A DNA stretch of 64,000 nucleotides from Prevotella sp. oral taxon 299 str. F0039 (GTDB taxonomy: Bacteria > Bacteroidota > Bacteroidia > Bacteroidales > Bacteroidaceae). The stretch covers positions 372,001 to 436,000 of the forward strand of contig NC_022111.1 of assembly GCF_000163055.2 (NCBI RefSeq). Reading direction: 5' to 3'. The first letter of the stretch is position 1. Every line of letters begins with the position of its first letter. The position numbers and the translations under genes are program-made. Shown here piece after piece: positions 1-64,000 of the stretch. The notes under the pieces are model-generated. The model did not search any database, had not been told where the DNA came from, and saw only the letters and a program-made list of their open reading frames with translations.

Positions 1-752
1 CAGAGTATGGTGACGACCCAGATATTAGTCTTCATCCTCAAATTCGTTCAGAAGAAGCATGTTATGCCTCATCTTCTTTAGCTGTAGAGTTGGCCAATCA
101 AACAGGAGCACGCTTGCATGTGGCTCATTTAACAACAGAAAAAGAACTTTCGTTGTTTGGAAATAACCCTAAAATAACAGCCGAAGCAGTTATACCTCAT
201 TTGTTCTTCTGCGATAAAGACTATGCTTCTTTAAAGGCATTGATCAAATGTAATCCTGCCATTAAAAAGGAATCTGATCGTCAAGCCTTGCGTCTTGCCC
301 TTACAACTGGTAAGATAACGACAATCGGAACAGACCATGCGCCACATCTATTAAGTGAAAAACAAGGAGGAAGTGCCTCTGCAATGTCGGGAATGCCAAT
401 GGTTCAGTTCTCCCTTTCTGCAATGCTTGAATTGGTAGATCAAGGTGTTTTAACGATAGAAAGAGTGGTAGAGTTGATGTGTCACAATCCTGCTAAATTG
501 TTCGAGATAAACCAACGTGGCTTTATTCGTAAGGGGTACAAAGCCGATATCATTCTTGTTCAACAACATTCTCCCTACACTGTCACCGAAGATGTTATAC
601 AAAGCAAATGCAAATGGAGCCCACTTATGGGGCATACGTTCAACTGGCAGGTGCAAACCACCATTTGTAATGGACACATATTATATAATAAAGGATACTT
701 CGATGATAGCTATCGAGGAGAAGAAATATGCTTCCGTTCATCTCATTCCTAG
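1..752 (+). CDS. pyrC: Dihydroorotase, 3' part (5' end outside window)
   Basis: This is the C-terminal part of dihydroorotase, which cyclises carbamoyl-aspartate to dihydroorotate in pyrimidine synthesis in the cytoplasm. The reading frame is open from base 3, so the start lies upstream of the window. Visible signatures are a metal-ligand type HVAHLTT segment and the GTDHAPH motif near bases 322-342, which carries the conserved Asp and His of cyclic amidohydrolases. The segment RKGYKADIILV near the end is the usual C-terminal composite-domain return in this family. About 250 residues are present of an expected 430-450. Allantoinase and other amidohydrolases are related, but the overall sequence fits class I dihydroorotase best. 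It is followed by 131 bases without a gene. Confidence 0.9.
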   Translation, partial: EYGDDPDISLHPQIRSEEACYASSSLAVELANQTGARLHVAHLTTEKELSLFGNNPKITAEAVIPHLFFCDKDYASLKALIKCNPAIKKESDRQALRLALTTGKITTIGTDHAPHLLSEKQGGSASAMSGMPMVQFSLSAMLELVDQGVLTIERVVELMCHNPAKLFEINQRGFIRKGYKADIILVQQHSPYTVTEDVIQSKCKWSPLMGHTFNWQVQTTICNGHILYNKGYFDDSYRGEEICFRSSHS

Positions 753-883
753 TTGTTTCAACTTGCTAGCATAGTACTTTGTGTTTGAGAACAACATACA
801 TACATTATAAAATCATCATTAACGAGAATATCATTAATAGTAAATTATATAATGTTGGCTAACAACTAACATTTTGTTTATTT

Positions 884-2053
884 ATGATTGCACGCATACT
901 AGTTCTATTATTAATAATCATCATAATACCAACGATGTATTTCGATTGGCGTTATTGGCGTAAAAAGAAAAACTTTAATTGGTTGAAAAGAGTGTTATGG
1001 TGGCTTCCAACCATTGCTATGGTTATTTATACCATTATTCTTTCTACCGAAAAAGATTTCATTCCTCACGACACCACTGCTCTTTATTGGTATCTTTTCT
1101 TATTGGGCGTGTGGACTATTCCAAAGACATTGGCAGCTATTTGCTCGTTCTTAGGCTGGATTTTGTGTCGTTGTAGCAAGTCGAAAAAGAACTATGGAAA
1201 TCTACTAGGCTTCTTTTTGTCTATCGCTTGTATCGTCATTGTGATATACGGCTCTACTTTTGGAGTTAAAAAGTTAGTTGTTGAGCGTCAAGACCTTTAT
1301 TTTAAAGATCTTCCCAAGGCTTTCGATGGATATAAACTAGTGCACATCAGCGACCTACATGTGGGCACATTCACAGGAGAACGACAAGCATTTCTTGCTC
1401 AAGTTGTTGATTCTGTAAATGCACAAAAGCCCGATCTCATTGCCTTTACAGGCGATTTGCAAAATGTTCAACCATCAGAACTCTACGAACACGAAAGTCT
1501 TTTAAGTTCACTTAAAGCCAAAGATGGAGTTTATTCAGTGTTGGGTAATCACGATTATAGCGAATATGTAAAGAAAGATGATGCCATAAAACGAGCATAT
1601 GAAAAAGAAATTGTTTCGTTAGAAAAACGCTTTGGCTGGAATCTTTTAATGAATGAGCATCGAAGCATATATCGTTTAAACGACTCAATTGTGGTTGTTG
1701 GAACTGAAAACGATGGTCTTCCACCATTTCCACGCAAAGCAGATATCAAGAAAGCAATGCAAAATGTAAAAGCCAATAGCTTTGTTTTGTTTTTACAACA
1801 CGACCCTTCTGCATGGGATAGAAACATTCTTCCCAACTCACATGCACAGCTAACTCTTTGTGGTCACACCCATGGTGGACAAGTGTCAATAGGCTCTTTG
1901 CGCCCAACCATGTTGAAATATAAAGAAGATCGTGGACTATACCAACACGATAAGCGTATGTTATATGTCTCAACAGGAGTGGGAGGAGCTCTTCCTTTCC
2001 GTTTTGGTGTGCCTCCAACAATAACAGTTATAACCTTACATACAACAAAATGA
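884..2053 (+). CDS. Membrane-anchored metallophosphoesterase
   Basis: Protein of 389 residues. About four hydrophobic segments lie in the first 130 residues (roughly 1-20, 40-55, 66-95 and 107-128), followed by a calcineurin-like phosphoesterase domain. All metal-binding blocks are present: HISDLHVG (D157, H159), FTGDLQN (about 188-194), GNHD (221-224) and LCGHTHGGQ (325-333). Such proteins hydrolyse phosphoester bonds with a two-metal centre; related YkuE/YaeI-type proteins act on lipid or nucleotide phosphates at the membrane, but the substrate here is unknown. The stop codon overlaps the start of the downstream plsC-like gene (ATGA), so the two are probably translated together, which supports a link to membrane lipid metabolism by inference only. 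Confidence 0.88.
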   Translation: MIARILVLLLIIIIIPTMYFDWRYWRKKKNFNWLKRVLWWLPTIAMVIYTIILSTEKDFIPHDTTALYWYLFLLGVWTIPKTLAAICSFLGWILCRCSKSKKNYGNLLGFFLSIACIVIVIYGSTFGVKKLVVERQDLYFKDLPKAFDGYKLVHISDLHVGTFTGERQAFLAQVVDSVNAQKPDLIAFTGDLQNVQPSELYEHESLLSSLKAKDGVYSVLGNHDYSEYVKKDDAIKRAYEKEIVSLEKRFGWNLLMNEHRSIYRLNDSIVVVGTENDGLPPFPRKADIKKAMQNVKANSFVLFLQHDPSAWDRNILPNSHAQLTLCGHTHGGQVSIGSLRPTMLKYKEDRGLYQHDKRMLYVSTGVGGALPFRFGVPPTITVITLHTTK

Positions 2054-2808
2054 AACTCTTATACCGCATTTATCAGCTTTTTATAGCACTGCCTCTCATT
2101 GCTATTGCCACGTTGTTAACAGCCCTAACAACCACCATTGGTTGCACAATAGGTAACGGAAACTTTTGGGGTTATTATCCTGGAATGATATGGGGACGTG
2201 TGGTTCTCGCTCTACTTCTTTTGCCTGTTAAGGTCGAAGGACGTGAGCATTTAAAGAAAGGACAATCTTATGTTTTTGTGAGTAACCATCAAGGAGCTTT
2301 CGATATCTTTTTAATTTATGGCTATCTTGGTCGTAATTTCAAATGGATGATGAAATATCAATTGCGCAAAATGCCCTTTGTGGGTCGTGCTTGTGCCGCT
2401 GCCCATCATATATTTGTAGATAAACGCACCCCAAAGAAAGTGAAAGAAACCATCGATCATGCACGTTCTATTTTGCAACAAGGCATGTCTTTAACGATAT
2501 TTCCAGAGGGAGCACGTTCGTTTACAGGGCACATGGGAGTGTTTAAACGTGGCTCTTTTAATCTTGCTGACGAACTTCAATTGCCAATTGTACCCATAAC
2601 CATTAACGGATCGTTCGACGTTATGCCCCGAACTCGTGATATGCGTTGGGTGAACTGGCACCCTTTAAGACTCACCATTCATCAACCTATTGAGCCAAAA
2701 GGTCAGGGAACAGAAAATATTAAAGCTCTACTCGATGAGAGTTACAAAGTGGTGATGAGCGGATTGGTAAAAGAGTATCAAGGATTTGCTGAAAATCCCG
2801 ATCAATAA
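2050..2808 (+). CDS. plsC: 1-acyl-sn-glycerol-3-phosphate acyltransferase
   Basis: Protein of 252 residues of the PlsC family, which transfers an acyl chain to lysophosphatidic acid to form phosphatidic acid at the inner membrane. The N-terminus has hydrophobic segments around residues 5-30 and 45-60. The catalytic block NHQGAFD (79-85; the NHxxxxD pattern) and the substrate-binding block FPEGARS (151-157) are both present with the normal spacing. Length matches the family. It overlaps the preceding metallophosphoesterase gene by 4 bases and is followed by a strong hairpin terminator. The precise acyl preference, or use on an ornithine or other lipid head group, cannot be seen from sequence. 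Confidence 0.92.
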   Translation: MKLLYRIYQLFIALPLIAIATLLTALTTTIGCTIGNGNFWGYYPGMIWGRVVLALLLLPVKVEGREHLKKGQSYVFVSNHQGAFDIFLIYGYLGRNFKWMMKYQLRKMPFVGRACAAAHHIFVDKRTPKKVKETIDHARSILQQGMSLTIFPEGARSFTGHMGVFKRGSFNLADELQLPIVPITINGSFDVMPRTRDMRWVNWHPLRLTIHQPIEPKGQGTENIKALLDESYKVVMSGLVKEYQGFAENPDQ

Positions 2809-2863
2809 ACCGCAGAGAAAACTATCGAAGAGTATATTCTTTTTAATAAAATAAACCCCATAA

Positions 2864-2909
2864 AAGTGGTGTAATTGCAGAGCTAATGCAGTTGCACCAC
2901 TTCTTTTTA
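2864..2909 (+). terminator. Rho-independent terminator after plsC
   Basis: A 15-bp stem with two G-U pairs joins bases 2864-2878 to 2888-2902 and is followed by CTTTTTAG. It closes the metallophosphoesterase/plsC pair. Confidence 0.8.
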
Positions 2910-3001
2910 GAGACTTATTTGTTGCCATTGTTAGTGTAATGATAAGAGTTTTCTGTGTATTATTATTGTCCTCGAAGAATAAAAACAACCCTTTTATAAC
3001 C

Positions 3002-3061
3002 TAAAAGTATTGATATTGTATCACAAAAGCAATGTTTTTATAAAGTAAAAGCACCCTTTTT
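3002..3061. repeat. 22-nt-period repeat array, copy 1 (3 units)
   Basis: Three 16-nt units at 3002-3017, 3024-3039 and 3046-3061 are separated by exactly 6 nt. Unit 1 is TAAAAGTATTGATATT; unit 2 is CAAAAGCAATGTTTTT; unit 3 is more degenerate. The array sits in the 660-base gap between plsC and the next gene. Apart from this array, the terminator at 2864, a doubtful 29-codon frame at 3234 and the promoter at 3446, the gap shows nothing recognisable. Four similar arrays occur elsewhere in the host part of the window. Confidence 0.8.
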
Positions 3062-3233
3062 GTTTTGTTATTTGTATCTTATTGATAATCAATGTGAAAC
3101 TGTATTGTTATAATAATGTATATAAATTCTATCTTATCTGATTTTATTTTAAATCTAATTATAGTTTTCAATTGTTTTTTCTATTCTGTATGTAATCCAA
3201 TAATGTTAATAATTCAATGTGTATGCCAATGAA

Positions 3234-3323
3234 ATGAACGAAAATAATGTTGATGCAGAATCGCTTTCAAAGCTGATTCTAGTGTTAGACGATTATATTC
3301 AGGAATTGAAAGAAACAGAATGA
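3234..3323 (+). CDS. Possible 29-residue peptide
   Basis: A short frame starting MNENNVDAESLSK and rich in acidic and leucine residues, predicted to form one amphipathic helix ending YIQELKETE. It could be a real micro-protein, the relic of a longer gene, or chance. There is no recognisable promoter directly before it, and it lies in an AT-rich gap where stop codons are frequent. It is listed because its composition looks protein-like, but the support is weak. Confidence 0.25.
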   Translation: MNENNVDAESLSKLILVLDDYIQELKETE

Positions 3324-3445
3324 TGTTTTAGATAATGAATAATTCTAATTGAAAGTGAGTGTGTTTATTCTCAATATATTTTCTTTTTTCTTGTTGCAAG
3401 CACGTAAAAAAGGACTTAAAGATGGTGGTTCTCAATAAAAAACGT

Positions 3446-3453
3446 TAACTTTG
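3446..3453 (+). promoter_or_regulatory. Bacteroidetes -7 promoter box for the GT2 gene
   Basis: TAACTTTG matches TAnnTTTG. A TTG start at 3451 lies inside this box, so it cannot be the start of translation. The likely start is ATG 3472, leaving a very short leader of about 10 bases. Confidence 0.65.
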
Positions 3454-3471
3454 CAATATATAGTTATGTGT

Positions 3472-4221
3472 ATGAATCAAAGCGACAGCATTGTAATCAT
3501 TCCCACTTATAATGAAAAGGAGAATGTAGAAAACATCATTCGAGCAGTATTTGCATTGGATAAGTGTTTTCATATATTGATAATTGACGATGGAAGTCCC
3601 GACGGAACCGCATCAATTGTTCAACGCTTGCAAGCCGAAGAGTTTGCAGATCGACTCTTTTTGATAGAACGTCAAGGTAAATTAGGATTAGGAACAGCCT
3701 ATATAACAGGCTTTAAATGGGCATTAGAAAACAACTACGACTATATTTTTGAAATGGATGCCGATTTCAGTCACGCTCCTTCAGACCTTCCACGATTATA
3801 CAATGCGTGCGCACAAGAAGGCTATGATGTAGCAATTGGCTCACGATATGTAAGTGGAGTGAACGTTGTGAACTGGCCAATAGGACGAGTGTTAATGAGC
3901 TATTTTGCATCGAAATATGTTCGTTTCATCACTGGTTTTAAGGTACACGATACCACTGCGGGTTTTAAATGCTATCGAAGAAAGGTATTAGAAACCATTC
4001 CTTTAGATCAAGTTCGCTTTAAAGGCTATGGATTTCAAATCGAAATGAAATATACAGCCTATAAAATTGGATTTAAAATAAAAGAAGTTCCTGTTGTATT
4101 TGTTAATCGACAAGAAGGTGTTAGCAAAATGAGCGGAGGCATATTTGGTGAAGCTTTCTTTGGAGTGATGCGCCTTCGATGGGACGGTTGGTTTAGAAAA
4201 TATCCCAAGATAAGCCATTAA
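3472..4221 (+). CDS. Polyprenol monophosphomannose synthase-like GT2
   Basis: Protein of 249 residues of the dolichol-phosphate mannosyltransferase (Dpm1-like) branch of glycosyltransferase family 2. The nucleotide-sugar fold starts with IVIIPTYNEKENVENI. The conserved block IIDDGSPDGTA, the DxD-type block EMDADFSHAP and IGSRYVSGVNVVNWPIGR are all typical of this branch. It would transfer mannose or a similar sugar from a nucleotide sugar to a polyprenyl phosphate at the inner membrane; the actual sugar is not readable. ATG 3472 was chosen over the upstream in-frame TTG 3451 and ATG 3466 because the promoter -7 box covers 3446-3453. The gene stands alone and ends at a clear hairpin terminator. 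A C-terminal membrane segment is lacking, as in the short bacterial Dpm1-type enzymes. Confidence 0.88.
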   Translation: MNQSDSIVIIPTYNEKENVENIIRAVFALDKCFHILIIDDGSPDGTASIVQRLQAEEFADRLFLIERQGKLGLGTAYITGFKWALENNYDYIFEMDADFSHAPSDLPRLYNACAQEGYDVAIGSRYVSGVNVVNWPIGRVLMSYFASKYVRFITGFKVHDTTAGFKCYRRKVLETIPLDQVRFKGYGFQIEMKYTAYKIGFKIKEVPVVFVNRQEGVSKMSGGIFGEAFFGVMRLRWDGWFRKYPKISH

Positions 4222-4233
4222 TAGCAATAATAA

Positions 4234-4272
4234 GCATGAATCGTGTTAGTCGATTCATGCCCTTTTCTTTTA
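4234..4272 (+). terminator. Terminator after the GT2 gene
   Basis: A perfect 10-bp stem (4234-4243 with 4251-4260, 7-nt loop) is followed by CCCTTTTCTTTT. Confidence 0.85.
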
Positions 4273-4302
4273 TAAACATTATTGTTTAAATAGTAGTATT
4301 TA

Positions 4303-7300
4303 ATGAAACTTAGCGACATAGCTACACTCTATGGGGCTTTGCCACAAGCTATTGCCCTACGTAAGACACTCAGTGATAACGCAACAAACACCATTTGGCT
4401 AAAAAATATCAAGGCATCTGCAGTTCCATTGCTATTTGCTTCGGTTGCGCCAAAAGCACAACAAGTATTTGTTTTCATTCTTGCTGATGCCGACGAAGCA
4501 GGCTATTTTTATAACGATTTAGCGCAAATAATGGGTAAAGAGCAAGTAATGTTCTTTCCATCTTCATACAGAAGGGCAGTGAAATATGGTCAACACGATC
4601 CCGCAAGTGAGATATTGCGAACCGAAGTACTTGCAACTCTATCGGCAAAAGAAAACTCTGATACCCTCAATAAGCAACCTTTGTTTATCGTTAGCTATCC
4701 CGAAGCCATTGCAGAGATGGTGGTTTCGAAGCAATTGATTAGCGATAAGGTGGTAAAAGTGGCTGTTTCGCAGGTAATAGACCTTGTAGAACTGCGCAAA
4801 AGACTATTAGAATTGGGCTTTAGCGAATGTGATTACGTTTATGAACCAGGTCAATTTGCCATCAGAGGTAGTCTTTTAGACATCTATTCGTTTTCTCATG
4901 AATATCCTTATCGTGTCGATTTCTTTGGCGATGAGGTCGATTCTATTCGCACATTCGATATCGAAAGTCAGCTATCTCGTGATAAAAAGGAAAGTATTGA
5001 GATATTGCCTGAATTGTCAACAGAGACTAATGAGCGAGTACCTTTATTGCGTTTCTTGCCCCAAGGGGCTATTGTGGCAATGAAAGACCAATCGTTTGTG
5101 CATCAAACAATAGATAATATCTATCGTGAAGGCTTTACATCTGCTGCTATAACAGAGCGTCTTTCGGGCGCAACAGAGCAAGAACAAGCTGAAATAGAGC
5201 GTGAATTGTGTCGTGAAAACATATTATGTAGCGCTTCGATGTTTGTTGATGACATTTCGAAAGTAAAGCGAATAGAATTTGGTTCCTCTCCTGTTTCTGT
5301 TCCAAATGCCACTATCGAGTTTAATATAACGCCTCAACCGCTCTTTCATAAGAACTTCGAATTGTTGAAAAAAACCTTCGAAGACTTTGTATTAAAAGGC
5401 TATAAACTCTATATCTTTGCTGATAGTGCCAAACAACAGCAGCGTTTATATGATATATTGAATAGCGAAGTAAATGAGAAAAACGAAGCAGTTAAGGTGT
5501 CGGAGATAAAGAAATTAGACTTTATCTCAGTGGATAAGACCATTCATGAGGGCTTTATTGATAATGATTTAGGGGTTTGTTTCTTTACAGATCATCAGAT
5601 ATTTGATCGTTTCCACAAGTATAATTTGAAGTCAGATGGCGCCCGTGCGGGTAAAATGGCATTGACTTTAAAGGAATTACAAGAGATGGAACCAGGCGAT
5701 TTCATTGTTCATGTAGACTTTGGTATAGGTAAATTCGGTGGATTAGTGCGTGTTCCAAGTGGCGAGAGCTATCAAGAAATGATTCGAATTATTTACAATA
5801 ACAATGATAAAGTAGATATTTCGATTCATTCTCTCTATAAAATCAGCAAGTATAAACGTGGAGATACAGAACAACCACCACGCCTTTCAACCTTAGGAAC
5901 AGGTGCTTGGGAACGTATTAAAGAGCGAACCAAGAAGCGAATAAAAGACATTGCTCGTGATTTGATTAAGCTTTATGCCAAGAGAAGACATGAGAAAGGC
6001 TTTGCTTTTAGTGTTGATTCGTTTCTACAACATGAGCTTGAAGCCAGCTTTTTATATGAAGATACACCCGATCAGCTAAAAGCTACGCAAGAAGTTAAAG
6101 CCGATATGGAGAGCGGAAGACCTATGGATAGGCTTGTTTGTGGTGATGTTGGATTTGGAAAGACCGAAGTTGCTATTCGAGCAGCATTCAAAGCGGCTTG
6201 CGACAACAAACAAGTTGCGGTGCTAGTGCCTACAACAGTGTTGGCATATCAGCACTTTCAAAGCTTTAGTTCACGCTTAAAAGGTTTGCCAGTAAAGGTA
6301 GATTATCTTTCAAGAGCACGCACTGCAAAACAAACAAAGCAAGTTCTTACCGACCTAGAGAAGGGTGATTTAAGCATACTTATAGGCACCCACAAACTCA
6401 TTAGCAAAGCAGTTAAGTGGCACGACCTAGGTCTTTTGATTATAGATGAGGAGCAAAAGTTTGGCGTTTCGGTGAAAGAAAAGCTTAGAACCATTAAAAC
6501 TAATGTCGATACGCTAACGATGTCTGCCACACCTATACCACGAACACTTCAGTTTTCGTTAATGGGAGCGAGAGACATGAGCATCATTCGCACTCCACCT
6601 CCTAACCGTTATCCTATTCATACCGAGCTTTCTGAGTTCTCATCAGATGTTATTCGAGATGCAATTAACTTCGAAATGAGTCGCAATGGACAAGTCTATT
6701 TTGTGAACGATCGTATAAGTAATTTGCAAGAGCTGTCGAATCTTATCTTAAAATATATCCCTGATTGTCGTCTTGCGATAGGACATGGACGCATGCAGCC
6801 TGAAGAATTAGAGCAAATCATTATGGGCTTTATGAATCATGATTATGATGTTCTGCTCTCAACAACTATCATTGAGAGTGGAATAGATATCTCTAATGCC
6901 AACACAATCATCATAAATGATGCGCATCGCTTTGGTTTATCCGACCTACATCAAATGCGTGGACGTGTAGGAAGAAGCAATAGAAAGGCGTTTTGCTATC
7001 TTCTTGCTCCCCCAAAGAGCCTACTAAAGCAAGATGCAAGGCGCAGATTAGAGGCTTTAGAGACCTTTTCTGAATTGGGAAGTGGCTTTAGTTTGTCGAT
7101 GCAAGACTTGGATATACGAGGTGCGGGCAATCTTCTTGGCTCTGAACAAAGCGGTTTTATTGAAGATTTAGGTTATGAAACCTACCAAAAGATATTGACT
7201 CAGGCTGTTACAGAACTAAAGAATGATGAGTTCTTCGATTTATATCAAGAGCAAATCGATGCAGGAGAAGCTATTAAAGCGAGTGACTTTGTGGAAGATT

Positions 7301-7746
7301 GTGCAGTGGATTCTGACCTAGAAATGTACTTTCCAGATAGCTATGTACCTGGAAGTAGTGAGCGAATGTTGCTTTATCGAGAATTAGATAATATCGAGTC
7401 GGACGATGCTTTACACGCTTATAAACAGCGATTGTTAGACCGTTTTGGCGAAATTCCATATCAGGCAGAAGAATTGATGAATGTTGTCGCTTTGCGAAGA
7501 CTCGGAAAGAACATGGGAATTGAAAAGATAATACTTCGTCAAGGTCGTATGAATTTGCAGTTAGTAGGCAACACTAATAGTGCATATTATAAGAGTGAAG
7601 CATTCGGAAGACTTATTAATTACGTGGGAAACAACCCTCGAAGCTGTAATATAAAGGAACATAAAGGACTTAGAATGGTTACAATTGCAAGTGTTCCAAC
7701 AGTGAATAAGGCGGTAGAGGTGTTGCAATTGATAGAAAATTGCTAA
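4303..7746 (+). CDS. mfd: Transcription-repair coupling factor
   Basis: Protein of 1147 residues, the normal length for Mfd, which removes stalled RNA polymerase from damaged DNA and recruits the UvrABC repair proteins. From the N-terminus: a UvrB-like damage-recognition module, then a CarD-like RNA polymerase interaction domain around residues 465-520 (EPGDFIVHVDFGIGKFGG), then a RecG-like translocase. The Walker A block GDVGFGKTEV lies at about residue 614 and the DEEQ box at about 715, followed by SATPIPRTLQ, HGRMQ and the GRVGRS block. The C-terminal TRCF domain is complete. It starts 30 bases after the previous terminator, and no consensus promoter box was found directly in front. It ends at a hairpin shared with the convergent trpB gene. 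Confidence 0.96.
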   Translation: MKLSDIATLYGALPQAIALRKTLSDNATNTIWLKNIKASAVPLLFASVAPKAQQVFVFILADADEAGYFYNDLAQIMGKEQVMFFPSSYRRAVKYGQHDPASEILRTEVLATLSAKENSDTLNKQPLFIVSYPEAIAEMVVSKQLISDKVVKVAVSQVIDLVELRKRLLELGFSECDYVYEPGQFAIRGSLLDIYSFSHEYPYRVDFFGDEVDSIRTFDIESQLSRDKKESIEILPELSTETNERVPLLRFLPQGAIVAMKDQSFVHQTIDNIYREGFTSAAITERLSGATEQEQAEIERELCRENILCSASMFVDDISKVKRIEFGSSPVSVPNATIEFNITPQPLFHKNFELLKKTFEDFVLKGYKLYIFADSAKQQQRLYDILNSEVNEKNEAVKVSEIKKLDFISVDKTIHEGFIDNDLGVCFFTDHQIFDRFHKYNLKSDGARAGKMALTLKELQEMEPGDFIVHVDFGIGKFGGLVRVPSGESYQEMIRIIYNNNDKVDISIHSLYKISKYKRGDTEQPPRLSTLGTGAWERIKERTKKRIKDIARDLIKLYAKRRHEKGFAFSVDSFLQHELEASFLYEDTPDQLKATQEVKADMESGRPMDRLVCGDVGFGKTEVAIRAAFKAACDNKQVAVLVPTTVLAYQHFQSFSSRLKGLPVKVDYLSRARTAKQTKQVLTDLEKGDLSILIGTHKLISKAVKWHDLGLLIIDEEQKFGVSVKEKLRTIKTNVDTLTMSATPIPRTLQFSLMGARDMSIIRTPPPNRYPIHTELSEFSSDVIRDAINFEMSRNGQVYFVNDRISNLQELSNLILKYIPDCRLAIGHGRMQPEELEQIIMGFMNHDYDVLLSTTIIESGIDISNANTIIINDAHRFGLSDLHQMRGRVGRSNRKAFCYLLAPPKSLLKQDARRRLEALETFSELGSGFSLSMQDLDIRGAGNLLGSEQSGFIEDLGYETYQKILTQAVTELKNDEFFDLYQEQIDAGEAIKASDFVEDCAVDSDLEMYFPDSYVPGSSERMLLYRELDNIESDDALHAYKQRLLDRFGEIPYQAEELMNVVALRRLGKNMGIEKIILRQGRMNLQLVGNTNSAYYKSEAFGRLINYVGNNPRSCNIKEHKGLRMVTIASVPTVNKAVEVLQLIENC

Positions 7747-7789
7747 GCCTTTCTGTCGTTTGCCCCTATATCTTAAGGTGTAAAAGAAT

Positions 7790-7840
7790 AATAGTGTTAG
7801 ACAATTGGATATGCCAATGCATCTAACACTATTGCTTTTT
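7790..7840. terminator. Bidirectional terminator between mfd and trpB
   Basis: A perfect 12-bp stem (7790-7801 with 7822-7833) is followed by GCTTTTT on the plus strand. It lies between two convergent genes. Confidence 0.8.
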
Positions 7841-7857
7841 ATGAGGTAAAAGGTGAA

Positions 7858-9228
7858 CTATAAAAATTCAACTTTAGGTACATCTTTCAACGAATTACTA
7901 ATTTCTTGGTCTGAGATGCTATAGTTTTGCAAGTCACCATTTAGATAACTTTCGTATGCAGTCATATCAATTAAACCGTGACCAGATAGGTTAAACAATA
8001 GAACTTTAGCCTCTCCGCTTTCCTTACACTTAATTGCTTCACGAATAGTAGCGGCAATTGCGTGTCCACTTTCAGGCGCAGGAATGATTCCTTCGGTACG
8101 TGCAAAGAGCATACTAGCATCGAAAGACTCTAACTGTGGAATGTCTTCGCCTCGCATTAGTCCATCTTTTATGAGCTGAGAAACAAGTGTTCCTGCTCCA
8201 TGATAGCGCAAACCGCCAGCATGAATGTTTGCAGGTTTGAAGTCATGGCCTAGAGTATACATTGGAAGAAGAGGCGTATAGCCAGCTTCATCACCAAAAT
8301 CGTATTCAAATTTACCACGAGTTAGTTTGGGACAGCTTTCTGGTTCTACCGCAATAAACTCAGTTTTCTTTCCAGAAAGAAGGGTATGGCGCATGAAAGG
8401 GAATGCAAGTCCACCAAAGTTACTACCTCCTCCGAAGCAAGCAATAATCTTATCAGGATATTCTCCCGTCATTTCCATCTGCTTTTCAGCCTCTAATCCG
8501 ATAATTGTTTGATGCAGAGTGACATGGTTAAGCACCGAACCTAAGGTGTATTTGCAATTAGGGGTGGTTGTAGCAAGCTCGATAGCTTCTGATATAGCTG
8601 TACCTAATGTGCCAGGATGGCGTGGATCTCGGGTGATAATATCTTTGCCTGCACGAGTAGACATTGATGGAGAACCAGTTACTTCAGCCCCGAAAGTACG
8701 CATAATACTACTGCGATAGGGCTTTTGTTGCATACTAACTTTCACCTGATAAACTGCTGCTGACAAGCCAAAAAGGCTTGCTGCATAGCTTAAAGCAGCA
8801 CCCCATTGACCTGCTCCCGTTTCTGTTGTGACGTTAGTTGTGCCCTCTTGCTTGCAATAATAGCACTGAGGGATAGCCGAATTCACCTTATGAGAACCCA
8901 AAGGGTTTACACTTTCATTCTTAAAGTATATATGTGCAGGTGTATCTAGGGCTTTTTCTAATGCATAAGCACGAACTAGGGGGGTAGATCTATAAAATTT
9001 ATATTTATCGAGGACTTCTTCTGGAATGTCAATCCAGCTATTTGTGAAATCAAGTTCTTGTTTACTACACTCTAAAGAGAATATGTGTGCCAAATCTTCA
9101 ACCCCCATTGGCTCTTTAGTTTGTGGGTTAAGAAGTGGAAGAGGCTTCGTTTTTAAATCGGCTTGAATGTTATACCATTGTGTAGGAAGCTCTTTTTCTG
9201 ATAGATAGAATCTTTTTTGTTTGCTCAT
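7858..9228 (-). CDS. trpB: TrpB2-type tryptophan synthase beta chain
   Basis: Protein of 456 residues. The long form with the N-terminal segment preceding LPLLNPQT and the whole layout fit the TrpB2 subfamily of pyridoxal-phosphate enzymes rather than the roughly 395-residue TrpB1. The cofactor lysine is K114 in GSHKVNSA, and the phosphate-binding loop is FGGGSNFGG at about 265-273. The ETGAGQWG block contains the catalytic Glu region. TrpB1 makes tryptophan from indole and serine in a complex with TrpA. TrpB2 usually works without TrpA and is thought to salvage indole. No trpA or other trp gene is present nearby, which agrees with a stand-alone role. A promoter -7 box lies about 130 bases upstream. 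Confidence 0.9.
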   Translation of the reverse strand: MSKQKRFYLSEKELPTQWYNIQADLKTKPLPLLNPQTKEPMGVEDLAHIFSLECSKQELDFTNSWIDIPEEVLDKYKFYRSTPLVRAYALEKALDTPAHIYFKNESVNPLGSHKVNSAIPQCYYCKQEGTTNVTTETGAGQWGAALSYAASLFGLSAAVYQVKVSMQQKPYRSSIMRTFGAEVTGSPSMSTRAGKDIITRDPRHPGTLGTAISEAIELATTTPNCKYTLGSVLNHVTLHQTIIGLEAEKQMEMTGEYPDKIIACFGGGSNFGGLAFPFMRHTLLSGKKTEFIAVEPESCPKLTRGKFEYDFGDEAGYTPLLPMYTLGHDFKPANIHAGGLRYHGAGTLVSQLIKDGLMRGEDIPQLESFDASMLFARTEGIIPAPESGHAIAATIREAIKCKESGEAKVLLFNLSGHGLIDMTAYESYLNGDLQNYSISDQEISNSLKDVPKVEFL

Positions 9229-9356
9229 ACTACTTCTTTTTAATTGTGAATACTTACAAATAGGACCTTAAAAGCAATAATTTGAATGTTTTTGTTATCC
9301 TGTTATACTGCTGTTTTTGTTTGAAAAACGTTGTAATTGCTATTGTCCTATTATTG

Positions 9357-9364
9357 CAAAGTTA
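9357..9364 (-). promoter_or_regulatory. -7 promoter box for trpB
   Basis: On the minus strand the sequence reads TAACTTTG, matching TAnnTTTG. It lies in the divergent region between trpB and the symporter gene. No good -33 box was seen. Confidence 0.5.
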
Positions 9365-9440
9365 GTGAAAAAACTAGTTTTTTGAATAATTAAATGCATA
9401 AATATTCGATATTTTGTATTTATAAACAAATAGAATGTCT

Positions 9441-9448
9441 TATCTTTG
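9441..9448 (+). promoter_or_regulatory. -7 promoter box for the symporter gene
   Basis: TATCTTTG matches TAnnTTTG. The in-frame TTG at 9446 falls inside it, so translation most likely starts at ATG 9458 with a near-absent leader. Confidence 0.6.
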
Positions 9449-9457
9449 TATGCAAGT

Positions 9458-10876
9458 ATGGCTATATTATTAACTCTTTTTGTCTATTTCGTGGTGCTTT
9501 TGCTCATTAGTAAGCTAACGACACGCAAAGCAACTAATGGTGTTTTTTTTAAGGCGAACAACACTTCTCCTTGGTATATGGTGGCTTTTGGAATGATTGG
9601 AGCCTCGATTTCGGGGGTTACTTTTGTTTCAGTTCCAGGAATGGTGAATAAGATTTCGATGACTTATTTGCAGACCTGCATGGGCTTTATTGTGGGATAT
9701 GTGTTGGTTTCCTTTGTACTTTTACCCGTATATTACCGCTTAAATCTTACCACCATCTATTCTTTTTTAGAGCAAAGGTTCGGTGTTTATGCCTATAAAA
9801 CGGGTGCTATTTTCTTTTTATTGGCAAAAATGATAGGCTCTGCCATACGCTTTTATGTCGTTTGTATCATTCTTCAGCAGTTTGTTCTCAATGCTTTTGG
9901 CATACCATTCTATGTAACTGTGCTCGCAATGGTGCTGTTGATATGGCTTTATACTTATCGAGGAGGAATTAAAACCCTTGTATTTACAGATGTTTTTCAG
10001 ACTTTCTGCATGCTAACGGCTTTAATTCTAATTATTTATGGCGTTGTAGATGCTTTGGGAATGAGTATGTCTGAGGCTATAACAGCGGTGTGGAACGACC
10101 CAAGAAGTAAGATTTTTGAATGGAATGACGCATCGTCTACTCAATATTTTTGGAAACAATTCTTTAGTGGTGCATTCATAGTGGTGGTGATGACGGGCTT
10201 AGATCAAGATATGATGCAGAAGAATTTAACCTGTAAATCGTTGAAAGAGGCTCAGAAAGATATGTGTACTTATGGATTAGCGTTCCTTCCTACCAACTTT
10301 TTATTCTTGTTTTTGGGAGTCCTTTTGTCGCTTCTTGCCACCCAACAAGGGATTGCTTTGCCAAAAGCAGGTGACGAACTATTGCCTATGTTTGCTGCAA
10401 CAGGCAACCTAGGTCAGCTTGTATTGGTTCTGTTTTCTATCGGAATTATCGCTGCTTCGTTCTCAAGTGCCGACTCTGCGCTTACTGCTCTCACCACAAC
10501 TATGTGTATAGACGTGTGCAATAAGCCTGAAAACGAATCGTTTAGAAAGCGTATTCACATCGCTATGGCTATTGTTTTCGCTCTATTTATCTTGATTTTT
10601 AAGGCGTTAAACAATACAAGTGCTATCGATGCTATCTATATAATGTGCGCTTATACCTATGGTCCTTTGTTGGGATTGTTTGCCTTTGGACTCTTTACTC
10701 GCCACAAACTGCACGATCGTTTTGTGCCTTATGTTGCCATTTTGGCACCTTGTTTGTGTTGGACATTGAGCTATGTTTCTGAAAATTGGTGGGGATATAA
10801 GTTTGGATACGAATTGTTATTGATTAATGGAGCGTTGTCGTTCCTTGGATTCTACTTGCTCAAACGTTCAAAATAG
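9458..10876 (+). CDS. Sodium:solute symporter family protein
   Basis: Integral membrane protein of 472 residues with about 13 hydrophobic segments, of the SSS (solute:sodium symporter) family. Characteristic features are the early block GMIGASISGVTFVSVPG, the TYRGGIKTLVFTDVFQ block in the middle, and SFSSADSALTALTT, a segment that carries the sodium-site serines and threonines in SSS proteins. It would couple sodium entry to uptake of a small solute such as a sugar, amino acid or carboxylate; the substrate cannot be assigned. ATG 9458 was chosen because the upstream TTG 9446 lies in the -7 promoter box. It is transcribed alone, divergent from trpB. Confidence 0.88.
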   Translation: MAILLTLFVYFVVLLLISKLTTRKATNGVFFKANNTSPWYMVAFGMIGASISGVTFVSVPGMVNKISMTYLQTCMGFIVGYVLVSFVLLPVYYRLNLTTIYSFLEQRFGVYAYKTGAIFFLLAKMIGSAIRFYVVCIILQQFVLNAFGIPFYVTVLAMVLLIWLYTYRGGIKTLVFTDVFQTFCMLTALILIIYGVVDALGMSMSEAITAVWNDPRSKIFEWNDASSTQYFWKQFFSGAFIVVVMTGLDQDMMQKNLTCKSLKEAQKDMCTYGLAFLPTNFLFLFLGVLLSLLATQQGIALPKAGDELLPMFAATGNLGQLVLVLFSIGIIAASFSSADSALTALTTTMCIDVCNKPENESFRKRIHIAMAIVFALFILIFKALNNTSAIDAIYIMCAYTYGPLLGLFAFGLFTRHKLHDRFVPYVAILAPCLCWTLSYVSENWWGYKFGYELLLINGALSFLGFYLLKRSK

Positions 10877-11025
10877 CATTGTAAAATCAACTTCAAAATA
10901 GCTGTTTTTATTGTCTTTTAGGGTGAGGAAGTGGGGTAGAAGTGGTGATTTTATCTTTTATACATTTTGTTTCTTATAGATAAAATCAGTTTGAATTGTA
11001 TTTTTATGCATTCTTTTTTTGCTTA

Positions 11026-11107
11026 TAAAAACATTGCTTTTAGCGTGCAATAGCTATTCTTTTTAAGTGTAATAACATTGCTTTTGCGTGGTAAAAGTAT
11101 TGATATT
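11026..11107. repeat. 22-nt-period repeat array, copy 2 (4 units)
   Basis: Units at 11026-11041, 11048-11063, 11070-11085 and 11092-11107 are each 16 nt, separated by the 6-nt spacers AGCGTG, TAAGTG and GCGTGG. Unit 1 is TAAAAACATTGCTTTT. The 360-base gap 10877-11235 contains this array and the trxB terminator; nothing else was recognised in it. Confidence 0.85.
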
Positions 11108-11171
11108 ACTCTTAAATTTACAACTCATCTTCTTGCAAAGGTAATGAAGGTGCAAGCGAAAGACATAAAAA

Positions 11172-11206
11172 GCACTCTAACAATGCATAAAACATCATTA
11201 GAGTGC
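11172..11206 (-). terminator. Terminator after trxB
   Basis: A perfect 9-bp stem (11172-11180 with 11198-11206). In the minus direction it is followed by TTTTTATG, and in the plus direction by CTTCTTTTTA, so it may work both ways. Confidence 0.75.
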
Positions 11207-11235
11207 CTTCTTTTTATATTCAGAAAATGTGTTTC

Positions 11236-12183
11236 TTACTTATTGATTGTTGTTAAATAGCGTTCTGCTTCCATTGCTGCTTTGCAGCCAGAACCTGCAG
11301 CAACAACTGCTTGGCGATAGGTGTTGTCGGCAACATCGCCTGCTGCAAACACACCTTCTATGTTTGTTTTAGGAGTGTTTCCTTGTGTTTTGATGAATCC
11401 TTGTTCGTCGGTTTCAATAGCATGGCTAAACACTTTAGAGTTAGGATTATGTCCAATAGCCAAGAAGAAACCATCAATTGGAAGGTCATAATGTGTTTCA
11501 TCAGCCTCACCAAGGCGTTTTACGAGGTGAACTCCTTCAACTCCATCTTCTCCGTAGAGTCCTTCTGTGTTGTGTTCGAATAGCACTTCGATTTTTTCAT
11601 TTTGCATAACACGTTGGCGCATCACGTCAGATGCACGTAAATAGTCTTTACGAACAATCATATAAACCTTGCTTGCAAGTCCTGAGAGATAGATAGCTTC
11701 TTCGCAAGCAGTGTCTCCACCACCTACAACAGCAACCACTTTTTTGCGATAGAAGAATCCATCACAAGTGGCGCAAGCACTTACTCCACGACCATTATAT
11801 TTGGTTTCGTCTGGCAAACCTAAATATTTTGCACTTGCACCAGTGGCAATAATCACTGTTTCAGCTTCTATTTCATCACCTCTGTCGGTTGTAAGTACGT
11901 ATGGTTTTTGTGTGAAATCAACTTTAGTTATTTCGCCATCACGAATGTCTGCGCCAAATCTTTCTGCTTGTTTGCGTAGATCTTGCATCATAAGATTGCC
12001 ATCAACGCCTTCTGGATAGCCTGGAAAATTCTCTATATCTGTTGTTTGTGTTAATTGACCACCAGGCTGAATGCCACAGAATTCGATTGGATTTAAGTTG
12101 GCTCTACTTGCATAAATAGCTGCAGTATAGCCCGCTGGACCACTTCCGATGATAGCGCAACGAGTGTATTCTTTTGTTGACAT
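11236..12183 (-). CDS. trxB: Thioredoxin-disulfide reductase
   Basis: Protein of 315 residues, the usual size. It passes electrons from NADPH through FAD to thioredoxin. The FAD-binding block GSGPAG is at 13-18, the redox-active CATC pair at 137-140, the NADPH-binding GGGDTA at 154-159, and the second FAD block GVFAAGDV lies near the end. It is upstream of a hairpin terminator and 127 bases downstream of the glutathione peroxidase gene on the same strand. The pairing of two thiol-redox enzymes suggests a shared role in oxidative defence and possibly a common transcript, but no promoter was seen in the gap between them. Confidence 0.96.
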   Translation of the reverse strand: MSTKEYTRCAIIGSGPAGYTAAIYASRANLNPIEFCGIQPGGQLTQTTDIENFPGYPEGVDGNLMMQDLRKQAERFGADIRDGEITKVDFTQKPYVLTTDRGDEIEAETVIIATGASAKYLGLPDETKYNGRGVSACATCDGFFYRKKVVAVVGGGDTACEEAIYLSGLASKVYMIVRKDYLRASDVMRQRVMQNEKIEVLFEHNTEGLYGEDGVEGVHLVKRLGEADETHYDLPIDGFFLAIGHNPNSKVFSHAIETDEQGFIKTQGNTPKTNIEGVFAAGDVADNTYRQAVVAAGSGCKAAMEAERYLTTINK

Positions 12184-12310
12184 AATATTAATTCTTTGGT
12201 TTGTATTATATAATGAGGTAGAACTAATGCCCTTTTTATCAGTAAAGGATTGATGGACATGTTGTTCTTGCTTTTCTTTTATTGCGTTCTTTTGTTGTAA
12301 ACATTTACTA

Positions 12311-12865
12311 TTATTCAGCTAAAAGCTTTTCAATTTCTTCAGAAATAACAGCACAACTTGTTGTGGGTTCAAAGCGTTTAACAACTTTTCCTTGCTTGTT
12401 GATAAGGAATTTAGTGAAATTCCATTTGATATCAGATTTGCTCTTATAGTCAGGATCAGCCTCTGAAAGGATCTTTTCTAATATTGGTGTAAGTTCATGT
12501 TGCTCGTCCCAACCTGCAAAACCTTTTTCTTCTTTAAGGAATTTGTATAGTGGCTCAGCGTCATCTCCGTTTACTTTAATCTTTTTGAAACGTGGAAAAT
12601 CGGTACCAAAGTTAAGTTTGCAGAAGTCATGAATTGCTTCATCGGTTCCTGGAGCCTGTCCTCCAAACTGGTTACAAGGAAAATCTAGGATAGCAAAACC
12701 TTGTGTACGATATTTCTTATATAGTTCTTCTAGCTCTGTATATTGTGGAGTAAAGCCACATTCTGTTGCTGTATTAACGATGAGAAGAACTTCGTTTTTA
12801 TATTCTTTCAATGAAACTTCGACACCCTTACGATCTTTTACGCTGTAGTTATATACTGTCTTCAT
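12311..12865 (-). CDS. Glutathione peroxidase family protein (Cys type)
   Basis: Protein of 184 residues. The peroxidatic residue is a plain cysteine, C36 in NTATECGFT, not selenocysteine. Q66 (FPCNQFGG) and W149/N150 (IKWNF) complete the catalytic tetrad seen in this family. There is a second Cys at 64 in FPCNQ and another at about 83. Bacterial Cys-type members usually work as thioredoxin-dependent peroxidases, which fits the neighbouring trxB gene on the same strand. No signal peptide is visible, so it should be cytoplasmic. A promoter -7 box lies about 48 bases before the start. Confidence 0.92.
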   Translation of the reverse strand: MKTVYNYSVKDRKGVEVSLKEYKNEVLLIVNTATECGFTPQYTELEELYKKYRTQGFAILDFPCNQFGGQAPGTDEAIHDFCKLNFGTDFPRFKKIKVNGDDAEPLYKFLKEEKGFAGWDEQHELTPILEKILSEADPDYKSKSDIKWNFTKFLINKQGKVVKRFEPTTSCAVISEEIEKLLAE

Positions 12866-12912
12866 ATTTTATTTTATTATGTGTGATTAAATTTTTCTTA
12901 TTTATTATATTG

Positions 12913-12920
12913 CAAAGATA
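12913..12920 (-). promoter_or_regulatory. -7 promoter box for the peroxidase gene
   Basis: The minus strand reads TATCTTTG (TAnnTTTG) in the divergent gap 12866-13191. A single repeat-like unit ending CATTGCTTTT follows at about 12935-12950. Confidence 0.55.
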
Positions 12921-13050
12921 ATGCCAAATCGACTAAAAGACATTGCTTTTACACGTTTTTCTGCTTTAAAAAGAATAAAGAGCTAGGCTTTTGTTTTGTT
13001 TCTTTCTATTAAGAATAGGGAAAAACCTATTAAAGTGTAGGGATTTTATA

Positions 13051-13081
13051 TTTGGAAAGGATTTGGAATGCTTTAATTTTG
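13051..13081 (+). promoter_or_regulatory. Full consensus Bacteroidetes promoter
   Basis: TTTG at 13051-13054, a 19-base gap and TAATTTTG at 13074-13081 match the TTTG-N19-TAnnTTTG consensus exactly. It should drive the short frame at 13095 and the lipoprotein gene at 13192. Confidence 0.8.
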
Positions 13082-13094
13082 CAAACATAAAATT

Positions 13095-13181
13095 ATGAGA
13101 ATAATTATCTGTTCACTAGCGGTAGCAATGAAAAAAGATATGTTTCTTGTATTGAAGAAAATGAATAGTAACAAAACATAG
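13095..13181 (+). CDS. Possible 28-residue leader peptide
   Basis: A frame starting MRIIICSLAVAMKK that ends 10 bases before the lipoprotein gene. It would be the first frame on the transcript from the consensus promoter at 13051. The start is hydrophobic, then basic. It may be a leader peptide affecting the downstream gene, the relic of a longer gene, or chance. No known family is recognised. Confidence 0.35.
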   Translation: MRIIICSLAVAMKKDMFLVLKKMNSNKT

Positions 13182-13191
13182 TTAAGGGCTT

Positions 13192-13740
13192 ATGAAGAAG
13201 ATCAATGTGTTTTTAGCCTCATTTATGGTGACTATTTTAGCAATAGGTCTTACATCGTGTGATTATGATTATTATGATGGTTACTATGATGGCGAATACT
13301 ATGGTGGTTATAACCATAATAACTCTAGCAACTTGCCAACACCTGTGCAAATGGCGAATGTCTTACGAGGCACATGGCGTGGTAAAACTAAGGTGAAATA
13401 TAAAGAAAATGGTCAAATTCTGACCGATATGTTGAATACAGAGATAACATTTAGACAAACGAAGTTGAATGCAACTTACGGAGAAGGAACACAGATTGAT
13501 TATCAAAATAACAGCGTAGTATCGTCAAGACGCTTTACTTGGAATATAGATTATGCGACTCTTGACATTGTGATAAGTTATAAAAAGGAAAATGGAAATG
13601 TATTTACGATGCGAATCGATTATGATGATTTACAATTAAACAACCGTACTTTTTCGGGAGAAATGGAAGGTTATAATGAAGCAGATGAATTCGATTATAG
13701 GAGATACGGATATAGTAGAATACTTAAAATGATAAAGTAA
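13192..13740 (+). CDS. Lipoprotein with a Tyr/Asp/Gly-rich linker
   Basis: Protein of 182 residues. A signal peptide ends in the lipobox LTSC with Cys at about residue 23, so it should be lipid-anchored. The Cys is followed directly by a run of Tyr, Asp and Gly (residues about 24-42), an unusual flexible acidic-aromatic linker. The rest (from NVLRGTWRGKTKV) resembles a small beta-rich domain of the lipocalin-like type seen in many Bacteroidetes lipoproteins, but I do not recognise a specific family. It is driven by the strong promoter at 13051 and ends at the terminator at 13805. Function unknown. Confidence 0.8.
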   Translation: MKKINVFLASFMVTILAIGLTSCDYDYYDGYYDGEYYGGYNHNNSSNLPTPVQMANVLRGTWRGKTKVKYKENGQILTDMLNTEITFRQTKLNATYGEGTQIDYQNNSVVSSRRFTWNIDYATLDIVISYKKENGNVFTMRIDYDDLQLNNRTFSGEMEGYNEADEFDYRRYGYSRILKMIK

Positions 13741-13804
13741 GAAATAAGTTAAGTGAAAAGAGCATCAGGATAACAAAGCTCTTATTATAATGTATGTAAA
13801 TGGC

Positions 13805-13844
13805 ATAGGCGCAGAAAACTCTCTCTTCTGTGCCTATTTCTTTT
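13805..13844 (+). terminator. Terminator after the lipoprotein gene
   Basis: A 13-bp stem with one G-U pair (13805-13817 and 13825-13837 approximately) followed by TTCTTTT. The rest of the gap 13741-14110 holds only the nuclease terminator at 14064. Confidence 0.75.
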
Positions 13845-14063
13845 GTTCAGAATCTTAAAAGTGCTTTCTTTTGATAGTACTTCCTTGATTTGAAAGGACA
13901 AAATTTTTATTTTGATAAGCTGTTTTCCTTTTTTTTATAAATAAGAAAGTAGTTCTTTTATTTTATTCCTCAGTTTATTGAGATTGAATAAGGGTTTTCT
14001 TTTGCTGAGAAGAAAAGGGAAAAAAGGTGAAATAGAGGTGTTTATAGAGTAGAGATAATCAAA

Positions 14064-14098
14064 AACTGCTGTAAATGAATGGAGTTAAAACAGCAGTT
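14064..14098 (-). terminator. Likely terminator after the NUC1 nuclease gene
   Basis: A perfect 9-bp stem (14064-14072 with 14090-14098), followed on the minus strand by TTTGATT. The short U-run makes it only moderately convincing. Confidence 0.5.
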
Positions 14099-14110
14099 CT
14101 TGTGTTGTTA

Positions 14111-15007
14111 TTATTTTAGATCCCACAAATTGTTATTCACAGACACAGCTTCAATGGTGCGTTCAATGTTGTCTGGCAGATTACAAAAGAAGTCAATGCC
14201 AGTCTTTTCTTCTAGTTCTTTAATCGAAACTGCATATTTAGCTAATCTATTATCCTTGTTATTCTCGTGCTTAACCCAGAATCCAACGGCATTATATACG
14301 CCGTTTTTCACTCTAAGAATAGCCATAAAGAAATAAGTTGGCACAATCATTCCCTTGCCAGTTGTAGTATATTGTGCGCTATTGTCGATGGTTCCACCCT
14401 TGCAAACATAAAGAGTGTCTGCAAAATTATAATTGTTTTTGGTAGCCCAGTTGCGCACTTTGTTTTCCATTTCGAGCCAAACCCCTGAGTTGAAATCATG
14501 TTTTTGAGGTTGCATGTTGGTCATATAGAAAGTTTGATATTGTGCCTCTTTATTGTTAAGTCTATCTGCAGAAGGGCAAATATGTCCGTGATCAAATCCA
14601 GAACCTCTATAAGGATCGGGTGTAATAGTGAAATATGAGGGCAGGGAAGGGTCGTAAGGATATTGCTTTGTATAGTTGCTTGGGTAATAACGATTTACTC
14701 TTCTTATTAAATTTGAACGGTACATTTGATAACAACTCCATCTTTGTGTTTTCTTGTTTGTGTCCCATTCCACGCAATAATTCACCTCTCCATTACTCGT
14801 TTTGTATATAAGTATCTTATTGTTTGTTGTATTTTTTATCTTTGGAAATTCTAAACGAGCATAGTCTTTCGATATTGTTGTTGGATTATTGTTGCTTTCT
14901 CCTTGCGTGTTTTTGCCCGAATTATCTACAACATCGTCCTTGCTACATGAGTGCAAAGCACCTAAAAGAAGTAGAAATGCACCTGTTTTAAATAATATTT
15001 TCTTCAT
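14111..15007 (-). CDS. Secreted DNA/RNA non-specific endonuclease (lipoprotein)
   Basis: Protein of 298 residues from the preferred start MKKILFK; an in-frame ATG three codons earlier is possible. A lipobox LHSC places the Cys at about 20-21, so it should be anchored to a membrane, probably facing outward. The beta-beta-alpha-metal nuclease core is clear: FDHGHICPSADR corresponds to the DRGH motif with His as general base, but with His in place of the Arg, and TNMQPQKHDFN carries the metal-binding Asn. NUC1-type enzymes cut single- and double-stranded nucleic acid without sequence preference. A set of TonB receptor and lipoprotein genes begins beyond rpmE2 on the same strand, so nutrient or phosphate scavenging from external nucleic acid is a reasonable inference. 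The gap 15008-15437 upstream shows only the rpmE2 terminator. Confidence 0.88.
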   Translation of the reverse strand: MKKILFKTGAFLLLLGALHSCSKDDVVDNSGKNTQGESNNNPTTISKDYARLEFPKIKNTTNNKILIYKTSNGEVNYCVEWDTNKKTQRWSCYQMYRSNLIRRVNRYYPSNYTKQYPYDPSLPSYFTITPDPYRGSGFDHGHICPSADRLNNKEAQYQTFYMTNMQPQKHDFNSGVWLEMENKVRNWATKNNYNFADTLYVCKGGTIDNSAQYTTTGKGMIVPTYFFMAILRVKNGVYNAVGFWVKHENNKDNRLAKYAVSIKELEEKTGIDFFCNLPDNIERTIEAVSVNNNLWDLK

Positions 15008-15344
15008 TATATACAAATGTTTTCTATGTATCTAAATCCTGTTCAATCTCTTTTATATAACGAAAGTCCTTTACTTTTATTATTTTCAGGAAAGCTTAGA
15101 AAGCGAAATATTTATGTTTTAGAATGGCATACTCATTGCTTCTGTAATGTAATATTAATGCTTCTAGCGAGTGATGGCATTACTTTTATCCAATAAACTC
15201 AATGCGTTTTGTTCTAATCCTGATCCTTTTTACTTAAAATATTATTGCTTGTAAGTATAAAAAGAATAGTATTGAAACTTGGAATCCTTTATAGAAAAGG
15301 GCTTATTGTTGTATTCTGATTACCTAAAACCGCTATAAGTGTGG

Positions 15345-15404
15345 TTTTATTTCAAAAAAAATAGCATGGAAAAGTGTATATGCAACTACACTATCTCCAT
15401 GCTA
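15345..15404 (-). terminator. Strong terminator after rpmE2
   Basis: An outer 9-bp stem (15362-15370 with 15396-15404) encloses a second stem. In the minus direction it runs into ATTTTTTTTGAAAT, a classical U-tract. Confidence 0.88.
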
Positions 15405-15437
15405 AAAAGTCGTTAAATATATTCTGTAAAAGATATA

Positions 15438-15689
15438 TTATTTGTTAATCTTACCGTAACGGTTCATGAATCTATCAACACGACCAGCTGTATCGACAAG
15501 CTTGCTCTTTCCTGTATAGAAAGGATGTGATGTACTTGAGATTTCAATCTTAACCACTGGATAAGTCTCACCTTCAAATTCTACTGTTTCATTTGCTTTA
15601 CATGTAGACTTTGTAAGGAACATATCGCCGTTGGACATATCCTTAAATACGACGGGACGATAGTTGTCTGGATGAATACCTTTTTTCAT
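15438..15689 (-). CDS. rpmE2: Ribosomal protein L31, type B
   Basis: Protein of 83 residues of the large ribosomal subunit. The start [17 protein letters not shown] and the [11 protein letters not shown] segment are diagnostic of L31 type B. Only one Cys is present, so the zinc-ribbon cysteines of type A are missing; this is the zinc-free form. A full consensus promoter lies directly upstream (15734-15765), placed immediately behind the end of the DUF6359 gene, and a strong terminator follows, so it is a single-gene unit. Confidence 0.95.
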
Positions 15690-15733
15690 TTTACTTTATT
15701 GTTATTTATAAATTATACTCTATAATGAGTGTG

Positions 15734-15765
15734 CAAATTTACTAATCTTTTTGCAATTAGCCAAA
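15734..15765 (-). promoter_or_regulatory. Full consensus promoter for rpmE2
   Basis: On the minus strand: TTTG at 15765-15762, a 20-base gap, then TAAATTTG at 15741-15734. This matches TTTG-N19-21-TAnnTTTG. Confidence 0.8.
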
Positions 15766-15778
15766 TAAAATGCACTTT

Positions 15779-17140
15779 TTATTGAGCGTAAGTAATTGTA
15801 ATTGTTTGAAGTCTCAATTGAACTCCGCCCTTAGTTGCACCTACGAGAGTGTTAGTATAAGTTGCGTTATTACCTGTAAAAGAAACTGTTGCAGTTGAAT
15901 TACCTGTGTAATTAGTTCCTTGATAAACGTCACAAGTAATCACAATCTTAGCAATTGCTTTCTTACCTTTAATTGTAAAGCTGTTGTTTGCATAAACTCT
16001 AATACCCTTTGACTTTGCAAAGAACTTAGGAACATTTGTTTGTCCGTTTGCAGAGAAAGATAAAACAGAACCATCGCTCAATGCAATATTGCTCAAATCG
16101 CTTGCGTCTGTAATACCAATTGCATTCAAATCAACAGTCAAGGTTTCTGTACCTGCTGTTGCAGTTGTGTTGTTTAATGTAAGGGTATTACCATTAATTA
16201 CCACAGCTTCACCTGCTTGTGCAGGAGGATTTGGTGTTGGATTGCTATCATGTTGTTTCTTTCCGTTGATAGAATACAAGTAACTCTTGTTTGGAACGGT
16301 CTCAGGTGTGTTACCTCTGTAGTTTACAAACTGACCACGGATAACCACTTCATCACCCACTTTAATAGCATTTGCACCAGTAAACTTCTTGTTGTCAAGG
16401 TCTAAGCTTCTGTAAATGTAAAGTTGTCCTGTTGCTGTTCCATCGTCAGAGATATAATATGTAGCATTACCAAAGCCACTTGTTTGAAGTTCTTTGATAG
16501 AAACAATCTTACCTTTAACGAACATTTCTGCTGTAGCAGAGTCAGCTTTTAAAGATGTAAGATGTGCAACCATTGTAGCAACGTTATATGGAGACGCCTC
16601 AGTTCCTTCACCAACCTTAGTTGTTGGAGTTGTAGGAGTAGTGCCATGTTGCTTATTTCCGTTGATAGAATATAAGTAACTCTTGTTTGGAACGGTTTCA
16701 GGTGTGTTACCTCTGTAGTTTACAAACTGACCACGGATAACCACTTCATCACCTACTTTAATAGCATTTGCATCAGTAAACTTCTTGTTGTCAAGGTCTA
16801 AGCTTCTGTAAATGTAAAGTTGTCCTGTTGTAGTTCCATCGTCAGAAATATAATATGTAGCATTGCCAAAGCTGTTTGTTTGAAGCTCTTTGATAGCAAC
16901 CACCTTACCTTTAACGAATGTCTCAGCTGTAGCAGAGTCTGCTTTCAAGCTCTTTAAGTGTGCATTTAATGCTGCAACGTTGTATGGATCAGCTTCTGTT
17001 CCAGAGCCATTTGCTTGAGAAGGAGTAACTTCTTGCTTTTTATTATTAGGATTATCATAAGGAGAAGGTACATCCTCACAGCTTGTTAGTGTGCTTGCTG
17101 TAACAGCAAAAGCCATCATTAAATAAAAAAACTTTTTCAT
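15779..17140 (-). CDS. Lipoprotein with two tandem DUF6359-like domains
   Basis: Protein of 453 residues. The signal peptide ends in a lipobox with Cys at about 21 (LTSCEDVPS). Two almost identical domains follow (about residues 45-165 and 176-297). Each begins GTEA-(D/S)-PYNVA and contains YYISDDGT, LYIYRSLDLDNKKF and VGDEVVIRGQFVNYRGN, which fits the DUF6359 family with an OB-like fold. The C-terminal 140 residues form a different beta-rich domain (TLTVDLNAIGI, TYTNTLVGATKGG). The function is unknown; such domains occur in Bacteroidetes surface lipoproteins, often near TonB receptors and nucleases. It is third in a minus-strand operon after a TonB receptor and a DUF5689 lipoprotein, 20 bases behind the latter. 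Confidence 0.8.
   Translation of the reverse strand: MKKFFYLMMAFAVTASTLTSCEDVPSPYDNPNNKKQEVTPSQANGSGTEADPYNVAALNAHLKSLKADSATAETFVKGKVVAIKELQTNSFGNATYYISDDGTTTGQLYIYRSLDLDNKKFTDANAIKVGDEVVIRGQFVNYRGNTPETVPNKSYLYSINGNKQHGTTPTTPTTKVGEGTEASPYNVATMVAHLTSLKADSATAEMFVKGKIVSIKELQTSGFGNATYYISDDGTATGQLYIYRSLDLDNKKFTGANAIKVGDEVVIRGQFVNYRGNTPETVPNKSYLYSINGKKQHDSNPTPNPPAQAGEAVVINGNTLTLNNTTATAGTETLTVDLNAIGITDASDLSNIALSDGSVLSFSANGQTNVPKFFAKSKGIRVYANNSFTIKGKKAIAKIVITCDVYQGTNYTGNSTATVSFTGNNATYTNTLVGATKGGVQLRLQTITITYAQ
16249..17016 (-). repeat. Tandem internal duplication, period 396 bp
   Basis: Within the DUF6359-like gene, about 370 bases around 16249-16620 recur around 16645-17016 with a 396-base offset and only scattered differences. 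The two copies match at DNA level, including silent sites, pointing to recent duplication or ongoing gene conversion. Confidence 0.85.
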
Positions 17141-17160
17141 TTTGTTTTGTATTATATTTC

Positions 17161-18012
17161 TTATTGAATTGTTTGAACATCACTCTTTTGGCGAATAAGG
17201 ATTTGCCACGTGTTGCGGAAGCGTGTGAAGATTCCTGTAATGTTTACTTGTCCTGTAGGAAGAGGCAATGCAGCGAAATCTGCATAAGTACTTGTTCTCA
17301 CTACAAGTTGATTAGAATTGATGCCTGTAAGTGTTCTGTTTACGCTGTTAGCAGCATCTTTTTCAGACTCAGTAGCAAACACTTTCTTTCCGTCTGCGCC
17401 TTCAAAGCTCACATTTTTAATTGTCATTAGCTTACCGCAGTTGCTTTCAAGGTAGCTAGCATCATTGATTTTTGTAAGATCGAACTCTTCTGCTGTAACG
17501 CTATTAGCATCTGCTTTGCCAATAAGTTTAAAGTGATCGTTCCATAAGAAGCGATTCATTCTACTTACATAGGTTGCTCCTCGTGGGTTAGTGTATGGAG
17601 TTCCGATTTGAGCTTGTTGTCCATAGCTACCAATGTATAAACCTTTTAGGTTGACGACGATTTCTTGTCCAACAGGAAGATAGCCGAATAAACCACCTTG
17701 AGCGATACCTATTAGAATTGAGCCGCTACCATCTTCAATTGCAACATTATTAAATATGTTACCTTCGATGTCGTTTCCTGTGATGCGACCTTTTATCTGG
17801 ATGTCGTCTTCTATTTGCTTGTAACTATTTTGAGTTGCGCTAATTACAGATGCATAGGTTGTTTTTAAGCTTGCAATAGTAACAACATTCTTTTCTGTAA
17901 TGCTGTCATTTCCGTATGCATTGGGTGTTTGTGGGGTATCCCAATCGTTGTTCATACAACTTGAAATAGCAATACAAACAAATGCAATAATGATATATTT
18001 TAAATTTTTCAT
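17161..18012 (-). CDS. DUF5689 domain lipoprotein
   Basis: Protein of 283 residues. A signal peptide ends in ISSC with Cys at about 19. The body matches the DUF5689 type seen in Bacteroidetes: IQIKGRITGND followed by FNNVAIEDGSGSILI, then YLPVGQEIVVNLKGL and YGQQAQIG, which resembles OB-fold nucleic-acid binding repeats. The end QVNITGIFTRFRNTWQILIR is also typical. Its gene lies 13 bases downstream of the TonB receptor and 20 bases upstream of the DUF6359 gene, so the three form an operon. The likely location is the outer membrane surface. The role is unproven; a ligand-binding partner for the receptor is a reasonable inference. Confidence 0.78.
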   Translation of the reverse strand: MKNLKYIIIAFVCIAISSCMNNDWDTPQTPNAYGNDSITEKNVVTIASLKTTYASVISATQNSYKQIEDDIQIKGRITGNDIEGNIFNNVAIEDGSGSILIGIAQGGLFGYLPVGQEIVVNLKGLYIGSYGQQAQIGTPYTNPRGATYVSRMNRFLWNDHFKLIGKADANSVTAEEFDLTKINDASYLESNCGKLMTIKNVSFEGADGKKVFATESEKDAANSVNRTLTGINSNQLVVRTSTYADFAALPLPTGQVNITGIFTRFRNTWQILIRQKSDVQTIQ

Positions 18013-18024
18013 TGTGCAATGAAT

Positions 18025-20565
18025 TTAGAATTTATATGTGATATTAAGCATACCATTAGTTCCGTAAGCATAGAATTTCTTAGGATTACGAGAGAATTTG
18101 TATGCTCTTGCATTTCCAGAAGCAGTGAAGTCTGAACGACTTTGTTCGTAACCGCCTGTAACAATACTTTGATTGTTAAGAACATTGGTAAGCATTAGGT
18201 TGATAGACAACGAACCCTTCTTTAGATAAATGCTCTTACCAATAGATGCATCTAACATGAATCCACCCTTACCTTTTGCCTGAGCAACACGTAAAACGTT
18301 TCCATTACTATCTACGTTTCCACGTTTTTCGCCCACACTCTTATATCTATAATAAGGTGAATAACCTAAATAAATGCGGTCATAGTAATTTCCAGCCAAG
18401 TCAATAAACCAACCTTTCTTGTGATAACTCAATATTGCACTAGCTGCAGTTAATGGAGTTCCCGACTCACGCATATCCTTATTTAATAGCTTGTCTTCGT
18501 GATATACTCCTTGAGTTGAGTTAAGATAGTTTACATTTGCATCGTTAGTGTTCTTAGCTTCACTAACAGTACCAAGTAACTTGATATCGAATGTGCTGTT
18601 CACTTTATACTTAAGAGCTGCTTCTACGCCATAATAAGCCTTCTTTCCGCCTGTTATAGAAACGTAAGAGAAAGAGTTGATATCATCAAAGTAGAAGTTT
18701 TGCCACTCTGTGACATTGTTTATCGCATTGTAATAAGCATTAAGATTGATGTGAACTCTTGCAGATTGATATTGATAAGCAAAGTCGGTGCTAAGCACTC
18801 GTTCGTTCTTTAGATTTAAAGCGAAGTCGTTATTCATCTCAGGAGCAGCGAAAGATACTGCTGCAGTTGGTGCATTGTATTGATAACCAGCACCAATAGA
18901 GAATGTATGACCACGTCCTGCGCTGTAATTTACAGCCACTTTAGCTCCACCTTCAAGGAATCTTGCAACACCACTCTTGCCGTATGAGTTTGCTTCGAAC
19001 AAACCATTGCGCATCTTTCCATCACGTTGCATGCTCACACCGCCTATTCTTGCAGCTCCCATAAGGTTGAAACGGCCAACCAAACGGCTGTAACTTGTCC
19101 ACGCTTGTGCTTTATTTATAAGGATATTATAGTCGTAACCAAATACGTCTCCCTTACCAACTTTAGCGTTAGGGTTGTTCAAGTCGTATTGAACTTGATT
19201 AGAGGTAGGTGCGTAAGTACCAATAGCATAGGTATTTACGTTGTGATATGAGGTTGCACCTAACAAGTCTTCCATTGTTTGATAATGGCGAGTATTGTTA
19301 GTAACAAAGATGTATCCAAGGTTCCAAGCAGACTTCTTGTCTAAGTGTGCGTTAAGAGTTGAAGCCAAAGAGAGTGTAAACGCATCGTTTCTTCTTGCTT
19401 GAATGAAATACATAGCGTCTACTCCTTGAGCGTTTGCATTGATGTTTGCTTGGTATAAACGATCCCAATTGATTTGGCGATTAGCCTTAGATGCAGTTAA
19501 ATAGTTATATGCAGTGTTCCAATCAGCTAAGCTTTGATCTGTTCTAAACTGAGTGCTTGAAGCGTCGAACACATCATAATAGCTACTTGGAAGCATCTTC
19601 CAATAGTCTGGTTGTGGGTTATCGCTGTTGTTATAGTTTAGCTTTGTGCTCTTATACATGCTGTATTTACCCAAAACAGAAGTAGTAAGCTTCATGTCAT
19701 CAGTAATCTTCCAGTCCCATGTAAGCACAGCAGATGGAGCGAAATCGTTTACAATTCGTGAATTTCTTTTCTTGCCATTTTGATATCCCCAATATGGGTT
19801 ATAGTAGCGATCGTTAGCAATCCAGTAGCTTTCATCAGTGGCTGCGCCTTGTGAAGCACGTTCTGTTGGGTTACCCCAAGTGCTGAATGCGATAGAATGT
19901 TTGTCTTTATTGCCGAATACTTTTTGTACTCCGAAGAAATAAGAAAGAGCGTTATAGAATGTTCCTTCTATATAACCTTCTTTCGCCCAACGATAAGTTA
20001 GGTTCCCAGAGAATGCCCATCCGTTTTTATTTAAACCACTATTATAAGTGTACATACCACGAAGTGTGTAGTTACGATTGGCTCCTCCTAATGTAAATCT
20101 ATGACCTGCAGCCTGGTTTGCAGGGCGGAAATCATAGTTGTTAGAGCCTGCCATGTCTGGCATTGCGAAGCTGTTCGATTCGAAAGGTAAAGCAAAATCG
20201 GCATTTTTTGTTTGTTGATTGAGTCCACCTACATGTGAAAAACGAAATTGTCCGCTTTCAATATCGTTGGCAGGAGCACCATTTACGTATACTTCATTAT
20301 ACTTTTGGTTGAGTGCTCTGTAACGAAATCTCACAGGAGAGAATAAGAATCCTACTTGAGACGCATAAAGATTGGTACCAGAATTGATAATGGTTACATT
20401 TTGCGACATATTCTCATTCTCGCCTAATTGGGCTTCTGTAAAAGTAAAAGCCGCTTCGTTGGCGCTTGATATTTGGCTCTTTTGCTTGTCATCATTTGTG
20501 TTTTGAGCCATCACAAATGGTGAGTAACAAAGGGCAAAAATCGCTAGATGAAGCTTAATTTGCAT
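18025..20565 (-). CDS. TonB-dependent receptor-type outer membrane protein
   Basis: Protein of 846 residues with a signal peptide ending VMAQ at about residue 21. It has no N-terminal carboxypeptidase-like domain; a plug-like domain follows directly (residues about 45-150, including YNEVYVNGAPANDIESG), then a long beta-barrel rich in alternating aromatic residues and ending in MLNITYKF, a typical terminal barrel strand. It is the first gene of the operon with the DUF5689 and DUF6359 lipoproteins. This gene order is common in Bacteroidetes, and secreted nucleases are often close. The substrate is not known. No clear consensus promoter box was found before it. Confidence 0.85.
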   Translation of the reverse strand: MQIKLHLAIFALCYSPFVMAQNTNDDKQKSQISSANEAAFTFTEAQLGENENMSQNVTIINSGTNLYASQVGFLFSPVRFRYRALNQKYNEVYVNGAPANDIESGQFRFSHVGGLNQQTKNADFALPFESNSFAMPDMAGSNNYDFRPANQAAGHRFTLGGANRNYTLRGMYTYNSGLNKNGWAFSGNLTYRWAKEGYIEGTFYNALSYFFGVQKVFGNKDKHSIAFSTWGNPTERASQGAATDESYWIANDRYYNPYWGYQNGKKRNSRIVNDFAPSAVLTWDWKITDDMKLTTSVLGKYSMYKSTKLNYNNSDNPQPDYWKMLPSSYYDVFDASSTQFRTDQSLADWNTAYNYLTASKANRQINWDRLYQANINANAQGVDAMYFIQARRNDAFTLSLASTLNAHLDKKSAWNLGYIFVTNNTRHYQTMEDLLGATSYHNVNTYAIGTYAPTSNQVQYDLNNPNAKVGKGDVFGYDYNILINKAQAWTSYSRLVGRFNLMGAARIGGVSMQRDGKMRNGLFEANSYGKSGVARFLEGGAKVAVNYSAGRGHTFSIGAGYQYNAPTAAVSFAAPEMNNDFALNLKNERVLSTDFAYQYQSARVHINLNAYYNAINNVTEWQNFYFDDINSFSYVSITGGKKAYYGVEAALKYKVNSTFDIKLLGTVSEAKNTNDANVNYLNSTQGVYHEDKLLNKDMRESGTPLTAASAILSYHKKGWFIDLAGNYYDRIYLGYSPYYRYKSVGEKRGNVDSNGNVLRVAQAKGKGGFMLDASIGKSIYLKKGSLSINLMLTNVLNNQSIVTGGYEQSRSDFTASGNARAYKFSRNPKKFYAYGTNGMLNITYKF

Positions 20566-20926
20566 AATATATGTTGATTAATAATTAATTATTCTTTAGA
20601 TGCAAAGTAACAAAAATAAATCGGAATATCAAAATTTTTTAACATTCAAGCTTTCTTCCAAATTATTAAATCTGATTGAATGTAATGCAACGATTTGTAA
20701 AACGTACTGTTCTAGTGTTTTATACGCTTAGCTATTCTTGTTCTTCCCTTTGCTTTTATACTTTCTTTTCTGACAAATTAAGTGCATTTCCTTCATCTAT
20801 AAACGCTTATTTTGATACTTTTTTTATATTTCTTCGTAAACCTTTTAGTAAAAGTAGGATACTTTTATAACCTATTATAAATCAAAAGGATAGAAGGATT
20901 TTGTTTGTCTGATTTGTATTGTAATG

Positions 20927-21008
20927 TAATAGCTATGCTTTTTGCGTGTAAAAGCATAGCTATTGAATGTTAAAAGCATTGACTTTGTGTTATAAAGTCA
21001 ATGCTTTC
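20927..21008. repeat. 22-nt-period repeat array, copy 3 (4 units)
   Basis: Units at 20927-20942, 20949-20964, 20971-20986 and 20993-21008 with 6-nt spacers TGCGTG, GAATGT and GTGTTA. Units 1 and 2, and units 3 and 4, are reverse complements, so the array can fold into two adjacent perfect hairpins of 14-15 bp. It lies in the 600-base gap 20566-21166; a 64-codon frame at 20676 there was judged spurious and nothing else was recognised. Confidence 0.88.
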
Positions 21009-21166
21009 ATCGTTTGAATTGTTGATTTATATAGATTATAATAAAAACAAATTACTAAAAAGACATTAGTGCGGTTTATGCTATAAATATATTTTTACTA
21101 AAAGAAAAATTTGTATTATCTTATAAAATTTCTGAAAATATATTTATAGAAAGTCTTTTTATTTGT

Positions 21167-22537
21167 TTATAGATTATTTTCTTTTTGTGTTGTATTCTTC
21201 TTGTTCTTAATTAAAAATACACTCAATGCGCCCAAAGTAAGCGAGAAAGCACAAATAAACATCATGTGGGTTTGATTTGAACCTACAAGAGTTAAGAAGA
21301 TGCCACCGCAGATTGCTGCAATAATTTGAGGCATACAAATGGTTCCATTAAATAAACCTAGGTATGCTCCCATATGTCCGTAGCCTTGAAGAGTATCAGT
21401 AACTAAGGTGAAAGGCATTACCAATGTTGCAGCCCAAGCACATCCAATGAGAAGGAAAGCTATAAATTGGATGTATTGATTATGTATAAATGGAACCAAT
21501 GCAAAGCCTATTCCACCGAGAATAAGACTAATCGCATAGCCCATTTTACGACTTTTAAACCAAGGAAGAACAACAGACCATAACATACTTCCGATCGATT
21601 GAACTGCATAAAGAATACCAACCCAGTTTCCTGCAACTTGATATGCTTCGGTAGATGTCGCATTGGGTGACATTAAATCTACATTCCAACAAGTGTCGGC
21701 TATAGCTCCATTGGTGTAAGTCCACATATACATGAAGGCTCCCCAGCAGAAAAATTGCACCAAACCCACATACCAGAAAGTAGAAGGAGCTTTCTTTAAT
21801 AGCGCAATCCAATTCACTTTTTCTTCCTTTTCAGTAGGGTTTGTTTCTTCAATGGTATTATATTCAGCATATTCTTGTGGTGTCCATTCTTTCACTGTGA
21901 AAGAAGTATAGAACACACAAAGCATCAAGATGAGTGCACCAAAGTAGAAAGACCAAATAACGGAGTCGGGAACTACGCCCTGATTGGCAGTGTTGGCAAT
22001 TCCGATTGCTGTAAAAAAGAAGGGGAAAATAAATCCAACAACGCTACCAGCATTACATAAAAAACTCTGAATACTGTAAGCAAAGGTTTTTTGTTTTTCG
22101 TTTACCATGTCGCCAACAAGCATTTTAAATGGTTGCATTGCCATGTTTATACTTGTATCAAGAAACAATAATGAGATTAAACCGAAAAGCATTGCTGCAC
22201 TAGCCGCTAATCCAAAAGAGCCTGCATTAGGCAAAAGGCACATAACAAAGATAGCAACACTGGATCCAATAAATAAATATGGCTTCCGTCGTCCAAAGCG
22301 ACACCATGTCTTATCGCTAAGTGTTCCAACGATAGGTTGTACGAGAATACCCATTAACGGAGGAAATATCCAGAAATAACTAAGGTTATGTGGGTCGGCA
22401 CCGAGCGTGGCAAATACTCGTGAAATGTTGGCACTTTGTAGGGCATATGCTATCTGCACACCGAAAAATCCAAAGTTCAGGTTCCATAAATTCCAGAACT
22501 TCATGTCAGGTTTTTGTTTACGTTGAATACTAAACAT
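21167..22537 (-). CDS. MFS sugar transporter, SLC45/maltose-type
   Basis: Inner membrane protein of 456 residues with about 12 hydrophobic segments, of the major facilitator superfamily. The start is typical of the SLC45-like group: FWNLWNLNFGFFGVQIAYALQ, followed by PLMGILVQPIVGTLSDKTWCRFGRRKPYL, which contains the MFS cytoplasmic-loop signature. In Bacteroidetes this group often sits beside LacI regulators and SusCD pairs and is associated with maltose, sucrose or other oligosaccharide transport across the inner membrane. That fits the neighbours here: a LacI-type regulator upstream on the same strand and a SusCDE locus beyond it. The exact sugar is not readable. Confidence 0.85.
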   Translation of the reverse strand: MFSIQRKQKPDMKFWNLWNLNFGFFGVQIAYALQSANISRVFATLGADPHNLSYFWIFPPLMGILVQPIVGTLSDKTWCRFGRRKPYLFIGSSVAIFVMCLLPNAGSFGLAASAAMLFGLISLLFLDTSINMAMQPFKMLVGDMVNEKQKTFAYSIQSFLCNAGSVVGFIFPFFFTAIGIANTANQGVVPDSVIWSFYFGALILMLCVFYTSFTVKEWTPQEYAEYNTIEETNPTEKEEKVNWIALLKKAPSTFWYVGLVQFFCWGAFMYMWTYTNGAIADTCWNVDLMSPNATSTEAYQVAGNWVGILYAVQSIGSMLWSVVLPWFKSRKMGYAISLILGGIGFALVPFIHNQYIQFIAFLLIGCAWAATLVMPFTLVTDTLQGYGHMGAYLGLFNGTICMPQIIAAICGGIFLTLVGSNQTHMMFICAFSLTLGALSVFLIKNKKNTTQKENNL

Positions 22538-22693
22538 AGGTTTCTGAGTTTTAGTTGTATTTATTTTGTTATAGTTTATTTACAGAGTAATGGAGTAAAA
22601 AGTGTTATAGGGAGGTATCTAATGATTTCTCTATTTGTGTATTTTTTTTCATTTTGAGTTAAAGATTACACCTTATTATATTAATAGGGCATA

Positions 22694-23719
22694 TTATCGG
22701 GTTGTTCCTCTAAGGATAAGTCGGGTTCTTACAATTCTTTTTTCTATCTTACTTTCGGGAATAACTCCCTCAACTTTATCTATTAGAACCTGAGCAGCTT
22801 CTTCTCCGAGTGCAAAACCATGTTGGTCGACAGATGTAAGCATAGGATCGCAAGCCATACAAATGCCTCCATTTGAGAATCCGCAAATGCTAACATCTTC
22901 AGGAACATGAAGTTTCATTCTTTTAACTGTGTAGAGAATACCTATTGCGGTTTCATCGTTAATGGCAAAAAAAGCATCAGGCCTGTCCTCAAGTGTTAGT
23001 AAATGAGGTGTGATATCCTCGGCATCTGTACGATTATCACATTGCTTAATGAAGCGTTCGTCAAGTGATAAACCATTCTTAATAAGTGCATCTTTATAGC
23101 CATTATAGCGATTTTTGGTTATTTCGAGTTTCATAGAGGAGCCATAAAAGGCAATCCTTTTACAACCTGTTTTTATAAGATATTCTACAGCAGTGTATGC
23201 CCCTGTATAATCATCTACGACCACTCTAGAGCTATTTATGCCTGTGCAAATACGATCATAAAATACCAATGGAATATTATGATTGATGATATTTTGAAAG
23301 TGATCATATGAAAACGTGTTTTTAGCTTGAGAAACTATGATGCCACAAACCTTGTTCTCTAATAAAGATTTACATATTTCTACTTCTTGTTCATAATTTT
23401 CGTTGCTCTGCGTTGCAATAATATGGTAACCTTTAGTAGATGCTTTTTCTTCGATACCACTTAAGATTGAAGCAAAATAAGAATGGCTGAATTTTGGAAT
23501 AATCACCCCAATAAGCTTTATAGGTTCAGTTTTACTATTGCGTAAATTCTTTGCCACAATGTTCGGGCAAAAATTCTTTTCTTTTGCAAAAGCCTTGATC
23601 TCCTCACGTTTTTTTGCACTGATTTTGGGAGAATCTTTAAGGGCACGAGATACAGTAGCTACAGAAACACCAAGCTCCTGTGCAATATCTTTCATTGTTA
23701 GAGGTGGAGAATCTTTCAT
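22694..23719 (-). CDS. LacI family transcriptional regulator
   Basis: Protein of 341 residues. The N-terminal helix-turn-helix is canonical (TMKDIAQELGVSVATVSRAL, then the hinge-helix region around FCPNIVAKNLR). The rest is a periplasmic-binding-protein-like sugar sensor (IIPKFSHSYFASILSGIEE, DDYTGAYTAVEYLI, NDETAIGIL). It should bind the perfect palindrome at 23801-23814 in the divergent region before susC, and respond to a sugar or sugar phosphate. Both the MFS gene downstream and the SusC operon across the gap are likely targets. Repression or activation cannot be decided from sequence. Confidence 0.93.
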   Translation of the reverse strand: MKDSPPLTMKDIAQELGVSVATVSRALKDSPKISAKKREEIKAFAKEKNFCPNIVAKNLRNSKTEPIKLIGVIIPKFSHSYFASILSGIEEKASTKGYHIIATQSNENYEQEVEICKSLLENKVCGIIVSQAKNTFSYDHFQNIINHNIPLVFYDRICTGINSSRVVVDDYTGAYTAVEYLIKTGCKRIAFYGSSMKLEITKNRYNGYKDALIKNGLSLDERFIKQCDNRTDAEDITPHLLTLEDRPDAFFAINDETAIGILYTVKRMKLHVPEDVSICGFSNGGICMACDPMLTSVDQHGFALGEEAAQVLIDKVEGVIPESKIEKRIVRTRLILRGTTR

Positions 23720-23750
23720 GTTTTAGTTAATTATATGATAAAATTATGTA

Positions 23751-23758
23751 CAAAGGTA
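23751..23758 (-). promoter_or_regulatory. -7 promoter box for the lacI-type gene
   Basis: The minus strand reads TACCTTTG. A CTTG at 23781-23778, 19 bases away, may serve as a weak -33 box. Confidence 0.55.
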
Positions 23759-23800
23759 TGAAAAAAGCCATATACAACAAGAATTAGTTGTTAAATTCAA

Positions 23801-23814
23801 TGCAAACGTTTGCA
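23801..23814. promoter_or_regulatory. LacI-family operator
   Basis: TGCAAACGTTTGCA is a perfect 14-bp palindrome with the central CG pair expected of LacI-family operators. It lies 87 bases before the regulator start and 180 bases before susC. Confidence 0.85.
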
Positions 23815-23869
23815 CTTTTCCTTATGTTATTTTTCTTATTAAAATAGACTTACATATTCTGAATACAAC

Positions 23870-23877
23870 TATTTTTG
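23870..23877 (+). promoter_or_regulatory. Candidate -7 box for the susC operon
   Basis: TATTTTTG matches TAnnTTTG, leaving a leader of about 110 bases before susC. No good -33 box; the operator lies about 55 bases upstream. Confidence 0.45.
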
Positions 23878-23995
23878 TAACAAAGCATTATTTCTAGTAC
23901 GTTACATAAAATAACCTAAAAAATGTAATATAAACAAATTCAGCCTAAACAACGGAATTTATAAACGATATTAACGTTAACTAAAAAATAAAATC

Positions 23996-26900
23996 ATGAA
24001 ATTAAAAAAGCTCAAATTACCTCTTAGGAGTTTAGTCCTCTCAGGTGGGTTACTCCTTTCTGTTACGGCCTTTGCGCAGTCTGGAAATATTAGAGGCAAA
24101 ATCAAGGATGCTTCTGGAGAGCCAATTATCGGTGCCACAATTACGGCAAATGGTAAGGCTATAGGAGTAACAGACTTTGATGGTAACTATTCTATTAACG
24201 TTCCTAAGGGAACAGAGATCACAGTTACTTATGTAGGAATGTCTCCTAAGAAAGTAAAAGTATCGGAAGATCTTACTATAGTATTAGATAATGACAATAA
24301 AACACTAAACGAAGTAGTTGTTATTGGTTATGGTATTGCAAAGAAATCAGACCTTACTGGTTCTGTGTCAGCTTTAAAACCTGATGGCAAAAATAAAGGT
24401 CTTGTAGTAAATCCACAAGATATGATTTCTGGTAAGGTTGCTGGTGTAAACGTAATAACTAACGATGGAACTCCTGGTGGTGCCACAACCATGCGTATTC
24501 GTGGTGGTTCTTCGCTTAATGCGTCAAACGACCCATTGATTGTTATCGACAATGTGCCCATTGATAATGCTGGTGTCAAAGGTGTATCTAATATTCTTTC
24601 AAGCATCAACCCTCAAGATATTGAAAGTTTCAACGTGTTGAAAGATGCTTCGGCTACAGCTATTTATGGTTCACGTGGTTCTAATGGTGTTATTATTATC
24701 ACTACTAAACGCGGTAGAAAAGGACAAGCTCCTCAAGTTTCTTATAGTGGTAGCTTCACTTTAAGTACCAAAAAGAGTACTATAGATGTAATGAATGCAA
24801 ATGAATATCGTGCATTTATTGAAGAACTCTTTGGAAAAGAAAGCGATGCTTATAAAGCTCTTGGAACTGCAGATACCAACTGGCAAAATGAAATATTGCG
24901 TACTGCAGCCAGTCATGATCACAATGTTACAGTGTCTGGTTCTATGAGTGATGTGCCTTATCGTTTATCAGTTGGTTATACAAACCAACAAGGTATCGTT
25001 AAGACTTCAAACTTTGAGCGTGTAACAACAGCTCTTAACCTTAACCCCTCTTTCTTAAATGACCATTTAACATTAAACCTTAATGCTAAGGGTATGTATG
25101 CTCGTAATACGTTTGCTGATGGTGCAGCCATTTCTAATGCGCTTAGAATGGATCCAACACAAGACCCTTACAATTATACATCGCCCTATCATCTTAATTT
25201 ATTAGGTGAAAATAAGGCTACAATGTTAAAGAATTTTGGTGGTTATTTTGAATGGACTACAACTGGAATTGATGGCGATAAAGAAGCTTGGCCATTTTCT
25301 TATAATTCTACTGGTGGAGTTATGAACCCTCTTGCAGTGCTTAACACTCGTAAAGAAACTGCTAATAGTAGACAATTTATAGGTAGTGCTGATATTGATT
25401 ATAAGGTGCATGGCTTTGAAGACTTACGTTTACATGCGACTTTAGGTGCTGATATAGCAAAAGGAACTCAATATAGAAATGCTTCTACAGCGTCTCCTCA
25501 ATTTATTTATTATGGAAGTCAAGGTGATGAAACTATCTTAAAGCGTAACCTTTCTTTAAGTATGTATGCACAATACTTCCATGATTTTAAGGATAAACTT
25601 AAGAATCACTTTGATGTAATGGGAGGTTATGAATGGCAACATTTCTATCGTAATCAAAATAACGATTATGTAGGTTACTATTCGTCTACAATTACTACAA
25701 GATATGATGATGGAAAACCTAAGGCAGGAACTGCACTTCCTCACACTCCTTATAAGTTTGCAACAGAAAACTACTTAGTTTCTTTCTTTGGTAGAGCAAA
25801 CTGGAGCTTGTTAGATCGTTACTATATTACAGCAACAGTTCGTAATGATGGTTCTTCAAGATTTAAAGAACACTGGGCTATGTTCCCATCATTTGCATTT
25901 GCATGGAAGGTAAATCAAGAAAGTTGGTTAAAGGATGTAAATACTTTATCTGATCTTAAATTACGTTTAGGTTGGGGTAAAACAGGTCAACAAGACTTAA
26001 GTACGGACTATGTATGGATACCAACTTACTCTGTGAATACTGGTACAGATAGTTTCTATCCATTGGCTGGTGATGGTGAACTTTATCGTCCTAATAGTTT
26101 TAGACCTAATTTAAAGTGGGAAACAACCACAACTTACAATGCTGGTATTGATTGGGGATTCTTCAATCAAAGATTAAGCGGAACTTTGGATTTCTATTAT
26201 AGAAAAACAACAGACTTGCTTAACTATGCTCCTGTGATGATATTGTCTTCTTTCAGAAATCAAGCATGGCAAAACATTGGAGATCTTTCTAATACTGGTT
26301 TAGAAGCAACAATTAGTTGGAAAGCAATACAAAAGAAAGATTGGTTCTGGACTATCGATTACAACTTCACTTATAATAAAAATAAGATTACAAATCTTGC
26401 AGGTGTAAGTAAAGACAATAGTCCTGTTGCTAATACTTCTATAACAATTGGTACAGATAAGAACCTCGAATATAACCAAGTAGGTCACTCTGCAAACTCA
26501 TTCTATGTATATCAACAAGTGTACGATGCGAATGGTAATCCTATCGAAGGTGCTGTTGTTGACAGAAATAGTGATGGTAAAATAACAGATGCGGATAGAT
26601 ATTTCTACAAAAATCCTGTAGCTCCTGTTACTATGGGCTTGTCTTCTCGCCTTGAATACAAGAGCTGGGATCTCGGCTTCTCTCTACGTGCAAGCATTGG
26701 AAATTATGTATTTAATGGTATAGAACAAGGCTTTAAGAATGTAAGTCCTAATGGAATTTGGACATTAGATAGATTAGGAAATACTACTCCAACAGCTAAG
26801 TTACGTGGATTTGTACAAGATGATGCAAAAACAACTCTTACCGATTATTGGGTACAAAATGCAAGTTTCTTGAAATGCGACAACATAACTCTTGGTTATA

Positions 26901-27085
26901 GCTTTAACAATCTATTCAAAACTGGAAGCTACAAGGGAATTGGCGGACGTGTTTATGCTACAGCAAGCAATGTTTTCACTATAACAAAGTATAAAGGACT
27001 TGACCCAGAAGTGTTCAATGGATATGACAATAATATGTATCCACGAGCTTTCTCTATGATTCTTGGTGTTAATCTTAACTTCTAA
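23996..27085 (+). CDS. susC: SusC-like TonB-dependent receptor
   Basis: Protein of 1029 residues in the outer membrane. After a signal peptide ending AFAQ (about 28), a carboxypeptidase-regulatory-like domain begins (GNIRGKIKDASGEPIIGATI). Then come the TonB-box region and the plug (LNEVVVIGYG, SGKVAGVNVITNDG, DASATAIYGSRGSNGVIIITTK), and a large barrel ending in ILGVNLNF. SusC proteins import oligosaccharides captured by their SusD lid, powered by TonB. The genes for SusD, SusE and a SusE/F-like protein follow at short spacing, so this is the first gene of a polysaccharide utilisation operon. Presence of SusE-type partners favours an alpha-glucan such as starch or maltodextrin, by inference. 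Confidence 0.93.
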   Translation: MKLKKLKLPLRSLVLSGGLLLSVTAFAQSGNIRGKIKDASGEPIIGATITANGKAIGVTDFDGNYSINVPKGTEITVTYVGMSPKKVKVSEDLTIVLDNDNKTLNEVVVIGYGIAKKSDLTGSVSALKPDGKNKGLVVNPQDMISGKVAGVNVITNDGTPGGATTMRIRGGSSLNASNDPLIVIDNVPIDNAGVKGVSNILSSINPQDIESFNVLKDASATAIYGSRGSNGVIIITTKRGRKGQAPQVSYSGSFTLSTKKSTIDVMNANEYRAFIEELFGKESDAYKALGTADTNWQNEILRTAASHDHNVTVSGSMSDVPYRLSVGYTNQQGIVKTSNFERVTTALNLNPSFLNDHLTLNLNAKGMYARNTFADGAAISNALRMDPTQDPYNYTSPYHLNLLGENKATMLKNFGGYFEWTTTGIDGDKEAWPFSYNSTGGVMNPLAVLNTRKETANSRQFIGSADIDYKVHGFEDLRLHATLGADIAKGTQYRNASTASPQFIYYGSQGDETILKRNLSLSMYAQYFHDFKDKLKNHFDVMGGYEWQHFYRNQNNDYVGYYSSTITTRYDDGKPKAGTALPHTPYKFATENYLVSFFGRANWSLLDRYYITATVRNDGSSRFKEHWAMFPSFAFAWKVNQESWLKDVNTLSDLKLRLGWGKTGQQDLSTDYVWIPTYSVNTGTDSFYPLAGDGELYRPNSFRPNLKWETTTTYNAGIDWGFFNQRLSGTLDFYYRKTTDLLNYAPVMILSSFRNQAWQNIGDLSNTGLEATISWKAIQKKDWFWTIDYNFTYNKNKITNLAGVSKDNSPVANTSITIGTDKNLEYNQVGHSANSFYVYQQVYDANGNPIEGAVVDRNSDGKITDADRYFYKNPVAPVTMGLSSRLEYKSWDLGFSLRASIGNYVFNGIEQGFKNVSPNGIWTLDRLGNTTPTAKLRGFVQDDAKTTLTDYWVQNASFLKCDNITLGYSFNNLFKTGSYKGIGGRVYATASNVFTITKYKGLDPEVFNGYDNNMYPRAFSMILGVNLNF

Positions 27086-27102
27086 CAATAAAGACAAAAG
27101 TC

Positions 27103-28716
27103 ATGAATAAATATTTTAAACATATAATTCCATCGGCAATATTCTTATTCTCGACAGGAATATTAGCCTCTTGTGTTGGCGATTTAGATGTTACTCCTAT
27201 CGATCCTAATATTCGTCCTACTGCAAATGGAGATGCTCTTTTTAATAAATGTTATGCAAATATTGCTGTTGCAGGTAATGGAGGAGCGACTGGAGATTGT
27301 GATATTGACGGATTAGATGGGGGTACCACTGGTTTTGTAAGACAAATGTGGAACTCAAATGAGCTAACAACCGACGAGGCAATATGTCACTGGGGTGATG
27401 CAGGTATTGAACAATTTGATTATAATACATACGATGCAAGTCATCCAATGTTAAATGGTTACTTTGCACGTCTAACAACTGGTATTACATATTGTAATGA
27501 TTATTTAAAGAATATCAACGAGGATGCAACGAAAACAGCAGAAATTCGCTTTGTACGTGCATTAGAATATTACTTATTGATGGATGCTTTCGGAAATGTT
27601 CCTTTTGCAGAAACTCTTTCTGAACCAACAATGAAGACACGTCCTGAGATGTATGAATGGCTTGTTAAGGAGCTTACAGAAATTGAACCTAATCTTTCTG
27701 AGGCTCAACCTAAAAAGTCTTCAGATGCTAATTATGGTCGTGTAGACAAAGCTTCAGCATGGATGTTGTTGGCACGTCTTTACTTAAATGCTCAAGTTTA
27801 TACCGGAACTCCTCAATGGGCGAAAGCTGCTGAGTATGCTAAGAAGATTATGGACTCTGCTTATAAGCTTAACACAAAGAAAGTTAATGGTTGGAGTGCT
27901 TATCAAATGCTATTCATGGGCGACAATGGTGAAACCGATGCAGCTTATGAGGCTATCTTCCCAATCCTTCAAGATGGATTAAAAACAACCTCATGGGGTA
28001 CAACTACCTTCTTAACAGCTTCTACTTTTGATGGAAATATGCATGCAAGCATACACGACAAGAGTGTTGTAAACGGATTAAGTGGACAAACTTGGGGTGG
28101 AAATCGTTGTCGTCCTGATTTATTAAAACGTTTCTTCCCTAATAAAGAGGTTCCTAATGTTTCAAGTATAGAAATGCCTACTAAAGATTATGCTCATGAT
28201 GATAGAGCCATTTTCGATGGAAAGGATAGAAAGCTTGATAATGGTAAAGGTGCAATAGGTAAATTTACAGATGGTTTTGCCACAGCTAAATTCATTAACA
28301 TCAAAACAGATGGTTCTGCAGGACATTCACTTACATTCTCTGATGCAGATTTCTTCTTCTTTAGAAAAGCAGAAGCTTATCTAATATATGCAGAAGCAAC
28401 AGCTCGTGCAAATGGAAATCACCTAACACCAGAAGGTATTGCAGCCGTTAAAACATTACGTGAACGTGCTAATGCTGAACCAAAAACAAACTTTACTCTT
28501 TCTGAATTATGTGATGAATGGAGTCGTGAGTTTTACTTTGAAGGTATTCGTAGGCCTACTTTAATTCGTTTCGGATTCTTCGGAGGCGACAATAACTATA
28601 ACTGGACTTATAAAGGTGGTGTTAAAGAAGGTCGTAGTTTCTCTGCAAGCAAGAATATCTTTGCTATTCCTTCTAATTATGTTAAGGATGCTATTAAACA
28701 AAACCCTAATTATTAA
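27103..28716 (+). CDS. susD: SusD-like glycan-binding lipoprotein
   Basis: Protein of 537 residues, 17 bases after susC. The signal peptide ends in LASC with Cys at about residue 24. TPR-like helices common to SusD/RagB proteins are visible (AEIRFVRALEYYLLMDAFGNVPFAE, KASAWMLLARLYLNAQVYTG), and the C-terminal part has the family-typical FFRKAEAYLIYAEATARANG and LSELCDEWSREFYFEGIRRPTLIRFG segments. It forms the surface lid of the SusC transporter and binds the oligosaccharide. Length and position are normal. Confidence 0.93.
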   Translation: MNKYFKHIIPSAIFLFSTGILASCVGDLDVTPIDPNIRPTANGDALFNKCYANIAVAGNGGATGDCDIDGLDGGTTGFVRQMWNSNELTTDEAICHWGDAGIEQFDYNTYDASHPMLNGYFARLTTGITYCNDYLKNINEDATKTAEIRFVRALEYYLLMDAFGNVPFAETLSEPTMKTRPEMYEWLVKELTEIEPNLSEAQPKKSSDANYGRVDKASAWMLLARLYLNAQVYTGTPQWAKAAEYAKKIMDSAYKLNTKKVNGWSAYQMLFMGDNGETDAAYEAIFPILQDGLKTTSWGTTTFLTASTFDGNMHASIHDKSVVNGLSGQTWGGNRCRPDLLKRFFPNKEVPNVSSIEMPTKDYAHDDRAIFDGKDRKLDNGKGAIGKFTDGFATAKFINIKTDGSAGHSLTFSDADFFFFRKAEAYLIYAEATARANGNHLTPEGIAAVKTLRERANAEPKTNFTLSELCDEWSREFYFEGIRRPTLIRFGFFGGDNNYNWTYKGGVKEGRSFSASKNIFAIPSNYVKDAIKQNPNY

Positions 28717-28748
28717 GCATCATAATGAAAGATTAAAACTATAGAACA

Positions 28749-29957
28749 ATGAAAAATATTATTAGATATTATGCAATATTGTTGTGTGGATTGTTAGCTT
28801 TTGCATCATGTAGCGATGATCGCGACTCTAATCCTAAGCTTCAATCTCCTACAACATTTACATTAAATGCGCCTATTTATGGTTCTTCAGCTATAAATTT
28901 AGCAACATCAACAGCTCTAAACTTTGCATGGTCACAACCGGAATATGGTTTTCCTGCAATTGTAGACTATCAGATAGAACTTTCATTGAATGACTCTTGG
29001 AGAGTTTCTACTAAAGAGGCGTGGGCAGATAAAACAGGAAAAACAGTTGCAGATTACGCTACACTTGACGATACTTACAATATTTGTAATGCGCAAGTTG
29101 GCGTTGCAAAGATTGCAAGAAGTCTTGAAATGATAGCAAAATGGGAAGATGGAAAAGTTCCACCTACCCAGAAAGTTTATGCACGTTGTAAAGCTACTTA
29201 TGCAGGACAAACTATTTATTCTAATTCTGTAGAATTCATGGTTGTTCCTTACTATGTAGAGGTAAAAGAACATGAACCTGTTTTATGGTACCTTACTGGT
29301 AGTTGTTTTGGTAACGGAGCATGGGGAAATGGCGAAGATCAATTAGGTGTTTCTATGGTTCCTATGTATCCTATTGCAGGACAAGAATATGATATAAACA
29401 CAGGAACAGGTGTTATTGGCTACATTGGATACTTCCCTGAAAAAGCAATATTTAAGATTATTGAAAAATTAGGTAACTGGGATTTTGGTATTTGTGGTAA
29501 TGGTGGGCCTTTAACAACAACCTATCGTGCTGGAGGAAATGACCCAGGAAACATACAGATAGATGAAGCTGGATATTATGAGATTAGACTAAACACTAAA
29601 ACTCATGAGTGTAAAATTGAAAAAACTACCCCAGCTTCTTCTATAGAGTTTACAAAAATGTCTCTACCTATTAAGTCTGGAGCAGACAATAATTGGGACG
29701 CTACACAAAACGAGATGAGGAAATTCTCGACAACTGCTAATACTAAAAACCATGATTGGGTATTAGATGTGAATGTAACTGCAGGTCAAGAACTTCAGTT
29801 TGTAGCTAATGGTGCATTAACTGATACATGGAGTGCAAGCAATTTCCCATTCGGAACAGCAGTAAAAGGCAATAAAGTAGCCATTTCTGTTAATGAATCA
29901 GGAAAATACAAAGTGTTCTTTAACGACATCACTGGACAATATTATTTCTTAAAATAA
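28749..29957 (+). CDS. susE: SusE-like outer membrane lipoprotein
   Basis: Protein of 402 residues. Lipobox LAFASC with Cys at about 20, followed by SusE-type N-terminal immunoglobulin-like domain (residues about 30-165: LNFAWSQPEYGFPAIVDYQIEL). Two further beta-sandwich modules of the SusE/SusF starch-binding kind follow (ALWYLTG-type WYLTGSCFGNGAWGN, then MSLPIKSGADNNWDATQNEM). Such proteins sit on the cell surface and hold starch or maltodextrin for the SusCD complex. It starts 32 bases after susD. A strong hairpin follows, separating it from the next gene. Confidence 0.85.
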   Translation: MKNIIRYYAILLCGLLAFASCSDDRDSNPKLQSPTTFTLNAPIYGSSAINLATSTALNFAWSQPEYGFPAIVDYQIELSLNDSWRVSTKEAWADKTGKTVADYATLDDTYNICNAQVGVAKIARSLEMIAKWEDGKVPPTQKVYARCKATYAGQTIYSNSVEFMVVPYYVEVKEHEPVLWYLTGSCFGNGAWGNGEDQLGVSMVPMYPIAGQEYDINTGTGVIGYIGYFPEKAIFKIIEKLGNWDFGICGNGGPLTTTYRAGGNDPGNIQIDEAGYYEIRLNTKTHECKIEKTTPASSIEFTKMSLPIKSGADNNWDATQNEMRKFSTTANTKNHDWVLDVNVTAGQELQFVANGALTDTWSASNFPFGTAVKGNKVAISVNESGKYKVFFNDITGQYYFLK

Positions 29958-29968
29958 TTGTATAAAAC

Positions 29969-30003
29969 GTCGGAGGAAGCGTTTTTAGATGTCTTCCTCC
30001 GAC
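29969..30003 (+). promoter_or_regulatory. Intercistronic hairpin in the sus operon
   Basis: A perfect 11-bp GC-containing stem (29969-29979 with 29993-30003, loop 13) fills most of the gap between susE and the next gene. There is no U-tract after it, so it is more likely an mRNA-stabilising or processing element than a simple terminator. Confidence 0.6.
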
Positions 30004-30019
30004 CTAATATAATAGAAAC

Positions 30020-31075
30020 ATGAAAAAAGTATATATGATAATGGGAGTTGCAACAGCCATGTTTGCTGCTTGTTCTGAAGATTATACGAATTGGACTGCA
30101 CCACAATCCAATCCACAAACTCCTGAAAAAACGATTTCATTTACAGCAACACCTTTGCCTGCTGTCGACTATAATACCATTAAGGGTGACTCTCTTCAGT
30201 TGTTTACATCTTCTGTACTTACCGAAGCAACACTTGTAAGTCAAAAGTTCTCTACTGTTGTTTTCAATGAAAATAAAACAAGACAAAAAGTTCTTAAAAC
30301 AACAAAAGAGGGTAAAATAGCTGCTGCCGACTTAGAGAATGCGGTTAAAAATCTTTATGGAGAAGGAGATACCGAACGTGCTGTCTCTATTACTATCAAC
30401 GACACCATAAATGTTGAAACAGGTGAAAGCTTCTTAAAAACATTTGATTTTACTTGCAAAGTTAGCTTAACTAAGAAAAACTTCCCTGAATTCTTCTATG
30501 TTGTTAATCCAGAAAAGCCAACCGAAAAGGCTCAAGTTTTACGTGGTGAAAAATTCGATGGTACATTTATTGGTTATGTTTATTTAGATAAACAATTCAA
30601 GTTACGTCCTAATTCAGATAACGCAGAGAACGATTTAGAATGTACATCAGAAGGCAATGTAGAAGAAAAAGGACAAGGAGAAGCATGTATAGTGAGCACA
30701 CCAGCGTTCTATAAGATAGAAGTTAAATTAGAGCAAGGCGTTAAGAAAGGTACTTATACATTAACAAAAATAGATAATGTCTCTATAATTGGAGACGCTG
30801 TTGGTGGATGGGATAAAGATTTTATTGATTTAACCTACAATCCTACAACTGGTATTTGGGAAGCTGATAATGTAAATGTTATAAAAACAGGACCTTTAAA
30901 GTTCCGTGCTAATCATGGCTGGGCTTTGTCTTGGGGTGGTTACGAGAGTGAAACTGCATTCAAAGAACTGACAGCTAATGATGGTAAGAACTTAAATGTA
31001 GAGAAAGGAACTTATAAAGTAGAACTTACTCTTACTTTTGATGGTAAATCAAAGGTTGTTTTCACTAAAAAGTAA
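30020..31075 (+). CDS. SusE/SusF-like surface lipoprotein
   Basis: Protein of 351 residues. Lipobox FAAC with Cys at about 20 followed by SEDYTNWTAPQ, a common start of SusE/F-type proteins. The middle has Ig-like features, and the last 100 residues (VSIIGDAVGGWDKDFIDLTYNPTTG, LKFRANHGWALSWGG) match the starch-binding C-terminal module of SusE/SusF proteins with exposed Trp residues. Its gene is the last of the operon, after the hairpin at 29969 and before a terminator at 31129. It probably adds another glycan-binding site at the cell surface. Confidence 0.82.
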   Translation: MKKVYMIMGVATAMFAACSEDYTNWTAPQSNPQTPEKTISFTATPLPAVDYNTIKGDSLQLFTSSVLTEATLVSQKFSTVVFNENKTRQKVLKTTKEGKIAAADLENAVKNLYGEGDTERAVSITINDTINVETGESFLKTFDFTCKVSLTKKNFPEFFYVVNPEKPTEKAQVLRGEKFDGTFIGYVYLDKQFKLRPNSDNAENDLECTSEGNVEEKGQGEACIVSTPAFYKIEVKLEQGVKKGTYTLTKIDNVSIIGDAVGGWDKDFIDLTYNPTTGIWEADNVNVIKTGPLKFRANHGWALSWGGYESETAFKELTANDGKNLNVEKGTYKVELTLTFDGKSKVVFTKK

Positions 31076-31128
31076 TCATGCTTTGTAAGCTGATTGCTTA
31101 TTGAATATAATAAGCAACAAGAATATTT

Positions 31129-31185
31129 AAGAGAACAAAAGATAAGTTTATCTAAAATAAAACCTTTTGTTCTCTTATTTTTATT
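31129..31185 (+). terminator. Terminator of the sus operon
   Basis: A perfect 12-bp stem (31129-31140 with 31165-31176) followed by ATTTTTATT. Confidence 0.82.
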
Positions 31186-31288
31186 CTGTATTGATAACAT
31201 ATAGGCTTAGATCTTTTTTACGCACTACTATAGAAAAATAGATTGTTTTTTACAATATTATTTAATTTCTTGCGTTTCCTATAATAAA

Positions 31289-31296
31289 TAAATTTG
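31289..31296 (+). promoter_or_regulatory. -7 box before the sugar transferase gene
   Basis: TAAATTTG matches TAnnTTTG but ends only 4 bases before ATG 31301. If used, translation probably starts at ATG 31370, or the transcript is leaderless. Confidence 0.45.
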
Positions 31297-31300
31297 CATA

Positions 31301-31963
31301 ATGACAACAAAGATAATCGTAGATACCAAGCAAGAAATTAAAATAGAAAATAAATACATTTATGATGGAATGAATGGAATAGAGAGAAGTATAAAACGTT
31401 TTTTCGATTTTATAGCAGCAACTATATCCCTTATTCTTTTCTCTCCTCTCTTTATTATTTGCTACATATTGATAAAGAAAGAAGATGGTGGTAGTGTTAT
31501 TTTTAAGCAAGAACGCATCGGAAGATTTGGTCGGCCGTTCTGTATTTACAAGTTTAGAAGCATGAAAGAAGATGCAGAAAAGGATGGACCTGCATTATTT
31601 CAACACGAAAAAGATCATCGTTTAACCAAGATAGGTAAGTTTCTTAGAACGCATCACCTCGATGAATTACCCCAACTTTGGAATGTGTTTATAGGAGATA
31701 TGTCGTTTGTTGGACCACGACCAGAGCGTAAATTCTATATAGATCAAATCATTCAACACGACGAGCGATATACCTTTTTATACCAAATTCGCCCAGGTGT
31801 TACCTCCTATGCCACCTTATATAATGGTTATACCGATACTATGGAGAAAATGTTACGCCGTCTTGAGCTTGATCTTTACTATCTTAGAAAACGTTCTTGG
31901 TGGTTTGATATCAAAATACTAATCAACACTTTCCTCAATATTGCAATTGGAAAGAAATTCTAA
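31301..31963 (+). CDS. Polyprenyl-phosphate sugar-1-phosphate transferase
   Basis: Protein of up to 220 residues of the bacterial sugar transferase (PglC/WcaJ catalytic core) family. A single N-terminal membrane segment (about 36-57: DFIAATISLILFSPLF) is followed by the core: FKQERIGRFGRPFCIYKFRSM, DELPQLWNVFIGDMSFVGPRPE, and RPGVTSY. These enzymes attach the first sugar phosphate to undecaprenyl phosphate and so start a surface polysaccharide or glycan. The capsule-type operon at 39.9-49.5 kb has no such enzyme, so this gene may supply it, although it is 8 kb away. The start is uncertain: ATG 31301 follows a -7 box by 4 bases, and ATG 31370 gives a more typical short N-terminus. Confidence 0.88.
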   Translation: MTTKIIVDTKQEIKIENKYIYDGMNGIERSIKRFFDFIAATISLILFSPLFIICYILIKKEDGGSVIFKQERIGRFGRPFCIYKFRSMKEDAEKDGPALFQHEKDHRLTKIGKFLRTHHLDELPQLWNVFIGDMSFVGPRPERKFYIDQIIQHDERYTFLYQIRPGVTSYATLYNGYTDTMEKMLRRLELDLYYLRKRSWWFDIKILINTFLNIAIGKKF

Positions 31964-32002
31964 AGTAAAAAAATGTCATGCGTTCATAACATAAGGCGAT
32001 TA

Positions 32003-32084
32003 TAAAAGCATTGTTTTCGCCATGTTAAAACATTGATATTACACTCTAAAAGCATTGCTATTGAACCTCAATAGCAATGCTTTT
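32003..32084. repeat. 22-nt-period repeat array, copy 4 (4 units)
   Basis: Units at 32003-32018, 32025-32040, 32047-32062 and 32069-32084 with spacers GCCATG, ACACTC and GAACCT. Units 3 and 4 are reverse complements and form a 16-bp hairpin (32048-32084) followed by ATTTTTTATG, so this end of the array may also terminate the sugar transferase transcript. Confidence 0.88.
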
Positions 32085-32248
32085 ATTTTTTATGAGCTAT
32101 CCTTTTACAAAGAAAGCTAGTAAACTCCTGATCTCGAATGGGTTGCATGTTCACTAGCTTTATATTTTATTGCCAAATTAAAAGCTCTTCACAATAGTGG
32201 TAATAGCTTATTATCCTATAAAAATTATAGACTATTTCTTAATTAAAT

Positions 32249-32956
32249 TTATATCGTTTCATCTGCTACTTCAGTTGTTTCTTCATCTGTTTCAGATGCT
32301 TTTATTTCTTTAATTTGAGGTGTTTCTGTTGTGGTTGCTACTATTTCTTCAGTCTCAACTGCTTGTTGTGCAGCTATTACAGCTTTGTTATAAGCCTTCT
32401 TTATCGCATAAATTTTAATTGAATTGATAGTTTCAATCACTCCAAAAAGTAAGATTGCCCAACCCAAAATAAATAAGAAAGAGGCCCCCAAAAGAGTTGG
32501 TTTAACCAAAGCAACTAAGCCAATGAGCATTGTTATACAAGGAGTTATCCAAAAGAAAGGACCTATTTTTGCCAATTTTGATACTTGCGCTAAGTTGATA
32601 TATTGATTAATTGAGCCTATTATAAGTAGAAAAGCAAGCAAATAGCTTAACCATTGCTGAAAAGTTGCAGGCATAAGAGCCAACACTACACCAAGAATTG
32701 CACACGCAATGCCCACCAATGGAAGGGTAGGAGTAGTACCTGCAATCTGAACTCCATTATTATCTAACACTTGAACATCTGCAAAATTCTTTCTACTGCC
32801 ATAATAAACGGCACAGGAAATAACACCTGATAGAAAGAATAATACCCCGATAACAATCACTAACCACTTCTGTGCTTCATCTCTATACATAATAGTTAAA
32901 GCACCAACTATCAGTGCACACAATGCACGAAAAAAAGAACTCTGTAATACTTTCAT
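32249..32956 (-). CDS. DUF308/HdeD-like membrane protein
   Basis: Protein of 235 residues from ATG 32956. Six hydrophobic segments occur in the first 175 residues, followed by an acidic C-terminal tail rich in Glu and Thr (EIVATTTETPQIKEIKASE). The arrangement fits the DUF308 (HdeD-like) family of inner membrane proteins of unclear function, some linked to acid stress. The reading frame is open for another 45 codons upstream, but the -7 box at 32972-32979 lies within that extension, so the shorter start is preferred. The tail is longer and more charged than usual for the family. Confidence 0.75.
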   Translation of the reverse strand: MKVLQSSFFRALCALIVGALTIMYRDEAQKWLVIVIGVLFFLSGVISCAVYYGSRKNFADVQVLDNNGVQIAGTTPTLPLVGIACAILGVVLALMPATFQQWLSYLLAFLLIIGSINQYINLAQVSKLAKIGPFFWITPCITMLIGLVALVKPTLLGASFLFILGWAILLFGVIETINSIKIYAIKKAYNKAVIAAQQAVETEEIVATTTETPQIKEIKASETDEETTEVADETI

Positions 32957-32971
32957 AATAATTGATTTGTG

Positions 32972-32979
32972 CAAAAATA
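32972..32979 (-). promoter_or_regulatory. -7 promoter box for the DUF308 gene
   Basis: The minus strand reads TATTTTTG. Its position supports ATG 32956 as the start. Confidence 0.5.
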
Positions 32980-33038
32980 CAAATTGTTTTGCAAAAGCTA
33001 TTCTTTTGTAATAAAAAAAGCTATAAAAAACAGTATGT

Positions 33039-33072
33039 TTTGTATACATAAAAAATATTATATATAGTTTTG
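33039..33072 (+). promoter_or_regulatory. Promoter of the toxin-antitoxin pair
   Basis: TTTG at 33039-33042, a 22-base gap and TAGTTTTG at 33065-33072. The gap is one base over the usual 19-21. It lies 40 bases before the antitoxin ATG. Confidence 0.6.
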
Positions 33073-33112
33073 CAAAAACTAATAGTATCAATATTTTACA
33101 TCAATAAGCATT

Positions 33113-33411
33113 ATGTCAACTACAATTAATCTAAAAAGAAAGAATATAGATTTGCCTGCAGACACCCTAAAAAAATGTCTTTTATGGCTGTTTTGCAAGG
33201 AAAAAGTCTTAAAGCATATATAGAGCAGATTCTTATAGCAAAGGCAAGTAGTATTAATATCAAAGTAAATGAGAATCCATTCCCAAGCAATGATGAGTGG
33301 TTTAACAACCCCAATAATATTGAAGAGATACAAGAAAGTATTGCACAGCAACTTTCTGGAGAAACAAAAGCTTATAGTATAGAAAATATTAAAAAAGCTT
33401 TAGATGTATGA
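33113..33411 (+). pseudogene. Antitoxin of a TA pair, -1 frameshift
   Basis: From ATG 33113 the frame reads MSTTINLKRKNIDLPADTLKK and then meets a run of seven A (33169-33175). In frame it would end at 33223 after a nonsense tail. Shifting by -1 at the A run joins it to the frame of 33175-33411 (MSFMAVLQGKSLKAYIEQIL and so on), giving a normal antitoxin of about 100 residues, as found in Bacteroidetes before YoeB-type toxins. The run forms the heptamer A-AAA-AAA in the correct phase, a known slippery site, so either a lost A or ribosomal or polymerase slippage could explain it. The restored frame ends with ATGA overlapping the toxin start. Confidence 0.75.
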
Positions 33412-33673
33412 TCTACAAATTATTACTAACCAAGAAAGCTGAAGAACACCTTAAAGAATGGAAAAATCGGGGCAAAAGAAAACCCTACTTAAAATTATTT
33501 CATTGTTTGAAGAACTTCAACTTCATCCTACTTTGGGTACAGGACAAGTGGAACAGCTTAAAGGAAACTTATCAGGTTATTGGAGTAGACGCATAGATAA
33601 GGGTTCAAGAATGGTGTATTTTATTGAAGAAGACAAAGTGATTGTCACAATAATATCATTGAAAGGACACTAA
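33408..33673 (+). pseudogene. YoeB/Txe-type toxin, frameshifted
   Basis: The frame opens as MIYKLLLTKKAEEHLKEWK at 33408, then breaks at a run of five A (33462-33466). The following part continues in the other frame (SGQKKTLLKIISLFEEL, WSRRIDKGSRMVYFIEE, VIVTIISLKGH). Adding one A restores an 88-residue protein of the Txe/YoeB mRNA-cutting toxin family, with the family-typical Arg residues in SRRIDKGSRMVY and a final His. The usual aromatic residue after that His is missing. Unlike the antitoxin break, this site is not a classical slippery heptamer. It is most simply a dead toxin gene or a sequencing error in a homopolymer. Confidence 0.75.
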
Positions 33674-33816
33674 TAATCATTAAAACTATTTTATTCTTGT
33701 TTTACTCTTAAAATAAAAAAGGGCAGAAATAGTCTATTTTTGAAATAAAATCACGATATTTGCACAACTTTTTAGGGATAAGATTATTTACAATAAAACA
33801 AAGATAAACATTATTT

Positions 33817-34860
33817 ATGAAGTATTTTTTCTTTGCGGTTATAGGGGTTCTTTTAACCTTTCTACCCGCTAGTGCACAAAAAAAATATTCTGTTTACGGA
33901 GTAGGTTTCTACAATCAAGAAAACTTATTCGACACATGTCATGACGAAGGAAAGCGTGATTACGATTTTCTTCCAACTGGTTCGTATAAATGGAATGCCA
34001 TGAAATACAACCATAAGCTCAACAATATGTCACGAGCTTTGGCAGATATGGGTACAGATGTGCTCCCCAATATAGGCTGCGCAATCATTGGTTTGGCTGA
34101 AGTTGAGAACTCAAAAGCCTTAGACGACCTTGTTGCACAACCCGCTTTAAGTGCTCGTAACTATCAATATGTGCATATAGAAGGTCCTGACCGCCGTGGA
34201 ATTGATTGTGCGTTATTATACAATCCCTCTTTATTTAGTGTAAAGAATACCCGTCTTGTACCCTATGTTCAAAAGCTAAAGAAAGATAGTGCATTCTATA
34301 CTCGAGGCTTTTTAACTGTTAGTGGAAGCCTTGCAGATGAACATATAGCCGTTATTGTATGTCACTTACCTAGTCGTTTTAGTGAATCTTTTTACAGAGA
34401 GCTAGGTGCAGAGCAAGTAAAAGCAATTAAAGACTCTCTTTTAAACGATGATCCTAACTGCAAAGTGTTTGTTATGGGCGACATGAACGACGACCCTATC
34501 GACAAGAGTATGGCAGGTATTTTAAGAGGAAAAGGCAACATTAAAGATGTAAACCAAGGCGATATGTATAATCCATGGTATAATATTTTAGTTAAAGAAG
34601 GCGTTGGAACGCTTCTATATCAAGGCTCTTGGAATCTTTTCGACCAAATACTTGTAACACCAAACCTATTGAATAAAGATGATAAGAAAGACTTTTCATC
34701 TTTGAAATTCTGGAAAAATCAAATCTTTAAACGTGATTATTTGTTCCAAACAGAAGGCAAATATAAAGGTTCTCCTAAGCGAACTACAGCAGGAGGAGTG
34801 TGGTTAGATGGTTATAGTGACCACCTTCCTGTAGTTGTTTATTTAGTAAAAGAACAATAG
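33817..34860 (+). CDS. Secreted endonuclease/exonuclease/phosphatase protein
   Basis: Protein of 347 residues with a signal peptide ending ASAQ at about residue 21 and no lipobox, so periplasmic or secreted. The EEP fold is shown by QENLFDT near the start, GLAEVEN (metal-binding Glu), the central VCHLPSRF, GDMNDDP and the C-terminal YSDHLPVVV. Members of this superfamily cut DNA or hydrolyse phosphodiesters of inositol phosphates or lipids; the secreted Bacteroidetes type is usually annotated only as nuclease/phosphatase. It stands alone, ends at a hairpin terminator, and starts 144 bases after the broken toxin gene. Confidence 0.88.
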   Translation: MKYFFFAVIGVLLTFLPASAQKKYSVYGVGFYNQENLFDTCHDEGKRDYDFLPTGSYKWNAMKYNHKLNNMSRALADMGTDVLPNIGCAIIGLAEVENSKALDDLVAQPALSARNYQYVHIEGPDRRGIDCALLYNPSLFSVKNTRLVPYVQKLKKDSAFYTRGFLTVSGSLADEHIAVIVCHLPSRFSESFYRELGAEQVKAIKDSLLNDDPNCKVFVMGDMNDDPIDKSMAGILRGKGNIKDVNQGDMYNPWYNILVKEGVGTLLYQGSWNLFDQILVTPNLLNKDDKKDFSSLKFWKNQIFKRDYLFQTEGKYKGSPKRTTAGGVWLDGYSDHLPVVVYLVKEQ

Positions 34861-34869
34861 TTAGATATC

Positions 34870-34912
34870 AACTCTCCCGTTTCCTATATGTAAGAGATGG
34901 GAGAGTTCTTTA
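34870..34912 (+). terminator. Terminator after the EEP gene
   Basis: A perfect 9-bp stem (34870-34878 with 34899-34907) followed by CTTTATT. It covers an in-frame ATG at 34897 of the next gene, which argues against that start. Confidence 0.7.
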
Positions 34913-34944
34913 TTATCACCACCCAACTCTTTGTTTCTTTCTTT

Positions 34945-35607
34945 ATGACAGCACAAAAAAAAGAAAAGAATATCAATTCTAACAAACCCCAAAGAAACAG
35001 TAGTTCGACCCCAATGACAGGCGAAATAGAACGTCATCCCTTTGAACCTTTCTTGCCAAAGAACGCTAAATTGTTGATGTTAGGTAGTTTTCCACCTGCC
35101 GAACACAGATGGACTATGCCCTTTTATTATCCTAATTACATCAATGATATGTGGCGAATTGTGGGCTTTATCTTCTTTAACGACAAAGAACACTTTGTTT
35201 TTCACGAGCAAAAAAGCTTTTATGTAGACAAGCTTATATCGTTTCTAACCGACAAAGGAATAGCATTATTCGACACTGCAACAGCGATAATAAGAACCAA
35301 AGGCACAGCTGCCGACAAAGATTTAGAGGTGGTTGAAACAACAGATGTTGCAGCATTACTCGATAAGATACCACAATGCACCGCCATTGTAACCACTGGT
35401 GAGAAGGCAACAGAAGTGCTGATGCAACAGTTTGGCATTAAAGAAAAGCCCAAAGTGGGTTGCTTTGTGACTTTTACTTTTAATAACAAAGAGATGAAAC
35501 TCTATCGAATGCCAAGTAGTTCGAGGGCATATCCCATGAAGATAGAACGCAAAGCAGAGTTCTACAAACAGATGTTTAACGATGTTTTTGAATGCGACAA
35601 TCAATAA
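34945..35607 (+). CDS. Uracil-DNA glycosylase family protein
   Basis: Protein of about 220 residues of the uracil-DNA glycosylase-like superfamily. The block LLMLGSFPPAEHRW resembles motif A (GxxPx) and KLYRMPSSSRAYPM resembles the C-terminal motif with PSxS. This branch is common in Bacteroidetes, and the activity of its members is not well established; removal of damaged or mismatched bases is the family expectation. Three starts are possible: 34897 lies in the preceding terminator stem, 34945 gives a 23-residue Lys/Asn/Ser-rich extension, and 35014 begins exactly where the conserved part starts. The middle one is used here, with low certainty about the start. Confidence 0.75.
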   Translation: MTAQKKEKNINSNKPQRNSSSTPMTGEIERHPFEPFLPKNAKLLMLGSFPPAEHRWTMPFYYPNYINDMWRIVGFIFFNDKEHFVFHEQKSFYVDKLISFLTDKGIALFDTATAIIRTKGTAADKDLEVVETTDVAALLDKIPQCTAIVTTGEKATEVLMQQFGIKEKPKVGCFVTFTFNNKEMKLYRMPSSSRAYPMKIERKAEFYKQMFNDVFECDNQ

Positions 35608-35652
35608 AGAACATGATATAAAAATAGAATATAATCATAAAATACGAACGAT

Positions 35653-36273
35653 ATGACATCAGACATCACCATTATAGGCATTGCAGGCGGAACAGGTTCA
35701 GGCAAATCAACCGTTGTTCGCAAGATAGTTGAAGCGCTTCCACCGCACCATGTAGCCGTAGTTCCATTAGATTCTTATTACAACGACACAACAGGAATGA
35801 CCGAAGAAGAGCGTCGTGCGATTAATTTCGACCACCCTGATGCATTCGATTGGAAACTACTTATAAAGCAAGTGAATGATCTTCGCAATGGACTAACAAT
35901 CGAACAGCCCACTTATTCGTATATTCTTTGTAACCGATTGAGCGAAACTATCACCGTAGAACCAAAGCCTGTGATTATCATAGAGGGTATTATGACCTTG
36001 CTAAACAAGAAACTTCGTGAGATGATGGACCTCAAGATATTCGTTGATTGCGACTCAGATGAGCGGTTAATACGTAACATTCAGCGTGATACCATAGATC
36101 GTGGGCGCACTGTTACAATGGTTATGGATCGCTATATCGAAGTTCTTAAACCCATGCACGAGCAGTTTATCGAGCCAACTAAGCGTTATGCCGACGTCAT
36201 TATACCACAAGGTGGTGAGAACGAGAAAGGTATTGGCATTGTATGTGCATATATTAAGCATCTTGTTCCATAA
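35653..36273 (+). CDS. udk: Uridine kinase
   Basis: Protein of 206 residues, the normal size. It phosphorylates uridine or cytidine in pyrimidine salvage. The P-loop GGTGSGKST is at residues 12-20, and the substrate-binding segments PLDSYYND and NFDHPDAFDW follow with normal spacing. IIIEGIMTL and the DSDERLIRNIQRD block complete the family pattern. The gene follows the UDG-family gene by 45 bases and may share its transcript. It is followed by a repeat array and a strong bidirectional terminator. Confidence 0.94.
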   Translation: MTSDITIIGIAGGTGSGKSTVVRKIVEALPPHHVAVVPLDSYYNDTTGMTEEERRAINFDHPDAFDWKLLIKQVNDLRNGLTIEQPTYSYILCNRLSETITVEPKPVIIIEGIMTLLNKKLREMMDLKIFVDCDSDERLIRNIQRDTIDRGRTVTMVMDRYIEVLKPMHEQFIEPTKRYADVIIPQGGENEKGIGIVCAYIKHLVP

Positions 36274-36329
36274 CTTTCTTGTAGTTAATAAGAAAGAACA
36301 TAAAATAGCTCTGCAATTTGGTTAATTGA

Positions 36330-36411
36330 TAAAAGCATTGCTTTTCACTTACAAAAGCAATGTTATTATAGTGTAAATGCATCACTATTATATGGTAAAA
36401 GCAGTGCTTTT
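36330..36411. repeat. 22-nt-period repeat array, copy 5 (4 units)
   Basis: Units at 36330-36345, 36352-36367, 36374-36389 and 36396-36411 with spacers CACTTA, ATAGTG and ATATGG. Unit 1, TAAAAGCATTGCTTTT, is close to the consensus of all arrays; unit 2 is in the opposite orientation. Confidence 0.88.
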
Positions 36412-36426
36412 AAAATACAAAAAAAT

Positions 36427-36480
36427 AAGACTTATGAAAGAGCTCTTATATATTTAAGAGATTTCATAAGTCTTTCTATT
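36427..36480. terminator. Bidirectional terminator between udk and a convergent gene
   Basis: A perfect 13-bp stem (36427-36439 with 36462-36474) with a further partial stem inside. On the plus strand it is followed by TCTATT, on the minus strand by TATTTTTTTG. Confidence 0.82.
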
Positions 36481-36566
36481 ATAACTCATTGATCTTTTTA
36501 GGAAGGAAAGAACCGAACCTTGGGTGTCTTTTTGCAAAGACCTTACTTATACTATTATCTTTTATA

Positions 36567-37448
36567 TTATCTTCTTGAAGGTGAATTTCCTCCGAATCCA
36601 GTTGTACCTGATGGGTTATTATTGCCTCCAAAATTTGAAGAAGAACGAGAAAAATCTCCGAAACTACCAGTTGATGGAGCACTTTCACTGCGTGTTGCTC
36701 CTCTACCAGTGAAGTTACTACCACGTTCAAAACCGTCATTTCCAAAGCTATTGTTACCAAATGAGTCTTGACGAGGTGAGCTATTGCGACTTCTTCCATT
36801 GCCAAATGATCTTGTAGAGCTATTATCATAGTATCCAGAAGAACGTCCACCAAACGAACTTTGATTGTAAGTATCGTCGTAAGAACGGCGTCTACTTGGA
36901 CTATATTGTGCGCTTCCACTCACCCAAGAGCCGTTATCAAAGTAGTCTCTCATTCCATATATAGAACGAGAAGAACTGCCATTGCCAAATGTTCTGCCGT
37001 CATACCAAGAACGATTGCCATTGTTATACCAGCTATGAGCACCTCTATAAGTTGTATAGAAATCAGGTTCTCCGAAATAATAATAATCTCTTCGTGGGTA
37101 TCTTACATATAAAGAGAAACGCCAGTAGCCATCATTATAATACAATGGACGGTAGAAATAAGACGCATTACAGAAGGCTCTATATTGCCAGTTGTATAAG
37201 ATATACTGCAAATCTAAATTTCTTCGTTCCCAATAAATGCCATATATATCATTGTATGAGTCTACTCTCATCAAATAATCAAGGTTAATTTCATACACTG
37301 CCTCATATTGTTCTACGGTTAAGTTCAACTCATAAGCCATCTTATCTGCCAAGAACAAAGCGTGTTGCCGTGCTTGTAAATAACTCATTGCCTGTGTTGT
37401 TACAACTGAACTCACAAACAATAAAAATGTAATGATATATCTCTTCAT
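36567..37448 (-). CDS. Secreted low-complexity protein, Tyr- then Ser/Gly/Asn-rich
   Basis: Protein of 293 residues with a signal peptide ending TTQA at about residue 20 and no lipobox. Residues about 21-70 form a helical domain (DKMAYELNLTVEQYEAVYEINLDYL) that resembles periplasmic sensor or stress proteins such as CpxP-like helices only in general form. Residues about 70-140 are rich in Tyr, Trp and Arg. From about 140 to the end the chain is almost entirely Ser, Gly, Asn, Phe and Arg repeats and probably disordered. No known family is recognised, although similar proteins are common in Prevotella. It has its own promoter. Confidence 0.8.
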   Translation of the reverse strand: MKRYIITFLLFVSSVVTTQAMSYLQARQHALFLADKMAYELNLTVEQYEAVYEINLDYLMRVDSYNDIYGIYWERRNLDLQYILYNWQYRAFCNASYFYRPLYYNDGYWRFSLYVRYPRRDYYYFGEPDFYTTYRGAHSWYNNGNRSWYDGRTFGNGSSSRSIYGMRDYFDNGSWVSGSAQYSPSRRRSYDDTYNQSSFGGRSSGYYDNSSTRSFGNGRSRNSSPRQDSFGNNSFGNDGFERGSNFTGRGATRSESAPSTGSFGDFSRSSSNFGGNNNPSGTTGFGGNSPSRR

Positions 37449-37479
37449 AAGCTAAACATTTAAATTATTATTGTTGATG

Positions 37480-37509
37480 CAAAGATATCGCTTTACAAAT
37501 AGCATCAAA
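37480..37509 (-). promoter_or_regulatory. Promoter of the low-complexity secreted protein gene
   Basis: Minus strand: TTTG at 37509-37506, an 18-base gap, TATCTTTG at 37487-37480. The leader is about 25-30 bases. Confidence 0.65.
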
Positions 37510-37682
37510 AAGGATTTCTCCTAACATCATAAGGAATATCCCTAAACATGCTTCTATCATTCGACTGGTATTCTATTACTTATTAAAAGGAGAGGATAAG
37601 AGGTGTGCAATTTCAATATTTTTATTGAAATAATATAATAAAACCGCTATAATTACGTTATTGAACTATATTATATATAATA

Positions 37683-39251
37683 ATGAAAAAAGCTTCTATC
37701 ATATCTTTTTGTTGTTTATTCTCTATTAATAGTTTTGCACAAGCGTGGGTAGATGCAGAAAAAAGCATCCCTGCCCAACCCTTTAAGGATATAGAGTATA
37801 CAATAGAAATGCAAGGTTCGTTCTCTAAAAATGCCACCCCTTTATGGCACAATGCCAACAAATATGGCTTAAGCTCATTAGAAACGACAAATGGTTACTT
37901 ACGAACTTCGCTTATAAGACCAGTTGAAAATGATTCTGCTCGACGTTGGGGATTTGGCTATGGTGTTGATGTTGCATTGCCCGTGAACTATTCTTCTAAA
38001 CTAATTGTGCAACAAGCATTTGCCGAATTGCGTTGGTTACATGGCGTATTGACCATTGGAAGCAAAGAACGAACAATGGAACTGAAAAACAATCGTTTAA
38101 GTTCTGGAGCACAAACACTAGGTATTAATGCTCGACCTGTGCCTCAAGTACGATTAAGTTTACCCGAATATTGGCGTCTTCCCATAGCCAATGGTTGGTT
38201 ACATCTTAAAGGTCATCTTGCAGCTGGATGTTTTACAGATGACCAATGGATGAAAACATTTACCAAGCAACAATCTAAATATACTGAAAAGGTGTTTTAT
38301 AACAGTAAAGCAGGATTCTTAAAGATTGGTAATGAAGATGTTTTTGCACCACTATCTATCGAAATGGGACTTGAAATGGCTGCTCAATTTGGGGGTACTT
38401 CTTATGGAGCTGATCCGTCGGGAAAGCCTATTATTAATAAAGGAGGAACAAGTTTAAAAGATTTTATACACGCTTTTATCCCCGGAGGACACGAAGTTAC
38501 AGAGTCGGACATCGTGTATAAGAACGTAACAGGAAACCACTTAGGTAGTTGGTTGGCTCGTATTAACTATGATACAGACATCTGGAAGGCTTCAATTTAT
38601 GCCGATAAGTTCTTCGAAGACCATTCTGCTATGTTACAAATCGACTACAATGGCTATGGAACAGGGGATGCTTGGAATCAAAGAACTAAATCTCGTTGGT
38701 TCGTATACGACTTTAAAGACTTTCTATTAGGAGCTGAATTCCAACTGAAATATGGAACTTGGATCCGTAATATCGTGTTCGAATATGTCTATTCCAAATA
38801 CCAAAGTGGACCAATTTACCACGATAGAACGCCTAATATACCTGATCATATAGCAGGACGAGACGACTTTTACAACCATCTTGTTTACTCTTCGTGGCAA
38901 CATTGGGGACAAGTGATGGGCAATCCTTTATATCTTTCACCGCAATACAATAAGAGTGGCGAAACAGAAGTAAAGGACAATCGTTTTGTTGCTTATCACA
39001 TTGGATTAGAAGGAACACCATACAACAACCTAAGCTATCGTTTTTTAGCTACTTATAGACGTGGTTATGGCTCGTATAATCATCCTTATGTCCATCCAAA
39101 GGAAAGCTTTCACTGCATGTTAGAGGCTTCTTACCAGCTAAAGAAATGCTGGTTAATAACAGGTTCGTATGCAATGGACTTTGGAAAGTATATCGGTAAC
39201 AACACAGGTGTTCAACTAACAATATCTAAGAAAGGCATATTAGGATTATGA
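37683..39251 (+). CDS. wzi: Capsule assembly Wzi family protein
   Basis: Protein of 522 residues with a signal peptide ending SFAQ at about residue 19. The rest is an outer membrane barrel with many aromatic-alternating strands. The segments PLWHNANKYGLSSLE, VQQAFAELRWLHGVLTIGSKE and PQVRLSLPEYWRLP fit the Wzi family, which attaches capsular polysaccharide to the outer membrane surface. It sits at the end of a minus-strand polysaccharide operon and points toward it, which supports a capsule role. It overlaps the next gene by 4 bases (ATGA). Confidence 0.85.
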   Translation: MKKASIISFCCLFSINSFAQAWVDAEKSIPAQPFKDIEYTIEMQGSFSKNATPLWHNANKYGLSSLETTNGYLRTSLIRPVENDSARRWGFGYGVDVALPVNYSSKLIVQQAFAELRWLHGVLTIGSKERTMELKNNRLSSGAQTLGINARPVPQVRLSLPEYWRLPIANGWLHLKGHLAAGCFTDDQWMKTFTKQQSKYTEKVFYNSKAGFLKIGNEDVFAPLSIEMGLEMAAQFGGTSYGADPSGKPIINKGGTSLKDFIHAFIPGGHEVTESDIVYKNVTGNHLGSWLARINYDTDIWKASIYADKFFEDHSAMLQIDYNGYGTGDAWNQRTKSRWFVYDFKDFLLGAEFQLKYGTWIRNIVFEYVYSKYQSGPIYHDRTPNIPDHIAGRDDFYNHLVYSSWQHWGQVMGNPLYLSPQYNKSGETEVKDNRFVAYHIGLEGTPYNNLSYRFLATYRRGYGSYNHPYVHPKESFHCMLEASYQLKKCWLITGSYAMDFGKYIGNNTGVQLTISKKGILGL

Positions 39252-39679
39252 AAAAAATACTATTATTCTTCTGTTTGTCGCTCATTATGGTCTCATGTGA
39301 GATAGAATCGTCTAAAAATGGAAAGCTTGATGGCTTTTGGCACTTAACAACTATCGACACAATAGCCACAAAAGGGCACCTAGATGTTAGTGAAAAGGGT
39401 TATTTTTGGTCTGTGCAAATGCACTTATTGCAGATTGCAAGGCAAGAAGGAGGAACGGGTTTAATTGTCTTTAGATTTGAGAATAAAGACAATACACTTA
39501 GGGTTTACGACCCATATGCAAACCATAGAGAAAACGGAGACCCTAAGATTATCGACACTTCAATAACCTCTTTAATGGGAATTAATCATTTAGATGAAAC
39601 ATTTGCTATAGAAAAATTAAAGGGAAACATCATGATCTTGCAAGGAAAGGAATTGCGCTTAACTTTCAAAAGGTTCTAA
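39248..39679 (+). CDS. Small lipocalin-like lipoprotein
   Basis: Protein of 143 residues. Lipobox MVSC with Cys at about residue 17. The body (KLDGFWHLTTIDTI, then alternating beta strands ending GKELRLTFKRF) looks like the small lipocalin-like domain that many Bacteroidetes lipoproteins carry. No specific family could be named. Its start overlaps the wzi stop, so the two are translated as a pair, and a role with Wzi at the outer membrane is an inference from this coupling. It ends before a bidirectional terminator. Confidence 0.75.
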   Translation: MKKILLFFCLSLIMVSCEIESSKNGKLDGFWHLTTIDTIATKGHLDVSEKGYFWSVQMHLLQIARQEGGTGLIVFRFENKDNTLRVYDPYANHRENGDPKIIDTSITSLMGINHLDETFAIEKLKGNIMILQGKELRLTFKRF

Positions 39680-39820
39680 CTGTAATGAAAAGAGCTTAAG
39701 ACAGATTCTCATTTGTATACTTTTGTCAAGAAAACACCTAGTTTCCTTGATATCTTTATCCTGTTTAGATATAAAACTTGTTTAAAAGTTATTTTATATA
39801 AGGCTACCATTATGTTTCTA

Positions 39821-39879
39821 TAAAAGTGCTTTTTATTTCTTTGTTTTATATTGAAAACAAAGAAATGAGGGCACTTTTA
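39821..39879. terminator. Bidirectional terminator between convergent operons
   Basis: An outer 9-bp stem (39821-39829 with 39871-39879) and an inner AT-rich stem (around 39836-39847 with 39854-39865). It separates the wzi pair from the end of the polysaccharide operon. Confidence 0.75.
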
Positions 39880-40995
39880 GTATGTTCTTAGGTCACTTAA
39901 AAGGTGATATAGCTCTTTTACAATGTTCGAAGATTGATATTTTTCGACATTAATATTCGCCATTTTATCGTATAAATTTTTATCGTTTATTAATAGCTCA
40001 ACCTTTTCTTGCATCGCTTTATAATCGTTTAGTGGCACAATAAAGCCGTTTTCACCATCTTTTATAATTGTGTTATGACCTCTATTGCTCACTGCAACGA
40101 TGGGTAAATGGCAATATTGAGCTTCTATTAGGTTAAGGGGAAGACCCTCCCGAATACTTGATGCCACGCAAATATCTGAGGTATTCATTAGCTGGGCAAT
40201 ATCTTTTCGCCAGCCTAAAAAATGTATTTTATCCTTAATTCCCAGTTGATTAACAAGCTTAATATATTCTCCTTTCTCGTTTAAAGGTCCTGCTAGGATA
40301 AGATAAATATTGTAATTGCCTTGCTTATTCATATTCTGAACAAGTCGAATAAGCATCTCTTGGTTTTTATTTTTAGAGACTTCGGCAACGTAAATCAATG
40401 CAATAGCATCTTGAGGAATATTGAATTGATTTCTATATTCTTGACGAATAGCGTCACGATTGTCTATCTTTAATCTATTAAAATCAACCCCAATACCATT
40501 GATGAGGGCTACTTTCATCTTTTGATTAAAATGCTTTTGAACCAAATTATAGTCTTCGGGATTGATTGTTATGAATAGATTTGTGAAATAAGACATCAGC
40601 TTTTCTATTGGATAATATAACAACCAATTGAGCAAAGGTGCCCCTTTAAAGAAATGAAGTCCATGTGCAAAGTAGGCAACTTGGGGCTTTTTGCCACGTA
40701 AAAGAGCCACAGCTATGCGTGAAATAACGCCTCCAACGGGGGTATGACAATAGATAATGTCGTAGTTATTCTTTGCTATTAGCTTCTTTAATTGAAAGAT
40801 TCCTTGTATAGTTTTAAAGGTAAAAGGACTACGTTTCCAACACATTGCATAGATATTGTCACCTGCTTCTATTGGTTCATCAACAGAACAAGCAACGTCT
40901 ACCTGCCAATTTTGGGCCTGTAAGTATTGTATTGTTGGGATATGAAACTTGTTTACGTGTCCTCTTCCTACGTTAGCAACTAACAATATCTTCAT
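39877..40995 (-). CDS. Glycosyltransferase family 4
   Basis: Protein of 372 residues of the GT-B fold. The N-terminal part (KILLVANVGRGHVNKFH, IIYCHTPVGGVISRIA) and the C-terminal GT4 block (SSIREGLPLNLIEAQYCHLPIVAVSNRGH with the EX7E pattern) are clear, followed by NGFIVPLND. It would transfer a sugar during assembly of the surface polysaccharide, in the cytoplasm at the membrane. It is the last gene of the polysaccharide region and has its own -7 box (41084) separating it from the GT2 gene by 170 bases, so it may be expressed independently. Confidence 0.9.
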   Translation of the reverse strand: MKILLVANVGRGHVNKFHIPTIQYLQAQNWQVDVACSVDEPIEAGDNIYAMCWKRSPFTFKTIQGIFQLKKLIAKNNYDIIYCHTPVGGVISRIAVALLRGKKPQVAYFAHGLHFFKGAPLLNWLLYYPIEKLMSYFTNLFITINPEDYNLVQKHFNQKMKVALINGIGVDFNRLKIDNRDAIRQEYRNQFNIPQDAIALIYVAEVSKNKNQEMLIRLVQNMNKQGNYNIYLILAGPLNEKGEYIKLVNQLGIKDKIHFLGWRKDIAQLMNTSDICVASSIREGLPLNLIEAQYCHLPIVAVSNRGHNTIIKDGENGFIVPLNDYKAMQEKVELLINDKNLYDKMANINVEKYQSSNIVKELYHLLSDLRTY

Positions 40996-41050
40996 CTTTT
41001 ATAACTTTAAAGTGTTCTCTTTGCAGTAGAGAAAATATGGGTTTATGGTG

Positions 41051-41066
41051 CAATAGCAATGACTTT
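41051..41066. repeat. Single unit of the 22-nt-period repeat
   Basis: CAATAGCAATGACTTT preceded by GGTG matches the 16-nt unit of the arrays, but only one unit is present in the gap 40996-41165. Confidence 0.5.
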
Positions 41067-41083
41067 TACCCTTATTTATAGTG

Positions 41084-41091
41084 CAAAGATA
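41084..41091 (-). promoter_or_regulatory. -7 promoter box for the GT4 gene
   Basis: The minus strand reads TATCTTTG, about 88 bases before the GT4 start. Confidence 0.5.
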
Positions 41092-41165
41092 ATATGTTCT
41101 TGTTGGTTTTGTCTTGAAAACTCTATCTTTATGCTTGTTTAAATGCAAAAAGTGCGTTTAAAGTG

Positions 41166-42035
41166 TTAGTCTTTTGTCTGTGTATTGCGTTGCAATGCCG
41201 TTGTTAAAGCACTTTTAATGCCTTCGAGGTCGTTAGAGTTGGGAATCGACTTAGAGCGCAATCGAAGTAGAACATCAAGTAAATGAAGATGCGAGAAGCA
41301 GTAGTATAGCACGCATTTTAGGTAGTTTTTAAGTAGAACTACACGGTAGTTGGGAATGATTTGCTTGTGCTTTCTCAGCTCTTTGCGTTCTCCTTTCATC
41401 GATAATAAATACTTATCGAGGTAAGGAAGACCCGAAACACGATAGAAAAGCAATGGTTCTGCAATGTTATAGAAGCGATATTTTGAGAAAGTACGCATCC
41501 ATAAGTTGTAATCTTCCATGCGAATGCCTCCTTCATCGTATGGATTTTGAACAAACCAAGAACGCTTTGCCATGATAGAAGGGTGAATAAAGCATTGGTG
41601 TTGAATTACATTTGTGATGTTATTGGGGTGCTCTGGATAGCAAATAATACCCGTAATTTTGTTTCTTATGTCAATTGTTACAGCACTACAGCCTACTACA
41701 TCGACCTCATTATGTTGTTGTAAATAAGCCAATTGTCGTGATATTCGTTGTGGAAACATGATATCATCAGCATCCATACGAGCGAAATATTCTCCTTTCG
41801 ACAAGGCAACAAGTTCGTTAAGGCGTGCTGAAAGTCCTTTATTTTGCCCATCATGAATAACCTTTATCCTTTCATCTTGAAAGTGATAGGCAATATCCAA
41901 TGACTTATCCGTACTGCCATCGTCTATCAATAACAATTCAAATGATTTGTGATCTTGATTGAGTACAGATAAAATGACTTGCTCTAAGAAGTCTTGAGCA
42001 TTGTAAAAAGGAATTCCAATACTTACTTGTATCAT
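41166..42035 (-). CDS. Glycosyltransferase family 2
   Basis: Protein of 289 residues from ATG 42035; the frame extends 12 codons upstream only to a TTG that overlaps the neighbour, so the ATG is preferred. The GT-A core is clear: VSIGIPFYNAQDFLEQVILSV, LLIDDGSTDKS, and the metal-binding ARMDADDIM. The C-terminal part is basic with a short hydrophobic stretch. It should add one sugar to the lipid-linked repeat unit. It lies 36 bases after the GT11 gene, so it belongs to the operon. Confidence 0.9.
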   Translation of the reverse strand: MIQVSIGIPFYNAQDFLEQVILSVLNQDHKSFELLLIDDGSTDKSLDIAYHFQDERIKVIHDGQNKGLSARLNELVALSKGEYFARMDADDIMFPQRISRQLAYLQQHNEVDVVGCSAVTIDIRNKITGIICYPEHPNNITNVIQHQCFIHPSIMAKRSWFVQNPYDEGGIRMEDYNLWMRTFSKYRFYNIAEPLLFYRVSGLPYLDKYLLSMKGERKELRKHKQIIPNYRVVLLKNYLKCVLYYCFSHLHLLDVLLRLRSKSIPNSNDLEGIKSALTTALQRNTQTKD

Positions 42036-42071
42036 CGAATTTATTCTAATATAAGTTATATTCTTTATCAA

Positions 42072-42950
42072 TTATAATCGAATCCACGTTGGTGGAATAA
42101 GGTCTTTTGTGGCATTATTCATGCTCAAATCATTGTACCAGCGTTTGGGAGCAATCACTTTTTTATCGTTATTGTTAATGAGGTAAGCCGCCCACCAGCT
42201 GAAAGTACTATTCGAAATGATTGCATGTTTGCAACGAGTCATAAGATAAAAGTCCTTTAAATCGCAGCTACTGCCTTCGTTTTGAATAAAGGTTACCTCG
42301 TTATTATTGAGCTTTAAGTGGCATTTAACCCATTCGATGTCGTTTGAAAAAACAAAGAAATGGTAGGTTTTGTTACCTTCCTTTATTTTATTTACAGCGT
42401 TTTCAAAGTAATTTAGAGGGCATTCTGCAAATACCTTTTGGTTCTCTTTATTGAGATAATCACCCCTTCTGATATGCAAAAATACTGCTTCAGACTGCTC
42501 AATAGCATTGATATAATCGGCAGAAATGTCGTTTATTAGCTGATCTTCGAACTGTAATGAGGGCGTGAAAGCACTTAAATAGCGATAAGATTGCCAGTAA
42601 CCATCGAAGCAATAAGTGTCGTTAAACGATTGATTTTGATAGTTAGAGCCATTCTCTATCTTTACTTTTCTGTTCAAAAAGGGAAAGAGTAGTAATAGCT
42701 TTCGCATACATCTATAAGCCAATTGCTGTGTAAAAGCATAATGAAAACGCCTTAACTCGGTATTATGAGATATGCGTAGAGTAGGGAAGAAACGATGTAT
42801 TTGTAGTTGATTGATATCTAATGCAGGCTCAGAAAAAAAGGAAATAGAACAGTTATACTTCTCTTTTAGATACTCTCCAAAGAAGTATTGAAACAGTTGA
42901 TTACCAAAACCGCCTGATAGTTTAATATGTTTTAAAAGTTGAGAATCCAT
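42072..42950 (-). CDS. GT11 family alpha-1,2-fucosyltransferase
   Basis: Protein of 292 residues. The start SGGFGNQLFQYFFGEYL and the motif HIRRGDYL (about residues 167-174) are the signatures of glycosyltransferase family 11, whose members mostly add fucose in alpha-1,2 linkage from GDP-fucose. SNSTFSWWAAYL near the C-terminus is also conserved. The acceptor is commonly galactose, making an H-antigen-like end. The gene overlaps the upstream GT6 gene by 19 bases, so both are translated together. No GDP-fucose synthesis genes are in the window, so they would have to be elsewhere. Confidence 0.92.
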   Translation of the reverse strand: MDSQLLKHIKLSGGFGNQLFQYFFGEYLKEKYNCSISFFSEPALDINQLQIHRFFPTLRISHNTELRRFHYAFTQQLAYRCMRKLLLLFPFLNRKVKIENGSNYQNQSFNDTYCFDGYWQSYRYLSAFTPSLQFEDQLINDISADYINAIEQSEAVFLHIRRGDYLNKENQKVFAECPLNYFENAVNKIKEGNKTYHFFVFSNDIEWVKCHLKLNNNEVTFIQNEGSSCDLKDFYLMTRCKHAIISNSTFSWWAAYLINNNDKKVIAPKRWYNDLSMNNATKDLIPPTWIRL

Positions 42951-43729
42951 AAAATATTTCTATATAGCTCTTTAATTCTGCGCTTAATGCGTTGAATATA
43001 TGCTGTTTGGGGTAGTTTATCAAAATATTTTCCGCCATGTTTTATCTTATTTCTAATGATGATATAAGGCTCAAAAGGAATATTACTGCCTTCAGGAAAG
43101 CCAAAAGAAGGAGGTAGAATCTTTATCTTCTTGTTGTGAAAAAAATGATTTAAGTGCGACTCATCGTGATAAATTGCGATGCAATTGCGGTCTAAGTCTT
43201 TCTTAATATTTTCGCTACAAATGTGTGAAAGACGGTAGAATGCCTCGTGAGTACCGCCATTTACGCCTCCCATAAAATAGTTATAGTTTTCTCCTTTCGT
43301 GTGTTTTATGTAGGCGGTAGAACGCTTTCGCTTTTCATAAGGTAACGAAATAGGGTTGTGTTTGTAGTAATGTCCAGGGTGTAAGACTCCCAATAAGCCG
43401 TTTTCTTCTATGCTTGTAAGGAACATATCGGGTGTAATTACCTTCTTAAACTCCATGTTTGAGTTGAAGAAAAAGACGTAATCGCACTCTTTTGAATCTT
43501 CTTCTGCCTTAATAAACATATCAAATCGCAATAGAGTATCTAAGGGAAAACCTTGTGATTGCTTGTAATATGTTTTGATATTGTTGGTGTTTTGAATGTC
43601 AGAAGCATCCGTAAATACATAATATTTCTTTTCAACTTGCGGTAAAAAGAACTGCTCACAACTATCAAAAAAGCCTTTCCAAAAGATGGAATACTTACCT
43701 GTGCAGATGTATAAAATACCTATCTTCAT
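42932..43729 (-). CDS. GT6 family (ABO-like) glycosyltransferase
   Basis: Protein of 265 residues resembling glycosyltransferase family 6, the family of the human ABO enzymes and alpha-1,3-galactosyltransferase. The hallmarks are FFFNSNMEF at about residues 86-94, where the metal-binding DxD of animal enzymes is replaced by NxN as in bacterial members, then YFMGGVNGGTHEAF (about 151-164) and YHDESHLNHFF (about 187-197). Bacterial NxN enzymes are known to be metal-independent and to transfer GalNAc or Gal in alpha-1,3 linkage, mostly to fucosylated acceptors. The overlapping GT11 fucosyltransferase gene makes a blood-group A- or B-like product likely. Donor choice cannot be read with confidence. 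Confidence 0.88.
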   Translation of the reverse strand: MKIGILYICTGKYSIFWKGFFDSCEQFFLPQVEKKYYVFTDASDIQNTNNIKTYYKQSQGFPLDTLLRFDMFIKAEEDSKECDYVFFFNSNMEFKKVITPDMFLTSIEENGLLGVLHPGHYYKHNPISLPYEKRKRSTAYIKHTKGENYNYFMGGVNGGTHEAFYRLSHICSENIKKDLDRNCIAIYHDESHLNHFFHNKKIKILPPSFGFPEGSNIPFEPYIIIRNKIKHGGKYFDKLPQTAYIQRIKRRIKELYRNILWILNF

Positions 43730-45201
43730 TTGTGAAACTTGCTTTTTATAAATTGTTTGATATAGATTCTATTGTTTAGTTCTCTATAACTAAAGAATGT
43801 AAAGATAGCCAATAAAATTATATTTGCAACGTAATATAATGACGAATCACGCATAAATAGTGTGCTCATAAATAGACCTAACAACACAATATAGATGCTT
43901 TGCAACTTCCAAAAGCTGTTGTTAAACTCCATTCCGTAGTGCTTTTTATATACAAAATAGAGCAATAAAGATACAAAAAGATTACCAATGATCATGGCAA
44001 AGCCAATGCCATTAAGTCCAAATAGATAGTAGGCTGCAATGGTAATGATAAAGTTTCCGCCGTTACCCAACAACGCATCGTATATTAAATACATCTTTTT
44101 ATCGCCATGAGCCAATGGAATATACGACAAAGTGGCCCACATAATGCGGAACAAAAGCGAGAATGTTATGCACTGAGTGAGTAGCTCTATTGAATAGAAC
44201 TTAGTCGAAAGCAAAAGCCATAAGATAGGTTTTGTGAAGAGAATGAGTATGACTGAGACAATAGAAATAAGTATAATAAGCAGCTCAGCCTCTTCAGATA
44301 CAATGTTGTTAAATTCCTTTTTATTGTCAAGAGCCTTCGAAAGTCGAGGATAAAAGTCGGCTATTAAGGTCGCAGCAAGTATCGAAAAGTTGCGCATTGT
44401 AATGGAATAAGCCGCTTGAAAGTATCCAACATCTTCTATAGAACCAAAGATTCGAATGAAAATGTTGGTGAAATAGGTAAATAAGTTTATTAAAAGCGAA
44501 CTGAACATAATGATTATTCCCAGTTTAATCATGGGTGAACCAATGCTCCAAACCTCTATCCAAGAGAGGCGAATACGCTTCATTGATAACCTTTTTACAT
44601 ATAAACTGTTGATGATAAACGTGATGATAAAACCGCACGAGATGGCTAAAGAGACGCCTTTATGATTGAAAAAGTAGAGTAGTGGTATGGCTATTATTAC
44701 GCTACTGATTGCTGCAAATATCGTTGTTTGTGCCAAAGCGGTTAGCCGTTGCATTCCTTGTAGAATCGTAGTGTTGCCGTATGACAACAGCATAGCGCAG
44801 GCTCCGAAAGACAATATCATGAAATCTGTGGTGTGATTATTGGCTACTCCAAATGAAATGTCACTGAGAACTGGAGCTGCAAAGATGCAAAATAAGAACG
44901 CAATAATGGCTAATAAACGGATAAGCGTTTTAAAAGCGATGATTATTTTTTGCTGTTCTATTGGGCTTTCGCTATTTTGTGACTGTGCAATATCACGAAT
45001 AGCACTCTGTGGAAGTCCCATACTTGTAACCTGATAGAGGGTGTTGAGTGTGATTAAAAAGATAGAATTGAGCCCAATACCAATAGGACCAAGCAATAAA
45101 GCGATAACCTTTGCTCGGACGATTGACATGAGTGCTTCGATGATTTGCGCACCACTCATCACTATTGTTGCCTTTAACAGACTTTTATAACCATTGCTCA
45201 T
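43726..45201 (-). CDS. wzx: Wzx-type polysaccharide flippase
   Basis: Integral membrane protein of 491 residues with about 12-14 hydrophobic segments, of the polysaccharide transporter (MOP) family. The start SNGYKSLLKATIVMSGAQIIEALMS and the next loop (RAKVIALLLGPIGIGLNSIF) are typical of O-antigen/teichoic flippases. It moves the lipid-linked repeat unit across the inner membrane. ATG 45201 was chosen, since its A is the last base of the upstream gene's stop codon (TAATG); a frame extension of 14 codons would run into that gene. It overlaps the GT6 gene by 4 bases. Confidence 0.9.
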   Translation of the reverse strand: MSNGYKSLLKATIVMSGAQIIEALMSIVRAKVIALLLGPIGIGLNSIFLITLNTLYQVTSMGLPQSAIRDIAQSQNSESPIEQQKIIIAFKTLIRLLAIIAFLFCIFAAPVLSDISFGVANNHTTDFMILSFGACAMLLSYGNTTILQGMQRLTALAQTTIFAAISSVIIAIPLLYFFNHKGVSLAISCGFIITFIINSLYVKRLSMKRIRLSWIEVWSIGSPMIKLGIIIMFSSLLINLFTYFTNIFIRIFGSIEDVGYFQAAYSITMRNFSILAATLIADFYPRLSKALDNKKEFNNIVSEEAELLIILISIVSVILILFTKPILWLLLSTKFYSIELLTQCITFSLLFRIMWATLSYIPLAHGDKKMYLIYDALLGNGGNFIITIAAYYLFGLNGIGFAMIIGNLFVSLLLYFVYKKHYGMEFNNSFWKLQSIYIVLLGLFMSTLFMRDSSLYYVANIILLAIFTFFSYRELNNRIYIKQFIKSKFHK

Positions 45202-46031
45202 TAAATATTCTTTCTTGTGTTTTTTATCTTGCTTTTTAAGCAAATGTAATTGTAAAACGAGCTAACAGCACCGCAATTTCTCATTAGTTGGTATTGAGTT
45301 GCCATTTCTTTAAAACGTACACACAAGCTTTTTCCTTTTTGAGAGTTTACAAAGTTGCCCGTGACATTATTGTCATGTTTGCGATAAAGCATTTGAGGCG
45401 TTTCTACAAAGCCCACCTTTCCGTTTGCTTTATAAACACAGATAGCCACCCACCAATCGTGCATTGGGGCGTATTTCGCTACTGGAAACGATATTTCTTT
45501 AGCCTTTTTGTTAAATAACATGGTGCAACCTGTGATGTAACCAATGAATGCTTGTTCGGTAAAAGAGTTGAAAATGTGAGGCGAAAAATGGATACTTTTC
45601 CAAAAAGAAGTAGACAAAACATTTAAGTTTTCGTCTACCAATTGAAGGTTAGTGAATACCATTCCTGGCGTTGTTTCATCGCAATTTAATGAGCGAAAAG
45701 CTGCTATTTCATTCTCAATCTTATTTGGAAGCCACACGTCATCTTGGTCGATGAACATGTATAGTGGTGAATCTACCTCTTGAAGGAGAGCCATAAAGTT
45801 CATAAAAGGACCGAGATTGTGTCCCTCGTTATCAATGATAACAATGTTATGGTGTTTTTTTTGATAGCTTTCTATTATGCTTATTGTATGATCTTTCGAA
45901 CCATCATCACGCACAAATAGCGTCCAATCTGTATAAGTTTGGGCGAAAAGAGAGTTTAATTGCTCACCAATGAACTTCTCTCCATTATATGTTGCCATCA
46001 AAATGGCTATTTTTCTATGGTTGTTTATCAT
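45201..46031 (-). CDS. Glycosyltransferase family 2
   Basis: Protein of 276 residues. The GT-A signatures IAILMATYNGEKFIGEQLNSL, FVRDDGSKDHT and the metal-binding FIDQDDVWLPNKI identify family 2, close to the rhamnosyl/other deoxysugar transferases that share the QDDVW block. It should add a sugar to the repeat unit. It overlaps the upstream wzy gene by 17 bases and shares one base with the wzx start, so it is tightly co-translated. The actual sugar cannot be told. Confidence 0.9.
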   Translation of the reverse strand: MINNHRKIAILMATYNGEKFIGEQLNSLFAQTYTDWTLFVRDDGSKDHTISIIESYQKKHHNIVIIDNEGHNLGPFMNFMALLQEVDSPLYMFIDQDDVWLPNKIENEIAAFRSLNCDETTPGMVFTNLQLVDENLNVLSTSFWKSIHFSPHIFNSFTEQAFIGYITGCTMLFNKKAKEISFPVAKYAPMHDWWVAICVYKANGKVGFVETPQMLYRKHDNNVTGNFVNSQKGKSLCVRFKEMATQYQLMRNCGAVSSFYNYICLKSKIKNTRKNI

Positions 46032-47223
46032 GTCTTGCCCATTTAAAATAGATGCTATTTTGAGTGCAAATTATGATGAGTCCAATGAACTCTAAGGTTG
46101 CAATAATACTCAAAATTATATTTTCTTGAAAGAATTGAAGAATGAGATTGGTTACGAAATAAGTATAGATACACTTGGCAATGCTGTTTCCATTGTTGCT
46201 CATTCGATAAAGGAAACCTGTAATAGTTCCGTAGATGAAAGCGAAGAATGCCACCCCTTTGTACCCGAAATCTTCAAAGAAAGGTTGAAAAATGGTGTAA
46301 ACATTAGTAGGAACAGGTACAAAAACAAACTCTTGAATACCTGGATTGATATCGAATGGACCAAAACCCCAGTTGTTAAGGAAATGATAAAATGCAGAAA
46401 ATGTGCTGAATCCAAATTGCGTATTGGTGTTTTCTGTGATGTATCCGAATGCCACAGGTGGAGAAAGTACATACATTCCCATAAATTCGAGAAGTGTCAT
46501 ACTATTATCTACAGTGCTGGATTGTTCGGTTCGGGCATTGGTAAAAATGAAAAAGAATGTAAATAGAGGAATAGCAGACATTAGTATTGAGCGAGCTTTG
46601 ATATATCCTTTTTCATAGAAAACAAAGACTAAAGTAGTAATTATGAATAGAATGGGAGTTTTACCCATGATGGCAAATGCATTAATAAGATTTGCCAGAA
46701 TAATGATGCTGAGTTCTGTTTTTGTAATTTTAGGATACATCCATAAGCCTATAACCAGTAGTACTTGACCAATTATAATGGTGTAGTTCAGTATACCGAA
46801 GTTTTTTTCTCCTTCAATATTATAGATGCGCATGTTGTATAAAAGGTCAGCGATGTTATAGCTCATAACAATCTTTAAAATATTATAAAGGTACAAAGGT
46901 GCGATAATAGTAAGCAGAATGAGTAAGCCATTAAATAAAGAGTGATTTATAGTTATGGTATCTTTAATACGATTTCCCTCCTTTTGCGGGAAGACATAAT
47001 AGGTAATTAACGATGAAAAACAGAAAATAGGAACCCATAGATAAAGACAATTGTAGAATTGATCTTTTATAGGATAGAGTGTTTTTCCAGCAAAGAGAAA
47101 AAGAAAAAGAATGAGAAACCAAATACCTGTGGTTAGAAACCAAGGCGCAAAAAGGTCACCGAGGTGGAATGCTTTGAATGCAACTAGAATAATGGCGAGT
47201 AGAATAACAATTGTAATTTCCAT
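46015..47223 (-). CDS. wzy: Wzy-type repeat-unit polymerase
   Basis: Integral membrane protein of 402 residues with about 11-12 hydrophobic segments and a large loop (about residues 230-310) between them. The pattern fits O-antigen/capsule polymerases, which join repeat units in the periplasm; these are poorly conserved in sequence, so the call rests on topology and on its place between chain-length and flippase genes. The segments NTYTIFQPFFEDFGYKGVAFF and GFLYRM resemble the oligosaccharide repeat unit polymerase family. It starts 2 bases after the Wzz gene ends. Confidence 0.8.
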   Translation of the reverse strand: MEITIVILLAIILVAFKAFHLGDLFAPWFLTTGIWFLILFLFLFAGKTLYPIKDQFYNCLYLWVPIFCFSSLITYYVFPQKEGNRIKDTITINHSLFNGLLILLTIIAPLYLYNILKIVMSYNIADLLYNMRIYNIEGEKNFGILNYTIIIGQVLLVIGLWMYPKITKTELSIIILANLINAFAIMGKTPILFIITTLVFVFYEKGYIKARSILMSAIPLFTFFFIFTNARTEQSSTVDNSMTLLEFMGMYVLSPPVAFGYITENTNTQFGFSTFSAFYHFLNNWGFGPFDINPGIQEFVFVPVPTNVYTIFQPFFEDFGYKGVAFFAFIYGTITGFLYRMSNNGNSIAKCIYTYFVTNLILQFFQENIILSIIATLEFIGLIIICTQNSIYFKWARHDKQP

Positions 47224-47225
47224 TT

Positions 47226-48143
47226 TTATCCCTTTAGAAATTGTTGATAAGTTTTTCTACCTAGGATAAACCAAGAGAGAAAAATAAATAATATAATGTC
47301 TGTTGTTACGATGTAAACGATGACATTTGGACGAAACGGCTTTATTGCAACTGTAGGCGATTGCAAGATAGAAAAGGGATAAATAGGTTTCTGTTGCAGA
47401 GCCAAGGCTCTGTTATATTGTTCTTGTTTCTTGTTATATAAGAGTTGTGTACGTATTTTTTCTGAGTTCAGATATGTAATCATCTTTTTTTCTGATGGTA
47501 ATGATGTCTCAAAATGCGCATCGAAATAAGTATCGTAGCATTTTTGAGCATCTTGGTAGATCTCTAAGGCTTTGTCTTTCTCTTTCTTTGTTTGGTCGAC
47601 TTGTGCTTGAATGATAATACCTTTGTTTTGAGAAATTTTATGGTGAAGTAAAGAGAGAATGGAATTCATTAGATGAGCTGCCACCAATGGATTTCTGTCT
47701 GTCATACGAATTGTGATAATGTAACGTTTTTCATCAATCTTATATTTAATTTTAGTTTTGATGGCATCAATGCAAGCGTTAATATCTTTTATGCCCAAAT
47801 ATTGTTGATAGGTACAACGTTTATCATAGATTCTGCTCTTCGCCAGAGCCTTTAAGAAATCTTTGGAATGCAGAATCATTCCATATACTATAGGAGAATT
47901 TGTTCCTAAATCCTTAGGTTCCATGTTTCTGAGTTGGGCTGTCATAGCATCTAAGCCAATGAGGATATCGCTATCAATGTGTTCATCACTAAGCTTGGCA
48001 AACGAAGCATATTCTTTTGGAGTTAAAAAAGATACAGTAAAAGCTATAAACGTACCAATCGAAAGCCCTATAATATATAGTTTGCGATGTCTCCAACATT
48101 CTTCGATAACAGAAAAACTGCTCTGGGGAGTGATTTCTTTCAT
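47226..48143 (-). CDS. Wzz-like chain-length protein
   Basis: Protein of 305 residues with a membrane segment at about 31-50 and another near 275-295 on either side of a mostly helical periplasmic part, the arrangement of polysaccharide co-polymerases. The start segment FLTPKEYASFAKLSDE is typical of the Wzz domain. No Walker motif or tyrosine-rich tail is present, so it is not a BY-kinase. It is the second of two adjacent chain-length proteins, only 7 bases apart. It may control chain length alone or as a partner of its neighbour. Confidence 0.85.
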   Translation of the reverse strand: MKEITPQSSFSVIEECWRHRKLYIIGLSIGTFIAFTVSFLTPKEYASFAKLSDEHIDSDILIGLDAMTAQLRNMEPKDLGTNSPIVYGMILHSKDFLKALAKSRIYDKRCTYQQYLGIKDINACIDAIKTKIKYKIDEKRYIITIRMTDRNPLVAAHLMNSILSLLHHKISQNKGIIIQAQVDQTKKEKDKALEIYQDAQKCYDTYFDAHFETSLPSEKKMITYLNSEKIRTQLLYNKKQEQYNRALALQQKPIYPFSILQSPTVAIKPFRPNVIVYIVTTDIILFIFLSWFILGRKTYQQFLKG

Positions 48144-48150
48144 TTTTTTC

Positions 48151-49212
48151 TCATCTGTTGTTTTCGGGAAAAATAATCAATTCGTGTCTCTTTTGATATA
48201 ATAATACCAAACATCTTGTGATAAATGCAAAGAATATAAAGGTAAATAAGGTATAACTTTTGGGTTTGTTACTGTGTTTAATAGGGACTGAAGCTGATTG
48301 AATCTCTGTGAAAGCAGGTGTCTTTTCTTGTACTTTGGCTTTGGCAAGTTGCAATTGTTGTGCTACTTGTGTATAGATATTGTATTTTAATTGCATCTCA
48401 TTTTCAAGATCGGCTTGCTTGGATTTAAAGGATTCTAGTAATAAATCTTGGTTGGCATCAGCATATGAACCGTAAAGTTGTCGTGAACGAGTGTATTGTT
48501 CTTTAGCCTCACGGCATAAACGTTCCATATATTCTGCATCACTGCGTGCTTTATTTGTTCTGTAGCGTGTGATAAATAATTGCAATCTGCTTTTAATGGA
48601 ATCTGCCATAGTGGCTGCAATAAGTGGATCTTCAGCTGTAACTTCTATTGAAATAACACTTGTTTTTTTGTCCACTGTACATTGTATGTTTTTGCTGATA
48701 GCTCCAGCCACATCAGATTGTTCTTTTGTTAGCATAAAGGGATCAATCTTTTTGTTATCTGATTTTGTTGGGCGACTTAATATCCAGCTGATAGGCTTCA
48801 TCCAAAATGGAGTGGTTTGTTTACTTTTTATATAATCATAATAGCAGATATTAATCTTTCCATCCTTTGATTTAACTTTTATATTGAATAGCCCCACAAT
48901 GAATTGGTTTGATTTCATTAAGTCTGGATATACTTCTGGAAAGATTGCATCACTCATGTTACCTAGGTTCATATTCATGCCTACCATTGATGCAAGTGAT
49001 GAAAGATTTGAGGTTAAGTTGTTACTTGATGAACCTTCAGGAGCTAACATTACGCTTGATTTATAGATTTTTGGACTACCAAAAGCAATACTTAAACCAA
49101 TTATTGCACCTACAAAACAGTATAGAAGTGTTTGTTTGCGGTCTTGGTTTAATACTCTTAAAAAACGAATAAGGTCAATGCCAATCCTGTGATTCGGTCT
49201 TTCTTGTGTCAT
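48151..49212 (-). CDS. Wzz-like chain-length determinant protein
   Basis: Protein of 353 residues from ATG 49212; an upstream extension of 29 codons overlaps the neighbouring gene end and is not used. A membrane segment (about 29-47, LLYCFVGAIIGLSIAFGS) is followed by a Wzz domain (KIYKSSVMLAPEGSS), a long coiled coil (about 190-290, RSDAEYMERLCREAKEQYTR) and a second membrane segment near 325-345. The Pro-rich IQSASVPIKHSNKPK before it is characteristic. No kinase domain is present. It follows the Wza-like remnant by 14 bases, the common wza-wzz order in Bacteroidetes capsule operons. Confidence 0.88.
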   Translation of the reverse strand: MTQERPNHRIGIDLIRFLRVLNQDRKQTLLYCFVGAIIGLSIAFGSPKIYKSSVMLAPEGSSSNNLTSNLSSLASMVGMNMNLGNMSDAIFPEVYPDLMKSNQFIVGLFNIKVKSKDGKINICYYDYIKSKQTTPFWMKPISWILSRPTKSDNKKIDPFMLTKEQSDVAGAISKNIQCTVDKKTSVISIEVTAEDPLIAATMADSIKSRLQLFITRYRTNKARSDAEYMERLCREAKEQYTRSRQLYGSYADANQDLLLESFKSKQADLENEMQLKYNIYTQVAQQLQLAKAKVQEKTPAFTEIQSASVPIKHSNKPKSYTLFTFIFFAFITRCLVLLYQKRHELIIFPENNR

Positions 49213-49226
49213 TTTCTTTGTTTGCT

Positions 49227-49541
49227 TTATTTTATTAAGTTTGTCATTGTGGAGATCATTGTGGCTATTGAGGCCACAGAAGTGCCGATAGAGAGCCATT
49301 GTGCAAATGAGTTTCCTGTTCTTTCGGGCTTACTTGGTACTATAATTTCACATCTTGGGCGTACTTTGGCGTTATGTCCTACCTTAGCAACAGTACCATT
49401 CATGTACACGATATCTGTGTGACTCTTCTTCGCTCTGTTGCCCCAACCATCTGCTTGGTTGATATACCAGTTTGCTTTTCGACCCTTTTCGTAAGCCGCA
49501 GTATTTGGATACATTACGTCACCGCTTATCTTTACGGTCCA
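49227..49541 (-). pseudogene. Wza-like SLBB export protein, C-terminal remnant
   Basis: About 105 codons remain. The segments VKISGDVMYPNTAAYEKG, YINQADGWGNRAKKSH, VYMNGTVAKVG and CEIIVPSKPERTG, plus a C-terminal hydrophobic stretch, match the last part of long SLBB-domain polysaccharide export proteins of Bacteroidetes, which are usually several hundred residues longer. Going upstream, the frame meets a stop at 49542-49544 just before the first matching residues, and the sequence turns into non-coding AT-rich DNA. The gene has therefore lost its 5' part at about 49541, at the edge of the phage-type region. An internal ATG at 49514 could still give a 95-residue product, but without the signal peptide and export domain. 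Confidence 0.8.
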
Positions 49542-50179
49542 TTATACTCGGGAATGATGACTTTGCTAATTATCTTGGAATCATATCTGTATTTCTGATT
49601 GATTATTTCAAGGCTTTATCTAATTTAAACTCCACATCATAAGTGCTTCTACATTTAGCTTTACGCCTTTATTTGTTTTCAGTATACAAAGATATATAAT
49701 TTATATTTAATATATAAAAAGAGTTGTTTTTATCTCTGTGTTATATAACATATTTTTCTTAATGATGTGATACATTTTGAATTTATGATGTTCGGTTTAT
49801 TATTAAACGAAAATTTAATTATCTCCTTTTGTGTTTTTTAGATGAACGAATTTAAAAGAAAAAAATTGTGTATGGGCACTTTATTTTTTGTTATAAATAC
49901 AAAGAAACTGAAAATCTTTTTTTGTTTTTCTCTAAAGAAATGATTTGATTAAATGATTGCTTTTATGTGAGAAGGCGTAATAGCTTAGAGTTTGGCACTG
50001 AAAAGGTAAGGTTTTAGAGGATAAATCGTAAGCTTTTAGGAAGTAATAGCATAGCTTAGGTATCAACCCCAAACAAAAGCAAACAAAATGCCTTTATATA
50101 AGGGGCTTTTAAGGTGGTGGGCTTTCTTTTTATCGTTGCCCTTTTGTATCTTTATTTTGTTATTTTGTTGTTACTTTTG
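49542..50179. other. Gene-poor junction between capsule operon and phage
   Basis: No convincing gene is present. Minus-strand stretches such as TYDVEFKLDKALK and KYRYDSKIISKVIIP look protein-like but are broken by stops, so they may be relics. A minus-strand -7 box lies at 49687. The right half is AT-rich with a short direct-repeat flavour around 49970-50060. No integrase or tRNA was found here. Confidence 0.5.
49687..49694 (-). promoter_or_regulatory. -7 box pointing into the polysaccharide operon
   Basis: The minus strand reads TATCTTTG about 145 bases before the Wza-like remnant. It may now drive the truncated operon. No -33 box was found. Confidence 0.45.
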
Positions 50180-50455
50180 TTACTCCTTTGTTACTCCTTC
50201 TTTTCCTTCATTCTCCTTTATATACTTCTCAAAGTATAGAGCAAGGGCGAAAGCAAAACCGCCAGAGAGTAGTAGAGCAAAGAAAGCACCAAAAGAAACA
50301 AAGGAGGATATAACATCTCGGCTAATACGCCCACTGAAAATTGCGGAAAACGCAACTATGGAGTAAATCAACACGGGCGCCGCTATGAGTAAAAATAGTA
50401 GCGTTAGACCTTTAAAAATTCGGTAGTAGCTTCTTGCTAATTCTGTATTTGTCAT
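50180..50455 (-). CDS. Small membrane protein of the phage region
   Basis: Protein of 91 residues with two hydrophobic segments (about 16-40 and 48-73) and a charged C-terminus (KYIKENEGKEGVTKE). It is on the same strand as the phage repressor and 56 bases beyond it, so it is probably made in the lysogen. Small membrane proteins at this position in prophages are often superinfection-exclusion or similar lysogenic-conversion factors, but nothing in the sequence proves that here. No family recognised. Confidence 0.6.
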   Translation of the reverse strand: MTNTELARSYYRIFKGLTLLFLLIAAPVLIYSIVAFSAIFSGRISRDVISSFVSFGAFFALLLSGGFAFALALYFEKYIKENEGKEGVTKE

Positions 50456-50511
50456 ATGTTAAAAAATTAAGTTTACACATTATCATATATAAGGGCGACT
50501 TTTACACACTC

Positions 50512-51204
50512 CTACAAGTATTCGCTCACCTTTTTTATAGCTCTGTAAATACCTTTTATATCACACCTAGAAACCTCTAACGTGCCATATTTGGTGTTAT
50601 CCGCTGATAGCGTTATGGTATTTGCAGTAGCTAAGTTATTTCTTAAAACCCTTTTTATAGTGAAAGAATTATCGTAAATAATAGCGATTATTTTTTCGTT
50701 TTGGATATAGTCCCATTGCTCGGGTTCAATTTTTTCGCACAAAATCATAGCTTTATTTTGAATTGTAGGCGACATGCTTTCGCCTTTTGCCTCTATGACG
50801 ATGTGCCTCTCCTTTGTGTAGGCTTCGCCCTTCGCTACATACACGGGGTAGGTTTCGAGGGTTGCAGAGGCTTGCGAGAGGTTATCTGCAAAGGAAGCAA
50901 GGGCAGGCACAGAGAACAACGGTAAATATATTAGTTCATCTTTAATATATGGAGCAACAAAGCTAGCGTTGTTGTCTTCGGTGGATGTTGATTTGAGCAT
51001 TTCGCCCTCACCATATAAAAGCCAATCTCTATTCAGTTCGGGAAAAGCTTTCAGAACATTGCTCAATTTTTGCTCTCCAAAACTTTTTCGCATCGAGGTG
51101 ATATACCCCGTTGAGAGGTCTGCAAGGCTCTCAAATTCTTTCATTGTTAAGCCCTTGTATTTTATAAAATACAAGGCTCTCTCCTTTACGCTACTTGTAC
51201 TCAT
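50512..51204 (-). CDS. CI-like phage repressor with S24 peptidase domain
   Basis: Protein of 230 residues. Residues 1-60 form a helix-turn-helix domain (YKGLTMKEFESLADLSTGYITSM), unusual enough to suggest a phage-specific DNA site. Residues about 95-225 are a LexA/CI-type S24 domain with the catalytic Ser143 in GESMSP and the catalytic Lys184 in SFTIKR. Such repressors hold the lytic genes silent and cleave themselves on DNA damage. A cleavage site of the Ala-Gly or similar type is not obvious; the linker around residues 75-95 is a candidate. It faces the early operon across two operators at 51234-51267. Confidence 0.9.
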   Translation of the reverse strand: MSTSSVKERALYFIKYKGLTMKEFESLADLSTGYITSMRKSFGEQKLSNVLKAFPELNRDWLLYGEGEMLKSTSTEDNNASFVAPYIKDELIYLPLFSVPALASFADNLSQASATLETYPVYVAKGEAYTKERHIVIEAKGESMSPTIQNKAMILCEKIEPEQWDYIQNEKIIAIIYDNSFTIKRVLRNNLATANTITLSADNTKYGTLEVSRCDIKGIYRAIKKVSEYL

Positions 51205-51233
51205 GATTTTAGTTTTAAAATACGTTAAATATC

Positions 51234-51267
51234 AGAGCAATGTTTTGATAAATCAGAACAATGTTCT
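51234..51267. promoter_or_regulatory. Two phage operators, 21 bp apart
   Basis: AGAGCAATGTTTT at 51234-51246 and the perfect palindrome AGAACAATGTTCT at 51255-51267 lie exactly 21 bp (two turns) apart in the divergent region. They overlap the -33 and -7 boxes of the early promoter. Confidence 0.75.
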
Positions 51268-51274
51268 ATATTTG
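51244..51274 (+). promoter_or_regulatory. Early phage promoter
   Basis: TTTG at 51244-51247, a 19-base gap and TATATTTG at 51267-51274 match the Bacteroidetes consensus exactly. Binding of the repressor to both operators would block it. Confidence 0.75.
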
Positions 51275-51319
51275 CAATTGTAATAAGTCCGTAACTTGTT
51301 ACAAATGTTTGATAATCTA

Positions 51320-51327
51320 CAAAGATA
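51320..51327 (-). promoter_or_regulatory. Candidate -7 box for the repressor gene
   Basis: The minus strand reads TATCTTTG. Its transcript would cross both operators before reaching the repressor start, allowing autoregulation. Confidence 0.4.
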
Positions 51328-51333
51328 AATAAA

Positions 51334-51555
51334 ATGAATAAAACAAAAAAGCGAAAGATAATAAAAATGTCGATGGAGAGCAAGAAAGCATTAGCTAAAG
51401 ACTTCCAAGTATCGATTAAAACGGTGTACGATGCCCTTGCATTTAGAAGCCACTCAAACACAGGGGAAGACATCCGAGCCGTAGCACTAAAGAAGTATAA
51501 AGCCATCCTTACGGAAGAAATTTATTTCAGTCCAACAATACAGAAGAAGCGATGA
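51334..51555 (+). CDS. Small DNA-binding-like protein, first early gene
   Basis: Protein of 73 residues, very basic at the start (NKTKKRKIIKMSMESKK). The segment ALAKDFQVSIKTVYDALAF looks like a helix-turn-helix, so this may be the Cro-like counterpart of the repressor. It is the first gene after the early promoter with a leader of about 50 bases and overlaps the next gene by 4 bases (ATGA). I cannot name a family; the Cro role is inferred from position and size. Confidence 0.7.
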   Translation: MNKTKKRKIIKMSMESKKALAKDFQVSIKTVYDALAFRSHSNTGEDIRAVALKKYKAILTEEIYFSPTIQKKR

Positions 51556-51803
51556 CGATTGATTCGCATTTCCACCAACGCAATTTCATGTTTCAGTATG
51601 CAAATTATGGAATTTGGAAAGTTACGTATATCTCGCCAAAGACTGGCGAAAGGTGGTCGGCAGGTGTTACAGATTTGGACTTAATCGAAAGAACAAAAAA
51701 CACACGATTCCCAAAGAGTGATGACTTGCTTAAGCTTTTAAGTATTTGTAAAAACAACACAACTAAACGAAAAAGAGGAACTAAAAAAAATGAAAACATT
51801 TAA
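51552..51803 (+). CDS. Hypothetical phage protein
   Basis: Protein of 83 residues, aromatic-rich in the first half (FMFQYANYGIWKVTYISPKTGERW) and basic at the end (KNNTTKRKRGTKK). The first half could be a small beta sheet binding nucleic acid. It overlaps both neighbours, so it is part of the early operon. Not recognised. Confidence 0.6.
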   Translation: MTIDSHFHQRNFMFQYANYGIWKVTYISPKTGERWSAGVTDLDLIERTKNTRFPKSDDLLKLLSICKNNTTKRKRGTKKNENI

Positions 51804-52014
51804 GCAAATTTTCGGAAACGAATTAAGATGGATTAAAGGTTTAACCCCTGTAGGTCTTATAACCCTTTTTGGAATTTTTATGCAAGCCTTTAGAACGCTC
51901 CAGTATGTGGAAAGCGGTAAAACTTTGGAGTTTATCGGTAGTCTTATAGGTCTTGTACTTTTGATACGCTTTGCAGGAATAATCAAAATAAGTAAAAACG
52001 AAATAGAGGAGTGA
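51790..52014 (+). CDS. Small phage membrane protein
   Basis: Protein of 74 residues with two hydrophobic segments (about 19-34 and 47-64). It overlaps the preceding gene by 14 bases. No family recognised; it may be an inner membrane protein of the early operon. Confidence 0.6.
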   Translation: MKTFKQIFGNELRWIKGLTPVGLITLFGIFMQAFRTLQYVESGKTLEFIGSLIGLVLLIRFAGIIKISKNEIEE

Positions 52015-52019
52015 AAATT

Positions 52020-52388
52020 ATGTACATCGAACAAGCAATCACCGTAATAGAAGCGAACTTAAATAAAACGCTTTCAGCTGTAGAATCTTTATCTCTACAG
52101 GTAACAAGTTTAACCGATAAAATAAACCGCCTCAAGGAAACGGCAGGGGGCAAGAGTAAGGAGGTTTGCTCTTTATACTCTGCCACTGAAGCAGCCGCCT
52201 ATCTCGATATAAAGTTAGGCACTATAAGACGCCTATGCTGTAAAAAGGTATTACCCTATACCAAGAGAGGCAAGAGAAGCTACTTTAAGAAGGAGGATCT
52301 CGACGCCTACCAAGATAGTATTTCTTATACTAAACTTTCAAGGGAGCAAATCGAGGAGGAGGCAAACAACCGAATTCAATTTAGATAA
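52020..52388 (+). CDS. Excisionase-like helix-turn-helix protein
   Basis: Protein of 122 residues from ATG 52020; a GTG at 52011 overlapping the previous stop is an alternative. A coiled-coil N-terminal half (VESLSLQVTSLTDKINRLKE) is followed by a MerR/excisionase-type helix-turn-helix: LYSATEAAAYLDIKLGTIRRL, then KVLPYTKRGKRSYFKKEDLDAY. This layout is frequent in Bacteroidetes mobile elements. It may regulate excision or early transcription. Confidence 0.78.
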   Translation: MYIEQAITVIEANLNKTLSAVESLSLQVTSLTDKINRLKETAGGKSKEVCSLYSATEAAAYLDIKLGTIRRLCCKKVLPYTKRGKRSYFKKEDLDAYQDSISYTKLSREQIEEEANNRIQFR

Positions 52389-52494
52389 ATACACTTCCTT
52401 TCATATAGTAATTAGCGTTTTACTGATTTTTCATTTAAGAACGCAGTTCGTGAGAATAGCGTTCTTTCTAAACTAAAAAAAAACAAATTAAACA

Positions 52495-53220
52495 ATGAAT
52501 ATAAAAGGAAAGATACATTGCTTTTTCGAGCAGTCTGGCACGTTTAAAAACGAGTTCAAAAAGCTTGGTTTTGATGTCGAGGATTACGACATACAAAATG
52601 AGTTTGGAGAAACCGACAACGTGATAGATTTATTTGCTGAAATTGAAAAATGCTACAACGGAGAAGCAAGTCTTTTTGATAAGATAAGCAAAGACGATTT
52701 GATATTAGCGTTCTTTCCGTGTATATATTTTTGCTCAACAAGTCAAATGGCTTTCAGTTTTGGTTGTCACAACTATAAAGGATTAACTCAACGAGAGAAG
52801 ACAGAGATGATATTAAGCAGGTCTAAGAATAGAGAGTATTTTTACTCTTTGCTTATAAAATTATTCTCTATTTGCATTGAAAAAGAATTTCGATTAATTG
52901 TTGAAAATCCGTGGAGTATGCAAACCTTTCTCAAATCTAATTTTGTTTTGCCCCCAACATTTGTAGATAACAATAGAATGCTAAGAGGAGACTATTACGA
53001 AAAAACCACGGCTTATTGGTTTGTGAATTGCTCTCCAACGTATGGGAGAAGCTATCAAAATGACAAGCCAAAGAAGACAATTATGTCCTCAAAAGGTTCG
53101 AAAGAAGCTGGCGTTTGCTCAATGGAACGCTCGATGATTTCAAAGGATTACGCAAGAAATTTTATACACGATTTCATCTTGGGGAAAGAGCAAAGGTACA
53201 CAGAGAGACAATTATTTTAA
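52495..53220 (+). CDS. DNA cytosine methyltransferase-like phage protein
   Basis: Protein of 241 residues. The start resembles the SAM-binding motif I of class I methyltransferases and C5-cytosine enzymes (CFFEQSGTFKNEFKKLGFDV, followed by acidic YDIQNEFGETDN). FFPCIYFCSTSQ (about 83-94) resembles the PC catalytic motif and LIVENPWSMQ (about 139-148) the ENV motif. The protein is shorter than normal cytosine methyltransferases, and a clear QxRxR block and target domain are missing. It could be an orphan phage methyltransferase or a divergent SAM enzyme. It lies 106 bases after the excisionase-like gene. Confidence 0.6.
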   Translation: MNIKGKIHCFFEQSGTFKNEFKKLGFDVEDYDIQNEFGETDNVIDLFAEIEKCYNGEASLFDKISKDDLILAFFPCIYFCSTSQMAFSFGCHNYKGLTQREKTEMILSRSKNREYFYSLLIKLFSICIEKEFRLIVENPWSMQTFLKSNFVLPPTFVDNNRMLRGDYYEKTTAYWFVNCSPTYGRSYQNDKPKKTIMSSKGSKEAGVCSMERSMISKDYARNFIHDFILGKEQRYTERQLF

Positions 53221-53242
53221 TCATATAAAAATAACACACAAT

Positions 53243-53401
53243 ATGAAAAAATATACCAAAAGAATATTCCTCAATCTTGGTGAAATCGAGCATTCAGGAG
53301 TAAAAGATTTTAATGAGCTTTCGGAAATCACTTGGAGCGAAGAAAGGGTTTTTGATAGCGATATTGAATACATAAGAGTAACTAAAACTAAAAAGAAATA
53401 A
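53243..53401 (+). CDS. Small hypothetical phage protein
   Basis: Protein of 52 residues, acidic in the middle (EITWSEERVFDSDIEY) and basic at both ends. It sits 22 bases after the methyltransferase-like gene and 4 bases before the next. Not recognised. Confidence 0.6.
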   Translation: MKKYTKRIFLNLGEIEHSGVKDFNELSEITWSEERVFDSDIEYIRVTKTKKK

Positions 53402-53405
53402 AAGA

Positions 53406-53717
53406 ATGAAAGCAAGAATTAAAGAGACAGGAGAAATTGTAGATGTAAAGTTCTCCGTGCATCCCAACCCTGCTGTTGAAGAAACTTATTGGTGGTGTAA
53501 AGATAAACAAGAAAGTTATCACAAATGGGAACTTGATTTTGGGGGAGTTAATATATTGGGGGACTTTGTTGATTGGGAGCAACGTCGCTATGAAATTGCA
53601 AAAGACATAGTGGCTTATTCATTCTCTACACCAATGCATGGTGTGAGTATGGTTTCGTATATTCATAGCTGTGTAGAAGTTGCTGATATGTTGATTGAAG
53701 AACTAAAAAAGAAATAA
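53406..53717 (+). CDS. Hypothetical phage protein
   Basis: Protein of 103 residues. It starts MKARIKETGEIVDVKF, a form often seen in small phage proteins with a KOW/SH3-like first strand, and later contains DFVDWEQRRYEIAKDIV. Such openings are common in small Bacteroides phage proteins of unknown function. It is tightly packed between neighbours. Confidence 0.65.
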   Translation: MKARIKETGEIVDVKFSVHPNPAVEETYWWCKDKQESYHKWELDFGGVNILGDFVDWEQRRYEIAKDIVAYSFSTPMHGVSMVSYIHSCVEVADMLIEELKKK

Positions 53718-53720
53718 AAT

Positions 53721-54122
53721 ATGACACACGAAGAATTTTTGAAAGCCGTTCAAAATGAACGAAGTTTTATTAATCGTTTGCTTAAATCAAAAGCAAAAAG
53801 AGAAAGAGCAATTAAACGATTAATTCAAGAAAGATTTGCCCACCTCGAGGGGAAGTTTTGCAAAGTAGAGGATAAGCTTTACTATATAGTCAAAGTTTGC
53901 GGAAGAGCAGAAGACAAAGAAGTGAAACCTATTGTAAATGTACTCCTTTTTAGTTCTAATGAAATGATGTTTAAAGGCGATTTTAAAACATTAGGATTTG
54001 CATTTCATCCTTATTATTTAGGTTATAACGATTTGTTGAAAGCAGAACAAAACATTGTAAGTAAAAAGTGTGTTTTTAAGCACATCGTAAAATTAGTAAA
54101 TGAAATGAAAAGTAATTTTTAA
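53721..54122 (+). CDS. Hypothetical basic phage protein
   Basis: Protein of 133 residues. The first 40 residues are helical and very basic (KSKAKRERAIKRLIQERF), followed by a mixed alpha/beta part (KLYYIVKVCGRAEDKEVKPIV). It starts 3 bases after the previous gene ends. DNA binding is possible from charge only. No family recognised. Confidence 0.6.
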   Translation: MTHEEFLKAVQNERSFINRLLKSKAKRERAIKRLIQERFAHLEGKFCKVEDKLYYIVKVCGRAEDKEVKPIVNVLLFSSNEMMFKGDFKTLGFAFHPYYLGYNDLLKAEQNIVSKKCVFKHIVKLVNEMKSNF

Positions 54123-54136
54123 AAACACAAATAAGT

Positions 54137-54529
54137 ATGGAGGAAAAGAAATTCAACGTGCAGAAAAGATGTGAAGAGATACACGCCCAGTATGGCACAA
54201 GCGAAATGGCAAACTACCGCATACAGCTTATGTGCGATAAAATAGAAAATCGTGCATTTGAGGCAGGGCGTAAGAGCGTGTTGGAAAGCATACCTGAATT
54301 GAAGTGGAAAGATGAGGATAGACGTGGCGACGAAGAAAATTACATTGAGGAAAGCTACTCGTTAACCCCTTTTGGTGATTACTCTATTCTAAAATGGTAC
54401 ACTCCTACGGATATTACCTTATATTTTAATGGTGAACATTTCAAATCGGGTATAACAAGTGTACAACAAGCTAAGCAGGAAGCCAACGAGGACTACAAGA
54501 AACGAATTAAACAAGTATTGGGGTTATGA
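54137..54529 (+). CDS. Hypothetical phage protein
   Basis: Protein of 130 residues. It has a helical first part ending KSVLESIPELKWKDE and then the segment YSLTPFGDYSILKWYT followed by YFNGEHFKSGITSVQQAKQEANEDY, a pattern common in small phage proteins that lack a named function. It overlaps the next gene by 4 bases (ATGA). Confidence 0.65.
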   Translation: MEEKKFNVQKRCEEIHAQYGTSEMANYRIQLMCDKIENRAFEAGRKSVLESIPELKWKDEDRRGDEENYIEESYSLTPFGDYSILKWYTPTDITLYFNGEHFKSGITSVQQAKQEANEDYKKRIKQVLGL

Positions 54530-54765
54530 ATTTAAGAAGTGTAATTTCAAATACAGAAATTCAAGCATCAAGGCTTGAAGATTGGATGAAAGAGTTAAGA
54601 TGTTGGCTTATTTTCTATCGTTTTGAGGAAGATGACAAACCAATAATTGTGTATGAAGATGGCGAGGTGCTATTAAGATGGCACGAATACACTTTAACTA
54701 TGCAAGTTGTTACAGAGTTAATGGAAGAAGTTGGTTATATAAGTATAGATAATTTTGAAATATGA
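54526..54765 (+). CDS. Small hypothetical phage protein
   Basis: Protein of 79 residues, acidic, with a central Trp/Tyr-rich part (LRCWLIFYRFEEDDKP). It overlaps both neighbours by 4 bases. Not recognised. Confidence 0.6.
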   Translation: MNLRSVISNTEIQASRLEDWMKELRCWLIFYRFEEDDKPIIVYEDGEVLLRWHEYTLTMQVVTELMEEVGYISIDNFEI

Positions 54766-55235
54766 AAACATACGTAATCACACTATCAAGACATTTCCTT
54801 GCTAATCATAAACGAGCTGGGGAAGAAACACATTTCAAAGAGAAGTTCCTACTTGGACAGGGGCTTATAGATTATGATACTCCGGCCTTGGCGAAGATAC
54901 ACACCATACGGGCGAATTACCCTCTATGGGAGAAACGCATCAAAGAGGTGCAGGAGGGGCGTGCCGTATTGTCCATTCGGCAGTGGACAGGTCAGCCTTA
55001 CAGGAGCAAGCAGGTAGAAATTGCAACGCTAACAGCTGAAAATGGTGTTGGGTTACAGAGGCTTGAGTTCACAGATTGTAGGCTCCGTTTTCCATACACA
55101 GATAGCGAATGGACTACTATGGTTTCACTCGCCAAGAATGACGGGCTTTCGCTTAATGATTGGGTAGATTGGTTCGGAGGTTATGCCCTATCAGAACCGA
55201 TGGCGATTATTCATTTTACGAAATTCAGATATTGA
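54762..55235 (+). CDS. Phage protein with ASCH/PUA-like features
   Basis: Protein of 157 residues. KIHTIRANYPLWEKRIKEV and AVLSIRQWTGQPYRSKQVEI resemble the ASCH/PUA-like fold, in which a KIHTIR-type motif is frequent and which is thought to bind RNA or modified bases. The rest (DCRLRFPYTDSEWTTMV, DWVDWFGGYALSEPMAIIHF) is conserved-looking but not assignable. Similar proteins are common in Bacteroidetes phages. Function unproven. Confidence 0.65.
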   Translation: MKTYVITLSRHFLANHKRAGEETHFKEKFLLGQGLIDYDTPALAKIHTIRANYPLWEKRIKEVQEGRAVLSIRQWTGQPYRSKQVEIATLTAENGVGLQRLEFTDCRLRFPYTDSEWTTMVSLAKNDGLSLNDWVDWFGGYALSEPMAIIHFTKFRY

Positions 55236-55236
55236 T

Positions 55237-55527
55237 ATGAAGCAAATTTATACGCTATGTAATTCAGAAGAAGAGGCAAATGCACTCGGTCATTTTATTA
55301 TAAGTAAAGGATATGAGGGTGTGCAAAATGATAGTTACAGGTATTGCGATTTGGAAATCAGATTTGCCTTAAAAGAAAACAGAAGGCACCACAGAAGTTT
55401 TTGCTTTATCGGGGTAAATGGTTGCCAAATGGTAGTCGGCAAAAACAAGAAAGAAATGAGAAAGAAATTCTCTTATAAGTATATAAGAAAAGAGCGAATA
55501 TTCAGAAAATTATTAGAACGAAACTAG
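55237..55527 (+). CDS. Hypothetical phage protein
   Basis: Protein of 96 residues starting MKQIYTLCNSEEEANALG, one base after the previous stop; an upstream in-frame ATG at 55183 overlaps that gene and was not used. The C-terminal third is very basic (KNKKEMRKKFSYKYIRKER). Not recognised. Confidence 0.6.
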   Translation: MKQIYTLCNSEEEANALGHFIISKGYEGVQNDSYRYCDLEIRFALKENRRHHRSFCFIGVNGCQMVVGKNKKEMRKKFSYKYIRKERIFRKLLERN

Positions 55528-55535
55528 ATAAAGTT

Positions 55536-55661
55536 ATGAGCAAAAAACTAATTCCACGCAAGATTAAAAAGGCTTGCAAAGTATACAGAAATTATGTGCC
55601 ACTTAAAACAAAGTGGTCGCTATTTAGTAATGGCGCAGAACGGGTTTTGCCATACTTGTAA
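55536..55661 (+). CDS. Possible 41-residue basic phage peptide
   Basis: It starts MSKKLIPRKIKKACKVYRN, 8 bases after the previous gene. The start resembles small basic phage proteins. It overlaps the frame at 55594 for most of its length, and only one of the two may be real. Confidence 0.45.
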   Translation: MSKKLIPRKIKKACKVYRNYVPLKTKWSLFSNGAERVLPYL

Positions 55662-55743
55662 ATATAAAGCTGATAGTAGGTATTGGGACACAGTTGGCTA
55701 CCAAAGTGATATCAAATATTGGATGAAAATACCAGAGTTATAA
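55594..55743 (+). CDS. Possible 49-residue phage protein with a CxxC pair
   Basis: It starts MCHLKQSGRYLVMAQNG and contains FCHTCKYKADSRYWDTVGYQ. The Cys pair and aromatic content look protein-like. A later start at 55630 would reduce the overlap with the frame at 55536. A frameshift joining the two frames is another possibility. Confidence 0.4.
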   Translation: MCHLKQSGRYLVMAQNGFCHTCKYKADSRYWDTVGYQSDIKYWMKIPEL

Positions 55744-55763
55744 ATATAATTAATAGAATAATT

Positions 55764-56093
55764 ATGAAAAGAATAACAGACATTAGTCAGCTAAAGAAAG
55801 GTGACGTAATAGTAAGTATTTATGATGATAGAGAAATTAGACGTGAATTTTTATGTATACATCCACATAATGATAAGTATTCTCTATTTTTGAATGAGTT
55901 GCAAGATGGATGTGAGAAATTCTACAACTCGTATCTAAAAACGAGTGAGTGGTATTTATTCACAAAATCTAAAGAAGACTACAATGAGATAGATACAATG
56001 GTAATTGAGAGTCTCAAAAAATCAATATCATTACGTGAACAGAGTATCTACAAAAGACAAAGGTCGTCCAGTAGACAAGAAACAGAAATATAA
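55764..56093 (+). CDS. Hypothetical phage protein
   Basis: Protein of 109 residues from ATG 55764 (MKRITDISQLKKGDVIVSIY), preferred over an in-frame ATG 45 bases earlier, which overlaps the upstream frame. KKGDVIVSIYDD suggests a small beta-barrel start. The C-terminus is basic and Ser-rich (YKRQRSSSRQE). Not recognised. Confidence 0.6.
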   Translation: MKRITDISQLKKGDVIVSIYDDREIRREFLCIHPHNDKYSLFLNELQDGCEKFYNSYLKTSEWYLFTKSKEDYNEIDTMVIESLKKSISLREQSIYKRQRSSSRQETEI

Positions 56094-56094
56094 C

Positions 56095-56271
56095 ATGAAT
56101 AGTCGTGAATTTTTTAGCAAGGTTGCTTTGATGGATTTGCAACACGACATGGGGAAAAGACAAGGACACCCTTTCTGCACATCAATTGAGTGTTCTCTTT
56201 TGCTCGTTTCAACAGCAATTATAATAACAATTATACTTGGCTTAATAATGTCAGGATTTAATAGGGATTAA
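56095..56271 (+). CDS. Small phage membrane protein
   Basis: Protein of 58 residues starting MNSREFFSKVALMDL, with one hydrophobic segment (about 33-54). It begins one base after the previous gene. A longer frame from 56005 is unlikely because it overlaps that gene. Not recognised. Confidence 0.55.
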   Translation: MNSREFFSKVALMDLQHDMGKRQGHPFCTSIECSLLLVSTAIIITIILGLIMSGFNRD

Positions 56272-56284
56272 AAATAAAATAACT

Positions 56285-56683
56285 ATGCCATTATTGAGAG
56301 TTTTTTATGGTTGGGCAAAGCTCAATAAAACGAGAAAGCGAGAAGCAATATCTGTAATATATGAAAATTGCGGAGGCTATGAGAAAAACGAGAAAAAGGT
56401 AAAGATGTATCAAAACACTGTTTATGTTCGATACCAAACCGAAGAAGAGAAGAAAGATATAGAGTTTTGCACACGAATTTTGTCGGAAGATTCTATCTTC
56501 CTTGACAGTAAAGAAGCAAAAGGTAGTCTTGAAAAAGTCTTGCATATAAACTTCATGGCGGACAGCAAACAAGTTTCGCAACTCGTCAGAGAGGAGATAA
56601 GGGACAAATTAAGAAAAGAGTTTTTGCTAAACCATCGAAATTACAAAGAACCGAAAGCATTTCAAATAATGATAAATTTTTAA
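56285..56683 (+). CDS. Hypothetical phage protein
   Basis: Protein of 132 residues, basic and mostly helical, ending KEFLLNHRNYKEPKAFQIMI. It is in line with its neighbours, 13 bases after the last gene. No family recognised. Confidence 0.6.
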   Translation: MPLLRVFYGWAKLNKTRKREAISVIYENCGGYEKNEKKVKMYQNTVYVRYQTEEEKKDIEFCTRILSEDSIFLDSKEAKGSLEKVLHINFMADSKQVSQLVREEIRDKLRKEFLLNHRNYKEPKAFQIMINF

Positions 56684-56707
56684 TACTATAAAAAAAATAA
56701 AATAGCT

Positions 56708-57037
56708 ATGGAAATGAAAAGATATAAATATTTTATTCTATGCTTAATTTTGGCAATGTCTTCTTGTGACTATGAGATTAGAGAGAAGGAAGAACCACCT
56801 AAGCCAAAATTAACAAAAGAGCAAATACGAAAGCAAGAGTATGAGCAAAGATTAAAATACTATGATGTAGAGTTTTTGTTTGAATGTAATGGTGTAAAGG
56901 TGTATCAGTTTGAAAACCATGGTGCATACTACTACTTCACCAACGCAAACGGAAGAACTTATTACGAATATACTAAAAGAATAAGTAAGTACACACGTAA
57001 AACAATTAATGTTCAATCACTAAACACAAAGAAATAA
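56708..57037 (+). CDS. Phage-encoded lipoprotein
   Basis: Protein of 109 residues with a signal peptide and lipobox MSSC (Cys at about 21). A charged linker (EIREKEEPPKPKLTKEQIRKQ) leads to a small domain, LFECNGVKVYQFENHGAYYYFTN. Similar small lipoproteins occur in Bacteroidetes phages. Lipoproteins in a phage early region may alter the surface of the infected cell, for example to block further infection, but this is inference. It is on the strand of the early operon, not the lysogenic strand. Confidence 0.7.
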   Translation: MEMKRYKYFILCLILAMSSCDYEIREKEEPPKPKLTKEQIRKQEYEQRLKYYDVEFLFECNGVKVYQFENHGAYYYFTNANGRTYYEYTKRISKYTRKTINVQSLNTKK

Positions 57038-57046
57038 AATACAACT

Positions 57047-57190
57047 ATGGAAGAACTTTTAAAAATGGTAATAGACCTTATGTCCGAGTTTACAAAGCTA
57101 AAGATCGAAAACAAGAGTTTAAGAGAAGAAAATGAGAAGCTAAGAGAGATAAACGATATTTCTTACAATAAATATAAAAGCGATTTGTAA
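57047..57190 (+). CDS. Small coiled-coil phage protein
   Basis: Protein of 47 residues, nearly all helix with a leucine-heptad pattern (LKIENKSLREENEKLREIND). It starts 9 bases after the lipoprotein gene and ends 2 bases before the next. Probably a small dimerising protein; function unknown. Confidence 0.6.
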   Translation: MEELLKMVIDLMSEFTKLKIENKSLREENEKLREINDISYNKYKSDL

Positions 57191-57192
57191 CT

Positions 57193-57741
57193 ATGGAAAT
57201 AAAATTGAACGCAGGGGATAGGATTATCGTTCCCGAAAATTGTACAGCAACTATTGAAGATAAATTAATTATTATCGAGGAGGAGCAAGAAGAGTTCAAG
57301 GAGGGTGATATTTTGATATCAAAATATAGTACATCTATTCTTATTTTTTCAAATTACAGAAAAGACGGCTTTGGTTTATTTGATAGCTATTTTAACAATA
57401 CAAATAAATCAAATTCTGCTTGGGTTGTTAAAAACTTTCGCCACGCAACCGAGGAGGAAAAACAAACCTTGTACGATTCACTGAAAGAACAAGGGTTATA
57501 TTGGAACGCAGGGAAAAAGGAGATGGAGAGAATAAGAAAGAGAGCGGAAAAAGGTGAAAAGTATTTATTTATTACTGGACGTGGAGAAATAGTTGAATAT
57601 ACAGAAGATAATGATTATGACGATGATGAAGCATATGATTTAGGAAATTACTTTCTTTTAAGTGAACGCAAAGAAGCTGAAGAATATGCAAAAGCCCTCA
57701 AAGCGATTTTTGAGAAGAGATTGAAAGTAATACAGGACTAA
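57193..57741 (+). CDS. Hypothetical acidic phage protein
   Basis: Protein of 182 residues. The first 35 residues look like a beta strand pair (NAGDRIIVPENCTATIEDKLIIIEEE), then KEGDILISKYSTSILIFSNYR and NFRHATEEEKQTLYDSLKEQG, a pattern shared by many Bacteroides phage proteins of unknown role. The C-terminal part has a very acidic patch (TEDNDYDDDEAYDLG). Not assignable to a function. Confidence 0.65.
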   Translation: MEIKLNAGDRIIVPENCTATIEDKLIIIEEEQEEFKEGDILISKYSTSILIFSNYRKDGFGLFDSYFNNTNKSNSAWVVKNFRHATEEEKQTLYDSLKEQGLYWNAGKKEMERIRKRAEKGEKYLFITGRGEIVEYTEDNDYDDDEAYDLGNYFLLSERKEAEEYAKALKAIFEKRLKVIQD

Positions 57742-57757
57742 AAAAAATAATACAGCT

Positions 57758-58117
57758 ATGGAATTAACTATTAATTTGAACCTTACCGAGCAAACCCTCG
57801 GAATGGTAAAAGCACTTTTACAAGCAGTAGAGGGGCTAAACTTAAAAGCAGTAGAGCAACAAGTACAAAAGGCAGAGAAACCCACAGAAACCAAAAAAAC
57901 AACAACCACAACTACCAAGGAGCAGGAAACCGCCACGACTCTCTCGGACTTAAGGCAGATTTGTACTTCAATAGCAGAAGCGGGGGGACGTGACGAAATT
58001 AAAGAGCTGCTTAATAATTTAGGTTTTAAGAAAATAACAGAAATACCTGAAGAACAATATAACGAGGTTTACAAATCGCTTGAAAAAATTGCTAATAAAA
58101 TACCCGCACCTTTCTAA
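57758..58117 (+). CDS. Hypothetical protein of the phage replication module
   Basis: Protein of 119 residues. A helical start (TLGMVKALLQAVEGL) and a Lys/Thr-rich linker precede a C-terminal domain, LSDLRQICTSIAEAG then LLNNLGFKKITEIPEEQYNEV. A small protein of this shape commonly precedes the DUF2800 gene in phages with the same replication genes. Its gene lies one base before the DUF2800 start. The role is unknown; help in replication or recombination is an inference from position. Confidence 0.65.
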   Translation: MELTINLNLTEQTLGMVKALLQAVEGLNLKAVEQQVQKAEKPTETKKTTTTTTKEQETATTLSDLRQICTSIAEAGGRDEIKELLNNLGFKKITEIPEEQYNEVYKSLEKIANKIPAPF

Positions 58118-58118
58118 C

Positions 58119-59336
58119 ATGAACACAAAAGACCTAGGAACGAGTAAGACGCACGCAAGGTTATCGCCTTCTAGTGCCCACCGCTGGACTAAGTGCACCC
58201 CGTCGGTGAAACTCGAAGAACTTTTCGAGGATAAAACCAGCGAAGCAGCGCAGGAGGGGACTATTGCCCACGAAATAGCAGCGGTAAGACTAAACGAGGC
58301 ACAAACAAATGGACTATTAAAGCCCCTAAAGAAAACAACGCTTAACGCTATTTGCAAAAAGCTAGAGGGTGAAGGAATTACAAAAGAGTTTTTTAACGAA
58401 GTTGTCACCCCTGAAATGCTAAACTATTGCGAAGATTATGCGCAGTTTGTTTGCGATAAACTTATCGAAGCAAGAGCAAAAACCCCCGACACCATCTTAC
58501 AAGTAGAAAAGAAGCTTAACGCAAACTATTACGGTAAAGATATGTTCGGCACAACTGATGCCGCTATAATTAGCGATACCGCCTTAGAGATTATCGACTT
58601 AAAATACGGGCAGGGGGTGAAAGTTAGCGCAATAGATAACGCTCAAATGATGATATATGCGCTTGCAAATATACAAGCTTATGAGATTCTTTACAATTTT
58701 GAGAGCGTAACAATGACGATATACCAACCACGTATGGGAAACATAAGCACGTCAACAATGAGCGTTCAGGACTTAAAGCAATGGGGTGAAGAGTACTTAA
58801 AGCCTTTAGCTGATAAAGCCTATAAAGGTGAAGGGGTTCAGAGTTGCGGTTCGTGGTGCGGATTCTGCAAAGCGAAAACAAGTTGCGCAGAGCAAGGCAG
58901 GGAGTTAAAAGGATTAGAAGAGCTAAAACAAAAGGAGCTTTTAACAAAAGAAGAACAAGCCGAGATAGTTCTTAAAGCCCCTCAAGTGATAGCCTGGCTT
59001 AATGCAGTAGTAAAAGACGTAACGGAAAGAGCGAAACAGGGCGAAGCGTTCGAGGGCTTAAAACTCGTGGAGGGTCGCTCCGTGCGTAAGATTGTAGACC
59101 CTGAAAATCTCGTAAAAGCATTAACGGCTAAAGGCTATACCGAGGCGCAACTATACGAAAGCAAGTTAATAACGCTTACAGCTATGCAGAAGCTATTGGG
59201 CAAAAAAGCTTTTACCGAGGACGTCGTCCCCTACACGATAAAGCCTGTAGGTGCTTTGCAACTCGTTAGCCTAGATGACCCAAGACCAGAGGCAACCGCA
59301 AAGGATGATTTTAATAACACAGATATAGAAATATAA
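58119..59336 (+). CDS. DUF2800 phage nuclease (PD-(D/E)XK type)
   Basis: Protein of 405 residues from ATG 58119 (NTKDLGTSKTHARLSPSSA); an upstream in-frame ATG at 58080 overlaps the previous gene. The DUF2800 start LSPSSAHRWTKCTPS is clear. GTIAHEIAAVRL, DMFGTTDAAIISD and LEIIDLKYGQG carry the His, Asp and Lys of RecB-like nucleases. A Cys cluster, CGSWCGFCKAKTSC (about residues 247-260), may hold an iron-sulfur cluster. The next gene is DUF2815 at 25 bases, then the DNA polymerase, a set known from phages of Gram-positive bacteria. Confidence 0.85.
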   Translation: MNTKDLGTSKTHARLSPSSAHRWTKCTPSVKLEELFEDKTSEAAQEGTIAHEIAAVRLNEAQTNGLLKPLKKTTLNAICKKLEGEGITKEFFNEVVTPEMLNYCEDYAQFVCDKLIEARAKTPDTILQVEKKLNANYYGKDMFGTTDAAIISDTALEIIDLKYGQGVKVSAIDNAQMMIYALANIQAYEILYNFESVTMTIYQPRMGNISTSTMSVQDLKQWGEEYLKPLADKAYKGEGVQSCGSWCGFCKAKTSCAEQGRELKGLEELKQKELLTKEEQAEIVLKAPQVIAWLNAVVKDVTERAKQGEAFEGLKLVEGRSVRKIVDPENLVKALTAKGYTEAQLYESKLITLTAMQKLLGKKAFTEDVVPYTIKPVGALQLVSLDDPRPEATAKDDFNNTDIEI

Positions 59337-59361
59337 TTTTTTAACTAACAAATTTTTCAAA

Positions 59362-59964
59362 ATGGAAAACGGTCAATTAATGACAAAAGTAAAGATCGGC
59401 AAAGCCCGAGCAAGTTATGTAAATGTATTCCACGCCAAAGGTGTGGAGGGTGCAGAACCTAAGTACTCTATTTCGCTTATTATTCCTAAAGAGAATAAAG
59501 CATTAGTGGCGCAAATCGAACAAGCAATTAAAAACGCATTCGATTACGGCAAAACAACTCTAGGGGCTAACGCTAAGCTAGAGAAGATTAAAACCCCTTT
59601 AAGAGACGGAGACGAGGAACGCCCAGAAGATGAAGCCTACAAGAACGCTTATTTTATTAACGCATCATGTAAGACAAAGCCAGGCGTTAGCGTCTTCAAA
59701 GGTACAAAGATAGTAGACGGCAAGAAGCAAAATATTATCGAAGCTTTAGACGATGAAGAAGAAATGTATAGCGGTTGCTTTGTTTACGCTAGTGTTAACT
59801 TTTACGCCTACAATACCAGCGGTAACAAAGGTATTGCCGCAGGGCTTAACAACGTTCTAAAAGTCGCAGACGGAGAGCCTTTAGGCGGTCGGATTAGTGC
59901 TGAAGCGGATTTCTACGATATGGACATACCAGAGGAAGCACCAGCGGATGACGATATGTTCTAA
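59362..59964 (+). CDS. DUF2815 phage protein, likely ssDNA-binding
   Basis: Protein of 200 residues. TKVKIGKARASYVNVFHAKG, PKYSISLIIPKENKAL and YSGCFVYASVNFYAYNTSGNKG match the DUF2815 family, which is thought to form an OB-fold single-strand DNA-binding protein of phage replisomes. The C-terminus is acidic (EAPADDDMF), as expected of such proteins. It lies between the DUF2800 nuclease gene and the polymerase gene, with a hairpin terminator after it. Confidence 0.85.
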   Translation: MENGQLMTKVKIGKARASYVNVFHAKGVEGAEPKYSISLIIPKENKALVAQIEQAIKNAFDYGKTTLGANAKLEKIKTPLRDGDEERPEDEAYKNAYFINASCKTKPGVSVFKGTKIVDGKKQNIIEALDDEEEMYSGCFVYASVNFYAYNTSGNKGIAAGLNNVLKVADGEPLGGRISAEADFYDMDIPEEAPADDDMF

Positions 59965-60057
59965 ATAATTAAAGAGAGTAAAAACTTAAAATTTTTAATT
60001 TAATAAGATACAAAATTTAATAAGTTCTTTAATCCATTTTCTTTATTAAACAATTTC

Positions 60058-60079
60058 GGTGGGGTTCGCCCCACCTTTT
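60058..60079 (+). terminator. Hairpin with UUCG loop before the polymerase gene
   Basis: A 7-bp GC-rich stem (60058-60064 with 60069-60075) closed by TTCG and followed by TTTT. It lies 17 bases before the polymerase start, so it probably attenuates rather than ends the operon. Confidence 0.75.
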
Positions 60080-60095
60080 CAACACTCTTTCGCCT

Positions 60096-62441
60096 ATGAC
60101 CCCCAAAGCCTTTACTAATAAATTCACAAAAGAAACATATATAAATATTGCAATAGATGTTTTTTCTAGGTGCTTTAATTTTGATGCGTCCTTTTCTTTA
60201 GAGCTTGCAAAATTCGTGGACTCTCTTTTCTCTAATAACTTCGATTTTTCAAAGCCCACAATGTTACAAGTAGTAGAGGCGGAAACCTACCAAACAGCGG
60301 AGGCTTTATCTAATTCGTGTAATAAAAAAATAGGCTTTACCCTAACAGAGAAGCGAAACACCTACAAGGGAGGAGAACAAGGCGAAACCATAATAACAAC
60401 CGATTATTTATTCGCCTCGTCCTATGAATTTACGGAAGCGGTTAAACTATTACAACAAGAACTCGAAAAATATAGAATACTAAACGCCAACGAAGAAATA
60501 AAGATACTATCTATAGATATAGAAACTTATTCAGATAATGAAATTACAAACGGAGTTCATAATTATGTAGATACCCCCAATTTCGAAATACTTCTTTTCG
60601 CTTATTCGTGCGATGGTGGAAGCGTGCAACTTGTCGACCTGGCGCAAGGCGAAGAAATACCCGCAAAGATATTAGACGCCCTAACTGATAGTAATATAAT
60701 TAAAACCGCCTTTAATGCCTCCTTTGAGCGTGTTTGTATTGGTAAACATTTAGGCTTAACCCTCGACCCCTCGCAATGGCACTGTACACAAATACGTGCC
60801 CTTATGTTAGGTTTGCCCGCCTCTTTGCAAAGTTGCGGAGAGGTGCTAAAGCTAAAACATAAAAAGCTAAGAGAGGGGGCGGAGCTTATTAAATATTTTT
60901 CTATTCCATGCAAACCAACTAAAAGCAACGGGGGAAGAACTCGAAACCTACCAGAGCACGCCCCCGATAAATGGGCACAATTTAAACGCTATTGTATTAG
61001 GGACGTTGAAGTAGAGAAGGCTATACAAAGAAAGGTTTGTAATAATACCCTGAACCCTGTAACCCCTTTTGAACGTGCCTTATATATATTCGACCAAACG
61101 ATGAATGACAAGGGCGTTTGTATTGATTCAGAGCTAGCGAATAACGCTATACGGATGAATGACGAGGCGCAAGACGAATTATTCGCAGAGATGCAAGAAA
61201 TAACAAATCTTGAGAATCCTAATTCCCCCGTACAGTTAAAGCAATGGCTTTCAAGTAAATTAGGTAGACCGATTCAAAGCCTAGCAAAAGAAGACGCAAA
61301 AGAACTAGCTACAGGAGCAAGTGAAGACGTTAAGAGGGTTTTATACCTTCGTTCGATGAGTTCTAAAACATCCGTAAAAAAATACGAGGCAATGACCCTG
61401 GCAAAATGTTCAGATAATAAACTTCATGACCTACTACAATTTTACGGAGCAAAGACAGGAAGGTGGGCAGGACGTATTGTTCAGGTTCACAACTTACCCC
61501 GTAACTCCTCAAAAGATTTAGCACTAGCTAGGGAGTTAGTTAAAAAGAATGACTTTGAATTACTAGAGCTTACCTTTGGTAATGTTTGTGATATCCTTTC
61601 GCAACTCATTCGCACGGCTTTTATCGCTAAAGAAAATTATACTTTATGCGTGTGCGATTTCTCAGCTATCGAAGCTCGTGTCATTGCCTGGCTGGCGGGT
61701 GAAGAATGGCGATTAAAAGTATTTCGAGGAAGTGGACGAATTTACGAGGCTTCAGCGGCTCGAATGTTTGGAGTAGATGAAAAAACGATAACGCACGATT
61801 CACCGCTAAGACAAAAAGGAAAGATTGCCGAGCTAGCACTAGGATACGAAGGAGGGGCAAACGCACTTAAGATTATGGGAGCAGACAAAATGGGCTTAAG
61901 CGACCCAGAGATAGCGCAGATTGTAAGCGGTTGGCGTAATTCTTCTCCTAATATTGTAAAGCTTTGGCGAGATGTAGAAAGGGCAGCTAAAGAAGCGATT
62001 TTAAGCGATAGAATAATAAAGTTAAAACAAGGGGGCTTGATATTCAGAAAGACAAGCAACATTTTGCAAATTAAACTACCTTCAGGGCGTTTGCTTTCTT
62101 ACCCACTGGCAAAGATTGTAGATAATAAAATTTGTTACATGTCACAAAACCAAACAACACGCCAATGGGTAGACACGGAAACATACGGGGGCAAATTGGT
62201 TGAAAATATTGTGCAAGCAATTGCCCGAGATTGTCTAGGTGAAACTATTTTAAGAGTAGATAAAAAAGGCTATAACATTTGTTTTCATGTACATGATGAG
62301 ATAATCGCAGAAGTACCTACAGACGAAAGCGCAAAAGCCCTACAAGATATAAAAAATATATTTGCAACCCCTATAACATTTGCCCCCGATTTACCACTTA
62401 AGGGCGAGGGATATATAACCCCTTATTATTTAAAAGACTAA
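60096..62441 (+). CDS. Phage family A DNA polymerase with 3'-5' exonuclease
   Basis: Protein of 781 residues. The exonuclease domain begins at about residue 130 with LSIDIETYSDN (Exo I) and continues through FNASFERVC. The polymerase domain shows GAKTGRWAGRIVQVHNLPR, DFSAIEARVIAWLAGE (motif A), QKGKIAELALGYEGG (motif B) and CFHVHDEIIAEVP (motif C). The first 125 residues are unlike known domains. The sequence fits the phage polymerase I-like branch that pairs with DUF2800, DUF2815 and a VirE-type protein. It would replicate the phage genome. It follows a strong hairpin at 60058 and precedes the primase/VirE gene by 5 bases. Confidence 0.93.
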   Translation: MTPKAFTNKFTKETYINIAIDVFSRCFNFDASFSLELAKFVDSLFSNNFDFSKPTMLQVVEAETYQTAEALSNSCNKKIGFTLTEKRNTYKGGEQGETIITTDYLFASSYEFTEAVKLLQQELEKYRILNANEEIKILSIDIETYSDNEITNGVHNYVDTPNFEILLFAYSCDGGSVQLVDLAQGEEIPAKILDALTDSNIIKTAFNASFERVCIGKHLGLTLDPSQWHCTQIRALMLGLPASLQSCGEVLKLKHKKLREGAELIKYFSIPCKPTKSNGGRTRNLPEHAPDKWAQFKRYCIRDVEVEKAIQRKVCNNTLNPVTPFERALYIFDQTMNDKGVCIDSELANNAIRMNDEAQDELFAEMQEITNLENPNSPVQLKQWLSSKLGRPIQSLAKEDAKELATGASEDVKRVLYLRSMSSKTSVKKYEAMTLAKCSDNKLHDLLQFYGAKTGRWAGRIVQVHNLPRNSSKDLALARELVKKNDFELLELTFGNVCDILSQLIRTAFIAKENYTLCVCDFSAIEARVIAWLAGEEWRLKVFRGSGRIYEASAARMFGVDEKTITHDSPLRQKGKIAELALGYEGGANALKIMGADKMGLSDPEIAQIVSGWRNSSPNIVKLWRDVERAAKEAILSDRIIKLKQGGLIFRKTSNILQIKLPSGRLLSYPLAKIVDNKICYMSQNQTTRQWVDTETYGGKLVENIVQAIARDCLGETILRVDKKGYNICFHVHDEIIAEVPTDESAKALQDIKNIFATPITFAPDLPLKGEGYITPYYLKD

Positions 62442-62446
62442 AAGCT

Positions 62447-64000
62447 ATGATTGAACTAAAATATAACGGCAAATTGCAGATTGCAACCGCTACAACTCGA
62501 TTTACTAAAAACTGGCATAATTGCGAAACAACCTGGCAAGATTTATTAAATAAGCTTTCAAAAACCACAAGGACAGGCGAAACGACAAAGCAGTTTTTAG
62601 CCCTAAAGAAGAACGAGCAAGACAACATTAAAGACGTGGGCGGTTTCTTTGGCGGTTACCTCATAGGGGGAAAGCGTGGCAACAATAGCGTTTTAGCTCG
62701 TCAATTGGTAACGCTCGATATAGACGAGGGAAAGAATAACACGTGGGAGGACTTTTGCATGTTGTTCGATTGTTCGGCTTGCGTGTATTCGACGCACAAG
62801 CACACGGCAGAAAAACCACGTTTAAGGCTCTTGATACCCTTAAAGGATGAGGCGATCCCTGAAGAGTACGAGGCTATATCTAGATATATAGCATCATGCG
62901 TGGGTATAAATCAATTTGACGACACCACGTTTCAGCCTGCAAGATTTATGTATTACCCCTCAACACCTTCAGATGGTGAATATATTTTCGAATACCAAGA
63001 CGGTAGATGGTTAGACGGTAAAGCAATCCTAAGTGAGAATTACAGAAAATGGCAAGACCGAAGCGAGTGGGCTTATTCTTCGAGAGTACCTGCCGAGATA
63101 CACAGAGAAGCAAGCAAACAAGAAAACCCACTAACAAAAAGCGGTTGGGTGGGCGTCTTCTGTAGAACCTACACAGTAGGCGAAGCAATAGACGTTTTTC
63201 TCTCTGAAGTATATAAACAGGAAAGCCCTACACGTTACACCTACCTAAAAGGCACAACCAGCAACGGACTAGTGATTTACGAAAATGGGCTTTTTGCTTT
63301 TTCGAATCATTCCACCGACCCAGCAAGCGGACATTTACGTAATGCTTTCGACCTCGTGCGGGTTCACCTATTCGGAAGTAGAGACGAGGGCACGAGTGAA
63401 ACCACAAAGGCAACCGACAAACCATCTTTTAAGGCTATGGCGGAACTTTGTAAAAACGATGAGAACGTAAAGGCTACATGGGCACAAGAACGAACGGCAG
63501 AACAAAACGAGCTAGCAGAAAAGGCAGCGCAAGACTTTAGAGCAGAGACACAGGAACAAAGCAAAGAAAAAACTCGAAACCTAGCAAAGGAGAGAGCGGA
63601 GTTATTAGCGAAGCTAGAAGTTAGCGACAGAGGCATTGTCTTACCAACACTTAAAAACTATCGCAATATTATCGAGCTTGACCCACTTCTAAAAGATAAA
63701 ATAAGATTTGATTTATTTGCTAATCAAGCATGCGTTAAAGGAGGTTTGCCATGGCGAAAGGTTAAAAGCTATTACGACAGCTTTTGGACAAACACGGACG
63801 ACGCCTGCTTACGAAACTATCTAAACGGAAACCCTTATAACTTAAAAGCATCCATTCAGAACACACAAGATGCGTTTGATATGGTGATGTTAAAGCATTC
63901 GTTTCACCCTATACAGGAGTTTATAAAGTCGGTAGAATGGGACGGCAAGAAAAGATTAGATACGCTTTTGGTTGATTACCTAGGTGCTGAAGATAACGAA
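62447..64000 (+). CDS. Phage primase/VirE-type ATPase, N-terminal part (cut by window end)
   Basis: The frame is open from ATG 62447 to the last base, giving 518 codons without a stop. The first 180 residues look like an archaeo-eukaryotic primase-type domain: RQLVTLDIDEG carries a DxD-type pair, and STHKHTAEKPRLRLLIPL resembles the conserved His/Arg strand. Residues about 340-400 are a charged helix. From about 410 the sequence matches the start of VirE-type phage ATPases (SFHPIQEFIKSVEWDGKKRL). It should act as primase and helicase loader or helicase with the polymerase before it. The Walker motifs lie beyond the window. Confidence 0.85.
   Translation, partial: MIELKYNGKLQIATATTRFTKNWHNCETTWQDLLNKLSKTTRTGETTKQFLALKKNEQDNIKDVGGFFGGYLIGGKRGNNSVLARQLVTLDIDEGKNNTWEDFCMLFDCSACVYSTHKHTAEKPRLRLLIPLKDEAIPEEYEAISRYIASCVGINQFDDTTFQPARFMYYPSTPSDGEYIFEYQDGRWLDGKAILSENYRKWQDRSEWAYSSRVPAEIHREASKQENPLTKSGWVGVFCRTYTVGEAIDVFLSEVYKQESPTRYTYLKGTTSNGLVIYENGLFAFSNHSTDPASGHLRNAFDLVRVHLFGSRDEGTSETTKATDKPSFKAMAELCKNDENVKATWAQERTAEQNELAEKAAQDFRAETQEQSKEKTRNLAKERAELLAKLEVSDRGIVLPTLKNYRNIIELDPLLKDKIRFDLFANQACVKGGLPWRKVKSYYDSFWTNTDDACLRNYLNGNPYNLKASIQNTQDAFDMVMLKHSFHPIQEFIKSVEWDGKKRLDTLLVDYLGAEDNE

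Follow-up and report, generated by a model that had tools for sequence, protein, structure and literature searches.

REP/BIME elements are intergenic palindromes, often located at gene ends and present in hundreds of copies, and in lambda OR or Lrp operators stacked dimers occupy 15-17-bp palindromes positioned about two turns apart. Among Prevotella, a 188-bp P. intermedia repeat named PINSR was described in 2015 in 177 and 184 copies, presented as amplified and left without a function, and its PCR was negative for P. nanceiensis, as far as the available part of the report goes (PMC4755523). BrickBuilt of Porphyromonas gingivalis is, in the accessible portion of its description, a 23-nt direct repeat of expanding and contracting number inside a MITE (PMC4596501). 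On the chromosomal scale, the available text of several papers describes a bacterial A-tract "structural code", an approximately 11-bp period of A/T runs that uses synonymous sites, is weaker in phage DNA and is strong across most of some chromosomes (PMC4132750, PMC3431218, PMC3940949, PMC7537859). This rhythm has long been interpreted as a code for packing the DNA, one whose addresses were not known. Here, in a 64,000-nt stretch (the window) of Prevotella sp. oral taxon 299 str. F0039, a sister species of Hoylesella nanceiensis (~91% identity), we describe discrete sites that are in register with an A/T rhythm phased over more than 1 kb and conserved between the sister species.

The window holds five clear intergenic arrays, at the places where a sequence-only reading had put them. 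Each is a quartet of 17-bp near-palindromes, approximately YAAAAGCAWTGCTTTTR, with 5-nt spacers, spanning 83 bp overall (Table 1), and the five score 61.7-73.2. The 22-nt period of that reading stands, although a 17-bp unit and a 5-nt spacer describe it better than the proposed 16 and 6 nt; the 19 units of the reading, in arrays of three or four, become 20 units, all in quartets, as the first array begins one unit earlier (2980). All five arrays that it listed are present, but two weak quartets had been overlooked, of which the run at 49978 may be a chance occurrence. It placed every array in a gap behind a gene, which is true of the five in the window but not genome-wide: among 84 quartets, tandem gaps account for 41, convergent gaps for 25 and divergent gaps for 10, seven lie at a stretch edge and one overlaps an ORF end. 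The 247 gaps of at least 130 nt hold 76 placed quartets, most large gaps having none. The clear quartets also avoid the phage part, as had been stated, and the weak run sits just before the phage-like block; seven of ten ORFs at 50-62 kb have PHROGs matches, including a CI-like repressor, an exonuclease, a ssDNA-binding protein and a DNA polymerase. At the gathering score, Rfam gave no match in the window, whereas six further loci yielded two tRNAs and a BTncRNA_FopS.

Table 1. Quartets and lattice regions in the window (positions in nt; lattice strength is the mean per 4 kb, random about 1)
Feature	Positions	Context
Quartet 1	2980..3062	Tandem gap after an acyltransferase gene; weak flanking lattice
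Quartet 2	11026..11108	Convergent gap between genes for an SSF-family transporter and a pyridine nucleotide-disulphide oxidoreductase
Weak quartet	15128..15210	Tandem gap; score 42.6
Quartet 3	20927..21009	Tandem gap; units 1-2 and 3-4 are reverse complements
Quartet 4	32003..32085	Convergent gap; units 3-4 are reverse complements; weak fifth unit at 32091
Quartet 5	36330..36412	Convergent gap
Weak quartet-like run	49978..50060	Score 32.1, lowest of seven; near flanks without lattice
Lattice-bearing stretch	1..48000	Strength 1.2-7.3
Phage-like part	52000..64000	Lattice absent (0.63, 1.38, 0.78)

The arrays are genuine and their 22-nt phase is non-random. In an 864-kb sample (40 evenly spaced 20-kb stretches and the window; the genome has 2.48 Mb in two contigs), an array finder returned 90 arrays, with four units in 66, three in 10, five in seven, two in four, one in two and seven in one, and on two simulated controls it returned 0 and 1 arrays. 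Spacing is locked: pairs of PWM matches above 10 bits in these 864 kb numbered 202, 130, 65 and 2 at 22, 44, 66 and 88 nt, none at 20, 21, 23 or 24 nt, and 1, 1, 2 and 1 at 43, 45, 65 and 67 nt. Phased arrays in shuffled sequence would have spoken against a selected phase, and simulated sequence yielded none; one sequence of matched dinucleotide make-up had 0 pairs at 22, 44 and 66 nt. Nor was random spacing found elsewhere: in samples of five further genomes a strict detector reported arrays at a period of 22 alone, with no more than two at each of the remaining periods between 18 and 26; a looser threshold also passes periods 21 and 23 (e.g. 90/94/88 in genome G084). The whole genome contains 527 15-mer matches with at most two mismatches, versus 15 for the reversed pattern. 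The consensus is identical across unit positions 1-4, with a conserved CANTG core, and A/T tracts recur every 11 bp within the quartet, as in phased A-tract DNA. Exceptions to the number four include 11 units in RUG178 and six in G039. The arrays are not CRISPRs, as the sequence-only reading had noted, because the spacers of 5-6 nt are too short and the units drift.

Compared with REP/BIME, the quartets are A/T-rich, have an exact 22-nt period and four units, and abound in genomes that mostly lack the Y1 transposase; from operator arrays they differ by hundreds of chromosomal sites and by species-specific words. They share with BrickBuilt, as partly described, the intergenic position and a tandem repeat of near-equal length, but have 22 nt, palindromic units and a fixed number of four, and the prevalence of four units among the arrays departs from the variable copy number of BrickBuilt or minisatellites. 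The P. intermedia repeat PINSR very probably shares the quartet core, judging from the G084 genome, in which a repeat of 189 bp end to end, matched to the published 188 bp by length and not by letters, holds a 22-nt phased four-unit core. Extrapolation gives 281 copies of it, above the published numbers. As far as the PINSR report is available, both elements are intergenic, occur in hundreds of copies and are missing from most mobile regions that are specific to a strain. Conserved arms of about 50 bp flank the core of the G084 repeat on both sides, whereas our quartets lack conserved arms and share the core design only, and the words of that repeat (GCGGCTS, CCTACGC, SAGCCGC, CAATAGG) differ from ours. 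The design would be common to a wider group, PINSR included, in which each species has its own words. None of the array words turned up in the papers searched.

The sister species carries 16 of 19 quartets at identical register. In these 16 orthologous quartets, changes affected 36 of 512 A/T-tract positions (7%), 48 of 448 inner positions and 84 of 240 spacer positions (35%); these rates leave aside a separate alignment of 12 pairs, of which three look paralogous. The constraint on the units is strongest at positions 1, 2, 6, 9, 14 and 15, chosen post hoc, with nine changes in 384. In other species within the GTDB genus Prevotella the frame A4-N7-T4-N7 persists with a different 7-bp word. The spacing lock, the shared register with changed spacers and the frame kept with other words support the proposal that the 22-nt phase is selected as sequences drift.

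Genome-wide, AA/TT dinucleotides form a lattice with a period of 10.98 bp, coherent over more than 1 kb; in our genome, with arrays masked, the period is 10.96-10.98 bp up to 4 kb. No such lattice was present in E. coli, in a pool of other taxa or in the prophage part, and within the lattice-bearing stretch of the window the strength dips to 1.84 at 16-20 kb and to 1.22 at 24-28 kb. The flanks agree in phase with the quartets (n=84), with R of.63,.80,.67,.70,.42 and.34 from 40-140 up to 1500-2200 bp, compared with a mean R of.10 for shifted anchors, and coding bases alone gave.72,.65,.69,.40 and.28 from 140 to 2200 bp. After synonymous shuffling the lattice is 6- to 9-fold lower, and it is carried mainly via synonymous codon choice. 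Shuffling leaves a residual peak and a flank phase of R.20-.38, therefore the amino-acid sequence also contributes. In-phase AA/TT are better conserved in the sister species (2234 of 2423 kept) than out-of-phase ones (957 of 1109). Lattice strength per stretch correlates with quartet number (r=.78, 40 stretches) and declines from 3.95 at 0.3-0.8 kb to 2.63 more than 6 kb away from quartets, against 1.34 in array-free stretches. The period of about 11 bp, its synonymous carriage and its weakness in phages are already known; new are the phase over more than 1 kb and the register with discrete quartets, the published analyses, in their available parts, being concerned with spacings of roughly 30-100 bp and with signals that extend for some 100 bp.

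That quartets keep step with a kilobase A/T rhythm suggests DNA with a written packing register and anchor points. We give about an even chance to quartets acting at the DNA level, as sites that anchor a nucleoid structure with helical register. A putative dimeric, sequence-specific protein most likely sits on each 17-bp palindrome, and four dimers would stack on one helix face at two-turn (22 bp) spacing; a protein on one DNA face, already raised by the sequence-only reading, is the favoured interpretation of the 22-nt phase. The quartet would set or read the helical register of the neighbouring chromosome, where AA/TT, genes included, recur every 10.98 bp in quartet phase for 1-2 kb on each side. 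Such phasing would let an A-tract-preferring nucleoid structure extend along one face from the anchor, and the structure may spread or wrap and act in nucleoid packing. Several observations count against the anchor model. G039 and G376 have many quartets and little kilobase lattice, their flanks being in phase near the array only, and the lattice around the quartet at 2980 is weak; the flank-phase sample of G012 comprised only eight quartets. Furthermore, all dinucleotides show a slight in-phase conservation edge (.89 vs.85-.86), AA/TT 5-5.5 bp off the peak are kept at.90, and the model does not predict the tendency of units 1-2 and 3-4 towards reverse complementarity. With anchors known, the question whether nucleoid structure underlies the rhythm becomes directly testable by footprinting. 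More tentatively, it is possible though rather doubtful that some Prevotella chromosomes carry a written, chromatin-like register in which DNA lies on a regular surface at 10.98 bp per turn, kept in phase over kilobases and through genes via synonymous codons, with quartets as sequence-coded anchors that set the phase and whose words evolve together with a protein specific to the species, and that foreign DNA stands out by having no register.

It is unlikely that the quartets are old, decayed copies of PINSR-like mobile or amplified elements from a single spread, with the lattice a separate matter. The published amplification of PINSR, the core lying within the conserved repeat of G084 (84 copies in 800 kb) and the existence of weak quartets fit such a history, but random insertion does not lead one to expect flanks that agree in phase, and the register shared with the sister species, the constrained positions and the single consensus for all four units speak against it too. 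Our quartets show no shared flank motif and no clear element ends. The Y1 transposase (PF01797) is missing from eight of nine array-rich genomes tested (0 in G000, G084, G376, G012, G039, G017, G227 and G692; 1 in G006), which leaves a REP/RAYT system unsupported; it was found in six of eight other Prevotella genomes.

Less probable still is an RNA-level role, in which transcribed units 1-2 and 3-4 form two stem-loops for RNA stabilisation, processing or termination. The hairpins suggested by the sequence-only reading have some support, as these units are near-perfect reverse complements more often than expected: pairs complementary at 15 or more of 17 positions numbered eight for units 1-2 (null 2.0, p=.0004) and eight for units 3-4 (null 2.2, p=.0012), compared with 0, 1, 0 and 1 for the other unit pairs, and G039 partly repeats the bias (units 3-4 p=.01; units 1-2 p=.17), the G084 arrays being left out of this comparison for want of orientation. 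Double compensatory changes occurred four and two times (null 1.7 and 0.5; p=.07 each), quartets lie closer to 3' ends, and a terminator-like site falls inside the array at 20 of the 89 gene ends. Mean complementarity, however, hardly exceeds chance (z 1.3 and 2.0), sense-strand G-T and A-C mismatches are equally frequent (51 vs 43, p=.47), the C/G position of the G084 repeat is matched in 29 cases and mismatched in 30, and the ends of the spacers show no covariation of the kind expected for closing pairs. Moreover, RNA loops do not require an exact length, and 10 quartets lie in divergent gaps. An intrinsic terminator substituting for others was not supported, because terminator-like sites are equally frequent with and without arrays (by our own heuristic, a separate site upstream of the array at 37 of 89 array-bearing gene ends vs 72 of 167 array-free ones).

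Quartets could share their period and phase with the 11-bp A/T lattice, which weakens away from them, simply as its intergenic peaks freed from coding constraint, but the number fixed at four, the conserved CANTG core with species-specific words, the many large gaps without a quartet and the quartets of G039 and G376 despite little lattice make this very improbable.

As for the putative reader of the words, Lrp/AsnC proteins were not supported, since 21 of 21 aligned group-II proteins have the recognition helix VSGAAIHQR regardless of the word; PF01037 is present in 31 of 31 genomes, array-bearing and array-free alike. Across eleven species pairs, arrays recurred at orthologous gene 3' ends with a Mantel-Haenszel odds ratio of 4.1 (p=4e-5), which drops to 1.7 (p=.14) once both genes are required to have 110 bp or more of gap downstream, and we do not claim deep positional conservation. 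The word search (AAAAGC..GCTTTT type) misses other words; its reversed control gave 0-7 matches except in G041 (61) and G355 (84), and the reversed control of the later cross-species word comparison also catches true arrays and is not a clean null. Outside the genus, four genomes (G099, G146, G474 and G578) had more than 20 matches, the sites listed for the latter three being A/T homopolymer stretches. Array-like matches, possibly due to contamination, were also present in Kiritimatiellae MAG contigs, and a Lachnospiraceae MAG contained one pattern match.

The sequence-only reading had described five intergenic arrays in the window, built of 16-nt near-palindromes with 6-nt spacers at a fixed 22-nt period. 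All five were confirmed in the sequence, and so was the period; the first array begins at 2980 and not at 3002, and the units are better described as near-palindromes of 17 bp, their consensus close to YAAWAGCAWTGCTWTTR, separated by 5 nt (loosely CANTG), a whole quartet measuring 83 bp. To the window we added 40 evenly spaced 20-kb stretches, giving an 864-kb sample of the strain's own genome (2,480,269 bp, two contigs). In this sample PWM matches above 10 bits lay 22, 44, 66 and 88 nt apart 202, 130, 65 and 2 times, and never 20, 21, 23 or 24 nt apart. The fixed phase also withstood a control with simulated sequence, which yielded no PWM pairs at 22, 44 or 66 nt. Exactly four units were present in 66 of 90 arrays; in later tests each of the 84 arrays that had three or more units was represented by its best four-unit register, and the remaining 6 were dropped.

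Positions of the quartets (starts) and of accompanying features, in the window unless stated otherwise
Feature	Position	Remark
Terminator-like inverted repeat	2860-2910	strong, by eye; between gene end 2808 and quartet 1
Quartet 1	2980	
Quartet	11026	
Quartet	15128	weak
396-bp repeat	16249-16988	two tandem copies, 89% matches
Quartet	20927	
Quartet	32003	
Quartet	36330	
Quartet	49978	weak
Rfam BTncRNA_FopS match	L270:13057-13123	genome G084, near PINSR-like repeat
Lrp/AsnC gene, single in own genome	L429 (G000 C2:323500-324700)	frame broken near 5' end (sequence error or real); weak array on 3' side

T-tracts keep phase far beyond the quartet limits. Once the arrays are masked, the own genome shows AA/TT autocorrelation at a period of 10.96-10.98 bp, its amplitude falling from.0424 at 100-400 bp to.0312 at 400-1000 bp and then to.0166 (1-2 kb) and.0043 (2-4 kb); coding DNA alone is similar, and 728 of 1646 overlapping 1-kb windows peak at 10.9-11.1. 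Synonymous-codon shuffling within genes lowered this lattice from.0450/.0336/.0179 to.0073/.0053/.0020, a small peak persisting. The peak is present in H. nanceiensis (115 kb), genomes G084 and G017 and other Prevotellaceae loci, H. nanceiensis and these loci being no random sample since they were fetched by match to the array pattern; it is weaker in G039 and G012 and weakest in G376. No such peak was seen in E. coli (200 kb, best-to-median ratio at most 2.6) or in other taxa pooled (613 kb, at most 2.2). In the window's phage-like part, as in the array-free stretches L033, L059 and L060, the lattice is at random level; in array-free L061 it is slightly above. Published passages already report A/T periodicity in synonymous positions, weak in phages; in the open-licence PMC literature, as far as its passages go, we found no description of kilobase coherence.

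Quartet phase agrees with the AA/TT phase of the flanks (own genome, n=84): register R was.63,.80 and.67 at 40-140, 140-340 and 340-600 bp, and.70,.42,.34 and.19 at 600-1000, 1000-1500, 1500-2200 and 2200-3200 bp. Shifted anchors gave a mean of.10 and maxima of.26-.33, against which the value for 2200-3200 bp is not significant. Coding bases alone gave.72,.65,.69,.40 and.28 in the bands between 140 and 2200 bp, and.38,.31,.37,.28 and.20 after synonymous shuffling. Among the other genomes in the test, which also took in G012 (n=8), agreement reaches 1.5 kb in G084 (n=87), about 1 kb in G017 (n=13) and 340 bp in G376 (n=12), and is confined to 40-140 bp in G039 (n=28). In strong-lattice windows covering 33,100 coding bases aligned to H. 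nanceiensis, AA/TT was kept at 2234/2423 sites within 2 bp of a lattice peak versus 957/1109 at least 4 bp off (p=8e-8), in-phase conservation being somewhat better for all dinucleotides, not AA/TT alone.

Hoylesella nanceiensis DSM 19126 is the closest named relative found (82-95% identity, median 91%, over 15 common blocks above 400 bp). For 28 of 56 quartets gathered there, the counterpart region was obtained from the own genome, and 19 of these hold a quartet: 16 within 2 nt of the expected position and 3 displaced by 21-22 nt. None was found in the other 9, all of which were matched by a single flank, so that a lost quartet cannot be told from a non-orthologous region there. In the 16 in-register quartets (flank identity 79-99%), changes affected 36/512 A/T-tract positions, 48/448 of the seven inner positions and 84/240 spacer positions; positions 1, 2, 6, 9, 14 and 15, picked after the fact, changed in 9/384.

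Exact spacing, four units, unit constraint, tandem, convergent and divergent placement and kilobase register together lead us to favour the quartet as a putative nucleoprotein anchor acting on DNA. Hairpin pairing draws on near-perfect reverse complements beyond chance between units 1-2 (8/84, null 2.0) and 3-4 (8/84, null 2.2), partly repeated in G039. Mean complementarity is hardly raised, however, and no sign of pairing selection appears in G-T/A-C symmetry, the PINSR C/G position or spacer ends; template switching at near-palindromes could also produce the bias. The arrays had been placed in gaps after genes, which suits 41 tandem and 25 convergent gaps but not 10 divergent ones genome-wide (stretch edges 7, ORF-end overlap 1; genes called by a simple codon-score finder), the available gaps of at least 130 nt being 146, 55 and 46. 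Arrays do not substitute for terminators, because by our own heuristic a separate terminator-like site precedes the array at 37/89 array-bearing gene ends versus 72/167 ends without one. As candidate proteins, a PF01797 protein is absent from most array-rich genomes, and Lrp is not supported as reader of the words (7-bp inner sequences), its recognition helix being identical in 21 proteins regardless of word.

In G084 the quartet core is flanked by conserved arms, the whole forming a 189-bp repeat that occurs 84 times in 800 kb (281 copies by extrapolation). From its length, place and abundance, rather than published consensus letters, this repeat appears to be PINSR, in the published account a 188-bp intergenic repeat of P. 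intermedia whose function is not known, with 177 and 184 copies in two strains and PCR-negative in P. nanceiensis (Naito et al. 2015, PMC4755523). In nearly all of its copies in G084, slots 2 and 3 are shared between a CCTACGC-type and a SAGCCGC-type word, whichever comes first, and slot 1 repeats one of the two in reverse complement (sAS 44/84, sSA 20/84, aSA 10/84, aAS 0/84).

Of the 398 genomes in the GTDB genus, 91 contain matches to a two-unit pattern with the words AAAAGCNNNGCTTTT and up to 3 mismatches. The period also held beyond the own genome: a word-free detector found 54, 28, 47, 12, 8 and 13 period-22 arrays in samples of G000 (own), G039, G084, G376, G012 and G017; no other period between 18 and 26 yielded more than 2. 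At a looser threshold periods 21 and 23 also passed. A word-free six-tract pattern gave at least 20 matches in 36 of 249 genus genomes (counted from the listing), with words including GGTGATC, CGGNCCG and GGGCACC. A survey of the order, covering 295 genomes with the own one among them, showed no clear quartet outside the genus, G099 being a doubtful case. In three genomes (G205, G191, G183) the GGGCACC words are accompanied by another family phased at 22 bp, of type AAAAGAAATATTTTT, whose spacers are CTTCATG-like. Three-unit arrays with the word GCASTGC at 22 nt occur in Kiritimatiellae MAG contigs (L103, L108, L133), reflecting either contamination or genuine spread. Unit number can expand, since the uncultured Prevotellaceae MAG RUG178 (L079) holds an 11-unit array whose first units are near-identical.
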